A DNA stretch of 64,000 nt, from positions 1 to 64,000 of the forward strand of contig CALVDQ010000005.1 in the NCBI GenBank assembly GCA_944326325.1, in the 5' to 3' direction. The stretch comes from an uncultured Bacteroidales bacterium (GTDB lineage: Bacteria > Bacteroidota > Bacteroidia > Bacteroidales > UBA932). Of this stretch, positions 1 through 64,000 are shown in pieces (position 1 is the first letter of the stretch; each line of letters starts with the position of its first letter). The notes under the pieces are model-generated. The model made no database searches. It had not been told where the DNA came from and saw only the letters and a program-made list of their open reading frames with translations. Made by a program: the position numbers and the translations under genes.

Positions 1-73
1 GAGCTTAGCTCAGTTGGTTCAGAGCGTCTGCCTTACAAGCAGAGGGTCGGGGGTTCGACTCCCTCAGCTCCCA
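1..73 (+). tRNA. tRNA-Val (TAC anticodon), 5' edge cut off
   Basis: The cloverleaf can be read by eye. The remaining acceptor bases GAGCT pair with AGCTC near the 3' end, so two G residues lie outside the window. The D-arm is GCTC/GAGC, the anticodon arm is TCTGC-CTTACAA-GCAGA with anticodon TAC (valine), and the T-arm is GGGGG-TTCGACT-CCCTC. The discriminator base is A at 73. CCA is not encoded, because CAGCC follows, so it would be added after transcription. Confidence 0.95.
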
Positions 74-87
74 CAGCCTGAAAGGGC

Positions 88-133
88 AAAACAAAGAATC
101 CTGAAGTCTCCGGACTTCAGGATTCTTTGTTTT
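88..133. terminator. Perfect hairpin terminator after tRNA-Val
   Basis: An 18-bp perfect stem (91-108 with 113-130) with loop TCCG is extended by AAA/TTT to 88-133. A T-run follows the right arm and an A-run precedes the left arm, so it can end transcription in both directions. It isolates the tRNA from the pseudouridine synthase. Confidence 0.85.
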
Positions 134-242
134 ATAACGGGGCCGGACCAGGAATAGTCATAATCCGCGCCGCTTGTATACATCGGATTATTTTGCCATC
201 TTTACCGGGACTTTGTAAAAAGACAACCTTATCGGACAAGCG

Positions 243-416
243 ATGAACATCTCACTGAAACCATTGGACGCACAGGACCTCCACGATTTCCTGGAAGATG
301 TCAGGAAAGTGTTTTCCATTGCCATTGCGGAACAGTTCAGGATACAGGTCCACAATGAATACTTCAGATTCGAGAAACGCATGAAAAAATGCCCCTGCCG
401 GAAAACTGCAACAATA
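243..416 (+). other. Open stretch before rluA resembling the start of a GNAT acetyltransferase
   Basis: An in-frame stretch of 58 codons precedes the chosen rluA start. Its first 30 residues (beginning MNISLKPLDAQDLHDF) resemble my memory of the N-terminus of a Bacteroidales GNAT acetyltransferase family. The similarity ends at about residue 32 and no acetyl-CoA binding motif follows. It may be the decayed end of a lost gene left next to rluA, or simply a leader without meaning. The rest of 134-416 shows no clear promoter. Confidence 0.2.
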
Positions 417-1262
417 ATGGAAATCATCGTCAAATATGCCTCACCCCTGCTGGAATATCTTTGCGCGGCACTTGCGCCGCAAAGCAGGACAAAGATAAAG
501 TCACTCCTCGCCCACTCGATGGTCGAAGTCAACGGAAAGGCACGGACAGCATTCGACTTTCCTCTGGAAGCCGGTGACAGGATATGCGTACTCCACGGGA
601 AAAAGCCACGGGCCCTTTCCTGCAAGGATATTAAAATCATATATGAAGACCAGTGGCTGATAGTAGCCGACAAGAGGAACGGCCTGCCTTCCATATCCAC
701 CGGACAGACAGGAGAAGCCACTGCATACTCAATCCTGACTGACTATGCGCATCAGACATGGCAAGGGCGCATATTCATCGTCCACAGGCTCGACAGGGAT
801 ACGTCTGGGCTGCTTGTGTTCGCAAAAGACGAGCAGACGAAGATGGCGATGCAGGAACACTGGAACGAATGCATCGTGGCGAGGAAATACGCGGCTGTCG
901 CGGAAAACAGCTTCAAGGACATGGAAGGAAGCATCGTATCATGGCTCAAGGAAAACCCAAGATCCCTGAAGATGAGCTCATCCACAAGAGACAACGGCGG
1001 AAAGAAGGCCATAACCCGCTATAAGGTTATCAGACAGGAGAACGGGCTGGCCCTGACAGAAATTGAACTGGAAACAGGACGGAAAAACCAGATAAGGGTA
1101 CAGTTCGCCGCGGCGGGCCACCCAATAGCCGGAGACAGGAAATACGGAGCACGCAGCAACCCGTTCGGACGGCTCGCGCTGCACGCCTTTCTGCTGGCAT
1201 TCAGGCATCCGAGGACCGGCGAGACACTCACGTTCACATCTCCGGTCCCGTTCCGCCTGTAA
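417..1262 (+). CDS. RluA-family 23S/tRNA pseudouridine synthase with S4 domain
   Basis: This protein of 281 residues isomerises uridine to pseudouridine in structured RNA in the cytoplasm. An S4-like RNA-binding domain occupies about residues 15-60 (SRTKIKSLLAHSMVEVNGK). The catalytic domain follows, with the family signature HRLDRDTSG at 123-131, where D126 is the expected catalytic aspartate, and the later RKNQIRVQFAAAGHPIAGD motif. I chose ATG 417 because the S4 domain begins directly after it; a longer reading from 243 adds residues foreign to the family. It ends 2 bases from the convergent bioB stop. The exact RNA target (RluC/D-like or other) cannot be decided from sequence alone. Confidence 0.9.
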   Translation: MEIIVKYASPLLEYLCAALAPQSRTKIKSLLAHSMVEVNGKARTAFDFPLEAGDRICVLHGKKPRALSCKDIKIIYEDQWLIVADKRNGLPSISTGQTGEATAYSILTDYAHQTWQGRIFIVHRLDRDTSGLLVFAKDEQTKMAMQEHWNECIVARKYAAVAENSFKDMEGSIVSWLKENPRSLKMSSSTRDNGGKKAITRYKVIRQENGLALTEIELETGRKNQIRVQFAAAGHPIAGDRKYGARSNPFGRLALHAFLLAFRHPRTGETLTFTSPVPFRL

Positions 1263-1264
1263 AG

Positions 1265-2236
1265 TTACAGCATATATCCGGCACTTCTGATCCGGGACAT
1301 ATCCGTATCGATGTCAGCCCCAGCAGTAGTAAGCATATCCCCCATTATCGCCGCATTGACACCTATGCGGTAAGCCTTCATCACGATCTCTTCGGAGAGT
1401 CTGGCCCGGCCTCCGGCAAATCTCAGGGCGGCATCCGGCAGGATAAGCCGGAATATCGCGACAGTCTTCAGTATCTCCTCCTCGCTTATAAGGGCCTGTT
1501 TCTCCAGCGGAGTCCCTGCAATCGGGGCCAGGATATTCAAAGGCACGGACTTTACTCCGAGGTCTCTCAGCGTAAGTGCCAGTTCTATGCGCTGCTCCAT
1601 ACTTTCGCCCATACCTATGATTCCTCCGCTGCATATCTCAAGTCCGGCCTTCCTCGCAGCGTCGAGCGTCATGATCTTGTCTCCGGTAGTATGGGTGGTA
1701 CAAAGTTTCCCGAAATAAGAGGGAGCTGTCTCAAGGTTGCAATGATATCTTGTGATACCGGCCTCGGCCAGCGCCTCCATCGCTTTTCCGGAAAGCAGGC
1801 CGGCTGAAATGCACAGGCTTATGTCCACTACGGACAGCACCTCCCGTACTGAAGCGCATATCCGTTCCACCTCGGAGTCCGTCAGTCGACGTCCGCTGGT
1901 GACTATCGAAAAACGCCTGATCCCCTTCTCACTGCTGTAACGTGCGGCCTCGACAAGCCTGGACGTGTCCACAAGAGGGTATTCACTGACCCTGGAACGG
2001 TGATGGGCGGACTGGGCGCACCACTTGCAGTCTTCCGGACATCTTCCTGACTTCGCATTGATGATCGAACACGTGTCGAAGACCTTCGATGCACAGGACA
2101 TGGTGACCCTCGCAGCAGCCTCTTCCAGCGCTGCGGACGGAGCGACCGCCAGTGACAGCGCCTCTTCTTCCGAAATGCCTTCACCGGTAGCCACGACCCT
2201 CCCGGCTATATTTTCCAGTTCTTCACAAGTAACCAT
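1265..2236 (-). CDS. bioB: Biotin synthase
   Basis: This radical SAM enzyme of 323 residues inserts sulfur into dethiobiotin in the last step of biotin synthesis. The radical-SAM cysteine motif CPEDCKWC is at residues 66-73 (C66, C70, C73). Downstream are the family segments CISAGLL, YHCNLETAP, CSGGIIGMGE and NILAPIAGTPL. I chose ATG 2236 because the upstream 24 codons (to 2308) run through a long RNA hairpin and look unrelated to the family. No other biotin gene is nearby, so it is a stand-alone copy between rluA and fba. The leader immediately upstream is strongly structured and may regulate it. Confidence 0.93.
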   Translation of the reverse strand: MVTCEELENIAGRVVATGEGISEEEALSLAVAPSAALEEAAARVTMSCASKVFDTCSIINAKSGRCPEDCKWCAQSAHHRSRVSEYPLVDTSRLVEAARYSSEKGIRRFSIVTSGRRLTDSEVERICASVREVLSVVDISLCISAGLLSGKAMEALAEAGITRYHCNLETAPSYFGKLCTTHTTGDKIMTLDAARKAGLEICSGGIIGMGESMEQRIELALTLRDLGVKSVPLNILAPIAGTPLEKQALISEEEILKTVAIFRLILPDAALRFAGGRARLSEEIVMKAYRIGVNAAIMGDMLTTAGADIDTDMSRIRSAGYML

Positions 2237-2250
2237 ATATGTTCTTACAA

Positions 2251-2306
2251 ATGTGGCCCGGAAGGCTGACGGATCCCTACAGGACCGTCTTGCTTTCGGG
2301 CCACAC
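2251..2306 (-). promoter_or_regulatory. Nested hairpin in the bioB leader
   Basis: Two nested stems lie 16 nt upstream of the bioB start. The outer stem is TGTGGCCCG (2252-2260) with CGGGCCACA (2297-2305). The inner stem is GACGGaTCC (2268-2276, one bulged A) with GGACCGTC (2282-2289), around loop CTACA. On the minus strand it is followed by ATTTG rather than a T-run, so a simple terminator for fba is a poor fit. It could be a regulatory leader RNA of bioB or a weak fba terminator. Confidence 0.5.
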
Positions 2307-2327
2307 ATCCTGAAATATTACTGTCTT

Positions 2328-3329
2328 CTATTCAGCTTTCCCGTCCGATCCGAGCACATTGATGATCTTGTGCTCGTAGAGCTTCTTCATCTCGTCGCGG
2401 GCAGGACCGAGGTATTTGCGCGGGTCGAACTCGGCCGGCTTCTCTGCAAACACCTTGCGGATGGCAGCCGTCATGGCGAGACGGGAATCGGAGTCAATAT
2501 TAATCTTGCAGACAGCGGACTTGGCAGCCTTGCGGAGTTCCTCCTCCGGAATACCGATGGCAGCCTCGAGGTTTCCGCCGTACTTGTTGATCATGTCCAC
2601 ATACTCCTGAGGCACGGATGAAGAACCATGGAGCACGATAGGGAAGCCCGGAAGCTCCTTCATCACACCGTCGAGCACATCGAAAGCGAGTGGCGGAGGA
2701 ACCAGACGGCCCGTCTTAGGGTCAAGGGTGCACTGTTCCGGTTTGAACTTGTATGCACCGTGTGAAGTTCCGATGGAAATCGCGAGCGAGTCGCAGCCTG
2801 TCTTGGTAGTGAAGTCAACCACTTCCTCAGGCCTTGTATAAGTGTGATGCTCGGCCTGCACCTCATCCTCTACGCCTGCAAGGACACCGAGTTCGCCCTC
2901 TACGGTCACATCGAACTGGTGTGCATACTCTACCACTTTCTTTGTAAGAGCGACATTCTCATCGTATGGAAGATGCGAACCGTCGATCATGACTGAAGAG
3001 AATCCCATGTCGACACAGCTCTTGCAGAGCTCGAAAGAGTCGCCGTGATCGAGGTGGAGGACAATCTGAGGATGTTCCCATCCGAGTTCCTTTGCATATT
3101 CGACTGCTCCTTCAGCCATATAGCGGAGAAGAGTCTGGTTGGCATAGTTGCGCGCTCCCTTGGACACCTGGAGGATCACAGGGGATTTTGTTTCGGCAGC
3201 AGCCTGGATGATAGCCTGGAGCTGCTCCATATTGTTGAAATTGAATGCAGGGATAGCATAACCCCCATCGATGGCTTTGGCAAACATCTCTTTGGTGTTG
3301 ACCAAGCCCAGAGTCTTGTAAGATACCAT
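2328..3329 (-). CDS. fba: Class II fructose-1,6-bisphosphate aldolase
   Basis: This 333-residue zinc-dependent aldolase cleaves fructose-1,6-bisphosphate to glyceraldehyde-3-phosphate and dihydroxyacetone phosphate in glycolysis and gluconeogenesis. Visible motifs are the HLDHGDS segment at 92-98 (D94 and H95 in the catalytic and zinc region), the VEGELGVLAGVED segment, GTSHGAYKF and VLHGSSSVP, which carry further metal and substrate ligands. The length fits the longer Bacteroidales class II form. The start follows an 87-nt leader from a TAnnTTTG box at 3423-3430 that overlaps the divergent gmk promoter. Confidence 0.95.
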   Translation of the reverse strand: MVSYKTLGLVNTKEMFAKAIDGGYAIPAFNFNNMEQLQAIIQAAAETKSPVILQVSKGARNYANQTLLRYMAEGAVEYAKELGWEHPQIVLHLDHGDSFELCKSCVDMGFSSVMIDGSHLPYDENVALTKKVVEYAHQFDVTVEGELGVLAGVEDEVQAEHHTYTRPEEVVDFTTKTGCDSLAISIGTSHGAYKFKPEQCTLDPKTGRLVPPPLAFDVLDGVMKELPGFPIVLHGSSSVPQEYVDMINKYGGNLEAAIGIPEEELRKAAKSAVCKINIDSDSRLAMTAAIRKVFAEKPAEFDPRKYLGPARDEMKKLYEHKIINVLGSDGKAE

Positions 3330-3422
3330 AACCTTAATATTATTAAAGAAATAATTTCCGTTCTTCCGGGACCGTCATCCTGCGCGCGGCAAGAAAAAGA
3401 CCCCGTTTTTCCCAAATCCTCG

Positions 3423-3430
3423 CAAAAATA
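3423..3430 (-). promoter_or_regulatory. -7 box for fba
   Basis: The minus-strand octamer TATTTTTG matches the Bacteroidota -7 consensus TAnnTTTG. It lies 93 bases upstream of the fba start, with no clear TTTG -33 element. It directly abuts the gmk -7 box on the other strand. Confidence 0.5.
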
Positions 3431-3432
3431 AT

Positions 3433-3440
3433 TAATTTTG
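3433..3440 (+). promoter_or_regulatory. -7 box for gmk
   Basis: TAATTTTG matches TAnnTTTG and sits 17 bases before the gmk start codon, giving a very short leader. It lies back-to-back with the fba box, so the two promoters probably compete for polymerase. Confidence 0.5.
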
Positions 3441-3457
3441 CAGAATTAAAAAAGATT

Positions 3458-4045
3458 ATGGAAAATAAGGTAATCATATTTTCGGCACCCTCCGGGTCCG
3501 GCAAAAGCACAATCGTCAACTATATCCTCGGCCGTCATCCCGAACTTGAATTCTCGGTCTCGGCTACATCCAGGGCTCCGAGAGGCAGCGAACAGGACGG
3601 AAAGGAATATTACTTCTTTTCGGAAGAGGAATTCAGGAAGATGATCGGGGAAGGCAGGTTCATCGAATATGAGGAGGTCTATCCCGGCTCGTTCTACGGT
3701 ACGCTCAAATCCGAGGTAGAAAGGATATGGGCCAAGGGCCATGTGATTATTTTCGACATAGACGTGAAAGGCGGGGTGAACCTCAAGCATATATTCGGGG
3801 ACAAGGCCCTGTCAGTGTTCATCCGCACCAGTTCGGCAGAGGAACTGAGACGAAGGCTCGTGAAGCGGGGCACCGACAGCGCCGAAGCCATTGAAAAAAG
3901 AGTGGCCAAGGCAGCCGAAGAAATGACCTATGCGGAAAAATTCGACTACGAACTCATAAACGACGATCTTGAGACCGCATACGCCGAAGCCGAACAGATC
4001 GTGGAAGATTTCATCGGCAAGGGTATACGGCCTGTACGGAAATGA
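3458..4045 (+). CDS. gmk: Guanylate kinase
   Basis: This 195-residue enzyme phosphorylates GMP to GDP with ATP. The P-loop is APSGSGKST at 10-18. The GMP-binding region has TSRAPRGSEQDGKEYYF and FIEYEEVYPGSFYGT, and the DIDVKGG motif follows. Length and motif order are those of a normal Gmk. It overlaps nadD by four bases (ATGA), so translation is coupled, and the CYTH gene follows. Its promoter lies directly upstream at 3433. Confidence 0.96.
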   Translation: MENKVIIFSAPSGSGKSTIVNYILGRHPELEFSVSATSRAPRGSEQDGKEYYFFSEEEFRKMIGEGRFIEYEEVYPGSFYGTLKSEVERIWAKGHVIIFDIDVKGGVNLKHIFGDKALSVFIRTSSAEELRRRLVKRGTDSAEAIEKRVAKAAEEMTYAEKFDYELINDDLETAYAEAEQIVEDFIGKGIRPVRK

Positions 4046-4608
4046 AGGTGGCGGTCTACTCGGGGACATTCAACCCCCTGCACATAGGCCACAAGGCCAT
4101 AATATCCTATCTGACGGAAAAGATGGACTTCGACTGCGTATACCTGATAGTCTCCCCAAAGAACCCTTTGAAGACAAGCGTAAGTGCAGACAGTGCACAG
4201 GCCCGCTACGAGGCGGCCTGCGAGGCTGTAGGGAAGTATGGCCTGAAGGCCAAGGTTGATGACATCGAACTCGGGATGCCCGCTCCGCAATACACTGTCA
4301 GGACCCTCGATGCCCTGAAGGCAAGGGAGCCTTGGAACAGTTTCACACTCGTGGTCGGGGCCGACAACCTTGCCAACCTGCACAACTGGAAAGATTACAG
4401 GAAGATACTGTCCGAATACGGCATCGTCGTCTTTCCCCGGGACGGATTCGATGCCGCTGCCCTGAAAATGGAACTGGAAAAGGAACTGGAAAAAGACCGC
4501 CTGCCGTGTAGGGTAAGGCTGGCCGGAGCCCCCCTTGTCAACATATCTTCCACGGAAATACGTAAAGGGCTGGCTGAAGGGAGGGATATGTCAGGATATC
4601 TCATGTAA
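4042..4608 (+). CDS. nadD: Nicotinate-nucleotide adenylyltransferase
   Basis: This 188-residue enzyme joins nicotinate mononucleotide and ATP to form nicotinate adenine dinucleotide in NAD synthesis. The nucleotidyltransferase signature GTFNPLHIGH is at 8-17 and the second signature ISSTEIRKG is near the C-terminus (about 171-179). The start ATG overlaps the gmk stop (ATGA). The gmk-nadD pairing is common in Bacteroidota. Twelve bases separate it from the CYTH gene. Confidence 0.95.
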   Translation: MKVAVYSGTFNPLHIGHKAIISYLTEKMDFDCVYLIVSPKNPLKTSVSADSAQARYEAACEAVGKYGLKAKVDDIELGMPAPQYTVRTLDALKAREPWNSFTLVVGADNLANLHNWKDYRKILSEYGIVVFPRDGFDAAALKMELEKELEKDRLPCRVRLAGAPLVNISSTEIRKGLAEGRDMSGYLM

Positions 4609-4620
4609 CTGTTACCGGAT

Positions 4621-5097
4621 ATGCATATAGAGACAGAGCGCAAGTTTCTCGTAAAAGACGGGACATACAAGGCCGAGGCTACGGAAAGCCACCGGCTCAC
4701 CCAGGGGTACATATGCCGAGATCATGGCCGTACGGTAAGGGTGAGGCTGTGGGATGACAAGGCGTTCCTGACCATAAAGGGGCCGGGTGACGCCAAAGGG
4801 ATGAGCCGGTATGAATGGGAAAAGGAGATTTCCGTATCCGACGCCAAGGAACTGTTCCTGCTGTGCCAGAGCGGCATAATCGACAAGACAAGGTATATGG
4901 TGCCGTATGACGGCAAAGTGTTCGAGGTGGATGAGTTCTACGGAGAGAATTCCGGTCTTGTCGTGGCCGAAATCGAGCTTTCGTCCGAAGACGAGGCTTT
5001 CAGCCGTCCGGAATGGCTCGGAGAAGAAGTCACCGGAGACCGCCGCTACTATAATTCAATGCTCACGATGTCTCCGTACTCTACCTGGGATCAGTAG
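4621..5097 (+). CDS. CYTH-domain protein (triphosphate tunnel enzyme)
   Basis: This 158-residue protein folds as a triphosphate tunnel. The N-terminal ExExK motif (E4, E6, K8 in IETERKFLV) defines the CYTH family. Alternating charged strands follow (VRVRLWDDKAFLTIKG, YEWEKEI, KTRYMVPY, FEVDEFYG, LVVAEIEL), as the tunnel wall needs. Family members hydrolyse inorganic triphosphate or thiamine triphosphate, or make cAMP; the small bacterial single-domain form is usually a triphosphatase. It is third in the gmk-nadD operon. Its last 17 bases overlap the convergent pseudouridine synthase gene. Confidence 0.88.
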   Translation: MHIETERKFLVKDGTYKAEATESHRLTQGYICRDHGRTVRVRLWDDKAFLTIKGPGDAKGMSRYEWEKEISVSDAKELFLLCQSGIIDKTRYMVPYDGKVFEVDEFYGENSGLVVAEIELSSEDEAFSRPEWLGEEVTGDRRYYNSMLTMSPYSTWDQ

Positions 5098-5839
5098 GCG
5101 GCTGTACCTCATCCGTCCCGTCCCCGAAAATTCCGCAATCAGGCCAGGACCCTGGCAACGGTGCCGTTATAAGCATCCCGGTCTTCCTTACCGGATGTAC
5201 GAATTCCACCCTGCGGGAATGCAGGCTTATGCCTCCGTCCGGATTGGATCTCGGGGCCCCGTATTTCAGGTCCCCTTTGATTACACACCCGATGTCGGAA
5301 AGCTGGCATCTTATCTGATGGTGGCGTCCTGTAAGAAGCCGAACCTCAAGCAGCCAGTATCTGTCGGTCCGGCCCAGCAGCCTGTATTCGAGTTCGGCGA
5401 ACTTGGCATCCTGGCGGAGCGAACCGGGCCTGCACATATAGGACTTGTTCCTGGCCTCGTTCCTCCAGATATACCCGGAAAGCCTTGCGGAATCCTCCGG
5501 AGGTGCGGAACAAACAAGCGCCCAATAATATTTATGGATGCCCCCGACCCGGAACATATCGTTCAGTCTTGCAAGTGCCTTCGATGTCCTTGCCAATATG
5601 GTGATACCGCTCACAGGCCTGTCCAGTCTGTGCGGCACACCGATGAAGACACTCCCCTCCTTCCCGTCCCTCATGGCTATGAAGGATTTGTAGAAGGAAG
5701 TAAGAGTCTCGTCCTCGGTCATGTCGGCCTGGACAATCTCACCGGCTTTCTTGTTGACGACAAGAAGATGGTTGTCCTCGTACAGTATCCGCCCGGCGGC
5801 GTCTGCGTATTCTTCGTCTGTCAGTCTCCTGTATTGCAT
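5081..5839 (-). CDS. RluA-family pseudouridine synthase without S4 domain
   Basis: This protein of 252 residues has the RluA catalytic signature HRLDRPVSG at 70-78, with D73 as the expected catalytic aspartate. It also has the RHHQIRCQLSDIGCVIKGD motif. There is no S4 domain. I chose ATG 5839 rather than 5917 because a well-formed promoter (TTTG-N19-TATATTTG, 5856-5886) lies between them and would start transcription near 5849. RNA target unknown. It converges on and overlaps the CYTH gene by 17 bases. Confidence 0.88.
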   Translation of the reverse strand: MQYRRLTDEEYADAAGRILYEDNHLLVVNKKAGEIVQADMTEDETLTSFYKSFIAMRDGKEGSVFIGVPHRLDRPVSGITILARTSKALARLNDMFRVGGIHKYYWALVCSAPPEDSARLSGYIWRNEARNKSYMCRPGSLRQDAKFAELEYRLLGRTDRYWLLEVRLLTGRHHQIRCQLSDIGCVIKGDLKYGAPRSNPDGGISLHSRRVEFVHPVRKTGMLITAPLPGSWPDCGIFGDGTDEVQPPTDPR

Positions 5840-5855
5840 CTGTAGATTTTTCCGA

Positions 5856-5886
5856 CAAATATAAGCCGGAATCGGACATTTCCAAA
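5856..5886 (-). promoter_or_regulatory. Bacteroidota-type promoter for the second RluA-like gene
   Basis: On the minus strand TTTG (5883-5886) is separated by 19 nt from TATATTTG (5856-5863), an exact match to the housekeeping consensus. Predicted transcription starts near 5849, ten bases before ATG 5839, which decides the start codon. Confidence 0.7.
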
Positions 5887-5910
5887 CAGTACCTGCAATA
5901 AATGTCGGCA

Positions 5911-6012
5911 CTGACATTTTGTCAGATTTTCAGCTTTTTCAGAAAATGGCACGGGATTAGATTATAGCCTGTCGTCCTCCGGAAAGGATGTCAGGATCCG
6001 CCGGACGACAGG
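5911..6012 (+). promoter_or_regulatory. dnaK upstream region with a palindrome and a leader hairpin
   Basis: Two inverted repeats lie before dnaK. CTGACA-TTT-TGTCAG at 5911-5925 is a compact palindrome that could be a protein-binding site. CCTGTCGTCC (5968-5977) pairs with GGACGACAGG (6003-6012) and ends 36 bases before the start codon. No CIRCE element (TTAGCACTC-N9-GAGTGCTAA) is present, so HrcA control is not indicated. I see no exact TAnnTTTG box. Confidence 0.4.
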
Positions 6013-6048
6013 GTTTTAAATTGAAAATAAAATAAGGAGAAACATATT

Positions 6049-7944
6049 ATGGGAAAAATCATTGGTATTGACTTGGGAACCACGAATTCATGCGTGGCAG
6101 TCATGGAAGGCAACGAGCCTACGGTTATCATAAACAACGAAGGCCAGAGGACGACGCCTTCTGTAGTAGCCTTCACGGAAGGCGGTGAAAGGAAGATCGG
6201 TAATCCTGCGAAGAGGCAGGCCATTACCAACCCTCACAAGACGGTATTTTCTATCAAAAGGTTCATGGGCGAGACTTACGACCAGGTGACCAAAGAAGTG
6301 GAAAGGATGCCGTACAAGGTTGTCCGCGGCGAGAACAATACGCCGAGGGTCGACATAGACGGCAGGCTGTACACTCCTCAGGAGATTTCAGCGATGATCC
6401 TTCAGAAGATGAAGAAGACTGCTGAAGAATACCTGAGGCAGGATGTAACAGAGGCTGTCATCACAGTGCCGGCATACTTCTCGGATTCACAGAGACAGGC
6501 TACCAAGGAAGCAGGCAAGATTGCCGGACTTGATGTAAAGCGTATCATCAACGAACCTACGGCGGCAGCCCTTGCCTACGGCCTTGACAAGAAGAACAAG
6601 GACATGAAGATAGCTGTCTACGACCTCGGAGGCGGTACATTCGATATCTCCATCATGGAACTCGGAGACGGTGTCTTTGAAGTCAAATCCACCAACGGTG
6701 ACACCCACCTGGGAGGTGATGACTTCGACCAGGTCATCATAGACTGGCTGGCTTCGGAATTCGCTGCAGAGAACGGCGGAATCGACCTGAAGAAGGACCC
6801 GATGGCACTCCAGAGGCTGAAAGAGGCTGCCGAGAAGGCAAAGATAGAGCTTTCAAGCCAGACCTCAACGGAAATCAACCTGCCGTACATCATGCCGGTA
6901 GACGGTATTCCTAAACACCTCGTCAAGACTCTTACAAGGGCTAAATTCGAGCAGTTGGCCGACAGCCTGATACAGAGGACAATCGAGCCTTGCCGCAAAG
7001 CCCTTTCCGATGCAGGGTACACGGCCTCCGATATAGATGAAGTGTTGCTTGTAGGCGGTTCCACCCGTATCCCGGCCATCCAGGCTATCGTAGAGAAGTT
7101 CTTCGGAAAGGCTCCTAACAAGAGCGTAAATCCGGATGAAGTCGTAGCTATCGGTGCTGCAATACAGGGCGGTGTGCTTGCCGGAGACGTGAAGGATGTG
7201 CTTCTGCTTGATGTGACCCCGCTTTCTCTCGGTATCGAGACCCTGGGCGGTGTGATGACCAAACTCATCGAGTCAAATACTACCATACCTACAAGGAAGT
7301 CACAGGTATTCTCTACAGCTGCCGACAACCAGCCTTCCGTAGAAATACACGTGCTCCAGGGAGAGAGGCCGATGGCAAAGGACAACAAGGAAATCGGCAA
7401 GTTCCATCTTGACGGCATCGCACCGGCTCCGAGAGGTGTCCCTCAGATCGAAGTCACTTTCGATATCGATGCCAACGGCATCCTAAACGTGTCAGCCAAA
7501 GACAAGGCTACAGGCAAGGAGCAGAACATCAGGATCGAGGCTTCTTCCGGACTCAGCGAAGACGAGATCAAGAGGATGCGTGACGAGGCCAAGGCCAACG
7601 AAGCTGCCGACAATGCCGAAAGGGAAAGGGTCGACAAGATCAACAACGCGGATGCGATGTGCTTCCAGACCGAGAAAAACCTCAAGGAATATGGTGACAA
7701 GATTCCTGCCGACAAGAAGGGTGCTATCGAATCTGCCCTTAACAACCTGAAAGAGGCTGTCAAGAACCAGAACGTATCAGATATCGACAGGTACAACAGT
7801 GAACTCGAAGCTGCATGGCACGCTGCTTCAGAAGATATGGCGAAAGCTGCCGGAGCACAACAGGGCGGGCCTCAGGGGCCGTTCCAGGGAGGACCTCAAG
7901 GGCCGCAGAACGGGCCTGACAACCAGGGACCTGACGAGCAGTAA
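6049..7944 (+). CDS. dnaK: Chaperone DnaK (Hsp70)
   Basis: This 631-residue ATP-dependent chaperone folds and protects proteins with DnaJ and GrpE, which are not in this window. Phosphate-binding motif [14 protein letters not shown] is at 4-17, followed by [16 protein letters not shown] and [13 protein letters not shown]. The substrate-binding domain begins near residue 390 ([12 protein letters not shown]). The C-terminal lid ends in a tail of Gly, Pro, Gln and Asn and finishes [10 protein letters not shown]. The usual acidic EEV-type end is missing, which is uncommon. AAGGAGA upstream of the start is a rare clear Shine-Dalgarno site here. The gene stands alone, with a terminator after it. 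Confidence 0.97.
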
Positions 7945-7959
7945 AACCTGCTCTGGCAG

Positions 7960-8010
7960 ACATGAAAAGGGGTTGGATCCTGATTTCAGGGTTCAGCCCC
8001 TTTTTCATGT
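7960..8010. terminator. Bidirectional terminator between dnaK and the convergent lipoprotein gene
   Basis: CATGAAAAGGGG (7961-7972) pairs with CCCCTTTTTCATG (7997-8009). T-runs on each strand give a terminator usable by both converging genes. The only other sequence here is the short space up to the lipoprotein stop at 8023. Confidence 0.8.
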
Positions 8011-8022
8011 ATTGACGAGCAA

Positions 8023-9105
8023 TCATTTCAGGACAAAATCGGAAACGCTTTTTAGTCCGACCATATTGAAATACGAGCTTTCTATATCTCCGTGTATACA
8101 GACCAGACGGCCGAGCATCCCCGGATTGGACACAAGGTTAAGTGCATCCCTTACATCACCGGAAGGCAGTTGCACGGCGATACAGTTGTCCCTGGAAGAA
8201 GCCGTGGACCTCGGGCCGAGAATCAGGTTGGATGCGGACTTGAACGGCGGGGCAAACGAAGCGTTGGCGGAAGTCAGGTCTCCTCCCACAATGAATCCGG
8301 ACACCCACACATCATCCCGGCCAATGCTCGCCAGAGCCTGGCTTACAGTAAGGGCATCTTCATACGTCGTCCCTTTTGAGCCTTCATCTCCAAGCAGGCA
8401 GGTTTCGTTTGTCCAGACCCGGGAAGTATCGAGACTGATGGTAATGCCTTTTGATTCCGCTCCTCCGCCGGCGGAAACCGAAATCTTCAAGGTCAGGATT
8501 TCCTGGGAAACAAGCGTCCGGGTCAGGAGTACGGTCTCCTTTCCGTCATTGTCCAGGATGACCGATACCTGGCCCGGACTGAAATATGCGATCCGGTTCT
8601 CGGAATATGAATACATCAGTCTCCTGTCCCCGGCCTTGACAAAAAGCACCCCTCCCGGATATTCCGTCAGGAAGTCGGGCGATATGTCCAGCCTTATTCC
8701 GGAGTTGATCTGCCTGCAGCCGAGCTCCACTGTCACAGTACCGGCAGGCGGCACCACCACGCACTGCTCGTCACCATACTGCGGGCTCGAGAAGGCAAGG
8801 CCGGAAAAGTCCTCCGAGCGGACAAATATGCCGTAGCTTCCCGGGCCGACATCCAGGGATTCAGGCAGATTGCAGTAGAGGTCGTCGAATATGACATTTC
8901 CTGCCCCGTCTGTCACCGTAATAAGAAAATCATTGGTATCCGGCAATTCCTGGGAAACCTTCGAAAGCTCCCGAGGATTGCCTTCGAAGCGGAACATCAG
9001 GGTGCCAGGGAGCGCATCCTCCTTCCCGGACTTGTTGCACGAGACGGAAAAGACCGATACAAGAAGCAGCACGAGCGCTGCAAAAACAGTTGCGAACTTT
9101 TTCAT
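8023..9105 (-). CDS. DUF4493/DUF6359-like lipoprotein
   Basis: This 360-residue protein has a lipoprotein signal peptide with a lipobox ending at C23 (SVSC). Residues about 30-130 look like DUF4493 (FLITVTDGAGNVIFDD, then LDVGPGSYGIFVRSEDF), a beta domain common in Bacteroidales surface lipoproteins. Residues about 250-360 look like a DUF6359 OB-type fold (DVWVSGFIVGGDL, CIAVQLPSG). No enzyme motif is seen. It has its own promoter at 9149 and lies 116 bases downstream of the GH-A-like gene. It is probably expressed apart from the PUL, possibly as an adhesion or binding protein. The domain calls are from memory of the families. Confidence 0.7.
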   Translation of the reverse strand: MKKFATVFAALVLLLVSVFSVSCNKSGKEDALPGTLMFRFEGNPRELSKVSQELPDTNDFLITVTDGAGNVIFDDLYCNLPESLDVGPGSYGIFVRSEDFSGLAFSSPQYGDEQCVVVPPAGTVTVELGCRQINSGIRLDISPDFLTEYPGGVLFVKAGDRRLMYSYSENRIAYFSPGQVSVILDNDGKETVLLTRTLVSQEILTLKISVSAGGGAESKGITISLDTSRVWTNETCLLGDEGSKGTTYEDALTVSQALASIGRDDVWVSGFIVGGDLTSANASFAPPFKSASNLILGPRSTASSRDNCIAVQLPSGDVRDALNLVSNPGMLGRLVCIHGDIESSYFNMVGLKSVSDFVLK

Positions 9106-9148
9106 TCTTCCTCCTTTTTATGTCATCGACACGGCATTGTGTCGGAGG

Positions 9149-9156
9149 CAAAAGTA
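9149..9156 (-). promoter_or_regulatory. -7 box for the DUF4493-like lipoprotein
   Basis: The minus-strand octamer TACTTTTG matches TAnnTTTG and would start transcription near 9142, 37 bases before the ATG. The region 9106-9221 also holds a small CGACAC-GGCATT-GTGTCG hairpin in the leader (9126-9143). Confidence 0.5.
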
Positions 9157-9221
9157 TGAAGGAAGTGCAAGGGAGACTTTAAAAAAGAGAAAATTATCCC
9201 TGTAGAAAAAGAAATTCCTTA

Positions 9222-10871
9222 TCAAAAGGGAAAAAGTTCGGCATCATCCCAATAACAGAATCCTTTCCCGTTATGTTCAAGAGAGATGACCACCCACGGA
9301 TTGACGGCGGTAAAACTTACTTCTGCCTTCACATAATCCTCCGAAGTCCCGGAATACATGATGGAGACCTCTGCCTTCTCTTTTCCGAGGGGATCGAAGC
9401 CCATTGCCCGTAACGTTGCCGACGGGACCTCACCGCTACCGTCCGTACGTACGAGCTTCACCCATGCGCTGATCCTGTATTTCCGTCCCGGCACCACCCC
9501 TTCTACAAGGCGTCTGCAGCGGTTTGCCGTGATACCCTTCGAATCAATGGAAGCTGCAGGCACGAAATCTATCGGACTCATCTCCAGACAGTGAGACCCG
9601 GTCCGTGCTCCGCCTTCCACAATCGAGACATAGTCCCACTCCTTCGGCTCCACCCTGTCTATCCCTACGAAAGAACGTCCCCGGAAAGATACCGCCCAGC
9701 CGCGGGACTTGTCCGGCTCAGGTTCTTCGAAACTTCCGTTTATCCCCGAAGAAAGCCTGTGTGCGTATGGATTCCATAAATCCCTGTATGCGTCATATTC
9801 AAGCCGATGTACAATATAGCTACCGTCATTCGCTACAGTATCTTCCTGTATGATGTTGTACTCCCCGTCATTGCTCAACGAACCTGCAAGGGAATAAGGC
9901 ACTATGTATTTAAGCCCCAAAGCCTTCATCTGGATAAGGTCATTGCCTATCCAGTACGCCTTGAAGCGGCGGGCATCCTCCTCGGTCGCATCCGACCAGA
10001 CAAGAGGAAGAGTCAGTCTCGTGCCGTTCTCGTTGACAAGGGCAGGACGCCGTGGATATCCTGCAGCCTCGGCTTCATCCATATACTTCCACAGGTCAGT
10101 CTCGGAGTACCTGCCGTCTTCACCTATGTCCACATGCTTGTGGAAGGCGAAATAATCGCAATACCTGGTAATACCCGCCAGAAGGACCTGCCTTCCGCTC
10201 GAGGTATAGTCATATTCAGACTCGTCCTGGAGCAGACAGAGAGGGGAAGATGCCACCTTGATGTCAGGATCACAGTTCTTCAGAGTCTCGTAGACGACCT
10301 GCTGTACCTTGATAATCTGTTCCGTGGTGAGGGCCGGAGCCCCGCCGGTACGCTGTCCCTCGTTGTCCGGCTCATTCATCGGTATATAATATAAAGGAGC
10401 GTCTCCGTACCGGCGTGCCAGCAGGGTGACATACCATTCAAGATTCTTCTGCCACTGCGGACCGTAATTGTCCGGGTTCACCACAAGGGCATCCACCTTC
10501 ATCTGAAGGCAGTAACGCAGCCCGGCGGCCTCAAGTTCGGCAAAGACCTTGTCATTATACTGGAAATCAAAACTTTCACCGTATGAAATCGGCTTAATGG
10601 AACCATAGGAATTCCATATTGCCTCACGTGAGCCTATCCCTCCGAGAAGCCCGAGATGACGGATGATCTCGCTGCGTCTCCGGTTGTTCCTCTCTTCATA
10701 CGAAGGGAAGCGGTTGTAGGAATAGAGCGAAATATTGCCGTTGTAGATGACATTGCATTCAAGACATTCATCGACAGGGCCGTCCCCGTCACCGCCTGTA
10801 TCAGGTGCGTTTTTGGAGCAGCCTGCCGCGACAAGCAGGCAGACCGCTCCTGTCAGAAACGGGAATCTCAT
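9222..10871 (-). CDS. Lipoprotein glycoside hydrolase, clan GH-A-like TIM barrel plus C-terminal CBM
   Basis: This 549-residue lipoprotein has its lipidated cysteine at C18 (VAAGC). A TIM-barrel region (about 45-365) carries the clan GH-A pattern: an NE pair, N166-E167 in PMNEPDNE, as acid/base, and E281 in ALVNENGTRL as a plausible nucleophile at the right spacing. Residues about 375-549 form a galactose-binding-like beta-sandwich (starting INGSFEEPEPDKSRGW and ending FCYWDDAELFPF), as in CBM4/9-type modules. The family could be GH39 or a relative, but I cannot place it with certainty. Its start overlaps the GH3 stop by four bases. It is last in the long operon. Confidence 0.72.
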   Translation of the reverse strand: MRFPFLTGAVCLLVAAGCSKNAPDTGGDGDGPVDECLECNVIYNGNISLYSYNRFPSYEERNNRRRSEIIRHLGLLGGIGSREAIWNSYGSIKPISYGESFDFQYNDKVFAELEAAGLRYCLQMKVDALVVNPDNYGPQWQKNLEWYVTLLARRYGDAPLYYIPMNEPDNEGQRTGGAPALTTEQIIKVQQVVYETLKNCDPDIKVASSPLCLLQDESEYDYTSSGRQVLLAGITRYCDYFAFHKHVDIGEDGRYSETDLWKYMDEAEAAGYPRRPALVNENGTRLTLPLVWSDATEEDARRFKAYWIGNDLIQMKALGLKYIVPYSLAGSLSNDGEYNIIQEDTVANDGSYIVHRLEYDAYRDLWNPYAHRLSSGINGSFEEPEPDKSRGWAVSFRGRSFVGIDRVEPKEWDYVSIVEGGARTGSHCLEMSPIDFVPAASIDSKGITANRCRRLVEGVVPGRKYRISAWVKLVRTDGSGEVPSATLRAMGFDPLGKEKAEVSIMYSGTSEDYVKAEVSFTAVNPWVVISLEHNGKGFCYWDDAELFPF

Positions 10872-13363
10872 TTTACCGTTATCATTTTCCCCAGTCTGAT
10901 GTCTCCTGACGAAGAGCCGACAAGGATTTCATATTTCCCCGGATCATAGCCGAAACCGTGGATGTCCGTCTTGTAATATGAGAACGCCGATGCGTCAAGG
11001 CTGATTCTGACCTCAGCGGCAGCTCCTTTTGCAACTGACACTTTCTCAAAACCTTTCAGTTCCTTGTACGGACGCTCCACCTGCGGGTCCACAGGACGGA
11101 CATAGACCTGCACAGTCTCCATACCGTCAGAATCGCCTGTGTTCCTGACCTTCAGGGCTACCGTATATGAACATTCCGCACCTTTCTCCTTCACGACCTC
11201 AAGGTCCGAATACTTGAAATCCGTGTAGGAAAGGCCGTGCCCGAACGGGAAGAGCGGCTTGACATCGCTGCTGTCATAATACCTGTACCCGACGAAAACC
11301 CCTTCCCCGTATGCTACCCGCTTGTCTCCGTCCGGGTCATAATAATACGGACAGGCAGGATTGTCCTCCCATTTCCTGTCAAACGACATCGGAAGTTTTC
11401 CGCTAGGGTTGACATCGCCGAACAATATCTCCCCTATGGCTGTACCGCCTTCCTGTCCGGCATAATAGATATGCAGCAGGGACGGGACCTCGTCTACCCA
11501 ACGGGTAATATCCGCGCCTGCACCGGCGTTGAGCAACACTACAACGTCAGGATTGGCGGCAACAACACATTTCACGAGACTGTCCTGGTACTCCGGGAGA
11601 CAGAAAGTCCTGTCATTGCTCTCCCTTTCGCTGCTCTCGTTGAAACCGACATTCACGACCGCCACATCTGCCTTGCGGGCTATCGCCACCGCCTCGTCAA
11701 AAAGCAGACGGTCTTCACGCCATCCGAATGAGATGTCCACAGGATGCACGTTTGCAAAATACTCGAGGACCACAGGGTATTCCTTCCCGGCTTCAAGGCT
11801 CACGACAGCCTCCCGTGTAGTTATGCCCTGGTCGCGCCACTCGTTGATTATCATATCGCCGCCTACGTTGAGACGGAAACCGTCGAAGCCCCTTACCACA
11901 AATCGGTAGTCAGCCGTCTTTTCCGGACGGACGACTCCGCTCCACCTCATAGAACAGTGGTCATACGGGATACCCTTGTTCTCGGCCGCGATATGGTAGC
12001 CGTTGCCTATGTTCACTATAGTGTCGGTCTGCACGAAGTCAGGCTCGCCTTTCAAGCGGATGTTGGAGAAATATTCGGCTTTCAGACCGCGCTCGCTGCT
12101 GCCTGGAGCCGTATAGAAGACCGAATGCGCCACTGTCTCCGACAATGTAGGTACACCCGGGGCATACAGTATCTCGACATCATCCCCCGCAGCATTCCTT
12201 ATCCCGTCGAGGACAGAGACCGAATGGAACGGGAAGGTATACGAACTTCCTCCGCCTGAAATATAAGAACCCGCATTCGGCCCTATCACGGCCACGGACT
12301 TCACCTCTTTTCTGTCGATTGGCAGAAGATCTCCGTCGTTTTTCAGAAGGGTTATCCCCTCCCTGGCAAGGTCGAGGGCGACCCCGGCACCCTGGGGATT
12401 GTCATAAGGGATGGAAGTATCAAGCTGCGGGTTGTCGAAGAAGCCGAAACGGAATATGGTACGGAGAATACGCCTGACCTTACCGTCGATAACCGCTTCG
12501 CTTACCTCACCGCGCTCTATGGCAGGAATAAGGTTCTCCCTGTTCATGTACTTGCCGCGTGGCATCTCCAGATCCAGACCGCCGTTCGCCGCCTCGACGG
12601 CATCATAAGTAGCCGACCAGTCGCTCATGACAATGCCGTCAAACCCCCACATATCGCGCAGAACAGTGTTGTTGAGATATCCGTTCTGGGTTGCATGGAC
12701 TCCGTTCACGGGATTGTAGCTGTCCATCACGGCACCGGCCCCTCCTTCCTGGATCGCTGCCCTGAATCCCTCCAGATAGATCTCGTGCAGAGTCCTCTCG
12801 TCAATGTCGCTGCTGACATTGTTCCGGTCCCACTCCTGGTTGTTTGCCGCATAATGTTTCAGTGTAGCCACGACCTTCTGGTCCTGGAGTCCCCTGACAT
12901 ACTGTACGGCCACCTGGGAATTCAGGTAAGGATCTTCTGTAAAATACTCGAAATTACGTCCGCAGAGAGGTGAACGGATGATGTTCATGCTCGGGCCGAG
13001 GAGGATGTGTACGCCACGGGCACGGGAATCACGCCCGAGCTGTTCACCGAGACGGTAGACAAGATCCCTGTTCCATGTTGCGGCAGTCAGCACACTTGCC
13101 GGATATGCCGTGGAACGCCCGTCCTTGTGGGTGCCCACAGGACCGTCAGTCAACTTTATCTCAGGCAGTCCGAGACGTTCTATCCCTCTGATATAAAACC
13201 CATTGTAACCTCCGATATAATCGATTTTCTCCTCAAGGGTCATACGGCCGAGCAGATCCTCCGCACGAGCTTCCGGAGAAGCGTTGACATCCTTGTATGT
13301 CTGGGCATGGAGCCCGAATGCAAAAAACAATGCAAATACAGGTATTGTTGTTATCCTTTTCAT
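10868..13363 (-). CDS. Glycoside hydrolase family 3 enzyme with PA14 insert
   Basis: This 831-residue protein has a Sec signal peptide (about 1-20, ending LHAQ), so it is periplasmic. The GH3 barrel shows KHYAANNQE (K169, H170) and the nucleophile D248 in GIVMSDWSA. A PA14 domain interrupts the second domain at about 425-550 (GLKAEYFSN to ISFGWRED). The acid/base region follows (NESSERESNDRTF), and a fibronectin-III-like C-terminal domain completes the usual four-domain form. Family members remove terminal beta-glucosyl or beta-xylosyl residues; specificity is not readable. It sits seven bases after the SGNH gene and overlaps the GH-A-like gene. Confidence 0.92.
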   Translation of the reverse strand: MKRITTIPVFALFFAFGLHAQTYKDVNASPEARAEDLLGRMTLEEKIDYIGGYNGFYIRGIERLGLPEIKLTDGPVGTHKDGRSTAYPASVLTAATWNRDLVYRLGEQLGRDSRARGVHILLGPSMNIIRSPLCGRNFEYFTEDPYLNSQVAVQYVRGLQDQKVVATLKHYAANNQEWDRNNVSSDIDERTLHEIYLEGFRAAIQEGGAGAVMDSYNPVNGVHATQNGYLNNTVLRDMWGFDGIVMSDWSATYDAVEAANGGLDLEMPRGKYMNRENLIPAIERGEVSEAVIDGKVRRILRTIFRFGFFDNPQLDTSIPYDNPQGAGVALDLAREGITLLKNDGDLLPIDRKEVKSVAVIGPNAGSYISGGGSSYTFPFHSVSVLDGIRNAAGDDVEILYAPGVPTLSETVAHSVFYTAPGSSERGLKAEYFSNIRLKGEPDFVQTDTIVNIGNGYHIAAENKGIPYDHCSMRWSGVVRPEKTADYRFVVRGFDGFRLNVGGDMIINEWRDQGITTREAVVSLEAGKEYPVVLEYFANVHPVDISFGWREDRLLFDEAVAIARKADVAVVNVGFNESSERESNDRTFCLPEYQDSLVKCVVAANPDVVVLLNAGAGADITRWVDEVPSLLHIYYAGQEGGTAIGEILFGDVNPSGKLPMSFDRKWEDNPACPYYYDPDGDKRVAYGEGVFVGYRYYDSSDVKPLFPFGHGLSYTDFKYSDLEVVKEKGAECSYTVALKVRNTGDSDGMETVQVYVRPVDPQVERPYKELKGFEKVSVAKGAAAEVRISLDASAFSYYKTDIHGFGYDPGKYEILVGSSSGDIRLGKMITVK

Positions 13364-13370
13364 AAAAATA

Positions 13371-15422
13371 TCATTTTATATAATCCGATATGACTTTCTG
13401 CCATACCCTGTAGCCTTCTTCCGTAAGATGGAGACCGTCCTCACGGTAATACTCCGGTACCGGGGCACCGTCTTCGTCAAGCATATCGCTGAAGACATCG
13501 GCATAACGTGTGTTTGGCTGCGATTCGGCAAATTCCCTGATCATCACATTGGTCTCCACTATCCTGTCTATGTCTTTCATCCTCCTCGGGGAAGGCTTGA
13601 TCGAGATGAACACTATCTCTGCCTCCGGCTTTTCCGCCCTGACAAGCCGGAAAAGCTTCCTGACCTGCACCATGATCTCCTCAGGAGTCCACTTGTATCC
13701 TATGTCGTTGTCCCCTGGATACAGGAATATCTGAGAAGGATTGTAAGGGGTCACCAGATGTTCGATATAGTTTATCATATCGATTGTCTTGGTCCCGGAC
13801 ACTCCTCTGTTCAGGACATTTTTCCCGGGGAAATCCTCCTGGAGGGTCTTCCAGTTCTCCACAGTGGAACTGCCGACAAAAAGTATCACCCCGTCATCAG
13901 GCATCTTCTGCGCATCCTGGGAAGCGTATCTTGCAAGTTTCTCGTCCCATTTCAGCTGCTGCTTCAGCTTTGGGACGCCTTTTACGCGATGGACCTCAAT
14001 TGGTTTGCCCCTTAAAAGGATACGTCCGATATAGATCGCGGACTTTGCGTATTTTCCAGGATTGGCGTCGATGTCGTCATGTTCGGAAAGTATGGCACGC
14101 TTGTCTGCATCCACACTGGAAATCCTCACCGTAACCTGATGCTGCCCGTAAGGGACCTGTATCACAGCATGCTGCCCGCGGTAACGGTTGTTGCACCAGC
14201 GGTTGAAACGGTTCAGGGTGTACTCCCCCTCCCTGTCGTTGGCAAGATAATAGCCGAAACCTTTGGCAGCGCAGTTCTTCAGCTTTACGAGTTCCCCGTC
14301 TACAAGTATTTCGAGCTGCCCTGATTCCGGACCGCCTATGTCGAAGAAACCGAACATATCGCCTTCGAAGGCAAAATAGAAATACGACTCCTTGCGGGAA
14401 GAAGTGAGGACCGTATCGAACCAGCCCTGGAACTTCCGGAGTTCCGGCCGCTCAGAAGTCCTGACTGACTTCCAGTTGCCGTCATATCCGGCGATATCTG
14501 CAGGGGCGTACATACAGGCTGAATCCCATTCAGTACCGTAGAGCGGTTTTTCAGGAAGTTCATATGCCTTGGAACCTGCTCCGGACTGCATCTTGAGCAG
14601 CCCACGCGCAATTGCTGCAGCATATAGGTTCCCGCCTTCCTTCAGAGGATGTATACCGTCGTTGGAAAACAATATCCTGTCCCCGGCATTCTTCCTGGAG
14701 CCTTTCCAGATGAGCTTGCCGTCCTTCTCCAGCTGAGCAGCCTCCATACCGAGATGGATGGAAGGGATGCCGTAGTGCTCTGCCACCTGTTCGAGACGCT
14801 GTATTGTCTCCGGGACATTACCCTCCTGATATTCAGCTGTCTGACCGGTCTTTACGGTGTACAGGAAACAAATGTCGGTATGCGGGTCAGCCTCGATTAT
14901 CTTGCGGACCATGCCTTCCATGCCGGGGGCGTATGCCCCGTTCACTGCAAATTCAATGAAAACAAGGTCCGGGCTATATGCCAGCACCTGCTCGTCTATA
15001 CGGAATGCACCGAGGTCGGTCCCGGTGCCGGACACACCTGCGTTGATCCAGCTGAAAGAAGTCCCGGACCATCTTTCCTCCATGAAACGGCTGATTTGCA
15101 GACGGTAGCACCAGTCGCCCTGGGTGATGCTCCCTCCGATGAAGGCTACAGTGACATCCTCCCCCTGCGAGAGTTTGCCGAAAAAGTCCGGAAGACCTGA
15201 ACGGACTGTACATTCGAGGTCATTGTCATACTTTCCCGGAACGATGAGAGGAATATCCTCCATGTCTGCCGTGTACACCAGCGGGGATGCCCCGTCCTGC
15301 GATGCCGCGATCTTCTCCTCATCGGATGTCCCCTGCGCAAAGGCTCCGGGGAGAGGCAGGAAAAATACCGTGATTCCGGACAGGAATGCGGCGGATTTCA
15401 GTATTACGGTTCTTTTATCCAT
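13371..15422 (-). CDS. Two-domain SGNH/GDSL esterase
   Basis: This protein of 683 residues has a signal peptide (about 1-30). Two separate SGNH hydrolase domains are visible. The first (about 90-280) has FIGGSITQG with S98, NAGVSGTG, and D255/H258 in NDGIHP. The second (about 505-683) has FVGSSTVENW with S519, NRGVSGTKT, the PGDND segment with N572, and D662/H665 in DGLHL. Between them (about 290-475) lies a beta-rich region with no motif I recognise. Such enzymes usually remove acetyl or acyl groups from polysaccharides. The ATG at 15422 is preferred over the GTG two codons earlier. Seven bases separate it from GH3. Confidence 0.85.
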   Translation of the reverse strand: MDKRTVILKSAAFLSGITVFFLPLPGAFAQGTSDEEKIAASQDGASPLVYTADMEDIPLIVPGKYDNDLECTVRSGLPDFFGKLSQGEDVTVAFIGGSITQGDWCYRLQISRFMEERWSGTSFSWINAGVSGTGTDLGAFRIDEQVLAYSPDLVFIEFAVNGAYAPGMEGMVRKIIEADPHTDICFLYTVKTGQTAEYQEGNVPETIQRLEQVAEHYGIPSIHLGMEAAQLEKDGKLIWKGSRKNAGDRILFSNDGIHPLKEGGNLYAAAIARGLLKMQSGAGSKAYELPEKPLYGTEWDSACMYAPADIAGYDGNWKSVRTSERPELRKFQGWFDTVLTSSRKESYFYFAFEGDMFGFFDIGGPESGQLEILVDGELVKLKNCAAKGFGYYLANDREGEYTLNRFNRWCNNRYRGQHAVIQVPYGQHQVTVRISSVDADKRAILSEHDDIDANPGKYAKSAIYIGRILLRGKPIEVHRVKGVPKLKQQLKWDEKLARYASQDAQKMPDDGVILFVGSSTVENWKTLQEDFPGKNVLNRGVSGTKTIDMINYIEHLVTPYNPSQIFLYPGDNDIGYKWTPEEIMVQVRKLFRLVRAEKPEAEIVFISIKPSPRRMKDIDRIVETNVMIREFAESQPNTRYADVFSDMLDEDGAPVPEYYREDGLHLTEEGYRVWQKVISDYIK

Positions 15423-15511
15423 ATTCACAAAATATTTATTCTCAATGATAACATATTAACGCCGACCCGACGTTTCTATCATACCCGGCCAGGAAACCAG
15501 ACGAATCCGCA

Positions 15512-18500
15512 TTACCTGCAACCCATCGTGACTTCCCTGACAATATCTTCCTTCCCGTCTTCCGAAAGGACAATCTTCAGCGAAGCCTCTTCGTCCATGC
15601 CGAGCTTGCAGAAACTCCATTCAAAAGGATAGGAGGAAACCTCGGCCGGTTTTCCGTTGCATTCCACCCTCACCGACAGCTTTCTGTCTTTCCGGGGTGC
15701 TGTCTCTGCAAACCCGTAGACGGAATCCCATCCGAACGGAGAACGTATCCTGAACAGGAATATCTTCCCGAAAGTCTCCCCGCCATCCAGAACCTTCATG
15801 CCTTTGGAAAGTGCGGGGGCAGATGCCGCGGCCTTTGATTTCGGGAGCGGGAAAGCCACTGCCATGAAGCCTTTCGCAGGAAGTCCTGTCACGGCACAGC
15901 CGTCCTGCACAGATATCTTCCGGCTCTTGCCTGTCCCGGTATAGACCACTGCAGAGCCGGGAACCACCATGTCCGCCACCGACCCGAGCCTGACTGAGAC
16001 ATCCATGTCATCGTCCGACTCGCTTGAAAGTAGTACCCAGAAATGTTTGCCGGAAACAGCGGTCACATAGTTCACTGCCGGACTGGAGACCTCCACAAGT
16101 CCTTTCTTCATCCACAGCCTTGCGTCCTTGTCCGAGAACACGATACCTTCCCCTCCGCCGTAGATTCTGTTGGTGAACCACACAAACCCTTCCTGCAGGC
16201 TGTACGGGAAACTGACATTGCCTTCCGAACGCTGTATGCATTCCGTCACGAGGAAATCCCAGGTGAAGGCGAGGTGCGGCGGGATATGGTGATAATATAT
16301 CGAGCTGACATCCGGACCCTTGTAAGGGAAGTCCTCCGACATGGTGATGTCGGTATAGCCGGTGGCATAATAGCCTGGATAGTTCGAGAACCTGCCTATC
16401 ACGGCATTCCGCGCGTATGTCTGGTATATTTCCTTCCCGGTGTACCTGTAGAGCCGGAGGAGATGAGGTGCCCAGCTGCTCATGAACACGGGACGCACCT
16501 GCTTCCCTTTCTGCCTGAGGAAATATGTTCCCGGCTGTTCGAATCCAAGTCCTACAGGGGAAACGAGCCACTGCGGCACCTGCTTTTCCTGCACGTCGCC
16601 AGGGACACGGGGAAAACCGAGGCGGAATTTCTCCTTGCCTTTCCACCACATTGTAGTGTTGCCCTCGAACTGCCCTCCCGGGTGGATGGTCTGCATCCCG
16701 TCTTTCACGGCAGGGAAAGAACGTATGCCGGCTATAGTGCTTGCAGCCCCGTATTCAGCGGCATCGAGATATTTGCTGTCCCCTGTGATCTCGTACAGAT
16801 TGAGAAGATTCCACCATGAGGCGTAAACGTTGGAGTTGTAGAACGCCATCTGTCCGGAAAGCGAGGCAGACGGATTGTAGATATGTATTCCCATATACCT
16901 GTCTGCAGTAGACTGAGCCGTGGACAGCCACTTGCCGTCTCCTGTCATCCTGTAGGCGGAAAACTGTTCCACGTATGATACGAACGGAGCCGAATAGCCC
17001 TTCGTCTGCCTTATCTCCCCATCCGGTAAAGCTATTCCTTCCAGCCACGGATTCAGCCCGCCGAGGAGACGGCCGAGCCCTTCGTAGTAAGATGTCGTGA
17101 ACTGTGACTTGAACGGATTGAGTTCCAGGGTCTCCAAAGTCTTGTTGTAGCTTGACGGCACAAGGTCCGTCGCCCATCTGTAACCGCTTCTCGAAAGGGT
17201 GTATTCTATCGTGGGAAGGGCACGGGTGAGATAGAAATCCTCGTCATCCGAAAACACGGAAGCCGCTATTATCGCAAGAGGTGCGGAATGTACTACCGTA
17301 GGAGCCGTGCCAGGATCCCCCTCAATGTCATAGAAGCCTTTCAGGGAGTCATCCCAGCCGCCGTATTCCCGGTCTTTCATCAGGTCGATAATATTGAACA
17401 TCGCATCGGTCAGGGATGTCTCCTCCTGGTGTCTGTAATCTTTTACCTTATAGACATTTTCCGAGATATATCCGAGGGTCTCGCTCCATTTTCCCGGACG
17501 AACGCCGATGACGAACTTCCGCTCTATCCTGTCCCCTGCCGAAACCCTGGAGTCCTCCATACCCATGACAGGCGCAAAGGCTACAGGCTGGAACTCGTTG
17601 CGGTAATTCCTGAGGGTGAAGCCCATGGGAGAATAGTCCACGCTCCCCCATTCCAACGGGAATGTCGTGTCGTCACCGCTTGCAAAAGCCGACATCTGCC
17701 CTCCGAGAGCTGTACCCGACTCGACTATCGCAAGAGGCTGCTGCATCATGGATGAAAGCATCATAAGCGGCGATTCCGGGAATCTCTTGAACTGGAACAT
17801 CGGAGGCATCAGGACATTGCTGACCGAAGACTCCGGCACCGGCTGGAAGGCTGCCACACCGAGACTGTACATCCCGGATGTAGCCGCCGTGCAGGTCAAT
17901 TGCACATTGATATGCGTACCGGTCTCCGGCAATGACCATCTTCCTGTCACAGATGAGCCGTTCTTTGTGATATAAGCCACCTCAATGCAGTCCCCTTTCC
18001 GCTCTGCTGACACAGGGATAGCTTCGCTGAGTTCCCCTGACACGAACGGGTTCATGAAATCCTCATCGGCCTGCACCTGATATTCCTTCCCCTTGAATGT
18101 AAAGGTACTGAGGGCCGTGGCATTTTTCCATGACGGATAAAACTTGTCATTGTCGACAGGGCTGTCCTCCGATGTAAGGAGGAAGACCTTATGGTCCTCG
18201 GTGTTCGAATAATACCTTCTCCACATCCCACCGACATTGATTTCAGTGCGGCAGGCAAGGGCGTTTCCGGCAGCTCCGGCCAGAACGAAACTCAGCCTCA
18301 GATCAGGATTTTCTATCGAAGCCACTGTTCTCTCATTATACCCGAGCTCCATCGGAGCGGATATGTTCACAAGAGCGCCTCCTTCGGTCTGTATCCGGTA
18401 CGGATTCTTTCTCCACTTGCCTATCTCCTTGCGATCCAAGGTGTTCGGATCTACGGTCATATCCTTGATAAGGATAATGGCATCGCAACGTCCGAAATTC

Positions 18501-18919
18501 CTCTTCTCATCATGAAGCCTAAGAAGTGCCTTTCCCCTTTCCAGGCCAACCTTTCCTACATTCTCCCAATACCAGAGAGGATGACCGTGCCTGCCGGAAA
18601 CTTCCATCGGCTGTTCGTTGACACTCAACCGGAAAAGCCTTGTCCCGGGACTGTTCTCATAGTCAGCGGACCTCACCCACACGTTATACTCCCCCGCTTC
18701 AAGAATGTCCACTGCGGTAAGTGCATCATACCTTTCATCAAGGCTTCCCCCTCCACCCAGACGCAGCATCTCTATACCCATGCAGTCAGAACTGCGCTCT
18801 GTAAACCATTTGCCTTTGAACTGGAAGGCTTCCGCCTCTATCAGGTAACGATCTTTCTGTGCCGAAGCCGCAACAGCTGCAGCAAGGAAGACAAAAAATG
18901 CCAGTACGTATTGTTTCAT
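15512..18919 (-). CDS. Large secreted toroid-type protein with N-terminal CBM-like domain (family unassigned)
   Basis: This 1135-residue protein has a Sec signal peptide (about 1-20, ASAQ). Residues about 23-150 form a galactose-binding-like domain (YLIEAEAFQFKGKW, DILEAGEYNVWVRS). A beta-sandwich follows, then an alpha-helical region from about 500 to 900 with repeated aromatic and Gly-rich turns typical of an (alpha/alpha)6 toroid (YEGLGRLLGG, WWNLLNLYEITGDSKYLDAA, HLLRLYRYTG). A beta-sandwich ends the protein. It shares layout and several blocks with the next gene (WDFLVTECIQRSEGNVSFP against WIMDYLVSEAELRSDGRITFP). I cannot name a CAZy family. A glycosidase or lyase on the PUL substrate is the inference. 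Confidence 0.6.
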   Translation of the reverse strand: MKQYVLAFFVFLAAAVAASAQKDRYLIEAEAFQFKGKWFTERSSDCMGIEMLRLGGGGSLDERYDALTAVDILEAGEYNVWVRSADYENSPGTRLFRLSVNEQPMEVSGRHGHPLWYWENVGKVGLERGKALLRLHDEKRNFGRCDAIILIKDMTVDPNTLDRKEIGKWRKNPYRIQTEGGALVNISAPMELGYNERTVASIENPDLRLSFVLAGAAGNALACRTEINVGGMWRRYYSNTEDHKVFLLTSEDSPVDNDKFYPSWKNATALSTFTFKGKEYQVQADEDFMNPFVSGELSEAIPVSAERKGDCIEVAYITKNGSSVTGRWSLPETGTHINVQLTCTAATSGMYSLGVAAFQPVPESSVSNVLMPPMFQFKRFPESPLMMLSSMMQQPLAIVESGTALGGQMSAFASGDDTTFPLEWGSVDYSPMGFTLRNYRNEFQPVAFAPVMGMEDSRVSAGDRIERKFVIGVRPGKWSETLGYISENVYKVKDYRHQEETSLTDAMFNIIDLMKDREYGGWDDSLKGFYDIEGDPGTAPTVVHSAPLAIIAASVFSDDEDFYLTRALPTIEYTLSRSGYRWATDLVPSSYNKTLETLELNPFKSQFTTSYYEGLGRLLGGLNPWLEGIALPDGEIRQTKGYSAPFVSYVEQFSAYRMTGDGKWLSTAQSTADRYMGIHIYNPSASLSGQMAFYNSNVYASWWNLLNLYEITGDSKYLDAAEYGAASTIAGIRSFPAVKDGMQTIHPGGQFEGNTTMWWKGKEKFRLGFPRVPGDVQEKQVPQWLVSPVGLGFEQPGTYFLRQKGKQVRPVFMSSWAPHLLRLYRYTGKEIYQTYARNAVIGRFSNYPGYYATGYTDITMSEDFPYKGPDVSSIYYHHIPPHLAFTWDFLVTECIQRSEGNVSFPYSLQEGFVWFTNRIYGGGEGIVFSDKDARLWMKKGLVEVSSPAVNYVTAVSGKHFWVLLSSESDDDMDVSVRLGSVADMVVPGSAVVYTGTGKSRKISVQDGCAVTGLPAKGFMAVAFPLPKSKAAASAPALSKGMKVLDGGETFGKIFLFRIRSPFGWDSVYGFAETAPRKDRKLSVRVECNGKPAEVSSYPFEWSFCKLGMDEEASLKIVLSEDGKEDIVREVTMGCR

Positions 18920-18951
18920 ATACTTTTATATTGTCAATCAAGACCTTTAGA

Positions 18952-21582
18952 TCAAACATATTCTATTTTCAGTACAGAAAGGCCGTACCCGCCGACAGGA
19001 ATACCGCAACGTCCGTCTACAGTTATTCCAGTACTTGCACCGGATGAATCGATGACGGAGACTTTCCTGACTGACATATTTTTCTTTGTCCCTAATGCTG
19101 AAAGGTCTACGGCAACGGAAGCTGTCTGCTGTTCATCATCGTTGTTCATCAACACGACATACAGGGTCTTGCCTTTCCTGTCGATGGCAGTAAGATATTC
19201 GATATAGGGATTTTCCGACTCGACAAGCCCCTGACGCATCACGAGTCCGCACTCTTTCCCGAAGATATTCCCGGGAGCGAAGCCGTAGGTCTTGTGCGGA
19301 CCTACCTTTGGCGTAATGAAACCGGCAGGGAATGTGATACGGCCGTCCGAACGGAGTTCCGCCTCCGAAACAAGGTAGTCCATGATCCAGCCAGTCTGCC
19401 ACCATGCGTGGTGAGGGTACGGACCTGCACCTGCATCCATCGAATCCCAGTAATATGAAGCCACTCCCGTACTCTTGTCCACGAAGGCGTCCCTGGCGAT
19501 GACAGCCGCCCTCGCCATGTCAAGGAAGAGCGAGTCTTTTGTTACAGAGAACATTCGGACAAACATACCTGCATGGGAAGCGAGCAGGATCGGTCCTCTG
19601 TGGTTTGCCGAGCCGAGGACTCCCCCATGTTCGAAACTCAGGCCGGCCTGCGCTATCTCCCAATCCAGAAACTCTCGTCCTTTGACCGTCTTGATTTCGA
19701 CCGTAGGAACAGGATGGGTGTAGACCGAGGTGGTATAGAGTTTTGCGGCAGCTACAGCGGCATCCCGGTATGCAGGATTCCCTGTAGTCTCGGACAGGTC
19801 GTACAATGCCTGCGCTCCCTGTGCAGTTGCGAAATCCGGAGCAAAGCGTGTGTCGCCGCAGACTCCGAGGAAATGTCCTTTCGAGACTGCGTTCCCAACA
19901 TACCAGTCGGCTCCCTTGCAGGCTGCATCAAGGTATTTTTCATCCCCGAGAATTCTGTATGCCACGAGAAGTCCGTAGAATGTAGGGCGGAGGTCCTTCA
20001 CATCCGTGAACATCGGCTGCAACGTAGCGTTGTCATACGCCACCTCCCAGCTCCCGTCAGGTTTCATCCAGCCGAGCAGACAATCTGCGGCAAGCCGGAG
20101 ATGTTCCTTCAGGTCCTTACGGCCAGGCTCGAAAAGCAGGACATTGCCCATATCCATTATCATGTAGTATGTCGTGGCGATAGGTTCCGTGTAAGGTCCC
20201 CACTCTTCGGTGAAACGGCTGCTCTTGTAAAGATAGTATTGTCCTGCGGACGAACCGTAAAGGAACCCAGCCGTGTCATTCTGCTGCATAAGCTTGAAGT
20301 TCAGGGCATACGGCAGACGTTTCTCCGAAAGCCTGGAGTCCCCGGTCAGCCCGGAGAGCATCCACATCGCACCGTAGTCCGAATTCTTCATCGCATCCTT
20401 TTCCGAACCGTAGACTCCGCCGCGGTAATCCTGCGCCCCTATTGTCACACCCTTATATGTGCAGTTCCTCCACATCGAAGTACTGTCATCGACAAGATAC
20501 CTGTACATATCATACAGCCTCTGTGTCAACGATTTCGAAGTCTTTTTCATCTTCACCCCGTCAGAAAAGCGGTATATGTCCTCCACGGAGTGCCTGAAGA
20601 CCTCGTGCCAATCCGCTTTCCGTATAGTATAGCGGAACGAGAACGAAACCTTCTCACCAGTTTCAAGATACGAACCATCTTCCCCGAGAACAGGATGATA
20701 GAGTGTCGGTGTGAACTCTCCGTCCCGGTTCATAAGTGAAAGGCCGAGTTTCCACACGGAGTTGGTTTTCCTATCGCTTTCCCACGGGTCACGTCCCGTG
20801 CCAGGCTCCGCTGTGACAGCAGCTGTAATCCCGTTCCTGTCAGTAATCATGGACATAAGCGTGGATGCAGTCCTTTCACGGGATACTATAGGACGGTCCG
20901 GAATGCCCTGTCCGTATGCGAGAGCACGGATGAAGTCCGGATTGACGGCATTGCCCTGATATATTCCAGGAACAGCGGCCCAACGGAAATCGTACTTGTC
21001 GGCAGCGACGACTGAAGGGGATGAAAGCGACCAGTAACCTGGCTTTTTCGCCGTCAGCGTCATTTCCACCTTTATGTCACCAGGTGATACCGGATCGAGG
21101 CTCCACCTTTCGGTAACCGCGGCAAAGCTGTCTTCATAGCTGAACTCGAGCCCTGTTTCCGAAACCTTCCCGAGAGAATCGGGAAGATAGACGATATTCT
21201 CGCCGGCACAGTTGAGTGCCACCGGAGTGAGGTTCTGCTGCCATGTGGCTATTATATAACGATACTGCGGATCAGGAAAAACAGCCGTCCTTCCCTCCCT
21301 GTCACAAACAGGCATCGGGTCCGTCGAAGGCTTTGTTGCAGAATAGAGTATGCGGTGCTGATACATAGGTACCGATGTCTGCTCACCGTCAACCTCGACA
21401 CTCCTGAGCACATATCCGGCCTCCTCCCTGCCCCATTCAAGCGATACTGTTCCGTTCCCGAGCCTGACCGTCTCCTGCCCGTACGAAAGCACGGGCAGGA
21501 CAGACAGCAGGGCTGCCAAAGAAGATTTCCTTATTGACTTGTAGCTGTTCATCATTCGCTGTACGGGGTTTTGACTGATCAT
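18952..21582 (-). CDS. Secreted toroid-type protein, paralogue of its downstream neighbour (family unassigned)
   Basis: This 876-residue protein has a signal peptide ending near LSYGQ (about 36, or shorter if ATG 21555 is used). It has an N-terminal beta-sandwich (about 40-340), an (alpha/alpha)-toroid-like helical domain (about 345-760) with turns such as YLDAACKGADWYVGNA and HHAWWQTGWIMDYL, and a C-terminal beta domain. The final third matches the 1135-residue neighbour block by block (YGFAPGNIFGKE, MRQGLVESENPYIEYLTA), but the N-terminal CBM-like domain is absent. ATGA overlap with the DUF5017-like gene shows coupled translation. No catalytic residue can be named with confidence. Confidence 0.6.
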   Translation of the reverse strand: MISQNPVQRMMNSYKSIRKSSLAALLSVLPVLSYGQETVRLGNGTVSLEWGREEAGYVLRSVEVDGEQTSVPMYQHRILYSATKPSTDPMPVCDREGRTAVFPDPQYRYIIATWQQNLTPVALNCAGENIVYLPDSLGKVSETGLEFSYEDSFAAVTERWSLDPVSPGDIKVEMTLTAKKPGYWSLSSPSVVAADKYDFRWAAVPGIYQGNAVNPDFIRALAYGQGIPDRPIVSRERTASTLMSMITDRNGITAAVTAEPGTGRDPWESDRKTNSVWKLGLSLMNRDGEFTPTLYHPVLGEDGSYLETGEKVSFSFRYTIRKADWHEVFRHSVEDIYRFSDGVKMKKTSKSLTQRLYDMYRYLVDDSTSMWRNCTYKGVTIGAQDYRGGVYGSEKDAMKNSDYGAMWMLSGLTGDSRLSEKRLPYALNFKLMQQNDTAGFLYGSSAGQYYLYKSSRFTEEWGPYTEPIATTYYMIMDMGNVLLFEPGRKDLKEHLRLAADCLLGWMKPDGSWEVAYDNATLQPMFTDVKDLRPTFYGLLVAYRILGDEKYLDAACKGADWYVGNAVSKGHFLGVCGDTRFAPDFATAQGAQALYDLSETTGNPAYRDAAVAAAKLYTTSVYTHPVPTVEIKTVKGREFLDWEIAQAGLSFEHGGVLGSANHRGPILLASHAGMFVRMFSVTKDSLFLDMARAAVIARDAFVDKSTGVASYYWDSMDAGAGPYPHHAWWQTGWIMDYLVSEAELRSDGRITFPAGFITPKVGPHKTYGFAPGNIFGKECGLVMRQGLVESENPYIEYLTAIDRKGKTLYVVLMNNDDEQQTASVAVDLSALGTKKNMSVRKVSVIDSSGASTGITVDGRCGIPVGGYGLSVLKIEYV

Positions 21583-22472
21583 TCTGTAACTTTCACTTCT
21601 ATGCTTGCCACGTATGTGCTGCCTCCGGTGTACCAGTAGGACGAAGTCTCGAAGACGGCGGTGTAGGTGCCAGGCTCTGTGTATGTGTAGGTATATTCCG
21701 TCACATCCGTGTCTATCCCCTTGATCGGGACACCGGTGTCGGCAGGGATGCCTCCTATGGAGAACGCCGGGGAGACGGTCCAGTCGTCGCTCTGGCTCGG
21801 GACGGTCTTGTCAAGGTCCTTGAACAGGATCCTTGCCGTGGTGGCATCTATGTTATCGGGAATACAGGTCCAGCCGAATGTCGCCATGTCAGCCAGCTTG
21901 CTCTCCTCTCCCGCCGGGGAGATTATGCTAACATCGGCGCTCCTTATTATCCAATCGTTCTGCGTACTCCTGGTCTCATCCTGGTAGTCGAAATAATGGA
22001 GAGCTATGTAGATATTGTCATCAGGATTGATGCTCCCGTTCTTCTCCTCAAGGAATTCGTTGATATTGAAATCACCTGAAGGGAAATTGTTCGTACCGTC
22101 AGACCATGCGGCATCCAGCTTGTGCCAGGTCGCGGCCTTGATGTTCTCCAGGTCGTAGACCCCGTTGAAGTCGGTAGACACAAGAGCCTCTATGTTCTGG
22201 GCGAAAGTCCCGTTCCTGACCTGGGTCGTAAAATCGAAATAAAGCGTACCTACCCTCGTATAATTGTTCTTGTCGGCATAGTTGTGTCCGTATTCCCCCG
22301 AATAGAACACGATATTGTCCGGATCGCCGGTAAACCTGAAAGTCACGGTCTCCCCGACCTTGTACTCGTCCTTATCCGTTGTCACGCCCATTGCAGGATC
22401 CGGTGCCTTGTCCTGTATGCATGACACGAAAGCAAGCACGGCTGCAGATAATAATATGATTGTCTTTTTCAT
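21579..22472 (-). CDS. DUF5017-like surface lipoprotein
   Basis: This 297-residue lipoprotein has its lipobox cysteine at C18 (FVSC). It starts with a beta-sandwich whose early segment DEYKVGETVTFRFTGDPDNIVFYSGE is the DUF5017 hallmark as I remember it (quoted here as residues about 36-60). The C-terminal part has a PKD-like end (YTYTEPGTYTAVFETS). It occupies the SusE/SusF position directly after SusD, so it is probably a surface glycan-binding protein. It overlaps the next gene by four bases and follows susD by 29 bases. Confidence 0.75.
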   Translation of the reverse strand: MKKTIILLSAAVLAFVSCIQDKAPDPAMGVTTDKDEYKVGETVTFRFTGDPDNIVFYSGEYGHNYADKNNYTRVGTLYFDFTTQVRNGTFAQNIEALVSTDFNGVYDLENIKAATWHKLDAAWSDGTNNFPSGDFNINEFLEEKNGSINPDDNIYIALHYFDYQDETRSTQNDWIIRSADVSIISPAGEESKLADMATFGWTCIPDNIDATTARILFKDLDKTVPSQSDDWTVSPAFSIGGIPADTGVPIKGIDTDVTEYTYTYTEPGTYTAVFETSSYWYTGGSTYVASIEVKVTE

Positions 22473-22501
22473 GTCTGAAATCTTTTAATCCAAATATACA
22501 A

Positions 22502-24133
22502 TTACCATCCAGGATTCTGGGTCATAAGCTTGTTTACAGTCAGCTCGGTATTAGGAATCGGGAACAGGACATTGCGTGCAGTAGTGTTGTTCCCCGCCCT
22601 GGCGCAATACTGGTAGAGATCTTCAGGAGCGGTAGCCATGACATCGGCGGCCAGGTTCTGCATCGTTTCCACATAGATTCCCCAACGTATCAGATCCCAT
22701 TTGCGGATGCCTTCGAAACAGAATTCCCTGAACCTCTCGTCCTGCACAGCCTGCCGGAACTCTTCCTGTGAAAGTCCGGACTGCAGGTCACAGACGACGT
22801 CAGGAGTATCGAGAGGCTTGCCGTATGCACGCCGCCTGACCTGGTTCATTGCTTCATACGCAGCATCCGTAGGACCGTCGGTTGCGTTTATCGCCTCCGC
22901 CTTCATCAGAAGCACGTCACTGTAGCGCATAAGAGGGAAATTCGTGGCGGTATAAAGCCTTGCGAGAGTTCCGGACTCATAGCGGGAAAGATCCCTGCCG
23001 ACCCTTCTCCATTTGCCTGGGTTGCGTTTCCAGATATTGCTCTCCTTCGACTCGTCGCTCAGGTCTACCAATGTCGATGTTTCCGTATCAGAATTGTAGT
23101 TGACCTGGTAGTCGGCTATAGCCCAGTCCCTGCGCAGATCGCCATCGCCGAAGGCATCGAAAAGCTTCTTCTGCACAGTCATGGGACCTCCGGAATATCC
23201 GAGGGACTCATCCCTGCACAGTATGCCGTTCTCGACCCCGACCGAACCGGCAAGGTCCTCGGCTCCTATCTTGTTACCGTACATGCCGACCTCCCATATA
23301 CATTCGTGATACTCGTTTACATTCTGAACCTGGTTGATGAATATCCGGGAATAATCCGTGTTCAGGTAGTGCTTTCCGGAAGATATGACCTCGTTGCACA
23401 GGAAAAGGGCCTCTTCGTAATACTTCATGGCATCCTCGTCCGGATTCTCAGGATCGTTGAGCGGATATCCGGCCATCTTCATGTACACCCTTGCCAGGAC
23501 TGCCTGTACTCCGGTCTTCGAAATGCGCTCGTTCGTACCGAGGACATCTATGTCCTGCACAAGATCGATTGCCGAAGTCATGTCCTTTACGATCTGCGCA
23601 TATATATCCTCAAGAGGAGATTTGGCAAGATAGCTTTCATTGGGAGACGTTGTCGGCGTAAGCTTGAGCGGCACCTCACCGAAGCAGGTAGTGAGAAGGA
23701 AATAATAATACCCTCTCATGAAAAGTGCCTCTCCCAGGACAGACCGTCTTGTCCCGCTCTCGGGAATTTCTCCGTTATAACTGTCAATCAGGAAGTTCGC
23801 ACGGCTTATCCCCTGGTAGAGGATTTCCCAGAGACGTCCGATATCGAGGTCGGCAGCGTCGAATGTCCCGTGGCGGATGTTCCCCTCAAGGAAGTTGTTG
23901 GTATAGGAGAACTCGTCGCTGAGTACGAAAAACCCGAAGAGCCCCTTGCTGTACATCCTGCCGTTGGTGTCTATCAGGCGGTTGTACACCCCGTAGAGAG
24001 CATTGAGGAGCTCGTCTTCCGTTTCATAGTAATAGTCCGGTGACACGAAGTCAGGCTCCCTTTCCAGGAAAGAGCAGGACGGTGCGGTCAGACCGGCAAG
24101 CACCAGCATCATGATTGTTATATATCGTTTCAT
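22502..24133 (-). CDS. SusD/RagB-family outer-membrane lipoprotein
   Basis: This protein of 543 residues has lipobox cysteine C20 (APSC) and then the FLEREPDFVSPDYYYETEDEL region, typical of SusD. Helical TPR-like segments, an insertion around LLMKAEAINATDG, and the FRQAVQDERFREFCFEGIRKWDLIRWG block near the C-terminus identify the family. It forms the lid on the SusC channel and helps capture the glycan. ATG 24133 is used because it begins the signal peptide; the upstream 17 codons overlap the end of susC. It lies 34 bases after susC. Confidence 0.93.
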   Translation of the reverse strand: MKRYITIMMLVLAGLTAPSCSFLEREPDFVSPDYYYETEDELLNALYGVYNRLIDTNGRMYSKGLFGFFVLSDEFSYTNNFLEGNIRHGTFDAADLDIGRLWEILYQGISRANFLIDSYNGEIPESGTRRSVLGEALFMRGYYYFLLTTCFGEVPLKLTPTTSPNESYLAKSPLEDIYAQIVKDMTSAIDLVQDIDVLGTNERISKTGVQAVLARVYMKMAGYPLNDPENPDEDAMKYYEEALFLCNEVISSGKHYLNTDYSRIFINQVQNVNEYHECIWEVGMYGNKIGAEDLAGSVGVENGILCRDESLGYSGGPMTVQKKLFDAFGDGDLRRDWAIADYQVNYNSDTETSTLVDLSDESKESNIWKRNPGKWRRVGRDLSRYESGTLARLYTATNFPLMRYSDVLLMKAEAINATDGPTDAAYEAMNQVRRRAYGKPLDTPDVVCDLQSGLSQEEFRQAVQDERFREFCFEGIRKWDLIRWGIYVETMQNLAADVMATAPEDLYQYCARAGNNTTARNVLFPIPNTELTVNKLMTQNPGW

Positions 24134-24167
24134 ATCGAATACTCTGTTTATATGTTTTGGTGTCAGC

Positions 24168-27100
24168 CTAAAATGTAAGTTCAAGTCCTGCGGTCAGAGT
24201 CATCGCCCTTGGATATGCGGACCAGTCGAATGACGGGGTGAGAGCGGTAGGACGCGTAGACACCTCAGGATCAAAGCCTGAATACTTCGTCCAGGTGAAG
24301 AGATTCTGTCCGGACACATATACCCTCAGGGACTTTACCTTTATGGCCTGCATCCACTTGGTCGGGAAGCGGTATCCAAGGGAAACCGTCTTCAGGCGAA
24401 GGAAGGATCCGTCCTCGATAGTCCTGTCTGAATATACCGCCGGTCCCTGTCCGCCGACCCTGTAGAGGGTATTGGAAGGATTTTCCGGAGTCCACCTGTC
24501 GGCATAAGTGGCGAACATGTTCAGGGACTGGCGTGCGGTAGGTTCGCCTGCCTCGAAGACTATCCTGTTGGCATTCATGATATCCCCGCCGTAACTCCAC
24601 TGGAAATAGATGCTCAGGTCAAGGTTCTTCCACTGGAAGTAGTTGTTGAAGCCTCCGATATGGTCCGGATTCGGGTTACCGATGATGGTCTGATCGTATG
24701 TATTGACCTCGCCGTCATTGTTTATATCCTTGTACCTTATGTCTCCCGGCTGGATGGTAGAACGGTCATTGCCGTTGTTGGGGATGCCGTCCTTCAGCAC
24801 GTACGTATTCCCGACCTGATCAAAGTCCTCATACTGGTAGATTCCGTCGAAAAGATAGCCGTAGAACATCGCGATAGGCTGTCCTGGGATGGCGATATAC
24901 GGATAGGCGTTGTTGAAGTTGCCCCATGTCACCCTCGTGGACAGGCTAGGCTCGTCCTCGTTAAGGGCAAGGACCTTGTTGCGGTTGAACGAGATGTTGA
25001 AACTTGATGTCCAGAGGAAATTCTTTGTCTGGATGTTCCTCGTATCAATGGTTATCTCAAGTCCGGAATTCGAGACGCTTCCGACATTCTTGTAAGCCGT
25101 AAGGAAGCCCATGCTCGGGGCAAGCGTGGCATTCAGGAGCAGATCCTTCGTATGCTTGTAGTACCAGTCGACGGTAGCCGTGATCCTGTCGTCCAGGAAT
25201 CCGAGGTCAATACCCACATTCGCCTGGTTGGTGGTCTCCCACTTCAGGTCGGAATTGCCAAGGATGCTCGGTACAACACCCTTTACAGGGACGTTCCCCA
25301 CTACATATCCTGAATCCGGGTCAATCTCCATCGACGTATAAGCCGCATAGTCGCTGACCCTGTTGTTTCCTGTCGAGCCATATCCTGCGCGGAGTTTGCC
25401 GGTGCTCCACCAGTCAAGCCTTTTCATGAAATTCTCCTTCGCGAAAGACCAGGCCACGGACACAGAAGGGAAATAGGCCCACCTGTTCTTCTTTGTAAAC
25501 TTGGACGAGGCATCTGCACGGAATGATGCAGTGATCAGATATTTCGACCTGTAGTTATAGTCGATTCTGGCGAGAGCCGACATAAGCCCGTTGGAAGTCT
25601 TGGTGATCGGAGCCTCGGTAATCTCCCCATCATCCAGACCCGCGATTCCCAGAGACTCGTTAGGTATGTTTATGGAATATATCGCGCTCGACATATAAGT
25701 TGAGTTCTGCAGGGTAAAACCGCCGAGAATCTTGAGATTGTGGTTCTTGTTCAGTTTCGGGCTCCAGGTAAGGATGTTCTCGTTGAGCATATTCCCGCGC
25801 TCGATGTTCGTGAGCGAACCGTTTACCTTGTCGTTCGTGTACTTGTGTCCGAGTCTGGAGCTCGAATTGAAGAAGACCTCCTTCCTCTGGTTTATCCTGT
25901 TGTAGCCACCGGAAACCTTGAGCACAAGGTTGTCCAGTATCTTCCACTCGAAATAGGCATTCGCTATGAAGTTGTAGGTAAACAGAGGGTTGTACTCGTT
26001 TTCGGCAGACATGAGAGGGTTCACACGGTAGTCAGCGTTAGGGTTGGTCTCGTCATCAAACATCGTGTTCAGAAGGTCCTCGTCATTCACGCTGGATACA
26101 GGACGGTAACCGAGCATGCTGTACATGAGGCTCGTGGTCGGACTGAGGTTGGACTCGGACACGACTGTGCCGTATTTCTTTGTATAGGTGTAGTTCAGGT
26201 TTATACCGACCCTGAGCTTCTTGCCTATCACCTGGTCAAGGACAGCCCTTCCCTGGTATTTCTGGTAGCCGCTGTTGATGATGATGCCGTCCTGATCGTT
26301 GATGGAGCCGGATATCGAATACCTTGTCTTCTCGTTTCCTCCCCTGACGGAGATGTTATGATTGTGGACAAGGGCGTTGCGGAACAGTACATCCTGCCAG
26401 TTGATCCCCTTTACATTCCTGTAATAGTCGAGATTCCTCTCGTCGTTGATATAGACATCATAGTAATGGTCATCAAGCTCGAGCTGGTAGCGCACGAACT
26501 CGTACGGGTCCATCATGTCCATACGCCTGGTCACAGACTGGACCCCGACCCATCCGTTGTATGTGATCACCGGGGCTCCGACCTTTCCTTTCTTGGTTGT
26601 TATGAGCACGACTCCGTTGGCACCTCTGGCACCGTAGATAGCGGTTGCCGAAGCATCCTTCAGGATATCTATCGACTCTATCTCCTCAGGGTTGATCATG
26701 GTCGAGCCGACCGCCGACTCCATCGGGAAACCGTCCACGACATACAAAGGAGAGTTGTCCTGGGTCACGGAGTTGGTACCCCTGATGACAATATTCAGGT
26801 CGCTGCCAGGCTGGCCGTCGGATGAGGTTACAGAGACTCCTGCGACACGTCCTGCGAGCATTTCTTCGAAGTTTGCCACCGGAGCCTTGATCATTTCATC
26901 CACATCTGCCTTGCCGATGGAACCGGTGAGGTCTTCCCTCGTAGTTGTTCCATAACCTATGACCACGACTTCTTCAAGAAGTTCCGAATCGGTCTGAAGG
27001 CGTATCGTGACATTGTCGGCAGATGTCAGCTCATAGCTCTGTGTCTTGTATCCTATACAGGAAATCTCGACTTCCTTGTCTTCAGGGGAAAGCTCTATCT

Positions 27101-27344
27101 TGAAATTTCCGTCAAGGTCGCTTATCGCACCGTCTTTCTTGCCGACAATGGAGATGTAGGCACCTATGACAGGCTCGCCGGTAGAAAAGTCTATGACCAC
27201 ACCGGACAATGTACGTTTGGCCTGAGAGGCGTAAGTACCGGATGCCAAGGCTCCGACCGGGAAAATGAGGCATGCGGACAACAAGGCAAGCAGCCTGTAC
27301 TTCATCTTGCCGCCATGTACACATTTGTCTTTCATATCATTCAT
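24168..27344 (-). CDS. SusC/RagA-family TonB-dependent transporter
   Basis: This 1058-residue outer-membrane transporter has a signal peptide (core from M14), a carboxypeptidase-D-like regulatory domain (about 45-118, LSGVVIDFSTGEPVIGAYI), a TonB-box-like segment EEVVVIGYGT (124-133) and a plug domain with the family signature SIDILKDASATAIYGARGAN. A long beta-barrel ends in the aromatic C-terminus TLTAGLELTF. With the following SusD it imports oligosaccharides using TonB energy. Starts at 27335 or 27305 are also possible. Only 17 bases separate it from the symporter gene, so it is inside the operon and not at its head. Confidence 0.95.
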   Translation of the reverse strand: MNDMKDKCVHGGKMKYRLLALLSACLIFPVGALASGTYASQAKRTLSGVVIDFSTGEPVIGAYISIVGKKDGAISDLDGNFKIELSPEDKEVEISCIGYKTQSYELTSADNVTIRLQTDSELLEEVVVIGYGTTTREDLTGSIGKADVDEMIKAPVANFEEMLAGRVAGVSVTSSDGQPGSDLNIVIRGTNSVTQDNSPLYVVDGFPMESAVGSTMINPEEIESIDILKDASATAIYGARGANGVVLITTKKGKVGAPVITYNGWVGVQSVTRRMDMMDPYEFVRYQLELDDHYYDVYINDERNLDYYRNVKGINWQDVLFRNALVHNHNISVRGGNEKTRYSISGSINDQDGIIINSGYQKYQGRAVLDQVIGKKLRVGINLNYTYTKKYGTVVSESNLSPTTSLMYSMLGYRPVSSVNDEDLLNTMFDDETNPNADYRVNPLMSAENEYNPLFTYNFIANAYFEWKILDNLVLKVSGGYNRINQRKEVFFNSSSRLGHKYTNDKVNGSLTNIERGNMLNENILTWSPKLNKNHNLKILGGFTLQNSTYMSSAIYSINIPNESLGIAGLDDGEITEAPITKTSNGLMSALARIDYNYRSKYLITASFRADASSKFTKKNRWAYFPSVSVAWSFAKENFMKRLDWWSTGKLRAGYGSTGNNRVSDYAAYTSMEIDPDSGYVVGNVPVKGVVPSILGNSDLKWETTNQANVGIDLGFLDDRITATVDWYYKHTKDLLLNATLAPSMGFLTAYKNVGSVSNSGLEITIDTRNIQTKNFLWTSSFNISFNRNKVLALNEDEPSLSTRVTWGNFNNAYPYIAIPGQPIAMFYGYLFDGIYQYEDFDQVGNTYVLKDGIPNNGNDRSTIQPGDIRYKDINNDGEVNTYDQTIIGNPNPDHIGGFNNYFQWKNLDLSIYFQWSYGGDIMNANRIVFEAGEPTARQSLNMFATYADRWTPENPSNTLYRVGGQGPAVYSDRTIEDGSFLRLKTVSLGYRFPTKWMQAIKVKSLRVYVSGQNLFTWTKYSGFDPEVSTRPTALTPSFDWSAYPRAMTLTAGLELTF

Positions 27345-27361
27345 GTGTTGGTTACTTTTAA

Positions 27362-29023
27362 TTATGCTGTTTTTCTTGATTTCATGATGAGCATCAGCCC
27401 GAGGGCTGCAATAATGCCGCCCACAGTCACAGGCGCGGGCCAGTCGCCGCCGGAAAGTATGCCCAAGACAACGATGATGACGCCAGAGGCACCGAGGGCG
27501 ATACCGAGCACTTTTTTGGTAAACCGGTCTGTCTGCTTCCCGGCCTCGGCATCTGCCGGGGATATTTCCTTGGACACAGACTTCTTTGATTCTATATACT
27601 CCCTGTAACGAGGGTCAGTGAACCCCTTTTTCCAAAGGATGATCTCGAGTATCACGAGCATTGCGACCGGGACCATTGCACCCACCATCATCTCGGCACC
27701 TCTGCTGAGAGAGAAGCCGAACAGCGGAGTTATAAACTTGAATATCAAATTTATGGCAAGACTCGAGAATGTCACTCCAAGGATAGTCCCTGAGGTCTGT
27801 CTCTTGGAGAAGAGCGACCAGATCACAGGAAGGTAGATAGGCACCCCTGTCAGGGCAGCCACGCTTATCACCACGTTGACGATGCCGCCCATCGACTTTA
27901 TCAGCAGGGCCACAACGACCGCGAGGACTCCGAATCCGAGGGTGGATATACGTGCAACCTTCATCAGGGTCTTTTCCGAAGTCGAAGGTCTGAGACGTTT
28001 CCATATATCATTGGTGAACACACCGGCGGAAATGTTCAGTGTGGAGTTCAGGGAACTTGCCGTGGCGAAGATCATGCCTCCGAGCATGAGACCGAGCATA
28101 CCGGCAGGCATGGCTTCCTTGCACATAAGCAGATAGGCGTCTTCATTCTGCAGCCCGGTGAGACCGGGGTTGAAGATTCGGTATATCATAGGAGGGAGCA
28201 TCCAAAGTATCGGGCTGAACAGGTAGAGAGTCCCGAAAAGCCAGCCGACCTTCCTGGAATCCTTCTCTGTCTTCACTGAAGTGTAACGCTGGACATATGC
28301 CCAGTTGCCACCGAGGAAGAACATGTTGTATATGCAGAAGGCGAATATGAACCACGGCGTGTATTCTCCCTGGAAAAGATTGAAGAAGCCCTCTGGAGCC
28401 TGTTCGAAAAGGGTCTGCACCCCGTCTATCTTTGAAAAGGAAAGAGGGATCACTATGATGAGGGCCGCAAAAAGTATTACGAACTGAAGGACGTCCGTCA
28501 CCACGACACCGCGGAGTCCGCCCACGGCGACATAGATCATGCTCAGGGCTCCGAGCACCAGGATGGACGTGGTGAGCGGTATGCCTGCCGCGACCTCCAC
28601 TATCTTGGCCACAGGATACAGGAATGAACCCGTAGTGAAAATGGAGACGGCAAGGAAGATGTAGGTGTAGATCTTCTGTGTACCGGCTCCGAACCTGTCG
28701 GTGATATACTCTGCAGCCGTAAGATTATGCGTCCGGTGCCACCTCGGGGCTATCCATGTACCGACAGCAAACCCTGCCACAGCCATAGTAAGCTGGATGA
28801 TGATTGCCACAAGTCCGTAGGAATAGGCTATGGAACCCCACACGACAAAAGTCCCGGCCGAAAAGAACCCCATAAAAAGGGAAAGTCCGCTCATTCCCCA
28901 CGGGACATCCCCGCCGCCGGCAAAGAAACTTTTCATATCCTTGCCGGTACGGGAAAAGGAGACTCCCGTTACAAGAACTCCGGCAGAAAACAATATTATG
29001 GTAATGAAATCGAGGAGACTCAT
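27362..29023 (-). CDS. Sodium:solute symporter (SSS family)
   Basis: This protein of 553 residues has 12-14 predicted membrane segments and the SSS core pattern (FFAGGGDVPWGMSGLSLF, NLTAAEYITDRFG, YVAVGGLRGVVVTDVLQF). It imports a small solute, typically a sugar, sugar acid or amino acid, with sodium across the inner membrane. ATG 29023 overlaps the stop of the FAD gene (ATGA), which settles the start. Its place between the FAD oxidoreductase and SusC suggests it imports the monosaccharide or acid released in the periplasm. Confidence 0.92.
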   Translation of the reverse strand: MSLLDFITIILFSAGVLVTGVSFSRTGKDMKSFFAGGGDVPWGMSGLSLFMGFFSAGTFVVWGSIAYSYGLVAIIIQLTMAVAGFAVGTWIAPRWHRTHNLTAAEYITDRFGAGTQKIYTYIFLAVSIFTTGSFLYPVAKIVEVAAGIPLTTSILVLGALSMIYVAVGGLRGVVVTDVLQFVILFAALIIVIPLSFSKIDGVQTLFEQAPEGFFNLFQGEYTPWFIFAFCIYNMFFLGGNWAYVQRYTSVKTEKDSRKVGWLFGTLYLFSPILWMLPPMIYRIFNPGLTGLQNEDAYLLMCKEAMPAGMLGLMLGGMIFATASSLNSTLNISAGVFTNDIWKRLRPSTSEKTLMKVARISTLGFGVLAVVVALLIKSMGGIVNVVISVAALTGVPIYLPVIWSLFSKRQTSGTILGVTFSSLAINLIFKFITPLFGFSLSRGAEMMVGAMVPVAMLVILEIILWKKGFTDPRYREYIESKKSVSKEISPADAEAGKQTDRFTKKVLGIALGASGVIIVVLGILSGGDWPAPVTVGGIIAALGLMLIMKSRKTA

Positions 29024-31311
29024 AATGCTACGTTTATTCCCATCAGGCCAGGACATACGTCGCCGTCAGGTCGGGTGAATTCTATTGTCAAGGAATGGAC
29101 AGAAACGGCTTTTTCAAGCCTTATGCGGTTGACTGTACGGTAATTGTCCGTCATGTGGACAAGTTCGTTCCCTGCGGAATCGAAAATCCGGTATTCGCGG
29201 TAGCAGCAAGGCATCACGGAGTCGTAATGCCCCATCTGGACGGATTCCATGGCATGGTCGGAATCCGTATCGAAATAGAGGATTATCTCCTTGACCTGCC
29301 GTACGTCCGTCCATTCGAGCCTGAGCATCGGGGATACATCCTCAACCGCCGCCACCCAGGCATTTGTACCGATATACGGACGGAAATAGCTGTTCCTCAG
29401 GTTTTCCGCGCTGAAGGCATCGAGAGCCCTGGTGAATTTCATCGCGATGTTCTTCCCTTCCGGACGTCTCTTCGGGCACCAGAATTCGAAAGTCTCCACC
29501 CCGATGCCTTCAGGCGGGGTCTGTTTCCCGAAGTTGGACACAGCCGGATTGATATGGTTGAATACCGAAGTCAGTCCTGTCACCAGACGTCCTGAAAGAG
29601 GTATCCTTACCCTGGCGTTGGTCATGAAACAGAGGAATACATAGCGAGGAGAGGTGTACGTAAAGTCGAAATCTACAGAAATTTCATTCATTCCCTTGAT
29701 CAGACTTATCTTCCGGACGGAATCCGTGGTGTCAGGGGTATAGTTCTCCGGCTTTGCCGAACTCCTGAGCTCGACTGTCAGCTCGGTATTGCTGTCTGCC
29801 TCTACTGTCATCGTGAACCCGGGCACCCTGTCTTTCACCGGGATGAGTTCTGCGGCAGGATATTCGAGACGGAACCATGTGCCGTCATGAGGGAGTTCGT
29901 CAAGGTTCAGTTCAGAAGATACTGAAACAGTAGCTTTTTCCATGAGATTGCCGTCATTTTCCATGGTTACTCCCGGGATGAAGTTGCCGTTGCGGATGAG
30001 CATGTCCTGAAGGACTTTGATATTCTCCGGGGCTGCAATGTCAGCCGGAGCAAGTTTCCTGCCGATGCAGATTGCCGCCGCCCTGCCTATCGCCTCGCCT
30101 CCGAGAGCAGCCGTGCACATGACCCTTGTGGAGCCGTTTGCCACATGACTCGAAGACATGATCCTGCCTCCGATGAACAGGTTGTCGAGGTCCGGGGTCA
30201 CATAACAGCGGTACGGAATCTGGTAGACTCCCTTGCTGTGCCACTGGTGGCAGCCGTTGCCTCCTGCATAGACCCCGTCGGAAGGATGCAGATCTATGGC
30301 CCATCCTCCGTATGCCACGGCATCATAATGCCTGCGCTGCTCTATCAGATCCTGCTGGATTATGGTATAAAGCCCTGTAAACCTTCTGCTTTCCCGCTTT
30401 CCAGGGAAGAGACCGGCCCATTCGAGGGTAAGGTTCTGCGCCTGAGGGAACTTCCCTGAATTCTTGATATAGTCCCAGACTCCGTAAACCACCTTCCAGA
30501 GTTCGAACTTGATTTCTTCGGTATCGTACACCGTGTCGAGACGTCCTCCATACTCGAGCCACCAGTATTTGCATCCCTGTTGCCCCGGGTTGAAATAGTC
30601 CGGGTTCGAAAGTTTCGGGATACGCTTCTCCGCATCCTTCAGGGCAAAGTCCGGAGCCGTGAACCTCACAGGCTTCCCGGCATCCTTCATGTAGAACAGT
30701 ATGCTATGCCCGAGCAGTTCCCCGTATTCTGCCTTGTCAGGAGCGAAACCTTCCCCGTACACATTCCTGTCCTCCGCGCCCATACGGAACGACGCCCCGG
30801 TCAGATATCCGAGGGTGCCGTCGCCCGTACAGTCTGCAAAAAGCCTTCCGGAGATCTGGTATTCAGTGCCGTTCTGAGGGTTCAGTGCCGTGACCGAGGA
30901 GACGGTCCTGTTGTCCTTTTTCTCCGCCTTGTAGAGGACGGTATTCAGGAGAAGAGTAATGTTTTTTTCGTTCAGCACCTTGTCAATCAGCACCATATCG
31001 AAGAGGACAGGGTTCCCTTCCTTGTTCCTGAACGTGTTTTCCACGAGTATTTCGTCCATGATGCCGCCTTCGCGGGACCAGCGGTTGTTGTTCCCCATAT
31101 GCGAGGTGGCACCGAGTGCCCAGAGACGGACTTCGCTCGATGCGTTCCCGCCAAGGACCGGACGGTCCTGGACCAGGACGACCTTCAGACCTTCGCGGGC
31201 AGCGGCGATGGCGGCACATACACCGGTGAGGCCGCCTCCTGCAACGACGAGGTCCGCATCGAGGTTGACTTTGACGAAGTCACGTTTTCTTTCAAGTTTG
31301 TCGAATGTCAT
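29020..31311 (-). CDS. FAD-dependent oxidoreductase (FAD_oxidored type) with C-terminal beta-sandwich
   Basis: This 763-residue protein lacks a signal peptide, so it is probably cytoplasmic. A Rossmann FAD site starts at residue 20 (DLVVAGGGLTGVCAAIAAA; G25, G27, G30), followed by LGGNASSEVRLWALGA and the second FAD motif DNLFIGGRIMSSSHVANGSTRVM, as in the FAD_oxidored family (PF12831). Residues about 470-763 form beta-sandwich modules (SVSSELNLDELPHDGTW onward) of a discoidin-like kind. Reaction unknown. Members often accompany glycan loci, so oxidation of a sugar or sugar acid is an inference. First gene of the ten-gene run, coupled by ATGA to the symporter. Confidence 0.85.
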   Translation of the reverse strand: MTFDKLERKRDFVKVNLDADLVVAGGGLTGVCAAIAAAREGLKVVLVQDRPVLGGNASSEVRLWALGATSHMGNNNRWSREGGIMDEILVENTFRNKEGNPVLFDMVLIDKVLNEKNITLLLNTVLYKAEKKDNRTVSSVTALNPQNGTEYQISGRLFADCTGDGTLGYLTGASFRMGAEDRNVYGEGFAPDKAEYGELLGHSILFYMKDAGKPVRFTAPDFALKDAEKRIPKLSNPDYFNPGQQGCKYWWLEYGGRLDTVYDTEEIKFELWKVVYGVWDYIKNSGKFPQAQNLTLEWAGLFPGKRESRRFTGLYTIIQQDLIEQRRHYDAVAYGGWAIDLHPSDGVYAGGNGCHQWHSKGVYQIPYRCYVTPDLDNLFIGGRIMSSSHVANGSTRVMCTAALGGEAIGRAAAICIGRKLAPADIAAPENIKVLQDMLIRNGNFIPGVTMENDGNLMEKATVSVSSELNLDELPHDGTWFRLEYPAAELIPVKDRVPGFTMTVEADSNTELTVELRSSAKPENYTPDTTDSVRKISLIKGMNEISVDFDFTYTSPRYVFLCFMTNARVRIPLSGRLVTGLTSVFNHINPAVSNFGKQTPPEGIGVETFEFWCPKRRPEGKNIAMKFTRALDAFSAENLRNSYFRPYIGTNAWVAAVEDVSPMLRLEWTDVRQVKEIILYFDTDSDHAMESVQMGHYDSVMPCCYREYRIFDSAGNELVHMTDNYRTVNRIRLEKAVSVHSLTIEFTRPDGDVCPGLMGINVAL

Positions 31312-31444
31312 AAATGATTACTGTAAAAAAGAGTATGGGTACGGTATGGCACGGTGCGAGGGTTGCCGGGCATCGTGTCAGACCACCGCGGGGCAAGGCC
31401 TTTCGACTGCCCCGGGAGGTTGATTGATTTATTGTTTGGGTTAA
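31312..31444 (-). promoter_or_regulatory. Gap before the ten-gene operon, with one hairpin
   Basis: This 133-base gap is the longest within the PUL transcription unit, so a promoter for the FAD-to-GH-A-like run is expected here. I find no exact TAnnTTTG box. A stem CGGGGCA (31389-31395) with TGCCCCG (31408-31414) follows the upstream lipoprotein gene. It lacks a T-run and could be a weak terminator or a processing site. Confidence 0.35.
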
Positions 31445-33409
31445 TTATTCGAGTGAAACTGTCTGGAGAGGGGTGTCGCGGATGCAGCGGATGGAGTAGC
31501 CGCGGGCACGATCTGCCGTACCTGATTGAATTCGTGTATCTGATATATGAATTCTACGCGCCTCTGTTTCATCAGCACCAGGTGTATTGCACCATAACCC
31601 GACAGCACTTCCAATATAAGTAATATTACCGCTTGTCGCATTGTTCCCATAACCTGCAGCAGCAAAATGCAATGGACTTTCAGCCATATCATTCAGTGCC
31701 CCAATTGTCTCCTTCTCATATCTTGACGTGATTTCCTCATCTATATTGAGTATCGTACCTATCATTAAATACATTTCTTCCGCCGATGGGAGACGATACC
31801 CTTCAGGACATGGATTATTGACTTGGGTTTTACTACCAAGAGGCGCAGCATAACTCTGGCTTATTCCGGTTCCGGCTTCATTACCTCCTCCCCACAAACC
31901 ATAAGCAGATGTGCTGCTATCTTCTACCCAGTCTCCTGTTGACAAAACAAATGCATTTGTACCAGGATTTTCCCGATTTAACGGCTTTTCTGACGATGAA
32001 TAGCTACGTCCGCCATAATTTCCTGAAGTACTCCATTTAATCTGCTCATGACCGTCCGCTTTCCTTGACCACTGGAAACTTGACCCGTAAGCCAAATGGT
32101 CATTATATGCCGTCGCGACCTGGGAAGCCCCGAGATTCCTGTCAAGCCAGGTCTGCACGACCGTCTCGCCGCCAGCATCGGTCACCTCTATATTTACAGG
32201 CAGATAAAGCTTGTCATAATAGCTGTCCCCGTTACCATAGTTGAGGTCCTTGACACCATTGACCGTCACCTCGCAGGTCGCAGTCGACTGTGCTTCATCA
32301 TTTGCAGTAGCCGTGACAGTAGCTTTACCATGTCCCACCGGAACAAGGATTCCGTTTTCAACCCTGACCACATACTGGTCTGAAGTCGACCATACTATCT
32401 CTGTAGCGCCTTCAGGCATTGCTGTAGCCGTAAGAGTGACTGTCTCAGGATTCGGATCTGTAAAGAAATCATAGCTTACGCTTGTCTCATTCAGCGCGAA
32501 CTCGCCCGTAGCTGCAGGCTCGACTTTCACTGTTGTCGTGTTCATGGTACCTGCAACGAAATTCAGCGGTTTGGAAAGATTTTTCTCGAATCTGGCAGTC
32601 CGGCCGTCCGCAGTCACAGACACAAAGATGGTCTCGTTGGCCGCCAGCGAGAAAGGAGCCACAGTCAGATAGAAACTCCCTGTTCCGTCAGGCTGAATCT
32701 CGGCTCCGGTTACATCCAGTGAAGCAGATGCGGATACCCTTGTATCGTCAGCGGTAAGGGCCCCGCTCTCCGGATTGACATGGAATTCTCCTGAAAGGGC
32801 GGCCGAAGTGCTGGTGGAAAGGGTTATATTTGATACGGAGATTGCCGACCCGGTACCGTTATTGACTTTGACCTCAATAAGCGAGGTGATATGCTGCATG
32901 GGAACGGAAGTGGAGAGTCCCGCCCCGGCAGTATGTCCGCTTAAATCCAGGTATCCGCAAAGCGGAGCATCAATATGGGCGCCGGAGCCAGTTCCTGTCT
33001 GGGTCTGGGATTGTCCGGCAGCCGAACCCACGACAACGGTCGCTACGGTATTGCCGTCGGAGATGGATGTCTGGTTTTCGGAATAAGGATATATTACACT
33101 GAGTCCGGTCATTGTCCCGGTCAATGCAAAATCCCCGTCGGATTCGAATACATTGTCACCGGAGGCAGACCTCACGAACCTGTATCCTGAATAAGTCCCG
33201 GCATCGCACGCAATTACGGAAAGGGCGTCATCCTCGTCCCACTCCACATAGAGGTTTTCCGGTGTAGGTGTAAATGTAGTCTTAGTCGATGATATCTCGG
33301 CAACGAGCTTGAATGTCTCTTCTGAAACGGCCTTGTTCTCATCAAGGTCTGTCACCTGGCAGCCTGCAAGCACTATTACAGCAGCCATAGGTATAAACGC
33401 CTTCTTCAT
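31445..33409 (-). CDS. Fimbrillin-like lipoprotein with Big_2 and Fib_succ_major domains
   Basis: This protein of 654 residues has lipobox cysteine C17 (VLAGC). Residues about 30-290 resemble a fimbrillin-like beta domain (YVEWDEDDALSVIACD, SVIYPYSENQ, NFVAGTMNTTTVKVEP). A bacterial Ig-like Big_2 domain follows (EIVWSTSDQYVVRVENGI, ATVTATANDE). The last 230 residues match the Fibrobacter succinogenes major paralogous domain pattern (VQTWLDRNLGASQVA, NPCPEGYRLPSAEEM, GYSIRCIRD). It is probably a surface adhesin or glycan-contact protein. The DNA of the C-terminal domain looks richer in A+T than the rest, so it may be a recent graft. ATG 33409 is chosen because it opens the signal peptide. Confidence 0.75.
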   Translation of the reverse strand: MKKAFIPMAAVIVLAGCQVTDLDENKAVSEETFKLVAEISSTKTTFTPTPENLYVEWDEDDALSVIACDAGTYSGYRFVRSASGDNVFESDGDFALTGTMTGLSVIYPYSENQTSISDGNTVATVVVGSAAGQSQTQTGTGSGAHIDAPLCGYLDLSGHTAGAGLSTSVPMQHITSLIEVKVNNGTGSAISVSNITLSTSTSAALSGEFHVNPESGALTADDTRVSASASLDVTGAEIQPDGTGSFYLTVAPFSLAANETIFVSVTADGRTARFEKNLSKPLNFVAGTMNTTTVKVEPAATGEFALNETSVSYDFFTDPNPETVTLTATAMPEGATEIVWSTSDQYVVRVENGILVPVGHGKATVTATANDEAQSTATCEVTVNGVKDLNYGNGDSYYDKLYLPVNIEVTDAGGETVVQTWLDRNLGASQVATAYNDHLAYGSSFQWSRKADGHEQIKWSTSGNYGGRSYSSSEKPLNRENPGTNAFVLSTGDWVEDSSTSAYGLWGGGNEAGTGISQSYAAPLGSKTQVNNPCPEGYRLPSAEEMYLMIGTILNIDEEITSRYEKETIGALNDMAESPLHFAAAGYGNNATSGNITYIGSAVGLWCNTPGADETEARRIHISDTRIQSGTADRARGYSIRCIRDTPLQTVSLE

Positions 33410-33422
33410 ATCCCTGAGTCTT

Positions 33423-33572
33423 CTAGAATTCGAAACCAAATCCATAATCCGGGACTGTAAAACCGTATGATTCTTCACCGGACTGCGCAAATCCTTTCTC
33501 TACGGATATTTCCATTACGGAAATTTCCGGTGCCACATAGAGAGTGGCGTCGTTTGATGTGTCGTGTTTCAT
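33423..33572 (-). CDS. 49-residue companion peptide of the fimbrillin-like gene
   Basis: This small protein has no signal peptide. It carries a segment YVAPEISVMEISVEKGFAQS (residues 12-31) and an aromatic, glycine-rich end (YGFTVPDYGFGFEF). Short genes of this plan often precede fimbrillin-like genes in Bacteroidales, and their function is unknown to me. ATG 33572 fits the -7 box at 33618-33625, which would start RNA near 33611. The stop is 13 bases before the lipoprotein start, so both are on one transcript. A role as precursor peptide or assembly helper is only a guess. Confidence 0.6.
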   Translation of the reverse strand: MKHDTSNDATLYVAPEISVMEISVEKGFAQSGEESYGFTVPDYGFGFEF

Positions 33573-33617
33573 AATATCATAGTTATTAATATTCAGTCTT
33601 CTAACCTGCGGCCGACA

Positions 33618-33625
33618 CAAAGTTA
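33618..33625 (-). promoter_or_regulatory. -7 box for the peptide/fimbrillin-like pair
   Basis: The minus-strand octamer TAACTTTG matches TAnnTTTG. It gives a leader of about 39 nt to ATG 33572 and rules out the longer upstream reading of the same frame. Confidence 0.55.
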
Positions 33626-33676
33626 TTGATATGGTGGAGAAAATTCGTTTTCCGGGAATTTTATTTTGAAAAACGC

Positions 33677-33717
33677 CGATTGGGAACGGTTGTTTTTTCT
33701 GCAACCGTTCCCAATCG
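33677..33717 (-). terminator. 16-bp perfect inverted repeat after the LacI gene
   Basis: CGATTGGGAACGGTTG (33677-33692) is the exact reverse complement of 33702-33717, with a nine-base loop. On the minus strand it is followed by GCGTTTTTC, which suits a terminator 18 bases past the LacI stop. Each arm also contains AACGGTT or AACCGTT, a short palindrome of the kind LacI-family proteins bind, so an operator role is possible. Confidence 0.7.
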
Positions 33718-33735
33718 AATCGCAAAAAGAAAGAA

Positions 33736-34782
33736 TCAGATCATATCCCTCGCAGGATCCGATGACCCCCTGATATTCAGGGAAGCATTGAGGATCACCT
33801 TGCGAGGCTCACTGTCCGGATCCTCGATCTTCTCAAGCAGCAGACGCGCCGCAGTCTTGCCCATCTCCTCGAGAGGCTGGGCCACGGAAGACAGGGCCGG
33901 GACTGTCACCAAGGCGGACTGCGACTCCGAAAACCCCATCACAGACACCCTTCCAGGGACATCCACCCCGCTCTTGAGCAGCGCCCTCATTGCCCCGATA
34001 GCCAACTGGTCGTTGAAGCAGAACAGCCCGTCCGGCACCGCGTTGCTCCCGATAAGCTGCGACATCAACCTGTAGCCTTCGTCACGTGTAATATCCCTGG
34101 TAAGGACAGTCTGCGCCGGGTCTGTGCTCAGATGATGCTTCACAAGAGCATCCGCATACCCTCTGTACCTGGCGTTGGAAAGGTCTATGTTCAGCGGTCC
34201 CCTGAAATGCATGATACGCGGGACATCCTGACCGAGGCCGCGTCTGGTATAGATAAGGTGTTCGGTAGCGAAAAAAGACCATTTGTAGTCATCTATGCTC
34301 ACGCTCGAAGCCTTGATGGAATTGTCCGTACGGTTGAAAAACACGAGCGGAATGCCTTTGGCAAGAAGTTCCTCGTAGTAGGCGGTGTTCCTGCCCTTGG
34401 CTGCCACCGAGATCAGGATTCCCTCCACCATATTGTCTTCCAGGAGCTTGAGGTTCCGTCTTTCCGCCTCCCAGGATTCGTCGCACTGTGTGATCAGGAC
34501 CCTGTAGCCCTCTTTCTCGAAGACATTCTGTATCTGGATGATAATCCTTGGGAAAAACGAATTCAGAAACTCCGGAACAACCACACCTATTGTCTTCGTC
34601 CGGCTCTTGGTAAGGTTCCTCGCCATATAGTTCGGCTTGTACCGCATCGACGCCGCCATATCCTGCACGGCCTTCCGGGTCTCCCGGCTGACATTGGGAT
34701 GGCCGGCCAGTGCCCTCGAAACGGTGGATTTCGAAATACACAGTTCGCGGGCTATGTCCTTTATGGTCGGATTATGTCTCAT
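33736..34782 (-). CDS. LacI-family transcriptional regulator
   Basis: This protein of 348 residues has an N-terminal LacI helix-turn-helix (about 6-30: IKDIARELCISKSTVSRALAG) and hinge helix (YMARNLTKSRTKTIGVVVPE). A periplasmic-binding-like sensor domain follows (ILISVAAKG, GLFCFNDQLAIGAMRALLKSG, SVMGFSESQSAL). It binds a sugar or sugar derivative and changes operator affinity. The 40 extra upstream codons (to 34902) are rejected because the HTH begins right after ATG 34782. It lies next to the PUL it may control, but 16 bases after the metallo-hydrolase gene, so it may be transcribed with that gene. Confidence 0.93.
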   Translation of the reverse strand: MRHNPTIKDIARELCISKSTVSRALAGHPNVSRETRKAVQDMAASMRYKPNYMARNLTKSRTKTIGVVVPEFLNSFFPRIIIQIQNVFEKEGYRVLITQCDESWEAERRNLKLLEDNMVEGILISVAAKGRNTAYYEELLAKGIPLVFFNRTDNSIKASSVSIDDYKWSFFATEHLIYTRRGLGQDVPRIMHFRGPLNIDLSNARYRGYADALVKHHLSTDPAQTVLTRDITRDEGYRLMSQLIGSNAVPDGLFCFNDQLAIGAMRALLKSGVDVPGRVSVMGFSESQSALVTVPALSSVAQPLEEMGKTAARLLLEKIEDPDSEPRKVILNASLNIRGSSDPARDMI

Positions 34783-34798
34783 GGCTGCTCTTGTCAGG

Positions 34799-35593
34799 TC
34801 AAAGGTAAAATACGGGCGACGGATAGGAGCGCGGCAGGCAACGCAGCTGGACGGAACCTTTCGGTACGCCGGCCTCGGACAGGGCTGCGGAAGATGCGGC
34901 AAAGGCCTTCTCAGGAGTGTTGTTGTTCTCGCTAAGATGACACAGGAAAATGTTCTTCAGACCGGAATGGGCCACCCGCTTCAAGGCCGCGGCACACTCA
35001 TCGTTGCTCAGGTGCCCGCAACCCTGGACAATCCTCATCTTCAGTTCGTAGGTATAAGGCCCGGCCATGAGCATGTCAATATCATAATTGGATTCGATGA
35101 CAAGGGTATCCGCCTGCGAAGCATATCCGGCGGCTTCGTCGGTCATCCTGCCGATATCGGTCATTATCACGAACCTGTGCCCGTCAATTGTTATGGCATA
35201 TCCCACAGTCTGGGTCGCATCGTGGGGCACCTCGAAAAAGCGGACCGAGATACCGGAAATGTCCGTCTCAGTCCCTTCCGGGATGACATGGCTGTATGCC
35301 GGGATGAAAGCGGAAGTAAAGGAATGTCTCCGGAGAGCCTGGCTGATCATGCCGGTAGTATACACCGGTTTCTGGAGTTTCTTGCAGAAAGTGCCGAGGA
35401 ACCGGATATGGTCAAGATGATCATGTGTGATAAGGACGCCTCCTATCGTGCCGATATCCACTTCATTGGCCTGGAGCACCTTTTTCAGCTGCTTCAGGCT
35501 CACCCCGGCATCTATCAGTATGCCCTTTTCCCGGCTTCCGAGATAGTAGCAGTTACCACAGCTTCCGCTGGACAAGCTAAAGAACCTCAACAT
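34799..35593 (-). CDS. Metallo-beta-lactamase-fold hydrolase, YycJ/WalJ type
   Basis: This 264-residue cytoplasmic protein begins with LSSGSCGNCYYLG, as in YycJ. It has the metal-binding motif THDHLDH (H57, H59, D61, H62), then PHDATQTVGYAI, MTDIGRMTDE, the ESNYD segment, GCGHLSNDECA and CHLSENNNTPEKA. The family has two metal ions and has been linked to nuclease or phosphodiesterase activity in DNA maintenance. It stands between the TPR gene (27 bases) and the LacI gene (16 bases), a likely three-gene operon. Confidence 0.88.
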   Translation of the reverse strand: MLRFFSLSSGSCGNCYYLGSREKGILIDAGVSLKQLKKVLQANEVDIGTIGGVLITHDHLDHIRFLGTFCKKLQKPVYTTGMISQALRRHSFTSAFIPAYSHVIPEGTETDISGISVRFFEVPHDATQTVGYAITIDGHRFVIMTDIGRMTDEAAGYASQADTLVIESNYDIDMLMAGPYTYELKMRIVQGCGHLSNDECAAALKRVAHSGLKNIFLCHLSENNNTPEKAFAASSAALSEAGVPKGSVQLRCLPRSYPSPVFYL

Positions 35594-35620
35594 ACTGCCA
35601 GGACCTCCCAGATATTGGCA

Positions 35621-37639
35621 TCAATTCTCATCTTCACAATATTTTTTTATCACACTATAGGCGTCCGATACGCCGAGTTCGCCTGCCCGCGACAGGTCTA
35701 TACAACCTTTTTCCCTGTCTTTCAGATAGATGAGGACAAGACCCCTGTTGAAATAGGCATCACCCATGTACGGATACAGCTCTATGGCCCGGGTGTAGCT
35801 GTCGATCGAATTGATGTGCTCGGCAGACAGGCAGTACAGGTTTCCGAGATTGAAGTGCAGGTATGGCAGATCCGGTACAATCCCGATGGCGGACTTCATG
35901 TCCTCTATCGCCTCCGAATAATCGTACTGGTGCGTAATCTGGTCCCTGACCCTTGCCCTGGTGTTTCCGGAATCATCCATGGTAAGTACCTGCACATTGC
36001 TCTCTATGGACGATATGAACTCTATCATCTGCGCCCTCAGCACAGCCCTGTTCATGTAATAGAAAGCCTTGTAATACCTGCCGAGCCCGGATCCGTCCGG
36101 AGCGTCAACCGCCTTGTCGTAATACCCCAGGGCCGAATTGTACTGCCGGCTGTCGCTTTCGTACAGTGCACGGCAGAAACTGTTCATCGCATCATCCCTG
36201 TCATCTCCGTAAAGGATCTGTTCGGCCTCCGCAAGGATACGGCTTTCAACCGTCATCGTATCGGAGCTCGTCAGTACCATCCCGACCGGTGCGGCATCCA
36301 TGAAACGTTGTACGAGAGGGTTCTCGTACCTGTGCTCCAGGGCATACTGCACATCCGTCTTCCGCTCCGCAAGCTGGAACCGGTAGAGCGGTCTCAGCCG
36401 TACGTCTATATCCCTGTGCTGAAGAAGTTCATCGTTGAAATCCTTCTGGGCGAACTCGGCATCCAGGGCCAGGAGGGCATTGTATTTCTTGGTAGTATCC
36501 GCGAACGAAGCCTCTCCGGCGTCATTCTTCCTCCGGTATTCCTGCACTTTTTCCTGGGCCGTATCATAATCTTCCTTGGACGAGGCATAGTCTCCGAGCA
36601 TATTCTTCACGTATGCCCTGTTCATATAGGCCTTGGCAAAGTCCGGATACAGGCTGATCGCCTTGTCATAATCCTCGAGAGCATCCCGGTACCGGCCCAT
36701 CTCGATGAAAATGGAAGCCCGGTTGAAATATGCAAGCACGTTTTCGGGATTTATATTCAACACCCTGTCCATATCCGACAAGGCAGCCTCGTATTCCCCT
36801 ACCTGGGCGTTGATGAGTCCGCGGTTGTACAGGGTCAGGGCATTGCCAGGTTCATCCCTGAGCACCCGGTTAAGATCAGCCATGGCCTTGATATAGTCCT
36901 GGGTCTCGTAATACATTATAGCCCGGTTGAAATAAGCGAAAGTATTGGACGTATCCAGTTCTATGGCTCTGTCCATATCTGAAATGGCATCCTTGTAATC
37001 CTGGCGTGCAGCATACACCCTTCCCCTGCGGATATAGCCCTCCGGGTCAAACCTGTCCAGCTTAATGGCCTTGTTGTAGTCATCAAGCGCCTTTACAGTA
37101 TCTTTCAGGAAAAGGTAGCAGGCTCCCCTGTTCAGATAAGCGGACGGGTCTTTCGGCTCTTTCCTGATATATCGGTTGAAATCCGACACTGCATTGTCGA
37201 ACTGTTGGGAAAGGAAATAGGTGACACCCCGGCTGAAATACAGTCCGACAAAGCCCGGCCGGAGACTGATGGCCTTTTCGAAATCATCCAAGGCCTCCTC
37301 GTATTTTCCGGCACGGCTTGAAGTTATCGCCCGGTAATGGTATCCGGAAGTAAACACCGGATTCAGTCTCACCGACGTATCGAAATCGCCATGCGCCCCC
37401 CTGACATCCCCGAGATTGTATTTGGCGATGCCGCGGAAGAAGTACGTCAGATAGTTGGTCGAATCGATGGAAGCAAGGATATTGAAATTCTCGATGGCTT
37501 CGGCATATTTCCCGTCGATTATCGCCTGCCGTCCCCTGAAAAAGAAGACATTGGTGTCATATTGCGCAAAAGCGTCCGTCCCCCAGAGAAAGAGGGCCGT
37601 TATCACGACTGCAAATATTTTCCGGACAATACCAGACAC
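35621..37639 (-). CDS. Secreted tetratricopeptide-repeat protein
   Basis: This protein of 672 residues has a signal peptide (to about DAFAQ) and at least ten TPR units, for example YFFRGIAKYNLGDVRGAHGD, AYFNRAIMYYETQDYIKAMA and AYFNRASIFIEMGRYRDALE. A less regular stretch at about 380-520 is followed by further TPRs at the C-terminus. It is probably a periplasmic scaffold. No ATG fits: the frame opens with TTG at 37687, which lies upstream of the predicted transcription start near 37678, so GTG 37639 at the head of the signal peptide is preferred. Partner unknown. Confidence 0.82.
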   Translation of the reverse strand: MSGIVRKIFAVVITALFLWGTDAFAQYDTNVFFFRGRQAIIDGKYAEAIENFNILASIDSTNYLTYFFRGIAKYNLGDVRGAHGDFDTSVRLNPVFTSGYHYRAITSSRAGKYEEALDDFEKAISLRPGFVGLYFSRGVTYFLSQQFDNAVSDFNRYIRKEPKDPSAYLNRGACYLFLKDTVKALDDYNKAIKLDRFDPEGYIRRGRVYAARQDYKDAISDMDRAIELDTSNTFAYFNRAIMYYETQDYIKAMADLNRVLRDEPGNALTLYNRGLINAQVGEYEAALSDMDRVLNINPENVLAYFNRASIFIEMGRYRDALEDYDKAISLYPDFAKAYMNRAYVKNMLGDYASSKEDYDTAQEKVQEYRRKNDAGEASFADTTKKYNALLALDAEFAQKDFNDELLQHRDIDVRLRPLYRFQLAERKTDVQYALEHRYENPLVQRFMDAAPVGMVLTSSDTMTVESRILAEAEQILYGDDRDDAMNSFCRALYESDSRQYNSALGYYDKAVDAPDGSGLGRYYKAFYYMNRAVLRAQMIEFISSIESNVQVLTMDDSGNTRARVRDQITHQYDYSEAIEDMKSAIGIVPDLPYLHFNLGNLYCLSAEHINSIDSYTRAIELYPYMGDAYFNRGLVLIYLKDREKGCIDLSRAGELGVSDAYSVIKKYCEDEN

Positions 37640-37653
37640 TGTAAAAAATTTCC

Positions 37654-37692
37654 TAATTTTGTCCGCCTGAAAACGGACGGACGACAAAGATA
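37654..37692. promoter_or_regulatory. Divergent promoter pair for the TPR and M28-like genes
   Basis: Plus strand TAATTTTG (37654-37661) would start RNA near 37668 for the M28-like gene at 37722. Minus strand TATCTTTG (37685-37692), with TTTG at 37715-37718 spaced 22 nt away, would start RNA near 37678 for the TPR gene. The two face each other across a GTCCG/CGGAC repeat. Confidence 0.5.
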
Positions 37693-37721
37693 ATCATTTA
37701 TCGTGCCTTAAAAACAAAAAA

Positions 37722-38741
37722 ATGGATAAAATCAGGACAGTATATATCATAATATCATCCATATTGTTGTTTTTCAACGGTAGCACGATGATGCGCTCGC
37801 AGAATCTGTGGATTGCAAACGATACCGCATCCCACAATCTCGTATGGGAGGAAAAGCTCCGGAAAAGGATAGCCTTCCTCTCCGACACGCTTTGCGAGGG
37901 GCGTGCTACCGGGACAAGGGGAGGAAGCGAGGCTGCGTTCTGGATAGCAGGAAGATTCAGGGACACGGGGCTGCTGCCTTTCGGCGGGACATACGCAAAG
38001 CATGTCTTCGCCGGCCAGGGACTTGTCGGACACAATGTCATTGGAATGCTGCCCGGTTCGCTGACCAGGCCGTGCGACTCATATATTATAATAGGGGCAC
38101 ATTACGACCATCTCGGTATTCTCGGAGAGAAGATGTACCCCGGAGCCGACAACAACGCTTCAGGAGTCGCCGCCATGCTGAATCTTGCCGAGATGTTCGC
38201 CTCCATGAGGAAAGCAGGGAGGATATACGGGAAGAACATAATCTTCGTTGCTTTCGACGCCAAGGAGATGAACATGGCCGGCTCGGAAGCCCTGTGGAGA
38301 ATGATTGAAAACGGGGAGCTGGAGGATCCGCTTTCAGGAAAGACTGTCACCAGGGACAAAATCCATGTCATGGCAAACATCGAGCAGATCGGGAGTTCCC
38401 TCGCCCCGCTTGACTCCGGCAGGAAAGACTATCTCATCGCTTTGGGGCTCGGCACCTTGCCTTCCGAAAACAGAGACCTGCTGTCTCAGTGCAACCGTTT
38501 CTACGATATCCACCTCGAGCTGTCCGACAGCTATTATGGAAGCGAGAAGTTCACCGAGGTGTTCTACAATATTTCCGACCAGAAAGTCTTTGCCGACAAC
38601 GGAATCCCGGCGGTCTTCTTCACTTCGGGGATTACCCTGAACACGTTCAAGACCTACGACACCGTCTCTACCCTGGATCTCGGGGTTCTCCGGAAAAGAA
38701 TAATCCTGATATTCCACTGGGCCGAAAAACTGATGAAATAG
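37722..38741 (+). CDS. M28-family peptidase-like protein with altered active site
   Basis: This 339-residue secreted protein has an N-terminal hydrophobic segment (about 8-20). The M28 aminopeptidase fold is clear: GAHYDHLG (H127) and GADNNASGVA (D143) are the first two zinc ligands. The usual EE pair reads KE (K181, E182), so the general-base glutamate is missing. The usual Asp ligand is E221 (NIEQIGS), and the last His ligand appears as K310 (TFKTYDTVSTLD). Peptidase activity is therefore doubtful; it may bind rather than cut, or use another metal arrangement. It is divergent from the TPR gene and convergent with a glycosyltransferase. Confidence 0.8.
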   Translation: MDKIRTVYIIISSILLFFNGSTMMRSQNLWIANDTASHNLVWEEKLRKRIAFLSDTLCEGRATGTRGGSEAAFWIAGRFRDTGLLPFGGTYAKHVFAGQGLVGHNVIGMLPGSLTRPCDSYIIIGAHYDHLGILGEKMYPGADNNASGVAAMLNLAEMFASMRKAGRIYGKNIIFVAFDAKEMNMAGSEALWRMIENGELEDPLSGKTVTRDKIHVMANIEQIGSSLAPLDSGRKDYLIALGLGTLPSENRDLLSQCNRFYDIHLELSDSYYGSEKFTEVFYNISDQKVFADNGIPAVFFTSGITLNTFKTYDTVSTLDLGVLRKRIILIFHWAEKLMK

Positions 38742-38761
38742 GAGTACATCCACGCCCGTTC

Positions 38762-39808
38762 TCACAAAACGGACAAAAGATCGTTGTATATCTCAATATA
38801 CCTCCTCGCCGTCCTCTCCCAAGAAAAACTCAACGCATGCTGCTTCATCAACTCCTTGTCCACTCCACCGTTTTCAAATAGCCGAAGACCGTTTCGGAAC
38901 TGCTCGACCATGACTTCAGGCTCGAAATCGTGATCGAAATAGAAGACGTGGTTTCCTCCTATTTCAGGGAGGGAAGTCCTGTCGGAAAGGAAAACGGGTT
39001 TCTGATAATACATGGCCTCTATTACAGGAAGGCCGAAGCCTTCGGCGACAGAAGGAAAGAGGAATGCCGAACAGTTCTTTATGTACCAGTATTTTACAGA
39101 ATCCGTAACAGGGCCTATGATGGAAACCCTGTCCTGCACGCCGAAATTGGCTGCCTCTTCCATGATTTTCTTTTCGTAGGAAGACTTGTTTCCGGCAATG
39201 ATAAGTTTGTAGTCATTGTCTTTCAACAGGACCGGAAGGACATGGAAATTCTTTTTGGGAAGAACTGTCCCGACGGAGAAAAGGAATTTTCCTTCAGGCC
39301 TGGATACGGGCGGCACAATGTCCCCGTCAAAATGGTTGAGACCATTGTAGACGACTTCGACAGGTTTGCCTTTGAGATTGATGTTGTCCATCAGATCCCG
39401 TCTGGTACTTTCGGATATGGCCACAATGTAATCCGCCCGGTCTATGTGCCTCTGCAGGGCGGAAAGATATCTGCTATGTTTCTTGATTGGCTTCTCGTAA
39501 AGGAAATTGAGGTCATGGACGGTCAAGACCTGTTTCACACCTTTAGGAGGGATATAGGAAGTCTGCTGATGTGCCGAGTGCCAGACCTTCACCGACGGAT
39601 TGCAGAAGATGTGCAGCTTGTCCGTGAGAAGGACCTTCCTGTATTTCACACCGTCCCCCCAGTGCCCGCAGAACTTTCCAGGGACATATACGCATAACGT
39701 GCTCCGCAATGTATTGCGTTGTCTCACAAGACATGAGGCAACATTTTCGCAGAACACGGAAAGTCCCGTATTCGGGTGTTTCATCCTTTCACAGTCAAAG
39801 ACTACCAT
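38762..39808 (-). CDS. Glycosyltransferase family 4 (GT-B) protein
   Basis: This 348-residue cytoplasmic or membrane-associated transferase adds a sugar from a nucleotide donor. It opens MVVFDCERMKHPNTGLSVF, a start shared with two other genes here (42000 and 46751). The donor-binding half has FSVGTVLPKKNFHVLP and the EX7E motif EGFGLPVIEA, followed by SDRTSLPEIGG. Sugar and acceptor are unknown. It has its own -7 box at 39830-39837 and begins the transferase island. Confidence 0.9.
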   Translation of the reverse strand: MVVFDCERMKHPNTGLSVFCENVASCLVRQRNTLRSTLCVYVPGKFCGHWGDGVKYRKVLLTDKLHIFCNPSVKVWHSAHQQTSYIPPKGVKQVLTVHDLNFLYEKPIKKHSRYLSALQRHIDRADYIVAISESTRRDLMDNINLKGKPVEVVYNGLNHFDGDIVPPVSRPEGKFLFSVGTVLPKKNFHVLPVLLKDNDYKLIIAGNKSSYEKKIMEEAANFGVQDRVSIIGPVTDSVKYWYIKNCSAFLFPSVAEGFGLPVIEAMYYQKPVFLSDRTSLPEIGGNHVFYFDHDFEPEVMVEQFRNGLRLFENGGVDKELMKQHALSFSWERTARRYIEIYNDLLSVL

Positions 39809-39829
39809 AGATAAAGTTTTGATCAGTTA

Positions 39830-39837
39830 CAAATGTA
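39830..39837 (-). promoter_or_regulatory. -7 box for the GT4 gene at 38762-39808
   Basis: Minus-strand TACATTTG matches TAnnTTTG, 22 bases before the ATG, predicting a start near 39823. No exact -33 TTTG lies at the usual spacing. Confidence 0.5.
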
Positions 39838-39881
39838 AGGAAATTTTATCAGGAATAAATCAATTCATCGGAATAAGACAA

Positions 39882-41879
39882 TCAAAACCGGTATTTCTTC
39901 CATAATTTCCGCCGCCTGTATTTCAGATTCATTTTCAGGTTGAACCATCTGCCATGCTTCTGGCGTCTCCAGGGAAGTCCGTTGTCCGGGACTCTTATCC
40001 CGCAAGTATAATACAAGCTCAAGCGCGGGAAAATGACATTGCGGACGTATCCTTTCCTGAAAAACCGGAATATCTCACGGACAGACAGCCGGCGTACAAG
40101 ACTGTAGGAATCCTGCATATCCGGGAAAGTGTCAAGCTCCGCAAGGAAGGAATAGTCCAGCCTGCACCTGATATTATTGTAGATATCGAGATAAGTGCCT
40201 CCCCAGAACCGCATCGCTTCCGGACTGAAACTGCCCAGGCCTCCCTCGAAGACATACCTGGCCACAGTCCTGATAACTTCTGTCCGCATCTTTGCCTGCC
40301 GGATTTCTCCGGGACCGGGACCAGACCCGAATACAGGATAAACCTTTCCGGACTTTTCCTCATACCCGATGGTTGTCGGATGGGAAGCTGACGAGAAATA
40401 ATGCTCGAACAACCCCGGTGGACACGCCTTTAGCAGGCTGCTTCCATAATAGCACATATAATCACCGTACTTGGGTGGTAGCATATCCACACTGCAGCCA
40501 AAATAGAACCCGTAGCATCCTGACATACCTTCCCTTTTCAATATCCTGTTCATTATCAATCTTGAAGATCCGACCCATCCGACGTCCACCGTAGCGGACG
40601 GCATCTTCCCCTCCCCGAGGCCTTCCTGAATAAAATATGCTTTCAGCAGTCTTCTCTCCGCAGCGGCAGATTCGAGTATCTTCTTCTTCACCCGCGGTAT
40701 CTCCAGTGCCTTGAAAAAAATATCTTCCTGCTCCCTGGAGGTAAATTTATCGAAATTCACGACAGAACAGAATTCCGGCCCCAATTCCTCCCTCGTCGTC
40801 CTGAGCATATAAAGGAGCCTTTTGACAGTATAGCCATACCAGAGCAACGGATAGAAAGACTCCGGATTGAATCCGCATGACCCATAGAACTCTTCCCGGG
40901 ACAAAGTGTAAAGAGACGGGAGAAACAGGGCGAACCTCGACACATACAGGTACCTCAGTTCAATGCCAGGATAAGCGGGGGATAACTCTTCCGCTATCTC
41001 CTTCAGCATATACCCGTCCCTGGCAAGAAAATACAGCCGCTTTATCCCTTTTTCACTCGCTTTCCTGAATATCCACTCAACATACGGGATGTATGATGAA
41101 GCTATCAGGTCCACTGCCCCGGAAATTTCCGGGGCATCTCCCGAAACAAGCCGCGCCGCCCTCTGCATGCCGGCAAGGACCGAACAGTCATGGAAATAAG
41201 GCTGGCTCATGGATACAGACCGGAAGTAGTCCTCGGAAGCGGAACTGCAGGTATCCACCAGCACAGGCCTTATACCACGGCGTGCAGACATACGGATATC
41301 GCTGAAGGTATTGTCTCCATAATGGACCCAGTCTTCCAGAGGCCCTTCCTTGTCTTTCACTATGTCGAACAGACGCCCGCAGGCCTTGGTCGCATCATAC
41401 TCGTTAGATACATATACCTCGTCCCCGGGATCTGCACAGCCTTCCCTCACAAGCACCTCCTTCAGAAAGGCACCGTCAAGGTACATATCCGAGATAAAGA
41501 CAATACTGAAGCCTGCTTTCCTCCTGGCGGCTATCTCATTCCGGACAGACAGGTTCGCCACAAGGTTGTCGGCCTCGGTCCGCTTCTCGAGTGCCATGGC
41601 CGCTGCCACATCCATTCCTTCTGGCAAAGTCCCTGCATCAAGGCTTCCATAGATATCCTCCAGTGTCACATTTTCCTTTCCGAGCCTGTATACGGCATCG
41701 TTTTCTGCGCGGGACCTCCACAGGAAAAAAGCTTCCCTGACTTCAGGGGCTTCTTCCCGGCTTCCGTAGATTCTTCTGGAAAGCAGATAGAAAATATTTT
41801 CCGGACTACCGCATTTCCTTATCAGGACCGTATCAAATATGTCGAACGAAGCCAACTTTTTCTTTTTTATCTGTTCCAT
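39882..41879 (-). CDS. Bipartite HAD-superfamily protein (COG5610-type) of polysaccharide clusters
   Basis: This 665-residue protein has no signal peptide. The N-terminal half (1-225) is a HAD fold: motif I SFDIFDTVLIR (D13), motif II FISDMYLDG, motif IV HYGDNTFSDI. Motif I reads D-I-F-D-T, so the usual second aspartate of DxD is phenylalanine, which argues against an ordinary phosphatase. The C-terminal half (about 245-665) has FLARDGYMLKEIAEEL and TVDVGWVGSSRLIMNRIL, conserved in COG5610 proteins found among surface-polysaccharide genes, and a very basic tail (LKYRRRKLWKKYRF). Its biochemical role is not established; modification of a glycan intermediate is an inference. Confidence 0.75.
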   Translation of the reverse strand: MEQIKKKKLASFDIFDTVLIRKCGSPENIFYLLSRRIYGSREEAPEVREAFFLWRSRAENDAVYRLGKENVTLEDIYGSLDAGTLPEGMDVAAAMALEKRTEADNLVANLSVRNEIAARRKAGFSIVFISDMYLDGAFLKEVLVREGCADPGDEVYVSNEYDATKACGRLFDIVKDKEGPLEDWVHYGDNTFSDIRMSARRGIRPVLVDTCSSASEDYFRSVSMSQPYFHDCSVLAGMQRAARLVSGDAPEISGAVDLIASSYIPYVEWIFRKASEKGIKRLYFLARDGYMLKEIAEELSPAYPGIELRYLYVSRFALFLPSLYTLSREEFYGSCGFNPESFYPLLWYGYTVKRLLYMLRTTREELGPEFCSVVNFDKFTSREQEDIFFKALEIPRVKKKILESAAAERRLLKAYFIQEGLGEGKMPSATVDVGWVGSSRLIMNRILKREGMSGCYGFYFGCSVDMLPPKYGDYMCYYGSSLLKACPPGLFEHYFSSASHPTTIGYEEKSGKVYPVFGSGPGPGEIRQAKMRTEVIRTVARYVFEGGLGSFSPEAMRFWGGTYLDIYNNIRCRLDYSFLAELDTFPDMQDSYSLVRRLSVREIFRFFRKGYVRNVIFPRLSLYYTCGIRVPDNGLPWRRQKHGRWFNLKMNLKYRRRKLWKKYRF

Positions 41880-41965
41880 ATTACCATACCCAAAAAATAC
41901 CGGCAGTAAAGATATCGCAATTATCAGAAACTATTGAATTATTTCCAATATAAAAACTGTTTCCA

Positions 41966-41973
41966 TATCTTTG
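41966..41973 (+). promoter_or_regulatory. -7 box upstream of the truncated transferase
   Basis: TATCTTTG matches TAnnTTTG and predicts a transcript start near 41980, 20 bases before ATG 42000. It would serve the fragment and the two coupled transferases behind it. The rest of 41880-41999 shows no other feature. Confidence 0.5.
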
Positions 41974-41999
41974 CAAGATAATTATCCCCTGAAATTTTT

Positions 42000-42182
42000 A
42001 TGGCAATCTTCGACTGTAAACGACTGAAAGTCCCTGATACCGGGATATACGATTTCTGCGGGAAACTTGCTGCGGAAATATCTAAGTCGGTGTCGGAAGA
42101 CACGGGACTGGAAGTTTTCCTGAAGAAAGGCGTTCGCAGCCGGTCGATAAGATATCGAATTATGCAGACAACTCTCAAATGA
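42000..42182 (+). pseudogene. N-terminal fragment of a GT4 glycosyltransferase
   Basis: This 60-codon frame opens MAIFDCKRLKVPDTGIYDF, the same start as the intact GT4 proteins at 38762-39808 and 46751-47806. It keeps the similarity to about residue 44 (VFLKKG), then diverges into a short unrelated tail and stops. The remaining 290 or so residues of a transferase are absent, so it is the remnant of a deletion. It retains a promoter and an ATGA overlap with the next gene, so it may now act only as a leader that couples translation. Confidence 0.75.
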
Positions 42183-43396
42183 CGTACATGATGGCTGAAA
42201 AAATCAGGAACATAGCGTTCGTCCACGGGGACTTTCCTTTTGGCGGAGCAGAGAAAGTAACGCTTGACATAGCGGAGTACCTGGCCCCGATGGGGTATAG
42301 GGTATATATCTTCACTACAGGATTCAGGAAAGAGCGGATGCCGGCGGGAAAGGAATACCAGGTCGAAATACTGGCCCTCCCCCAGAAAGATGTTGTGAAG
42401 TCCCGTGCAGACGCCTCATATATCTGCGGGAAGATAAAGGAACTGGACATCAAGGTTCTGGTCCTGGTAGCCAAAAGGCTGAAGCATATAGACCTTATAC
42501 GCGACACCGGAGTAAGGACAGTGTATGCCCACCACAACATGCCGTTCCACGAAGCCCGGGCATACATCGACAGGGCATGGATAAAAGGACAGCGATCTCC
42601 GCTGCGGCACCTCGAATGGCTGCTGATCTCATATCCGAAATATGTACTGTTCGGACAGGCGAAGAAACGCGAATTCAGGTTCTACCGGGAATCTTACGAT
42701 GAATGCGACCGCTACGTGATGCTCTGTGACGAGTATAAGGATGAAATAGTCAGGAGGCTCGGCCTGGATCCCTCCGTCAACAAGCTCAGGGTAATAGAGA
42801 ACTACCAGACCCTTCCGGACAGGATCTGCTACGACAAAGAGAACATAATCCTGTACACAGGCAGGCTTTCATACGCGGACAAGCGGCTTGACAGGCTCAT
42901 AGATGCATGGTCTCTGATATACGGCAAGCTTCCGGACTGGAAGGTGCTCATCGTAGGGGACGGGAAGGAAAAGAAGAACCTTGAAAAGAAGATCAGGAAA
43001 GCTGGACTGCCGCGGATCAGCCTGGAAGGCTTCTCAAACGACCCGGGGAAATACTATGAAAAAGCTTCCATCCTCGCCCTTGTGTCGACCTACGAAGGAT
43101 GGCCTCTGAGCATGACAGAAGCACAGGCGAACGGAGTGATACCGGTAGTTTTCGGAAGTTTTGCCGCAGCAAGGCACATACTCGGGGAAAACGGCGAATA
43201 CGGTTTCATCGTGGAGCCGTTCGACATAGAGGCTTACGCCGAAACCTTGTACAAAGTTGCGACAATGCCTGAAAACGAGAGTATGGACATGAGAAAACGG
43301 ATTACCGAAAAGGTCAGGACAGTCCATACCATGGAATCTGTAGGCGAAAAATGGAAGCAGCTTTTCGATTCTCTTATAGACAATCCGGGAAAATGA
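42179..43396 (+). CDS. Glycosyltransferase family 4 (GT-B) protein
   Basis: This 405-residue transferase has an N-terminal IAFVHGDFPFGGAEKVTLDIAEYL segment (residues about 12-35), with the Gly-Gly turn of GT4 acceptor domains. The donor domain has NIILYTGRLSYADKRLDRLI, LIVGDGKEKKNLEK and the E-x7-E-like STYEGWPLSMTEAQANG. It uses a nucleotide-sugar donor; specificity is unknown. Its start overlaps the fragment stop and its stop overlaps the next transferase start (both ATGA), so three frames are translated in sequence. Confidence 0.9.
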   Translation: MTYMMAEKIRNIAFVHGDFPFGGAEKVTLDIAEYLAPMGYRVYIFTTGFRKERMPAGKEYQVEILALPQKDVVKSRADASYICGKIKELDIKVLVLVAKRLKHIDLIRDTGVRTVYAHHNMPFHEARAYIDRAWIKGQRSPLRHLEWLLISYPKYVLFGQAKKREFRFYRESYDECDRYVMLCDEYKDEIVRRLGLDPSVNKLRVIENYQTLPDRICYDKENIILYTGRLSYADKRLDRLIDAWSLIYGKLPDWKVLIVGDGKEKKNLEKKIRKAGLPRISLEGFSNDPGKYYEKASILALVSTYEGWPLSMTEAQANGVIPVVFGSFAAARHILGENGEYGFIVEPFDIEAYAETLYKVATMPENESMDMRKRITEKVRTVHTMESVGEKWKQLFDSLIDNPGK

Positions 43397-44646
43397 AGGA
43401 GAAGATAGCATTTGTCGCGGCAAGATACGGCAAGGAAATAAACGGAGGGGCGGAACAGCATTGCAGGATGCTTGCGGAAAGGCTTGTGGGGCAGTATGAT
43501 GTAGAGGTGCTGACCACTTGCCTGAAAAACTATAGGGACGGCAGCAGCGGGTTCCCCGAAGGCGAAGAAATGCTGGAAGGCGTGCTCGTCAGAAGGTTTG
43601 CCACAGTCCCGGTCACTCCTGGACAGGAGCGCAGATATGCCCGCAGGGCGAAAGGCTGGAGACGCTTCAGGCACCTGCTGTACAGGATAAAAGTGCTGCC
43701 TGCGTTATCTTCTGTCATCAAGGTATGGAGACCGGGGCTGAAGCAGGACATCGAGTCCTTGAGACACAGCCTTTTCTACTCCCCTGGGATGGTCTCGTTC
43801 ATCCGCGGCAACAAAGACAGCTACAAGGCATTCATCGTGTTTACCGTGGACTACGCCCCGTTCTACTTTACGGCGGTGGAGGCCGGAGAAAAGACCATTG
43901 CTGTCCCGACCCTGCACAATGCAAAGGTATCGTTCCGTCCGGCACTTACAGAAGCATTCAGCAGGATAAGGTACACAGGGTTCAACACCCCTGCAGAGCA
44001 GAAGCTCGGGAAACGGATTTTCGGGGCTGCGCTCGGGGATTCCGGGATCATCGGATGCGGGATAGAAACTCCTGAACCGGCGCTCTGGGAAGATGTCAAA
44101 AAGAAATATTCTCTCCCTGACAGGTATCTGCTCTATATCGGAAGGGTGGACGGCAGCAAGACAGGCAGGATATTGTCGTACTATGGAGAATACCGCAGGT
44201 CAGGAGATCCGGCACCCCTCCCTCTTGTCCTCGCCGGAGGCATCTACGACCGTCCGGAAGACATGGACGGCATCATCCTGACAGGCTATGTCAGCGAGGA
44301 GGAGAAACGCAGCATCCTGCAGCACGCTTCCCTGTTCATCAACCCGTCCTACTACGAAAGCCTTTCCCTTGTCGTCCTCGAAGCACTGAACGACAGTGTC
44401 CCTGTACTCGTAAACGGGCACTGCGAAGTCCTCAGGGAACATTGCGAAAGGAGCGGAGGAGCCCTCCACTATTACATGGACGGAAGAAGCTTCACCGATG
44501 AGATCCGCAGCATCACCGGCTCCCCGGAACTGCAGAAGTCAATGGCAGCCCTCGGCAAGGAATACTTCGGGAAGAACTACAGCTGGACCCCGGTGATGGA
44601 GCGGCTCACCGCTGCGATACGGGAAGTTTCCGGCAGCCGGGCATAA
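43393..44646 (+). CDS. Glycosyltransferase family 4 (GT-B) protein
   Basis: This protein of 417 residues begins MKEKIAFVAARYGKEINGG, followed by GAEQHCRMLAERL, as in many GT4 proteins of polysaccharide clusters. The donor half carries YLLYIGRVDGSKTGRIL, LVLAGGIYDRPEDMDG, ILTGYVSEEEKRSIL and SYYESLSLVVLEALND (EX7E type). ATG 43393 is chosen because it overlaps the previous stop (ATGA). The reading from 43351 would overlap the upstream gene by 46 bases. It converges on a GT2 gene 22 bases on. Confidence 0.88.
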   Translation: MKEKIAFVAARYGKEINGGAEQHCRMLAERLVGQYDVEVLTTCLKNYRDGSSGFPEGEEMLEGVLVRRFATVPVTPGQERRYARRAKGWRRFRHLLYRIKVLPALSSVIKVWRPGLKQDIESLRHSLFYSPGMVSFIRGNKDSYKAFIVFTVDYAPFYFTAVEAGEKTIAVPTLHNAKVSFRPALTEAFSRIRYTGFNTPAEQKLGKRIFGAALGDSGIIGCGIETPEPALWEDVKKKYSLPDRYLLYIGRVDGSKTGRILSYYGEYRRSGDPAPLPLVLAGGIYDRPEDMDGIILTGYVSEEEKRSILQHASLFINPSYYESLSLVVLEALNDSVPVLVNGHCEVLREHCERSGGALHYYMDGRSFTDEIRSITGSPELQKSMAALGKEYFGKNYSWTPVMERLTAAIREVSGSRA

Positions 44647-44668
44647 CTCTGCGCTGAAATATCTATAG

Positions 44669-45685
44669 CTATCCCGCCTGGTGTTCCTGCGGGACACTCC
44701 TCAGTTTTTTCCTGTATCTGCGCAGGAAAAGTCCCCAGCAGAATTTCATCCGCAGAAGCCGGTTCTTGTCCTTACCGGTAACTATCCTGTATGGCAGGAT
44801 AACTGAAGCTGCAGATTTAAGGGTACGGAGTCTGGAAAAATCTTCCTTGGTCTCAGCCAGCTTTATCGCATTCAGGATATTTCCCATATAAAGCCAGACA
44901 TTATACGCAAGAAGCTTTTTCCTCGTATCAGCGGAAAAACCAGGATATTTCCCTATGAATTTTATCCTTTCCACATTTCCCGAGGCAAAATCGCAGACCT
45001 TCGTAAAGTCAAGGGCATGGCAGATACTGCCTTTCCTCTGCCAATAATGATAATATGACTTCCCGATATGCACACATCCGTTCTTTGCCTTGTCCACAAG
45101 CAGATACGTGGACGCATGGTCTTCAAAATAACGGTTTTCCGGAAACCTGACCGAATCAAACAGTGATTTCCTGCACATCATGACACAAGCAGAGCTGCAC
45201 ACCTCCTCTGCAAGCAATTCAGCAAGCATCTCTGAAGACGAACAGTACCTTGTCTCCCCTGTCTCCCTGTAAGGATATTCTGCAGGTCTGTCAGGATATT
45301 CCATGACGAAATTGCATATTCCGATATCTGCTCCTTTATCTGTCACTGCCTTGTACATCGACGAAAACATATCCTTGTCGATAGTGTCATCTCCGTCTAT
45401 GAAAAACAGATAATCTGCTCCGGCATTATCTATTCCGACATTTCTTGCCGCCGACACATCAGGAGAGCCGATTTTCAATACCTTGATCCTCTGGTCTTCA
45501 TCAGCCATCCTTTCACATATCTCGTAAGAATTATCCGTCGACAAATTTTCTACGAGAATAATCTCGATATTTCTCAGATCCTGCTCCATTATGGAACGTA
45601 CAGTCTTTTCCAGATATGAAGCTACATTATGGACAGGAACGATTACCGACACTGCCGGAGGATTCTTTTTCATCAATGTTTCCAT
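44669..45685 (-). CDS. Glycosyltransferase family 2 (GT-A) protein
   Basis: This 338-residue protein has the GT2 start VSVIVPVHNVASYLEKTVRS, the first acidic motif ENLSTDNS, and the metal-binding DGDD motif in YLFFIDGDDTIDKDM. The acceptor region has ENRYFEDHASTYLL. The C-terminal 100 residues are basic, with a hydrophobic patch that may touch the inner membrane. It lies ten bases after the second GT2 gene and is probably transcribed with it from the 46676 promoter. Confidence 0.9.
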   Translation of the reverse strand: METLMKKNPPAVSVIVPVHNVASYLEKTVRSIMEQDLRNIEIILVENLSTDNSYEICERMADEDQRIKVLKIGSPDVSAARNVGIDNAGADYLFFIDGDDTIDKDMFSSMYKAVTDKGADIGICNFVMEYPDRPAEYPYRETGETRYCSSSEMLAELLAEEVCSSACVMMCRKSLFDSVRFPENRYFEDHASTYLLVDKAKNGCVHIGKSYYHYWQRKGSICHALDFTKVCDFASGNVERIKFIGKYPGFSADTRKKLLAYNVWLYMGNILNAIKLAETKEDFSRLRTLKSAASVILPYRIVTGKDKNRLLRMKFCWGLFLRRYRKKLRSVPQEHQAG

Positions 45686-45695
45686 ATGCTAAATT

Positions 45696-46616
45696 TCATT
45701 TACTCTTCAATACCTTGACCAGATAGAGAAGTGTCACTATACTATATATGATATTACCCGGTCTATAGTGCTTTATGAGCCTTCCTGCAAGTTCACATAT
45801 ACCATAGTCAGGATAAAGAGATGCAAGAAGGTTTACAATCCATCTTTTCTCCACCTTCACAGACAACGGGTATTCTTTCCCGAAATATCTATGGCTCCAG
45901 TTGAAAAAGGATATGTTGGCGTCAGAATGGCTTGCAATCGATTCCAATGCGCCAGAACTCGACATATTAATACCGCTTTCCCTCCATAAGACCTTTGCGT
46001 CATGACCGGCTATAGTCCGGATACCTGTTCCGGATGAACATGATATGACTGTAGCATTATCGCTCCTGTATGCCCTGGGGAATGAGACAAAACCTTTAGA
46101 CTTCAATATGCTGGTCCTGAAGATGAATTCCGGCATCCGGGCATCTATATGCCCCATATACAGCTCCTCAAAAAATTTCACAGGGCTGATATACTCCGGG
46201 AAAAGCTCCGGCTCGGAAATGACAGTTCCAGCCTTGTCTATGATATTGATATTGAAATGATATACATCATAGTCAGGATTGTTTTCCAGACAAGCATAAA
46301 ACTGCCCGATACAATTCTCCTCCATTATGTCATCATCAGAGAACAGGCACACGAAGTCCTCGTCCCCGACCATTTCCAGACATCTGCGCCAATGTGCGAC
46401 AAGATCTTTCCTTCCGAGATTCATGCCGAACCGGACATACGTAATATCCAGGAGAGCGGAGTATTCATCCACAACCGGCTGCAGTTCCTCGGGGCTGTCA
46501 TCATCCCCGACATATACTTTGAACCTCCTGTCAGACTGCTTTGCCAAGGACTCCAACGTCTGCCTGAAAAAAATTTTCTTATATGCAGGAATAACAACTG
46601 CAAGCTTTGTTTTCAT
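45696..46616 (-). CDS. Glycosyltransferase family 2 (GT-A) protein
   Basis: This protein of 306 residues begins KLAVVIPAYKKIFFRQTLES. It has YVGDDDSPEELQP and the metal-binding FSDDDIMEEN motif, typical of GT2. The frame extends upstream to a TTG at 46652, but ATG 46616 (or 46628) matches the family start. First gene of a two-gene minus-strand unit. Its promoter overlaps that of the divergent GT4 gene. The DNA here is richer in A+T than the PUL genes, as is common for transferred surface-polysaccharide clusters. Confidence 0.88.
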   Translation of the reverse strand: MKTKLAVVIPAYKKIFFRQTLESLAKQSDRRFKVYVGDDDSPEELQPVVDEYSALLDITYVRFGMNLGRKDLVAHWRRCLEMVGDEDFVCLFSDDDIMEENCIGQFYACLENNPDYDVYHFNINIIDKAGTVISEPELFPEYISPVKFFEELYMGHIDARMPEFIFRTSILKSKGFVSFPRAYRSDNATVISCSSGTGIRTIAGHDAKVLWRESGINMSSSGALESIASHSDANISFFNWSHRYFGKEYPLSVKVEKRWIVNLLASLYPDYGICELAGRLIKHYRPGNIIYSIVTLLYLVKVLKSK

Positions 46617-46675
46617 TTTCTCGACCATTAAACAGGACAAAAACAGAGACAAGTATCATATCGACATCAGGTCTG

Positions 46676-46721
46676 CAAAAATACGTAAATTTGATATTAG
46701 CGACAAATTATTATATATTTG
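46676..46721. promoter_or_regulatory. Interleaved divergent promoters between GT2 and GT4 genes
   Basis: Plus strand: TTTG (46690-46693), 20 nt, TATATTTG (46714-46721), start near 46728. Minus strand: TTTG (46704-46707), 20 nt, TATTTTTG (46676-46683), start near 46669. Both match the housekeeping consensus exactly, and their elements alternate, so only one can be occupied at a time. Confidence 0.75.
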
Positions 46722-46750
46722 AACCCCAGACTCAATATCATCATTATACC

Positions 46751-47806
46751 ATGGTAATTTTCGACAGTCATGAAATAAGGTATGAAAATACCGGAATACA
46801 CCATTTCATAAAGAACCTTGTAGCATCCCTGGTCAAGATTTCTGAACATGAAGATATTGAAATAGCCTTTTTCCTGAGGAAAAAACATGTACACCTGCTT
46901 CCCGAAACCGGAGACAGGAAAGCCAAACTGGTATTGTACCGAAGCCTGTACAAATATGTCTTCCCGTACTGGAAATTCTGGAGAGGTGTCTGGCACACAC
47001 CTTTCCAATATCCCCGACTGATGCCGGAGAAAGGGAATGTCCTGCTCACTGTCCACGACCTGAATTTCCTGTATGACACCAGCGGAGAAGAACAGGCAAG
47101 ATTGAGAAAGATAGTCCAGACGAACATCGACAACGCTTCGGAACTGACAACCATCTCGGAATACGCAAAGAATGACATTCTGAACAACATGGACACCAAG
47201 GGGAAGAAAATCAGTGTCATCTACAACGGATGCCAGGAATACAGCGGAGAGATACTGCGCCCTGCAGATGTCCCTGACGCGCCGTTCTTATACGCCATAG
47301 GTCCAACTATCCCCAAGAAGAACTTCCATGTACTGCCGTGCCTCCTGAAGGACAACGGGCTGCATCTTGTAATATCTGGCATCATTTCACAACCTTATCT
47401 TGACACCATAATCAGTGAAGCAAAGCAGTTCGGTGTCGAGGGGAAGGTACATTTCACCGGCACCGTATCCGAACCGGAGAAACACTGGTATCTTAAAAAC
47501 TGCACAGCCTTCGTATTCCCGTCTCTGGCTGAAGGTTTCGGCATACCGGTGATAGAAGCCATGTACTACGGAAAGCCGGTCTTCCTGTCCAGACATACTT
47601 CCCTGCCTGAAATCGGGAAAGACAAGGCTTTCTACTTCAATGAAGGTTTCGACAGGGAGATGATGCAGGCTGAATTCGGGGACGGCATGTCAAGATATCT
47701 GTCCGGAGAAGTACCGGCAGACCGGATCATTGCCCATGCAAAGTCGTTCTCATGGGACAAGGCGGCAGAAGAATACATCCGGATATACAAATCCATGATG
47801 CTATAG
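46751..47806 (+). CDS. Glycosyltransferase family 4 (GT-B) protein
   Basis: This protein of 351 residues starts MVIFDSHEIRYENTGIHHF and is a full-length paralogue of the transferase at 38762-39808. The two share the LTVHDLNFLYD block, the PKKNFHVLP donor-site segment, the EGFGIPVIEAMYY EX7E motif and HTSLPEIGKD. The upstream 48 codons of the same frame are rejected because ATG 46751 aligns with the paralogue and the promoter lies inside the longer version. It overlaps the convergent GT4 gene by six bases at its end. Confidence 0.9.
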   Translation: MVIFDSHEIRYENTGIHHFIKNLVASLVKISEHEDIEIAFFLRKKHVHLLPETGDRKAKLVLYRSLYKYVFPYWKFWRGVWHTPFQYPRLMPEKGNVLLTVHDLNFLYDTSGEEQARLRKIVQTNIDNASELTTISEYAKNDILNNMDTKGKKISVIYNGCQEYSGEILRPADVPDAPFLYAIGPTIPKKNFHVLPCLLKDNGLHLVISGIISQPYLDTIISEAKQFGVEGKVHFTGTVSEPEKHWYLKNCTAFVFPSLAEGFGIPVIEAMYYGKPVFLSRHTSLPEIGKDKAFYFNEGFDREMMQAEFGDGMSRYLSGEVPADRIIAHAKSFSWDKAAEEYIRIYKSMML

Positions 47807-48967
47807 GCATCCAAGCAGTCCACGCCATTTTCCGGCGACAGCCGTGATCTTATTGGCTTCCGATTTCCGGTATGCCGAAAACGACAGATATTTCATTCTG
47901 GCGCTATCCGAGACTATACCGGCGACAGACTCTGCCAAGGCTTCCGGTGTCTTTTCCGGAACTATGACCCCTCCACCGTCTTTGAGGATCGACACCACTC
48001 CATCACTTGACGGATATGCTACAGGTACTACCCCGAATCTCTGAGCCTCGATCAGAGCCATCGGATAGCCTTCGAATCTCGACGTCAGCAACAGTATTTT
48101 TGCCTTCCGGTAATAATCGGAAGGAGATGTCGTATAACCTGTAAATTCTACGCCTCTCATTTTCCCTGCATATTTTTCAAGTTTTGACCGTACCGGTCCG
48201 TCCCCTACAATCTGGAGTTTCCATCCACCGAGCTTTCCTTGCAGGCTTCTCCATGCCTTCAGTATGTCCAGGATATTTTTTTCTTCCGCCAGACGTCCCA
48301 TATAAAGGATGATATTTTCTTTTCCTTCCATATCCGGCACAATCTGCTCGGAATAATATCTTGACAAAGGATTCTGTATCGGCACAATTTTTACTTTGCC
48401 GGTATCTACCCCATACAGTTCCGGGAATTTTCTTATGTATTCCTTACATAACAGTACACTGATATCGCTTTTTTCTACAGCAAGGCTGAATCCATCTGCA
48501 AATTTCTGTATGTACCTGTTATATTCCCTGTTCATCCCAAGCCGCCACAGGGCTCTCTGGACCAAAGTCTTGAAAACGCCTGCATTTTTTATATGGGCCT
48601 GACACCAGTAATCTTCCTTTTCATATCCCGGCATCCCGTGCAGCACTGAAATCACTTTCACATCTGCCTTTCTCAAAGGATTCAATACTATGTCTGAAAG
48701 GAAATAATACATTCCTTGATTTATGACATGAGTTATCCTATATCTTGATACGAAATCATTATACAATGCTATATTGCATTCTATCTTTCCTTCTTTCAGA
48801 TAAACAGCCTTCTTCACATTTTTGGGCAGTTCAAATCCCTGCGTCTTATGAAAAGCCATCACATAAATGTCATTATCAGCACCCAATGCTTCTATCAGAT
48901 TGGCTGTCACGGTCTCCACTCCCCCTAATCCAGGAAATGTATTCAGTACAAACAATATTTTAGACAT
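47801..48967 (-). CDS. Glycosyltransferase family 4 (GT-B) protein
   Basis: This 388-residue protein opens SKILFVLNTFPGLGGVETVT, with the Gly-Gly turn of a GT4 acceptor domain. The donor half has NIILYMGRLAEEKNILDILK, LQIVGDGPVRSKLEK and SRFEGYPMALIEAQRFG (EX7E type). It is the last transferase of the island and is visibly A+T-rich. An exact TAnnTTTG box is missing; the nearest candidate is TATTTTTTG in the left end of the inverted-repeat element at 48998. Confidence 0.88.
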   Translation of the reverse strand: MSKILFVLNTFPGLGGVETVTANLIEALGADNDIYVMAFHKTQGFELPKNVKKAVYLKEGKIECNIALYNDFVSRYRITHVINQGMYYFLSDIVLNPLRKADVKVISVLHGMPGYEKEDYWCQAHIKNAGVFKTLVQRALWRLGMNREYNRYIQKFADGFSLAVEKSDISVLLCKEYIRKFPELYGVDTGKVKIVPIQNPLSRYYSEQIVPDMEGKENIILYMGRLAEEKNILDILKAWRSLQGKLGGWKLQIVGDGPVRSKLEKYAGKMRGVEFTGYTTSPSDYYRKAKILLLTSRFEGYPMALIEAQRFGVVPVAYPSSDGVVSILKDGGGVIVPEKTPEALAESVAGIVSDSARMKYLSFSAYRKSEANKITAVAGKWRGLLGCL

Positions 48968-48997
48968 ATTACAAGCACTTTAAATAATTCGGCTATC

Positions 48998-49123
48998 CGC
49001 AAAAAATACCTCTAAGTGTCATCCCGACCGGCGGGCGTAGTCCGGAGTGGAGGGATCTGCCCTGGTTTATTTGTCAGATCCCTCGACTTGCGCTCGGGAT
49101 GACAACCCTGTGGTATTTTTGCG
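48998..49123. repeat. 126-bp inverted-repeat element (MITE-like)
   Basis: Three nested pairs are visible. The outer ends are CGCAAAAAATACC (48998-49010) and GGTATTTTTGCG (49112-49123). The middle pair is TGTCATCCCGA (49017-49027) with TCGGGATGACA (49094-49104). The inner pair is GAGGGATCTG with CAGATCCCTC around 49050-49084. The middle and inner arms resemble a repeat that I recall as scattered in many bacterial genomes, including Bacteroidota. The right outer arm contains TATTTTTG, an exact -7 box pointing outward. There is no coding capacity. It could be a non-autonomous mobile element or a terminator-like repeat. Confidence 0.65.
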
Positions 49124-49237
49124 AACTATCTCATTTCTGATTTCGATAAACAGAATATCAAAAAGAGAAAATCTTGCATGGCGAGCTGCAGAAATTTCTT
49201 TTTTTAACAATATTTCTGGATTTTTATCCATAGGTTT

Positions 49238-49790
49238 GTGGCGAGATGTCATTGGCGGGACCTGCTGAATGTGCTGCTGCCTCGGGAGAGACACGTCAGG
49301 GATGTCGCATACGCGACTACGGAGTTACAGGGTTTCTCGCCTTTCAACAAAAGTGTCAGCCTGGACCTGAGATGTATCGGGGAGGACGGCACGGAATTCA
49401 TCGTCGAAGTACAATGCTACAGGCAAAGGAATCTGTTCAGGCGATGGCATACTGTATGCCTCGCAGGTATATGCTTCCGGAAGCAGGAAAGGTGACCGGC
49501 AGGAATATGACATCCCGCCTGTATATTTCATCTGCCTGCTCAGCGGCAATGCATTGATTGCAGACAGGGATTCTCCGGAATGGCAAGACAAATTCGTTGC
49601 GGAATACACTTTCCGTGAAAAAGACACCGGGGAAATACCGGATGAAACTATTTTTACTATCTTCGTGGAGTTGAACAGATTCGGGAAAGAACTGGAAAAG
49701 GTGGCGAAGGAACTGAAGAAGATGGGAACACCTGTGGAGACGATTATAAGTGCGACCGGTCTGTCGGAAGAGAAAGTGGAGAGGCTTTGA
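49238..49790 (+). pseudogene. Decayed PD-(D/E)XK nuclease-family transposase-like gene
   Basis: The first frame reads WRDLLNVLLP and GTEFIVEVQCYRQRNLFRR, the nuclease core (E-V-Q) of the COG5464-type family. An extra base near 49441 shifts the frame. The next frame then continues smoothly (GILYASQVYA, YDIPPVYFICLL, TIFVELNRFGKELEK). A jump follows directly to the family's C-terminal end (ATGLSEEKVERL), so about 100 residues are deleted near 49690. The first 20 or so residues are also absent. Nothing useful is seen in 49124-49237 or 49791-49847. Confidence 0.75.
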
Positions 49791-49847
49791 TCTATCAATT
49801 AATACTGCTTTCACCGGTCACATACTTTGCGGATAATCAATAAAAAA

Positions 49848-49878
49848 CGATGGCGGTCAGGAAACTGAACCGCCATCG
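49848..49878 (-). terminator. Terminator closing the pectin locus
   Basis: CGATGGCGGTCAG pairs with CTGAACCGCCATCG (one bulged A) around a GAAA tetraloop. On the minus strand it is followed by TTTTTT. It lies 28 bases after the stop of the surface lipoprotein gene, the last gene of the susCD operon. Confidence 0.85.
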
Positions 49879-49905
49879 GTGTTAAAGATATTTTGATAGG
49901 TCGGA

Positions 49906-52900
49906 TTATTCTGCCGGAGTCCAGGTAATTGTACCGACTCTCAATGCCAGATTTTCGAATATGGTAATCGCATCACCATTATTTGCTGTAATATCCCAGC
50001 TGTGTTCGGTAAAGGACGTATGTTGACCTGCCTCAAAAGTCTCTTCAAGGACAGTACCGACTCCAGCTTTATCAGCATCGCCTCCTACTGCAACGTAAAT
50101 GTATCTGCCGGCTGAAGGAGTACTACCTGTAGCTCTTGCAGTAAGAGTCAGTTTACCATTTCCGCTTACCCTGAAACGGAGGAAGCACCTGTAATACTCA
50201 CTTGGCTGACCATCAGAATTGAAGCTTCCGGAAGCAAGCTGAATATATTCATCATCTGAACCTACCCTGAATTTAGTATCATCACCACCGGCGAAAATCA
50301 TGAAATTGTTTGTCACATAGTAATCAGCATCAGGGACAGTAAAGTCCTTACCATAACCGGCACCAGTACCGTACTGAGTATAGAAACTACCCCATTCTGC
50401 CGACCCCCAAGTCGTCGCCTCGGTAACCGGAGTCAGTCCGGCCACAGGAGGAAGACCGCCTGCAGGCTCCCAGTTGACACTCATAATATAGACATTCTGA
50501 GTTGAATATATGTCTATTACATCTCCTGCCTCTACAGCGACCTCAAATGAAGCGTTCGGTTCTGTTATAGGAGCTGACGGCTTGTCCGGCAGCACTGCTG
50601 ACAGCCAAGAGTCGTTTTTCTCTCCGTTTACCGCATAGCCGACCTGCGCATTTTTGCCGGTAGAAGTCGATGCCGCAATAATCTCGAGCTTGCCGCTCCC
50701 CGCAGCCCTGAACTGGATAGTCCTTGAGGATGCGGCAGGATCAACGTTCGGCTTTCCTGCACCGTTTCCATTATGGTAAGCCCCGAAACTGTTGTCTATA
50801 CCGAAAGACACTTTTTCTGTCTCTGTATTTGAGAAGAAGAAATTCTTATAAGTTACAGTCTTGTCTGCAGCCCATCTCACTTTATTTCCTACTACCGTAG
50901 CAAGGAATATGAAGTCATCCTGCGTCAGGCTCCCCGAAGTCATCTGCGTAAGCTCCGGAGCCGTCACAGTAACAGAAGTCCCGACAATAGCCGAATTCGA
51001 GAACTTGTCAGCTTCGGCAGGGACAGCCTGTACATTCACAGTGTATGTACCGCTCGGGAAGGCATCCCATGTGTAGGATGTACTTGTAGTCGAGATCGTG
51101 TATTCATCCTCTGCATACTCTGCGTCAGATTCCTTTGCCCCGAAGCTTATGATATAGCTTCCTGCATCAGGGACTGCATCCCATGACAGGGTGAGTGCAC
51201 CGGCAACGGAGACATCTGCTGTAACTGAAGGGTCAGCTATCGCCGAGCTGCCTGAATTCACGTCGTCTGACCACTCCAGATCGGTAAGGACGATCGGACC
51301 GCAGGCGTAAAGATATACGAGATGCCGTTCTCCCGGCTGTATGCCGTCAAAGACAATTTTCTGGTTCTCCGCTCCGGCAAATACAGAACCTGCGACAGTC
51401 GCGGATGTACCTTCAGCGTCACCCAGGGCAACGGAAATATGGTCATTTACCGTCCCTGAACCTGACCTTACGGTTGAAGCGAATACAGAGCCTGGACCGT
51501 CCACCATGAATGCTATGGCGCAGTCGGAAGGGACACCGGAGTAATCGACTGAGGCTTCCGTGCTGAATTCCATACCTTCGTCGAGAATATTGATGATACC
51601 GCTTGAGACGATGAATTTGGTGTTCTCAATAACGGAAGTCTCCTCTACAGTCTGGCCGAAAGCGCTCTTGTCATTGAGAGTCCATTCGTAACCGTATTCA
51701 ACCGGCACGAGATCAGCCATTTCTTCAGGAACATACTCGGAAAGCCACCTCGGATCACCTGCGCCTGCAGTCGTAACAGCCGTACTGGTGACATTCAGGA
51801 TTCCACGGATACTGTTGTAGCATGGGTCTGAAGAAAGGATCGAGCCGCCTCCGGCTATGGCTGCCGACTCAGGGAATTCATCCGCAGACGGATCTCCGGA
51901 CTCGGTATAGAAGAACGTATCAGCAAGGTTATAATAGAAATTGCTTGATACCGAAGTAGGGAAAGCCGTTGCCTGGGCAGGGAACATCACCGTTCTTGAC
52001 GGGCATCCGTTGAGATTCAGGAAAAGGTTCTTCGTAATGGTGAACGTCCCTGTAAGGGTCGCACGGATGTTGAACAGTCCCTTGTTGTTCCCGTCATCCA
52101 CCCCGGAAAGATTGTTCACGGTATTGTTGGCAAAATTCAATGTACCGAGAGAAACACCAGGGTCAATCCTGACAAATGTCCTCATACCGTTGTTGAAGGT
52201 ATTGTTGGTAATGTCGATACTGGTTACAGACGTTGCTTTCCTTATATCAAAGCCGTCTCCGCCACTGCCCTGTATGTCAGATACAACATTGTTGTCGATC
52301 AATATCTTGTCAAACGTAGCGACTTTATCCCCGTCATAGAAGAAACCTGCAGAATAGGCATGGATGTCGCAGTTTACGATAGATACCGATATCACGTTTT
52401 CAGACGGGAACGTCTCGTCAAGCTTAAAAGGCCGGTCTGTAGTATAACCGTCTCCGTCAAGTTCAAGAGCCTCGAGCCTTATGTAAGTCGCACCTACGGT
52501 ATTGGATACAGGAGAATTCCCCGAATTCCAGTAAGTATATGTCTCAAGAGGCGGCTGAGCTACAAATCCTCCGATAATTACCGGGCTTTTACCGTCGGTC
52601 GTCTGCTGCCCGAGGATTTCAACCGGGCCGAGCACATCGGCAGTCCCGTCAAGGTCATAGGCTGTCTCCGTATTCGTAAGCCTTATCCTCAGAGGCTCCC
52701 CTGTCGGGGCATTGCCGGCTTCACGCAGAAGCTGTTTAAGCACTGCAGTATCTGCCGCATCCTGGACACCATCCCAGTCAGGTGTGGTCCATACGAACAT
52801 CTGCCCCCTGTTTGCACTGTTGAAATGTACTGCAACAGTATATTTGGTAGATGCGGCAAGTCCGTCAACAGTCGCTGAAGTCGCTCCGTCATCCACCGGT

Positions 52901-53535
52901 ATGGAAAGGTATGCAGAGGTCGGATCTTCAGGATTCGGAGATATACGAACCTGGTTCACGCCGTCGTCATCCCCTTCCGCAAGGGTCCAGCTTACGGAGA
53001 TTGAATTGCTTGTCCTCTCGGTGACAGTCACGCTTTCGACATTCGGAAGCACCGAATATGTATCGATAGGGTAAGGGAATACGGCCCATTTGGAATCCCC
53101 CGTGGTCTTTGTATCCGGATCCGCGCTTGACTGCGCACATACACGGGCATAAAGGCTCATTTCAGGATCCAGGTCCACAGCGGTATATGAAGTCGAACTG
53201 CCGCTCTCCGACGGTTCGACATTCTCATCGACGACCCTGTTGGCCGCCGTCAGCATTTCCTCTGTAATCTCAGCGGCGGAAGCCGGTGCACCGGCTGTCT
53301 CGAACTGGTAGACTTCGAGATGATAGTTTGCCGCTGCATTGGAATTCGTCCATGTGAAAGTCACGGACGTACCGATGCTCGCATCGACAACTGCGGACGT
53401 CGAGCTCGGAGTGAGCAGATTGGACAGGTCCAGAGTCTCTATGACCTCCGGAACTTCCTCGACGCAGCCTGTCGTCAGAAGCGGAAGGGCAAACGCCGAA
53501 AGTCCGATGGATAGTATTGAAAATATCTTTTTCAT
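49906..53535 (-). CDS. Pectin-locus surface lipoprotein: FnIII, beta-helix (DUF4957/DUF5123-like) and repeated beta modules
   Basis: This 1209-residue lipoprotein has its lipobox at C24 (TTGC). Residues about 45-250 hold fibronectin-III-like domains (VTVTERTSNSISVSWTLAEG). About 260-640 is a parallel beta-helix of the DUF4957/DUF5123 kind (YIRLEALELDGDGY, ISVSIVNCDIHAYSAGFFY, IDITNNTFNNGMRTFVRIDP, LNFANNTVNNLSG). Three related beta modules follow at about 660-800, 905-1060 and 1070-1209, each ending in a strand with a tryptophan (VLTDLEWSDD, IMSVNWEPAG, VGTITWTPAE). No lyase catalytic set is seen, so glycan binding at the cell surface is the likely role. It follows susD by 38 bases. Confidence 0.78.
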   Translation of the reverse strand: MKKIFSILSIGLSAFALPLLTTGCVEEVPEVIETLDLSNLLTPSSTSAVVDASIGTSVTFTWTNSNAAANYHLEVYQFETAGAPASAAEITEEMLTAANRVVDENVEPSESGSSTSYTAVDLDPEMSLYARVCAQSSADPDTKTTGDSKWAVFPYPIDTYSVLPNVESVTVTERTSNSISVSWTLAEGDDDGVNQVRISPNPEDPTSAYLSIPVDDGATSATVDGLAASTKYTVAVHFNSANRGQMFVWTTPDWDGVQDAADTAVLKQLLREAGNAPTGEPLRIRLTNTETAYDLDGTADVLGPVEILGQQTTDGKSPVIIGGFVAQPPLETYTYWNSGNSPVSNTVGATYIRLEALELDGDGYTTDRPFKLDETFPSENVISVSIVNCDIHAYSAGFFYDGDKVATFDKILIDNNVVSDIQGSGGDGFDIRKATSVTSIDITNNTFNNGMRTFVRIDPGVSLGTLNFANNTVNNLSGVDDGNNKGLFNIRATLTGTFTITKNLFLNLNGCPSRTVMFPAQATAFPTSVSSNFYYNLADTFFYTESGDPSADEFPESAAIAGGGSILSSDPCYNSIRGILNVTSTAVTTAGAGDPRWLSEYVPEEMADLVPVEYGYEWTLNDKSAFGQTVEETSVIENTKFIVSSGIINILDEGMEFSTEASVDYSGVPSDCAIAFMVDGPGSVFASTVRSGSGTVNDHISVALGDAEGTSATVAGSVFAGAENQKIVFDGIQPGERHLVYLYACGPIVLTDLEWSDDVNSGSSAIADPSVTADVSVAGALTLSWDAVPDAGSYIISFGAKESDAEYAEDEYTISTTSTSYTWDAFPSGTYTVNVQAVPAEADKFSNSAIVGTSVTVTAPELTQMTSGSLTQDDFIFLATVVGNKVRWAADKTVTYKNFFFSNTETEKVSFGIDNSFGAYHNGNGAGKPNVDPAASSRTIQFRAAGSGKLEIIAASTSTGKNAQVGYAVNGEKNDSWLSAVLPDKPSAPITEPNASFEVAVEAGDVIDIYSTQNVYIMSVNWEPAGGLPPVAGLTPVTEATTWGSAEWGSFYTQYGTGAGYGKDFTVPDADYYVTNNFMIFAGGDDTKFRVGSDDEYIQLASGSFNSDGQPSEYYRCFLRFRVSGNGKLTLTARATGSTPSAGRYIYVAVGGDADKAGVGTVLEETFEAGQHTSFTEHSWDITANNGDAITIFENLALRVGTITWTPAE

Positions 53536-53573
53536 ATAAAATTAGTCTTTTGAAAAAATCCGTTTCTGAAAAA

Positions 53574-55490
53574 TCAATAGCCGTAATCGTTGAACAGAGT
53601 TCCCTGGGAATTGATGATGGAAGTCTGAGGGATAGGCCAGTACTGCTTGAGGTCAGGGTCGCTGTTGTAGAAACCCTCGGAAGAGGCCTTGTCCGTTATG
53701 GTATTGGACTGTCCCTCATGTTTGAAGGTCTCGGCATCGAGGTATACGGACGGATTGCCTTCAGAGTTGGTGTAAGGCTGCCATCCTGAACCGGAAGGAC
53801 CGGTTGTGGCCGTGACGTTGTCCTTTTCACCGGAATTGAGTCCGTACATCTCTATCACCGGCACTCCGTCCTGGGTACTGTGACGGTACCAGAGATAACC
53901 GCCGTTGATATTGGCATAGTTGAATCCGGTGACCGGTCCCTGGGTTCCGCCAGCCATGGCCTGAAGTTCCGAAACCGCCTGGTCGATATTCTCACCGAGA
54001 AGGTTCCACCTGATGAGATCGCTCTTGCGCAGGAACTCACCCACGAACTCGAGGGCACGCTGTTTCTTGATTTCCTCGAAGAGCGCCTCCTCTCCGGAGA
54101 TGGCGTTTATTTCGGCCTGCGCGGCACTCCTGTCTCCGTAAGCCCTGTCCAGGATTTCTACCAGGCAATTCTTGGCATACTGCTCGTCCCTGCCGCCCGG
54201 GATGGATCCGTTCTCGTCACCTGAACAATTCGCTATCTCGGCTGCCATCAGAAGAATGTCAGCATAGCGCATATAGACAGGCTTGACTCCGTCGTCATTG
54301 CCTCCGGTGTAAGGGGATGTGGTCATCCACTCGAAACGGTATTTCCCGAAATACCAGTTCTCCATTCCGGCAGGATACGGGAGGGAGCCGCTGCCTCTGT
54401 CTTCCCATTCGTAGTTCACGCAGCTGATGTCGCGGCGGGTATCATTCTCGTTATACCAGTAGTAGACATACGGTACAGGGCCTGCCTGGCCTCCGCGGTT
54501 GGAAGTAGTCGGAGAATAGTCGGTGTAGCCGTTGTGGCGAACAGCGAAGGTATAGTTCCAGCGGCCGCGGGAATTGCTGAACGGAATCATCCAGATGATT
54601 TCGCGTCCTCCGGTAAGGTCCATATTGTTGACACTTCTCCAGAGTTCCTCGTAATCCATCAGGTAGAGACCGGAATTGTCGATGACATCCTTAAGCGCCG
54701 CAAGTGCCTTAGGGTAAAGTACTGCCTTGGAAAGTTCCGGGTCTGTGGAGAGCCTTATCGAGCCTTGATCCCCTGTGCCTACAAGCCCTTCTCCAGGTCT
54801 CTGGGAATATCCGGATGCCATGAGGGCTATCCTGGCGTACATTCCTTTCGCGAACGCGAGACCGACACGGTCGGTGTTCACTGTCGAATAAGAAAGATAG
54901 CCGAAGGATTCCTCGAGGTCGGTAAGGAGCTGCTTGTATATGACATCCCTGTCTGACTTGTTGAGGTATGTTGTCTCTGGGGTCACAGGGGCAAAACGTG
55001 CCGGCACTTCACCGTACGCCTTCATAAGTTCCGTGTAGAGGACGGCACGCATCACGAGGGCTTCCCCGAGAAGGGCGGCCATTTCAGGACGGGAGGCAGG
55101 ATCACCGTAGGTCCGGATACCGTCGATGGTAAGGTTTGCACGCTCTATTCCGGAGAACAGTTCATTGTACGGACCGTTGGACAGGTTGAGCTGCGAATTG
55201 GTGCTGGTCATATTGTACCTGACAATCTGGGATTTCTCGTCAGTAGTGTTGGATACATACCACTCGATGTCGGTATTGTATCCGTACCACGGGAGATAAC
55301 GTCCCCTGTGGGAATTGGTATGGCCGAACACCTCGTATATGGAAAATATCTGATATTCAGTAAGTGTCGGGTCAGCGAACACGCGGGTCTCGTCGAATGT
55401 GGACTGTGACTCCGTCGTAAGGTCGCAGGAAGCCAGGGAAAGTCCGGCAATGACACCTGCTCCGATGATGATTCTTCTTATGATATTCAT
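53574..55490 (-). CDS. SusD/RagB-family outer-membrane lipoprotein (pectin locus)
   Basis: This 638-residue lipoprotein has its lipobox cysteine at C22 (LASC). The start CDLTTESQSTFDE and the region LTEYQIFSIYEVFG match the SusD N-terminus, and the C-terminal half has LLMAAEIANCSGDENG and KKQRALEFVGEFLRKSDLIRW. Length is at the long end for SusD. It covers the SusC channel and delivers pectic oligosaccharides. It follows susC by 19 bases and precedes the surface lipoprotein, forming a three-gene unit. Confidence 0.93.
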   Translation of the reverse strand: MNIIRRIIIGAGVIAGLSLASCDLTTESQSTFDETRVFADPTLTEYQIFSIYEVFGHTNSHRGRYLPWYGYNTDIEWYVSNTTDEKSQIVRYNMTSTNSQLNLSNGPYNELFSGIERANLTIDGIRTYGDPASRPEMAALLGEALVMRAVLYTELMKAYGEVPARFAPVTPETTYLNKSDRDVIYKQLLTDLEESFGYLSYSTVNTDRVGLAFAKGMYARIALMASGYSQRPGEGLVGTGDQGSIRLSTDPELSKAVLYPKALAALKDVIDNSGLYLMDYEELWRSVNNMDLTGGREIIWMIPFSNSRGRWNYTFAVRHNGYTDYSPTTSNRGGQAGPVPYVYYWYNENDTRRDISCVNYEWEDRGSGSLPYPAGMENWYFGKYRFEWMTTSPYTGGNDDGVKPVYMRYADILLMAAEIANCSGDENGSIPGGRDEQYAKNCLVEILDRAYGDRSAAQAEINAISGEEALFEEIKKQRALEFVGEFLRKSDLIRWNLLGENIDQAVSELQAMAGGTQGPVTGFNYANINGGYLWYRHSTQDGVPVIEMYGLNSGEKDNVTATTGPSGSGWQPYTNSEGNPSVYLDAETFKHEGQSNTITDKASSEGFYNSDPDLKQYWPIPQTSIINSQGTLFNDYGY

Positions 55491-55509
55491 AACTCAGTCT
55501 TATTGGATA

Positions 55510-58500
55510 TTAGAAAGTAAGGTTGACTCCGACAACATAGCCGATGCTCTTCGGATAGGCTGAATAGTCCACACCCGGAGTAAGAGGGGTGGCACGCCTC
55601 GTGTCGACTTCAGGGTCGTAGCCTGAATAGTTGGTGAGGCAGAAGAGGTTGGTTCCCGTCACATAGAAACGCAGGCGTGAAATCTTCGCCTTCATTGTGA
55701 TATGCGACGGAAGGGTGTAACCTATAGTGGCGGATGTAAGCCTCAGGAAGGAACCGTCTTCAACCGCCCAGTCCGAAAGGACAGCATTGCCTACTGCCGG
55801 AGACCAGAGGGTAGCGTTCGCATTTACCTGGTCGAGCTGGTCCGGATCGGTGATGAGCTGGCCTGTAGGCCAGTCTATGTTGGTCCATCTCTGCTCGTCA
55901 GTCTTCATGAGATTACGGTTGGAATATTTCCTCGACGATGTGAACTCAATCTTGTTGGCGTTATAGATATCGTTGCCGAATACATAATTGAAGTTAGCCG
56001 AGAAGTCAAAGCCGTAGAGGTATCCGGAAAGCGTGATACCGCCGAAGCCCTTAGGGGTGGAGTTACCGATGACCCTCTTGTCATCCACAGTGACACTGCC
56101 ATTACCGTCCTGATCCTTGAGCTTCATGGCACCAGGCCTGAGATAGTCGGAACCTATGACAGAAGAGCAGTCTACGACACCCTCGTTGAGGACCCACTTG
56201 GTACCGTCATACGTAAAGTCGCTTGCTTTGTAGAAACCGTCAGATTCATAGCCGTAGATGTTTCCGAGAGGACGGCCTACCTCGACGATATAGTCTGTAC
56301 CCACCTCAGTGGATGCCCACTCGGTAACAGCTTCGATGCGCGAAAGGCCTCCAAGACTCGTCACTTCGTTCTGGTTCAGGCTGAGGTTGGCTCCGAGAGT
56401 AAGTCCGAAATTCTCCTTCTCGACGAGTACGGCATTCAGGGAAACTTCTATACCGCGGTTCCTTACCGATCCCATATTCCTGTACTGGAATTCGTATCCC
56501 GATCCTGCGGTAGGGAACTGGATGAGGAGATCCTTGGTTGTATTATGGTACAGTTCGACGGAACCGTTCAGCCTGCTCTTGAAGAAAGAGAAGTCAAGAC
56601 CTATATTGTGCGAGATAGTAGTCTCCCATGTAAGGTCCTCGTTCGGCATTATCGTATCACCGTCATCCGTAACTGTAGACCAGTATGTACCGCTCTGGGA
56701 AATCCAGGATGTCGAGAATGACGCGAAATTGAGCATGGTCATGCCTGAAGGGATGTTGTTGTTTCCGGCAGTACCGTAGCTGTAACGGAGTTTGAGATTG
56801 TCAAGCCATCCTGAAGCACCGTCCATCCAGGGTTCGTTGGAGATGGTCCACGATGCAGCGGCTGAAGGGAAGTAGCCCCACTGATTGCCTTTGGTGAACT
56901 TGGAGGATCCGTCGGCACGCATCGTAGCGGACACCGAGTACCTGTTGTCAAAGACATAGTTGACACGTCCGAAGAAGGAAAGCAACTTGTCGTTAGGGTC
57001 GTAGTAATTGTTGGTCGAGATCGATGTACCCGTAGACATGAAGTTCCATGCCATTTCGGAATCAAAGAAGTCAGGGAAGTTCTCGACAACGGAAGTCAGC
57101 TCATTTGATCTCTTGAAGATGTACTCCTGTCCGAGGAGAAGGTCAAGATGGTGGCGGTCGTCGTTGAAGACTTCCTCGAAATTGTAGCTGAGGGTGTTGG
57201 TGTTGCGGATAGTCTGCCTGTAGGTGTCAGTGTACCTTGTGGCCGGCTTGTTCTTGTACTGGGCGGTATTGCCCACATAGTAGGTAGTCAGACCGTAAAA
57301 ACGGTTGTTCTCCTGGGTGTAGTCCTCGAGACCGCCTTCGACGCGGAGGTTGAGGTTCTTGATGATATGCCAGGTTACCGCTCCGTTGACAGTCCAGTTG
57401 CGGCGCACACGCTTGTTGTCGTTGTCGGCAACTGACTGGAGAGGCGGAGCGTTGTCACCGTAGTCCTCTTCCAGATCAGATCCGGAGATGGCACCGCCGG
57501 CGATAGGTATCGGGCTGTACTGGACGGAATGCTTGAGACGTCCGTTGCCGGATGTCGAGCCTGCATCATCCATCGAGTTCGAACCTGAACCCATTATGGT
57601 AGTATGAGAGTATCTCGCGTTGATATCGAACTCAAGTTCCTTGATAGGCTTGTAGTTGGCCTTGAAGTTCAGGTTGTCCCTCTTGTAGTCCGAGCCGGTC
57701 ATGATGGCGTTGTCGCCTATGTGTGCGTAGCTGGCAGTCCATCTCACCTTGTCCGTACTTCCGGATACGGAAACGTTATGGCTGAAGTTGGTACCCGTAT
57801 TGCCGAACACCTGCCCGATCCAGTCGTTGCCCTGGACTCCTTCGTAAAGGCCGATGTCCTCGTACAGTCCGAAGTATGGCACGTACTGGTCTTCATAGTT
57901 GCCCCTGATCATGGAAAGCTCGTACTGGTTCTTCACGAAGCTGTACGGATCCTCTACCTGGATGGCATCCTTGTTCGCCATCCATTTCTGTCCCCAGTAG
58001 GCATTGTAGCTCACGGAGAACTTGCCGCTTGTACCGCCTTTTGTCGTCACGAGGACCACACCGTTGGCACCGCGGGATCCGTAGATGGCAGTCGAGAAGG
58101 CATCCTTCAGGACGTCAATGCTCTGGATGTCGGATGCCGGTATGTCGGAGATGCTCTCGACAGGGAATCCGTCCACTATATAAAGAGGTGAACTGTCCTG
58201 GGTGATGGAGCCGGAACCGCGGACACGGATCTTGATATCGGCATCCGGATCACCTTCGGTAGTGGTGACCTGGACACCGGCCATCCTTCCGGTAAGAGCC
58301 TCTCCGACTGTGGTTACAGGCATAGCGGCAAGAGCCTTGCTGTCCACAGATGACACGGAGCCTATGAGATCTTTCCTTTTGACGGTAGCGTATCCGATGA
58401 CAACCGTCTCTTCAAGGAAGTTGGCGTCTTCTTCCATTATAATGTCATAGACAAGACTGTTGCCGATACGGACTTCCTGTGTCCTCATACCTATGAACGA

Positions 58501-58722
58501 GAAAACAAGGACCTTGCCCGTGGCATTGTCCACATCTATGACATATTTTCCGTCTACGTCCGTAGATGCTCCTGTAGTCGTGCCGTCGATGAATACGGAA
58601 ACCCCGGCAAGGGGCTGTCCTCCTGTATCCTTGACTACACCTGAGATCTGCTGGGCCGAAACCGTCAGAGTGACGAAAAGACCAGCGATCAAAAGATAAA
58701 TCTTAGAAGTCAGATTATTCAT
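55510..58722 (-). CDS. SusC/RagA-family TonB-dependent transporter (pectin locus)
   Basis: This 1070-residue protein has a signal peptide (1-23, VSAQ), a carboxypeptidase-D-like domain (about 26-98), the segment EETVVIGYATVKRKDLIG (104-121) at the TonB box and plug start, and the family signature SIDVLKDAFSTAIYGSRGAN. A beta-barrel ends in GYVVGVNLTF. It imports oligosaccharides across the outer membrane with the SusD that follows. It heads the susC-susD-lipoprotein unit; the 166-base gap upstream carries its promoter. Confidence 0.95.
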   Translation of the reverse strand: MNNLTSKIYLLIAGLFVTLTVSAQQISGVVKDTGGQPLAGVSVFIDGTTTGASTDVDGKYVIDVDNATGKVLVFSFIGMRTQEVRIGNSLVYDIIMEEDANFLEETVVIGYATVKRKDLIGSVSSVDSKALAAMPVTTVGEALTGRMAGVQVTTTEGDPDADIKIRVRGSGSITQDSSPLYIVDGFPVESISDIPASDIQSIDVLKDAFSTAIYGSRGANGVVLVTTKGGTSGKFSVSYNAYWGQKWMANKDAIQVEDPYSFVKNQYELSMIRGNYEDQYVPYFGLYEDIGLYEGVQGNDWIGQVFGNTGTNFSHNVSVSGSTDKVRWTASYAHIGDNAIMTGSDYKRDNLNFKANYKPIKELEFDINARYSHTTIMGSGSNSMDDAGSTSGNGRLKHSVQYSPIPIAGGAISGSDLEEDYGDNAPPLQSVADNDNKRVRRNWTVNGAVTWHIIKNLNLRVEGGLEDYTQENNRFYGLTTYYVGNTAQYKNKPATRYTDTYRQTIRNTNTLSYNFEEVFNDDRHHLDLLLGQEYIFKRSNELTSVVENFPDFFDSEMAWNFMSTGTSISTNNYYDPNDKLLSFFGRVNYVFDNRYSVSATMRADGSSKFTKGNQWGYFPSAAASWTISNEPWMDGASGWLDNLKLRYSYGTAGNNNIPSGMTMLNFASFSTSWISQSGTYWSTVTDDGDTIMPNEDLTWETTISHNIGLDFSFFKSRLNGSVELYHNTTKDLLIQFPTAGSGYEFQYRNMGSVRNRGIEVSLNAVLVEKENFGLTLGANLSLNQNEVTSLGGLSRIEAVTEWASTEVGTDYIVEVGRPLGNIYGYESDGFYKASDFTYDGTKWVLNEGVVDCSSVIGSDYLRPGAMKLKDQDGNGSVTVDDKRVIGNSTPKGFGGITLSGYLYGFDFSANFNYVFGNDIYNANKIEFTSSRKYSNRNLMKTDEQRWTNIDWPTGQLITDPDQLDQVNANATLWSPAVGNAVLSDWAVEDGSFLRLTSATIGYTLPSHITMKAKISRLRFYVTGTNLFCLTNYSGYDPEVDTRRATPLTPGVDYSAYPKSIGYVVGVNLTF

Positions 58723-58883
58723 AAAACTTAGTGGTTAGTGTTGATTGAATATGCGAAATTACCTATTGCAATGCTATACAGCAGGCAATAATTATCATAT
58801 TGGATGTATTTTTTGACAATAGGTATACGGACTGATATTTTGTCTCTGTGATTTGGATTTTCCGGGACCTGAAGATCCCGGAA
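58723..58883 (-). promoter_or_regulatory. Gap between PL1 and susC: hairpin and probable susC promoter
   Basis: TTCCGGGA (58860-58867) pairs with TCCCGGAA (58876-58883), six bases after the PL1 stop. It has no T-run on the minus strand, so it is a weak terminator at best. Closer to susC, minus-strand TAATTTCG (58754-58761) is one base from TAnnTTTG and could be the -7 box. A regulator-binding site is expected here but none can be named. Confidence 0.35.
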
Positions 58884-58888
58884 GCCTG

Positions 58889-60766
58889 TCACAGCGACAT
58901 ATATACGGCACCGGCATTCTGCGCGGCGATTATATCCTTCACGAGATAATGGAGGTACATCTCAAGGTTTGTATAGCGGCCGTACGTATCAAGATCCTTC
59001 CCGGTACCGTCGGCGGAGGATGAAGGGTCGAGACCGAACTCTTCCTCGAACCAGTCAGGCATCCCGTCACCGTCGGTATCGGTAACGGCAGCGAGTTCCT
59101 TTTCTGTAGCCGTGTATTCCGGCCAGCCTCCGACAGCTTCCTGAGTATCGATAAGTCCTCCGGTACTGCCGTTGCCACCGGAAGGATATGTCGCAGTTCC
59201 GGATATCGCATCCCCCGTGGCCCTTTCGTCAACCGCATCCCGTGACAGCGAAGCTCCACCGAATTCACATACAGCCTCGAACGCAGCTTCCGCCGGATGG
59301 GTGCTGGTATAGACTGTCTGTCCGGAAGGTCCCACGATGCCGAGCGGAGAAGAGAGGACAGAAGCATCCGCAGGCACAGTATACGACCCGTCATCATGCC
59401 AGTACAGTCCGGTAAGGTTGTCGGCAGTTATGGACGGGTAGTCGGCGTACACGTTGCCGGAAACATAGAGTTCCGGATATCCGTAGTCGGTATCAGAAGA
59501 TGTGTATATGCCGTTGACATCATATATATAACGCCTGTCCCTCGATGCCTCTCCCTTTTTATAGTAATTGTTCACGATATTGAACCATCCGCCTTCACCT
59601 CCGTAGGTGTTGTTGCTGCCCCAGTTGTATACAGCATTGTTACGGTAATCGACGTGCCCGCGGCGGGCCGGACTTGACGGGTTCTCATATATTTCCGGAT
59701 GGTCGAAACGGGGATTGCGGCTGTCGTGGTTGGCGAGCATGTTATGGTGGAAAGAAGCATCGGAGCCTCCCCAGATTCCGCCATAGCCATGATTGCCCTT
59801 AGGATGCCTGGAATTCCTGAGGCTTTCCGTCATGATACACCATTGCATCGTGAAGTTCTCGTTGCCGTAGAAAGAGGCGCACTCGTCTATGGACCAGGAC
59901 ATCGAGCAATGGTCGATGATTATGCCGGAGTGTCTTCTGCCCCAGATGCAGTCTTCGCCGTCTCCGGACATGACCTTGTTGCCGAGGCGGAACCGTACGA
60001 AACGGATGATGACATTGTCAGCATCGACAACCGTAGAATAGTTCCTGATGCATATTCCGTCTCCAGGAGCGGTCTGACCGGCAATGGTGAGGTCGCCGTT
60101 CCTTATCCTCAACTGTGATTCCAGGTCTATGATTCCGGCCACATCGAACACCACTGTCCTTGCTCCGCTCGCCTCGACAGCGGCCCGGAGCGACCCCGTC
60201 CCGCTGTCATTGAGGTTCGTGACATGGATCACACGTCCGCCGCGGCCCCCGGTGGTGTACATTCCGCCGCCCTCCGCGCCAGGAAATGCTCTCGCAACCC
60301 CGTCTTCCTCTTCTTCAGGAATCAGGAATTCCCCGTATCCTTCAAGAGGCACGTCCGGCTCGCCGGTACCCGGATCCTCTCCAGGTTCCGATGTCCCAGG
60401 GACAGCCGTTACCGGTTCGGAATAGCCGGAGTCGCCGTCAGCCGTCTTCACACGTACCTTGAACCTGTACTCCTTTCCTGTTTCAAGACCTCTGAACGTG
60501 TATGTATTGGCTTCGGTCCTGTCCTGCTTTTCAAAATTTCCGTTCCCGTCCTCAAGCCGGGCCGTATAGTATTCGGCACCTTCTACCCTGTCCCAGGAAA
60601 AGGTAAGGGAAGTTTCGTCCGCCCCCGAAAGATATACTGAGGCCGGAGGTGCCACCTCCACCGGAGTCTCGGGGGTTATCTTGTCCCCTCCGCTGCACGC
60701 CGCTACAATAAGGAGCGCGGCTGCCGGAGCGATGGATCTGCTGATGATCTTGCTATAGTGTACCAT
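58889..60766 (-). CDS. Polysaccharide lyase family 1 pectate lyase lipoprotein with FnIII domain
   Basis: This protein of 625 residues has lipobox cysteine C24 (VAAC). A fibronectin-III domain (about 40-125) leads to a PL1 beta-helix starting FPGAEGGGMYTTGGRGG, with VIHVTNLNDSGTGSLRAAVE, HCSMSWSIDE, HGYGGIWGGSDASFHHNMLA and the arginine-rich NHDSRNPRFDHP segment that carries the likely catalytic Arg. A calcium-type DTDGDGMPDWFEEEFG motif is near the C-terminus. It would cleave homogalacturonan by beta-elimination at the cell surface. ATG 60766 is chosen over GTG 60784, which overlaps the upstream stop. It follows the GH105-PL1 gene by 14 bases. Confidence 0.9.
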   Translation of the reverse strand: MVHYSKIISRSIAPAAALLIVAACSGGDKITPETPVEVAPPASVYLSGADETSLTFSWDRVEGAEYYTARLEDGNGNFEKQDRTEANTYTFRGLETGKEYRFKVRVKTADGDSGYSEPVTAVPGTSEPGEDPGTGEPDVPLEGYGEFLIPEEEEDGVARAFPGAEGGGMYTTGGRGGRVIHVTNLNDSGTGSLRAAVEASGARTVVFDVAGIIDLESQLRIRNGDLTIAGQTAPGDGICIRNYSTVVDADNVIIRFVRFRLGNKVMSGDGEDCIWGRRHSGIIIDHCSMSWSIDECASFYGNENFTMQWCIMTESLRNSRHPKGNHGYGGIWGGSDASFHHNMLANHDSRNPRFDHPEIYENPSSPARRGHVDYRNNAVYNWGSNNTYGGEGGWFNIVNNYYKKGEASRDRRYIYDVNGIYTSSDTDYGYPELYVSGNVYADYPSITADNLTGLYWHDDGSYTVPADASVLSSPLGIVGPSGQTVYTSTHPAEAAFEAVCEFGGASLSRDAVDERATGDAISGTATYPSGGNGSTGGLIDTQEAVGGWPEYTATEKELAAVTDTDGDGMPDWFEEEFGLDPSSSADGTGKDLDTYGRYTNLEMYLHYLVKDIIAAQNAGAVYMSL

Positions 60767-60780
60767 TATATTCAATAAAA

Positions 60781-63183
60781 TCACAAAACGTCATTTTCCG
60801 AATCGATAATGCCTGGAAGCCCTGTAACAGACCCGCGGGTAGTGACCTTGCCGGTCTTTATCTGCCTTACGATACGGCTGTCGGTCTCATCCCTGTGCAA
60901 CGAAGCTCCGGCCGACCTGAGCACCTGCCTGAATGCGTCCTTCACCGGCCTGACCGGCACAGGATCCTTCATGAAGAAAGGCTGAGAGGCCGAAATCCTG
61001 GCATACTCTGCCCTGTACTGCGTCATCTTCCCTTCATCAGGAAGCTTTCCCTGCCAGTTTCCTTTCCTGACATAGGAAATGTCATAGACATTGTCCTTCA
61101 GATAGAATGATCCGGGGATCATGGATGTCGTCTCCGAAGTATAGACCTCAAGGTAGCGTCCGTCAAGATTCTTTGTAGCCGGGCCAGGAAGGAACATGTT
61201 CCCGACCACGTTGAACCAGCCCTCTTCACCGCCATAGATCGCCTTCATACCCCAGTTGAACACGACATTGTTCACGAACTCCACCGTACCCCGGTAGAAG
61301 ATCATTTCCTGGGCGGAATATACCTGAGGGTGGTCGAACCGCGGATTTCGGCTGTTGTTGTCCGCAAGGATGTTGTGATGGAAAGAAACGTTGCGGCCTC
61401 CCCATATCCCGCCGTATCCGTGCTCCCCTTTCCGGTGGATGGAGCTGTTCAGGGCCTCGGCGATGATACACCACTGTACGGATGCATCGCTGAAGCAATA
61501 GAAAGAGGCATTCTCGTCAGTCGCCCAGCTCATGGAGCAGTGGTCGATGATCACATTGCTTGCCCTGCGCGCACCGAGGGCATCGTTCTCATCCTTCATG
61601 GCAGAGCCCATACGGAATCTCATATACCTGATAATCACCTCGTCAGCCCCGACATACAGGCCATGGTCCCTGAGTGTTATCCCCTCTCCGGGTGCAGTCT
61701 CCCCGGAGATCGTGATATAGGGATCCTCTATTTTAAGAGTGGATTTCAGATGTATGTCTCCGGAGACCGCGAACTCGACGATCCTCGGGCCTTCGGACTC
61801 GACAGCATGCCTGAGTGTCCCTTCTTCGCCGCTGTCCTCCAGTGAGGTCACGACATAGACCTTGCCGCCACGTCCTCCGCGCGTATATTTCCCTCCGCCT
61901 TCGGCTCCGTCGAATGCCAGTTCACGCACAGGCGGTTCCGTGACATACTTACCGTCGCGCACCGCCCTGCCGTCATAGACATATTCGATATTGTTGACCG
62001 CCTCATATTCGAGGGAAGCCCAGATGAAAGGACCGACAGCCTTGCAATCGTTCTCTATAACAGGTTCACTGAGGTAATACTCATACGTCCCGCTTCTCAT
62101 CTCCTTGCCTCCGAGGCCGGCTACCGAGCAGCAGGATGTGATTGAGACAGTGCCGTCCGGATTCTCCCTGACGAATGTATCTATGAATTTCCGGTACAGT
62201 TCCCTGGAATAGGCACGCCATCCGGAAGGAAGCCATCCCTGGCGGACACCTTTCAGATAAGAATACACGAACATGGCAGAGGCGGTAGCCTCGATATAGT
62301 TGCCAGGCTGTCCAGGACAGTCGAGCACCTGGTACCACATCCCCGTCTCCGGATCAGCATATTCACGAATGTGTTCCATGATATACCGGAACCGGTCTAT
62401 CAGCGTATCCCTGCCCGGGTGATCATCAGGCAGATAATCAATGGTTTCAGCCAAGGCCATGGCATACCATCCGCAAGCCCTTCCCCAGGCATGCGCAGAC
62501 TGTCCTGTCAGGGAATCCGCCCAGAACATGGACGCGGATTCGTCCCACGCATGGCGGAACAGTCCTGTCTGCGGATCGTATGTGTGCCTGGATGCCACTT
62601 CAAAATGGTTGCAAATATCACTGAAGAGGGAGTCCCTTTCAGCTTTCGGGGAAAACCGCTTCGTATACTCCGCATAGAACGGCTGGGCCATGTATAGCCC
62701 GTCCAGCCATACCTGGTGAGGGTATATCTGCTTGTGCCAGAATGCACCTTCCTCTGTCCTCGGCTGAGTGTCAAGCTGCTCCCTGAGTTTCCTCAGGACA
62801 CGGCGGTACTTCTGGTCACCTGTCGCATAGTAGAGACGGTAATAGATGCGTCCGGGACAGATATGGTCAAGGTTATAGTTCTCCTTCTTGTAGGTCACCA
62901 CATTGCCGTCCCCGTCAGCCATGGTGTCCGCCCAGGCCTTCACATAGTCGGCGGCATACGGGAGGGAATACCTGTCAGCCACATCGAGGAATGAAAGAAG
63001 CTCGAGTCCGGTTGTGTAGTTCCACTTCAGGCTGCCTTTCCTTCCGTCAAGCCATGTAGCCTGCGGATTCCTGAGCATTTCGGAGTCCATCATCCTTACG
63101 GAATAAGGCGCGTCTCCGTCCGAGGCGGCAACGGCCGGCGGCAGCGTCATGAGGGCAGCCGCCAAGATGGGTAAATATCTCAT
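60781..63183 (-). CDS. GH105-PL1 fusion: unsaturated uronyl hydrolase plus pectate lyase
   Basis: This 800-residue protein has a Sec signal peptide (1-20). Residues about 25-395 form a GH105 (alpha/alpha)6 barrel (WNYTTGLELLSF, YPHQVWLDGLYMAQPF with likely catalytic D161, SAHAWGRACGWYAMAL). After a short linker, residues about 425-800 form a full PL1 beta-helix (FDGAEGGGKYTRGGRGG, HCSMSWATDENASFY, HGYGGIWGGRNVSFHHN, NNSRNPRFDHP). The lyase half makes chains with a 4,5-unsaturated galacturonyl end and the GH105 half removes that residue, so both steps sit in one polypeptide. It starts four bases after the regulator stop. Confidence 0.9.
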   Translation of the reverse strand: MRYLPILAAALMTLPPAVAASDGDAPYSVRMMDSEMLRNPQATWLDGRKGSLKWNYTTGLELLSFLDVADRYSLPYAADYVKAWADTMADGDGNVVTYKKENYNLDHICPGRIYYRLYYATGDQKYRRVLRKLREQLDTQPRTEEGAFWHKQIYPHQVWLDGLYMAQPFYAEYTKRFSPKAERDSLFSDICNHFEVASRHTYDPQTGLFRHAWDESASMFWADSLTGQSAHAWGRACGWYAMALAETIDYLPDDHPGRDTLIDRFRYIMEHIREYADPETGMWYQVLDCPGQPGNYIEATASAMFVYSYLKGVRQGWLPSGWRAYSRELYRKFIDTFVRENPDGTVSITSCCSVAGLGGKEMRSGTYEYYLSEPVIENDCKAVGPFIWASLEYEAVNNIEYVYDGRAVRDGKYVTEPPVRELAFDGAEGGGKYTRGGRGGKVYVVTSLEDSGEEGTLRHAVESEGPRIVEFAVSGDIHLKSTLKIEDPYITISGETAPGEGITLRDHGLYVGADEVIIRYMRFRMGSAMKDENDALGARRASNVIIDHCSMSWATDENASFYCFSDASVQWCIIAEALNSSIHRKGEHGYGGIWGGRNVSFHHNILADNNSRNPRFDHPQVYSAQEMIFYRGTVEFVNNVVFNWGMKAIYGGEEGWFNVVGNMFLPGPATKNLDGRYLEVYTSETTSMIPGSFYLKDNVYDISYVRKGNWQGKLPDEGKMTQYRAEYARISASQPFFMKDPVPVRPVKDAFRQVLRSAGASLHRDETDSRIVRQIKTGKVTTRGSVTGLPGIIDSENDVL

Positions 63184-63186
63184 AGT

Positions 63187-64000
63187 TCAATTCGATTTAT
63201 GTTCTTTCATATAATCCAGCGGGGAAATGCCGAAATGTTTCTTGAAGGAGCGGCTGAAATATCCCGGATCCGAGAATCCTACCTTGTAGCAGGTTTCCGA
63301 TACGGAATACTGCCCGCTCTTCAGATAATAGGTAGCCTTCTCGAGCCTGAAATCCTGTATGAGTTCCACAGGAGACTTGCCCGTAAGCCCCTTTATCTTG
63401 TTGTACATCGAAGTCCTGCCCATGCCCACGTATGCCGCAAGCTGGTCAACGGTCACTTCCGCATCCGATACATTGCCTTCCAGCCATGCCATGACCTTCT
63501 TGATCAGACTTTCATCCCTGTCGGTAATGATTATCTCGTCCGGACGGATCTCGACCTTGGCATTCTTTTTCGCGCCCGGTTCTGCCCCGGCATGGGAATA
63601 CATGGATATCAGGGTACGCCTGCGCTCCATGAGATTGTCGATCCTCGCCGACAGCAGCTCCATAGTGAAAGGCTTCGATATATAGCCGTCCACCCCGTAC
63701 TTCATCGCCTTGAGATGGGTATCGTTCTCGTGGCGCGCGGTAATCATTATTATAGGAATATGGCTCGTGTTGAAGTCGTTGCGGATATGGTTGACAAGGG
63801 CGATACCGTCCATCTGGGGCATCATCAGGTCCGTTATTATGATATCAGGCATCCAGCCCTGGTCAATCAGGGCGAGGGCCTCGACACCGTTCGACGCATC
63901 GCGGACCTCATACCTGTTTATCAGGGAATTGTAGATATAGATCCTCAGTTCGGCATTGTCCTCCACAACCATCACTTTCAACGCATTGTCCGGATGGGTC
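63187..64000 (-). CDS. C-terminal end of a regulator with receiver and AraC domains, probably a hybrid two-component system
   Basis: About 270 residues are visible and the frame runs off the right edge (THPDNALKVMVVEDN), so the TTG at 63981 is not a real start. A receiver domain (KVMVVEDNAELR, phospho-acceptor Asp in ITDLMMPQMDG, PIIMITAR, SKPF) is followed by an AraC/XylS DNA-binding domain (VDQLAAYVGMGRTSMYNKIKG, VSETCYKVGFSDPGYFSRSFKKHFG). This order is the end of Bacteroidota hybrid two-component regulators, whose missing part would be the sensor and kinase. A plain response regulator is less likely, as the frame continues upstream. It is four bases from the fusion gene and probably controls the pectin locus. 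Confidence 0.88.
   Translation of the reverse strand, partial: THPDNALKVMVVEDNAELRIYIYNSLINRYEVRDASNGVEALALIDQGWMPDIIITDLMMPQMDGIALVNHIRNDFNTSHIPIIMITARHENDTHLKAMKYGVDGYISKPFTMELLSARIDNLMERRRTLISMYSHAGAEPGAKKNAKVEIRPDEIIITDRDESLIKKVMAWLEGNVSDAEVTVDQLAAYVGMGRTSMYNKIKGLTGKSPVELIQDFRLEKATYYLKSGQYSVSETCYKVGFSDPGYFSRSFKKHFGISPLDYMKEHKSN

Follow-up and report, generated by a model that had tools for sequence, protein, structure and literature searches.

A recurrent Bacteroidota PUL that joins SusCD and hydrolases to a sodium symporter and a predicted cytoplasmic FAD oxidoreductase

Gene content and regulatory features of the locus

We analyzed a 64,000-nucleotide stretch of DNA (the window) from an uncultured Bacteroidales bacterium, the relevant features of which are listed in Table 1. 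An ORF check of the window found all ten ORFs (10/10) of a minus-strand block spanning 9222-31311. Read from 31311 to 9222, their order is FAD_oxidored, SSS, SusC, SusD, DUF5017, T1, T2, SGNH, GH3-PA14 and GHx. This is the block that had been described in an earlier, sequence-only reading, and the families assigned there are supported by Pfam and TIGR04056. The close packing that it reported is correct as to the widest intergenic gap, which is 89 nt and lies between T2 and SGNH (start ATG at 15422), but not as to its four ATGA-type overlaps, as only three are found at junctions (FAD/SSS, DUF5017/T1 and GH3/GHx). Its LacI neighbor does lie beside the block and opens with an ATG where that reading had put it, although its title skipped a 681-codon ORF that separates LacI from FAD. 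This intervening ORF matches Mfa_like_1, Big_2 and, weakly, FISUMP, and likely starts at the ATG at 33409.

Table 1. Coordinates of genes and regulatory elements at the locus.
Feature	Position	Strand	Evidence or remark
LacI-family regulator	33736..34782	-	PF00356 + Peripla_BP_3
Operator-like dyad TTGGGAACGGTTGCAG-N3-AAACAACCGTTCCCAA, also written TTGGGAACGGTTGCA-N-CAACCGTTCCCA	33680..33714	.	kept in four genomes
-7 box TAACTTTG (TAnnTTTG)	33618..33625	-	TTA--TTTG kept in four genomes
Surface-type lipoprotein, fimbrillin-like + Big_2 + FISUMP regions	31445..33409	-	Pfam
FAD_oxidored protein, predicted cytoplasmic, C-terminal CBM32/F5-8-like sandwich	29020..31311	-	PF12831; AF2 + VIA-align
SSS-family sodium:solute symporter, ATGA-coupled to FAD	27362..29023	-	PF00474; junction
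SusC/RagA TonB-dependent transporter	24168..27344	-	TIGR04056, 952 bits
SusD lipoprotein	22502..24133	-	PF07980 + PF14322
DUF5017 lipoprotein	21579..22472	-	PF16409; lipobox visible in sequence
T1, exported beta-sandwich + (alpha/alpha)6 toroid protein	18952..21582	-	structure model, profile homology
T2, exported toroid paralogue of T1	15512..18919	-	hhalign; N-terminal module matches
SGNH/GDSL esterase, tandem two-domain	13371..15422	-	PF13472, two stretches; GGSIT/DGIHPL + GSST/DGLHLT motifs
GH3 glycosidase, PA14 insert	10868..13363	-	PF00933, PF01915, PF07691, PF14310
GHx, lipoprotein	9222..10871	-	NEP + VNENG motifs; 70% orthologue in G296
DUF4493-DUF6359 lipoprotein	8023..9105	-	Pfam; 73% orthologue directly 3' of SGNH in G023

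The locus has the sequence features that mark a PUL, namely an adjacent SusC/SusD pair (TIGR04056, PF07980), linked carbohydrate-active enzymes (GH3 and SGNH, both above cut-offs) and a linked LacI gene with a conserved dyad as its candidate site. The symporter scores 138 bits against PF00474 (gathering cut-off 22.8) and 179.9 bits against TIGR00813, slightly under the cut-off of 184. GHx has no family in Pfam, NCBIfam or the PDB, where phmmer returned only chance caspase matches; from its two motifs it is a probable clan-A-like glycosidase. The DUF4493-DUF6359 lipoprotein is possibly the last operon member. Read directly, the N-termini of SusD, DUF5017, GHx, DUF4493 and the FISUMP protein are of the lipoprotein type, those of T1, T2, SGNH and GH3 are ordinary signal peptides, SSS belongs to the inner membrane, and the FAD protein carries neither a lipoprotein signal nor a signal peptide. 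Elsewhere in the window, positions 44001-50000, downstream of glycosyltransferase-like genes, have a GC content of 0.44-0.48 as compared with about 0.52 in the remainder.

The dyad lies just 3' of lacI in the window and in three further genomes (G433, L082 and G023), within surrounding sequence that has diverged, and in all four it is followed by the conserved TTA--TTTG box. This box matches the Bacteroidota-type -7 element (consensus TAnnTTTG). Near-perfect 16-mer palindromes between divergent lacI genes and PULs number 32 versus 7.6 in shuffles, and those at divergent lacI loci are of the type TCGGAAACGTTTCCGA or TTGGGAACATTCCCAA, a family that the window dyad matches. In G023 the next gene after the dyad is FAD. 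The conserved dyad and promoter box indicate that LacI very probably regulates the PUL; a hairpin that terminates lacI is another possible role of the dyad and is compatible with its reading as an operator. The interval from the -7 box to the FISUMP gene contains a short ORF (MKHDTSNDATLYVAPEISVMEISVEKGFAQSGEESYGFTVPDYGFGFEF) at about 33430-33600.

Conservation of the locus across Bacteroidota

The whole gene order recurs in sister genomes at 65-94% identity. Specifically, the order is kept in G307, G296 and L082 to the end of the contig or fetched stretch, SGNH, GH3 and GHx included, with identities of 76-93% for SusC, 65-94% for SusD, 67-82% for T1 and 78-90% for T2. FAD is 80% and 76% identical in the congeneric genomes G307 and G296, and 73% in L082. 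G433, L082 and G023 each have a LacI orthologue (72-75%) at the corresponding position. In G433, G296 and L082 the LacI and FAD genes flank a 50-59% orthologue of the FISUMP-type lipoprotein, the gene for which is lost in G023.

Scanning genome contigs with the FAD alignment, we obtained 80 loci at 52% identity or above, every one of them in Bacteroidota. Neighbors were clustered in a set of 88 loci, made up of the scan loci, the window and eight loci from the same genus or family (two of these eight repeat scan records). In this set SSS is a neighbor in 72 loci, SusC in 51, SusD in 47, LacI in 39, T1 in 34 and T2 in 27, with GH2, SASA, GH97 and GH43-like partners in subsets. The Chitinophaga pinensis order is LacI / SusC SusD DUF5017 SSS T1 T2 SGNH T2b FAD, and GH3 and GHx, being absent from it, are by this comparison accessory. 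Bacteroides cellulosilyticus and B. stercorirosoris have SusCD and T1 with FAD and SSS, in loci that also contain SASA, GH29, BD-FAE esterases, GH127, GH3, SGNH and a beta-helix protein; it is in B. stercorirosoris that DUF5017 and SASA were identified. Among 296 phylum-wide genomes a FAD orthologue occurs in six and T1 in four; all four T1-bearing genomes are among the six with FAD, and T1 lies within about 15 kb of it. The synteny search that the sequence-only reading had proposed thus yielded a conserved order both in related genomes and across the phylum, contrary to what it had expected of a chance block. Its impression of a mix that matches no standard PUL was wrong in part, as the 88 loci and the C. 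pinensis core reveal a recurrent Bacteroidota PUL type and not a one-off. Judged by comparative genomics, the ten genes are confirmed as one genuine, widely conserved Bacteroidota PUL.

A reduced form of the locus is found in G023, where the flanks are as in the window (TPR and metallo-beta-lactamase genes upstream, dnaK downstream). This genome retains LacI (74%), FAD (74%), SSS (84%), the first SGNH domain (65%) and DUF4493 (73%), and is missing the FISUMP gene, SusCD, DUF5017, T1, T2, the second SGNH domain, GH3 and GHx. Because the full order is present in other congeners and distant relatives, the difference is more simply explained by loss, and G023 appears to represent a deletion state. 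Recent insertion of the PUL block between SSS and SGNH was rejected in view of the full order in G307, G296, L082 and distant relatives. The retained genes suggest that LacI-FAD-SSS-SGNH is a module with a use of its own. G023 also has a second locus (L018/L019, G023:C4:47181-63240) with LacI, SusCD, a FISUMP protein and two tandem toroid proteins, without FAD or SSS, and with a neighbor that is GH106-like by eye.

Several related loci contain gene fusions at operon boundaries. SSS forms an in-frame fusion with SGNH in G023 (L051:6378-9500) and with SusC in G433 (C6:17626-20434, L161), in both cases with the downstream signal-peptide-like stretch kept, and SGNH is fused to GH3 without the GH3 signal peptide in G296 (C13:2372-6889, L162). 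Such fusions may be genuine polyproteins or may have arisen in assembly.

The flavoenzyme, its linked symporter and the toroid proteins

The FAD protein scores 295 bits against PF12831 (cut-off 27) and carries the Rossmann glycine motif VVAGGGLTG. Analysis of its AF2 model (pLDDT 78.6, pTM 0.81) with VIA-align indicates a GR2-type FAD domain, best matched by a geranylgeranyl-reductase-like protein (Z 17.0) and close also to fumarate reductase and Thi4, followed by a C-terminal sandwich of the CBM32/F5-8 type (Z 16.9, rmsd 1.9). By sequence profile the match to solved structures is limited to the Rossmann motif region. A literature search, made without most subscription journals, CAZy and PULDB, found no functional study of PF12831 or FAD-dependent oxidoreductases in PULs and no functional description of this gene combination. 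A Rhodothermus GH3 paper was set aside as a precedent, as the neighbor mentioned there is unrelated, and no FAD protein is mentioned in a paper on Maribacter and arabinogalactan.

With localization called by a hydropathy rule, a signal peptide is absent in all of the about 86 FAD orthologues (at least 51% identity). Their Rossmann strand is preceded by about 15-18 residues, the few exceptions being over-long predicted starts. More distant relatives, at 31-41% identity, do have a signal peptide, and in one group of these exported relatives the N-terminal module corresponds to T2 residues 26-195. The N-terminal module of one exported FAD_oxidored protein has a weak Golvesin_C match.

The presence of the symporter follows the same division. 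Among 84 informative FAD proteins lacking a signal peptide, three of which belong to the otherwise exported clade, 70 have a same-strand SSS gene no more than 6 kb away; some FAD loci have no SSS inside the 10 kb flank. In contrast, only 2 of 21 relatives with a signal peptide have SSS within this distance, and in both exceptions (G216, L151) a FAD protein without a signal peptide is in the same locus. A further 35 signal-peptide-bearing proteins from an order-wide sample, in which some stretches were only 5 kb, showed no SSS by BLAST or SSS HMM. The Fisher value of 3e-10 for this association is not readable as a probability because the proteins are related; the loci share descent and the counts are not independent trials. 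For this reason the argument is carried by a second case, three proteins without a signal peptide (two copies in G075C6 and one in G097C7) that nest in the exported clade with a support of 100/100 and that have SSS adjacent. This is apparently an independent instance of signal-peptide absence with SSS, although as a replicate it is a single nested clade of three proteins. In G097C7 (L055:13962-16802), a 947-codon ORF combines a complete LacI-type regulator, the N-module and the FAD_oxidored domain, with SSS as the gene immediately after it. Overall these patterns support a cytoplasmic location for the FAD protein and a link between it and the symporter. An exported FAD protein, which the sequence-only reading had named as contrary to its proposal, was not seen in any orthologue, and its idea of symporter import followed by a cytoplasmic flavin step gains strong comparative support. 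This support does not extend to its view that the product is oxidized in that step.

T1 and T2 are full-length homologues of each other (hhalign E 1.9e-56) that neither Pfam nor NCBIfam places. The AF2 model of T1 (pLDDT 85.9, pTM 0.89) predicts a beta-sandwich followed by an (alpha/alpha)6 toroid, a fold that profile homology would transfer to T2. For T1 residues 339-748, VIA-align Z values reach 18.7, with AGE epimerases and GH76 at about 18 as the highest scorers; these matches are statements of fold, not of function. The top Foldseek match of T1 is the polysaccharide lyase BACCELL_00875 (5nok/5no8; Z 17.6), which we take to be PL27. It shares the architecture of T1 at about 10% identity, and a sequence-profile search gave no match to 5nok/5no8 at E up to 1. 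GH127 beta-L-arabinofuranosidases show weak local Pfam similarity to both toroids, but T1 and T2 score 17.3 and 19.5 bits against PF07944, under the curated cut-off of 24.9. None of the labels GH127, GH76, AGE epimerase and PL27 was adopted for T1 and T2, as the similarity is weak or at the level of fold.

Proposed pathway and relation to known systems

The gene set, its conservation, the presence or absence of signal peptides, the linkage of cytoplasmic FAD to SSS and the operator-like dyad were obtained by computation, and they probably describe a LacI-controlled PUL for surface capture, periplasmic cleavage, SSS import and a cytoplasmic flavin step. The substrate would be an acylated glycan or oligosaccharide, brought into the periplasm by SusC together with the surface lipoproteins SusD, DUF5017, the FISUMP-type protein and probably GHx. 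The SGNH esterase would strip acyl groups there, GH3 and the paralogous T1/T2 pair would generate a small product, and the symporter would move this product into the cytoplasm. There the product would undergo a single redox reaction, most likely a dehydrogenation, catalyzed by the FAD_oxidored protein, and would so pass into general metabolism. All of the hydrolases act outside of the cytoplasm and the FAD protein is the only recurrent cytoplasmic enzyme in these operons, as no other recurrent cytoplasmic or downstream catabolic enzyme was found among about 250 further same-strand operon members of the 88 loci. We infer the order of these steps, the direction of the redox reaction, and that the FAD protein acts on the product carried by SSS.

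The flavoenzyme could instead reduce or isomerize, with T1 and T2 acting as toroid lyases that release an unsaturated sugar, which SSS imports and the flavoenzyme saturates or rearranges at its double bond. We regard this as unlikely. The folds nearest to the FAD domain do include flavoproteins that reduce C=C bonds (fumarate reductase, geranylgeranyl reductase), but similar Z scores are found throughout the GR2 flavoprotein superfamily. Likewise, a lyase heads the Foldseek matches of T1 and neither GH88 nor GH105 is among the neighbors scanned, but the highest scores of T1 are to toroids of the epimerase and GH76 types, and no sequence-level tie to a lyase family was found. A role of the FAD-SSS pair as a general module for sugars or cofactors, one that accompanies PULs without acting on their product, is likewise improbable. 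The retention of the pair in G023 after hydrolase loss and the wide variation in adjoining hydrolases from locus to locus would fit such a module, but the phylogenetic profile of FAD with T1, the conserved gene order, the ATGA coupling and the position inside the PUL speak against it, and the other SusCD and toroid locus of G023 could supply a substrate. A chance assembly of genes without shared function, for which the unusual mix is the sole argument, is contradicted by an order conserved across genera and orders and can hardly be entertained.

In comparison with canonical Bacteroidota PULs, this locus shares the SusC/SusD pair, surface lipoproteins, a periplasmic esterase with glycosidases and a linked regulator. 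It differs in that the regulator is LacI, that an inner-membrane SSS and a cytoplasmic FAD_oxidored protein are built into the operon, and that its main toroid enzymes fall outside of Pfam and NCBIfam families. Oxidative glycoside cleavage, which goes through 3-keto intermediates (PMC10628242), also employs a redox enzyme in glycoside catabolism, but the flavoprotein here is of a different family. No Gfo/Idh protein or DUF1080/3-keto-disaccharide hydrolase was detected by Pfam or NCBIfam among the ten genes; one B. stercorirosoris neighbor has a weak PF06439 match. Each part is of a known kind and the locus is a PUL; the combination is a recurrent variant.

A bolder version, in which the flavoenzyme is the sole intracellular step of a phylum-wide pathway and handles a chemically unusual sugar (unsaturated or keto, for instance) from the new toroid pair, is doubtful; if true, this pathway would replace the usual NAD-dependent or GH88/GH105 routes. 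The proposed pathway assigns an uncharacterized family, FAD_oxidored, to a definite step of glycan catabolism. It also predicts that exported and cytoplasmic FAD forms catalyze equivalent reactions on either side of the inner membrane, with the switch accompanying SSS. Culturable carriers, which include Chitinophaga pinensis, Bacteroides cellulosilyticus, Pedobacter and Maribacter, make the substrate findable.
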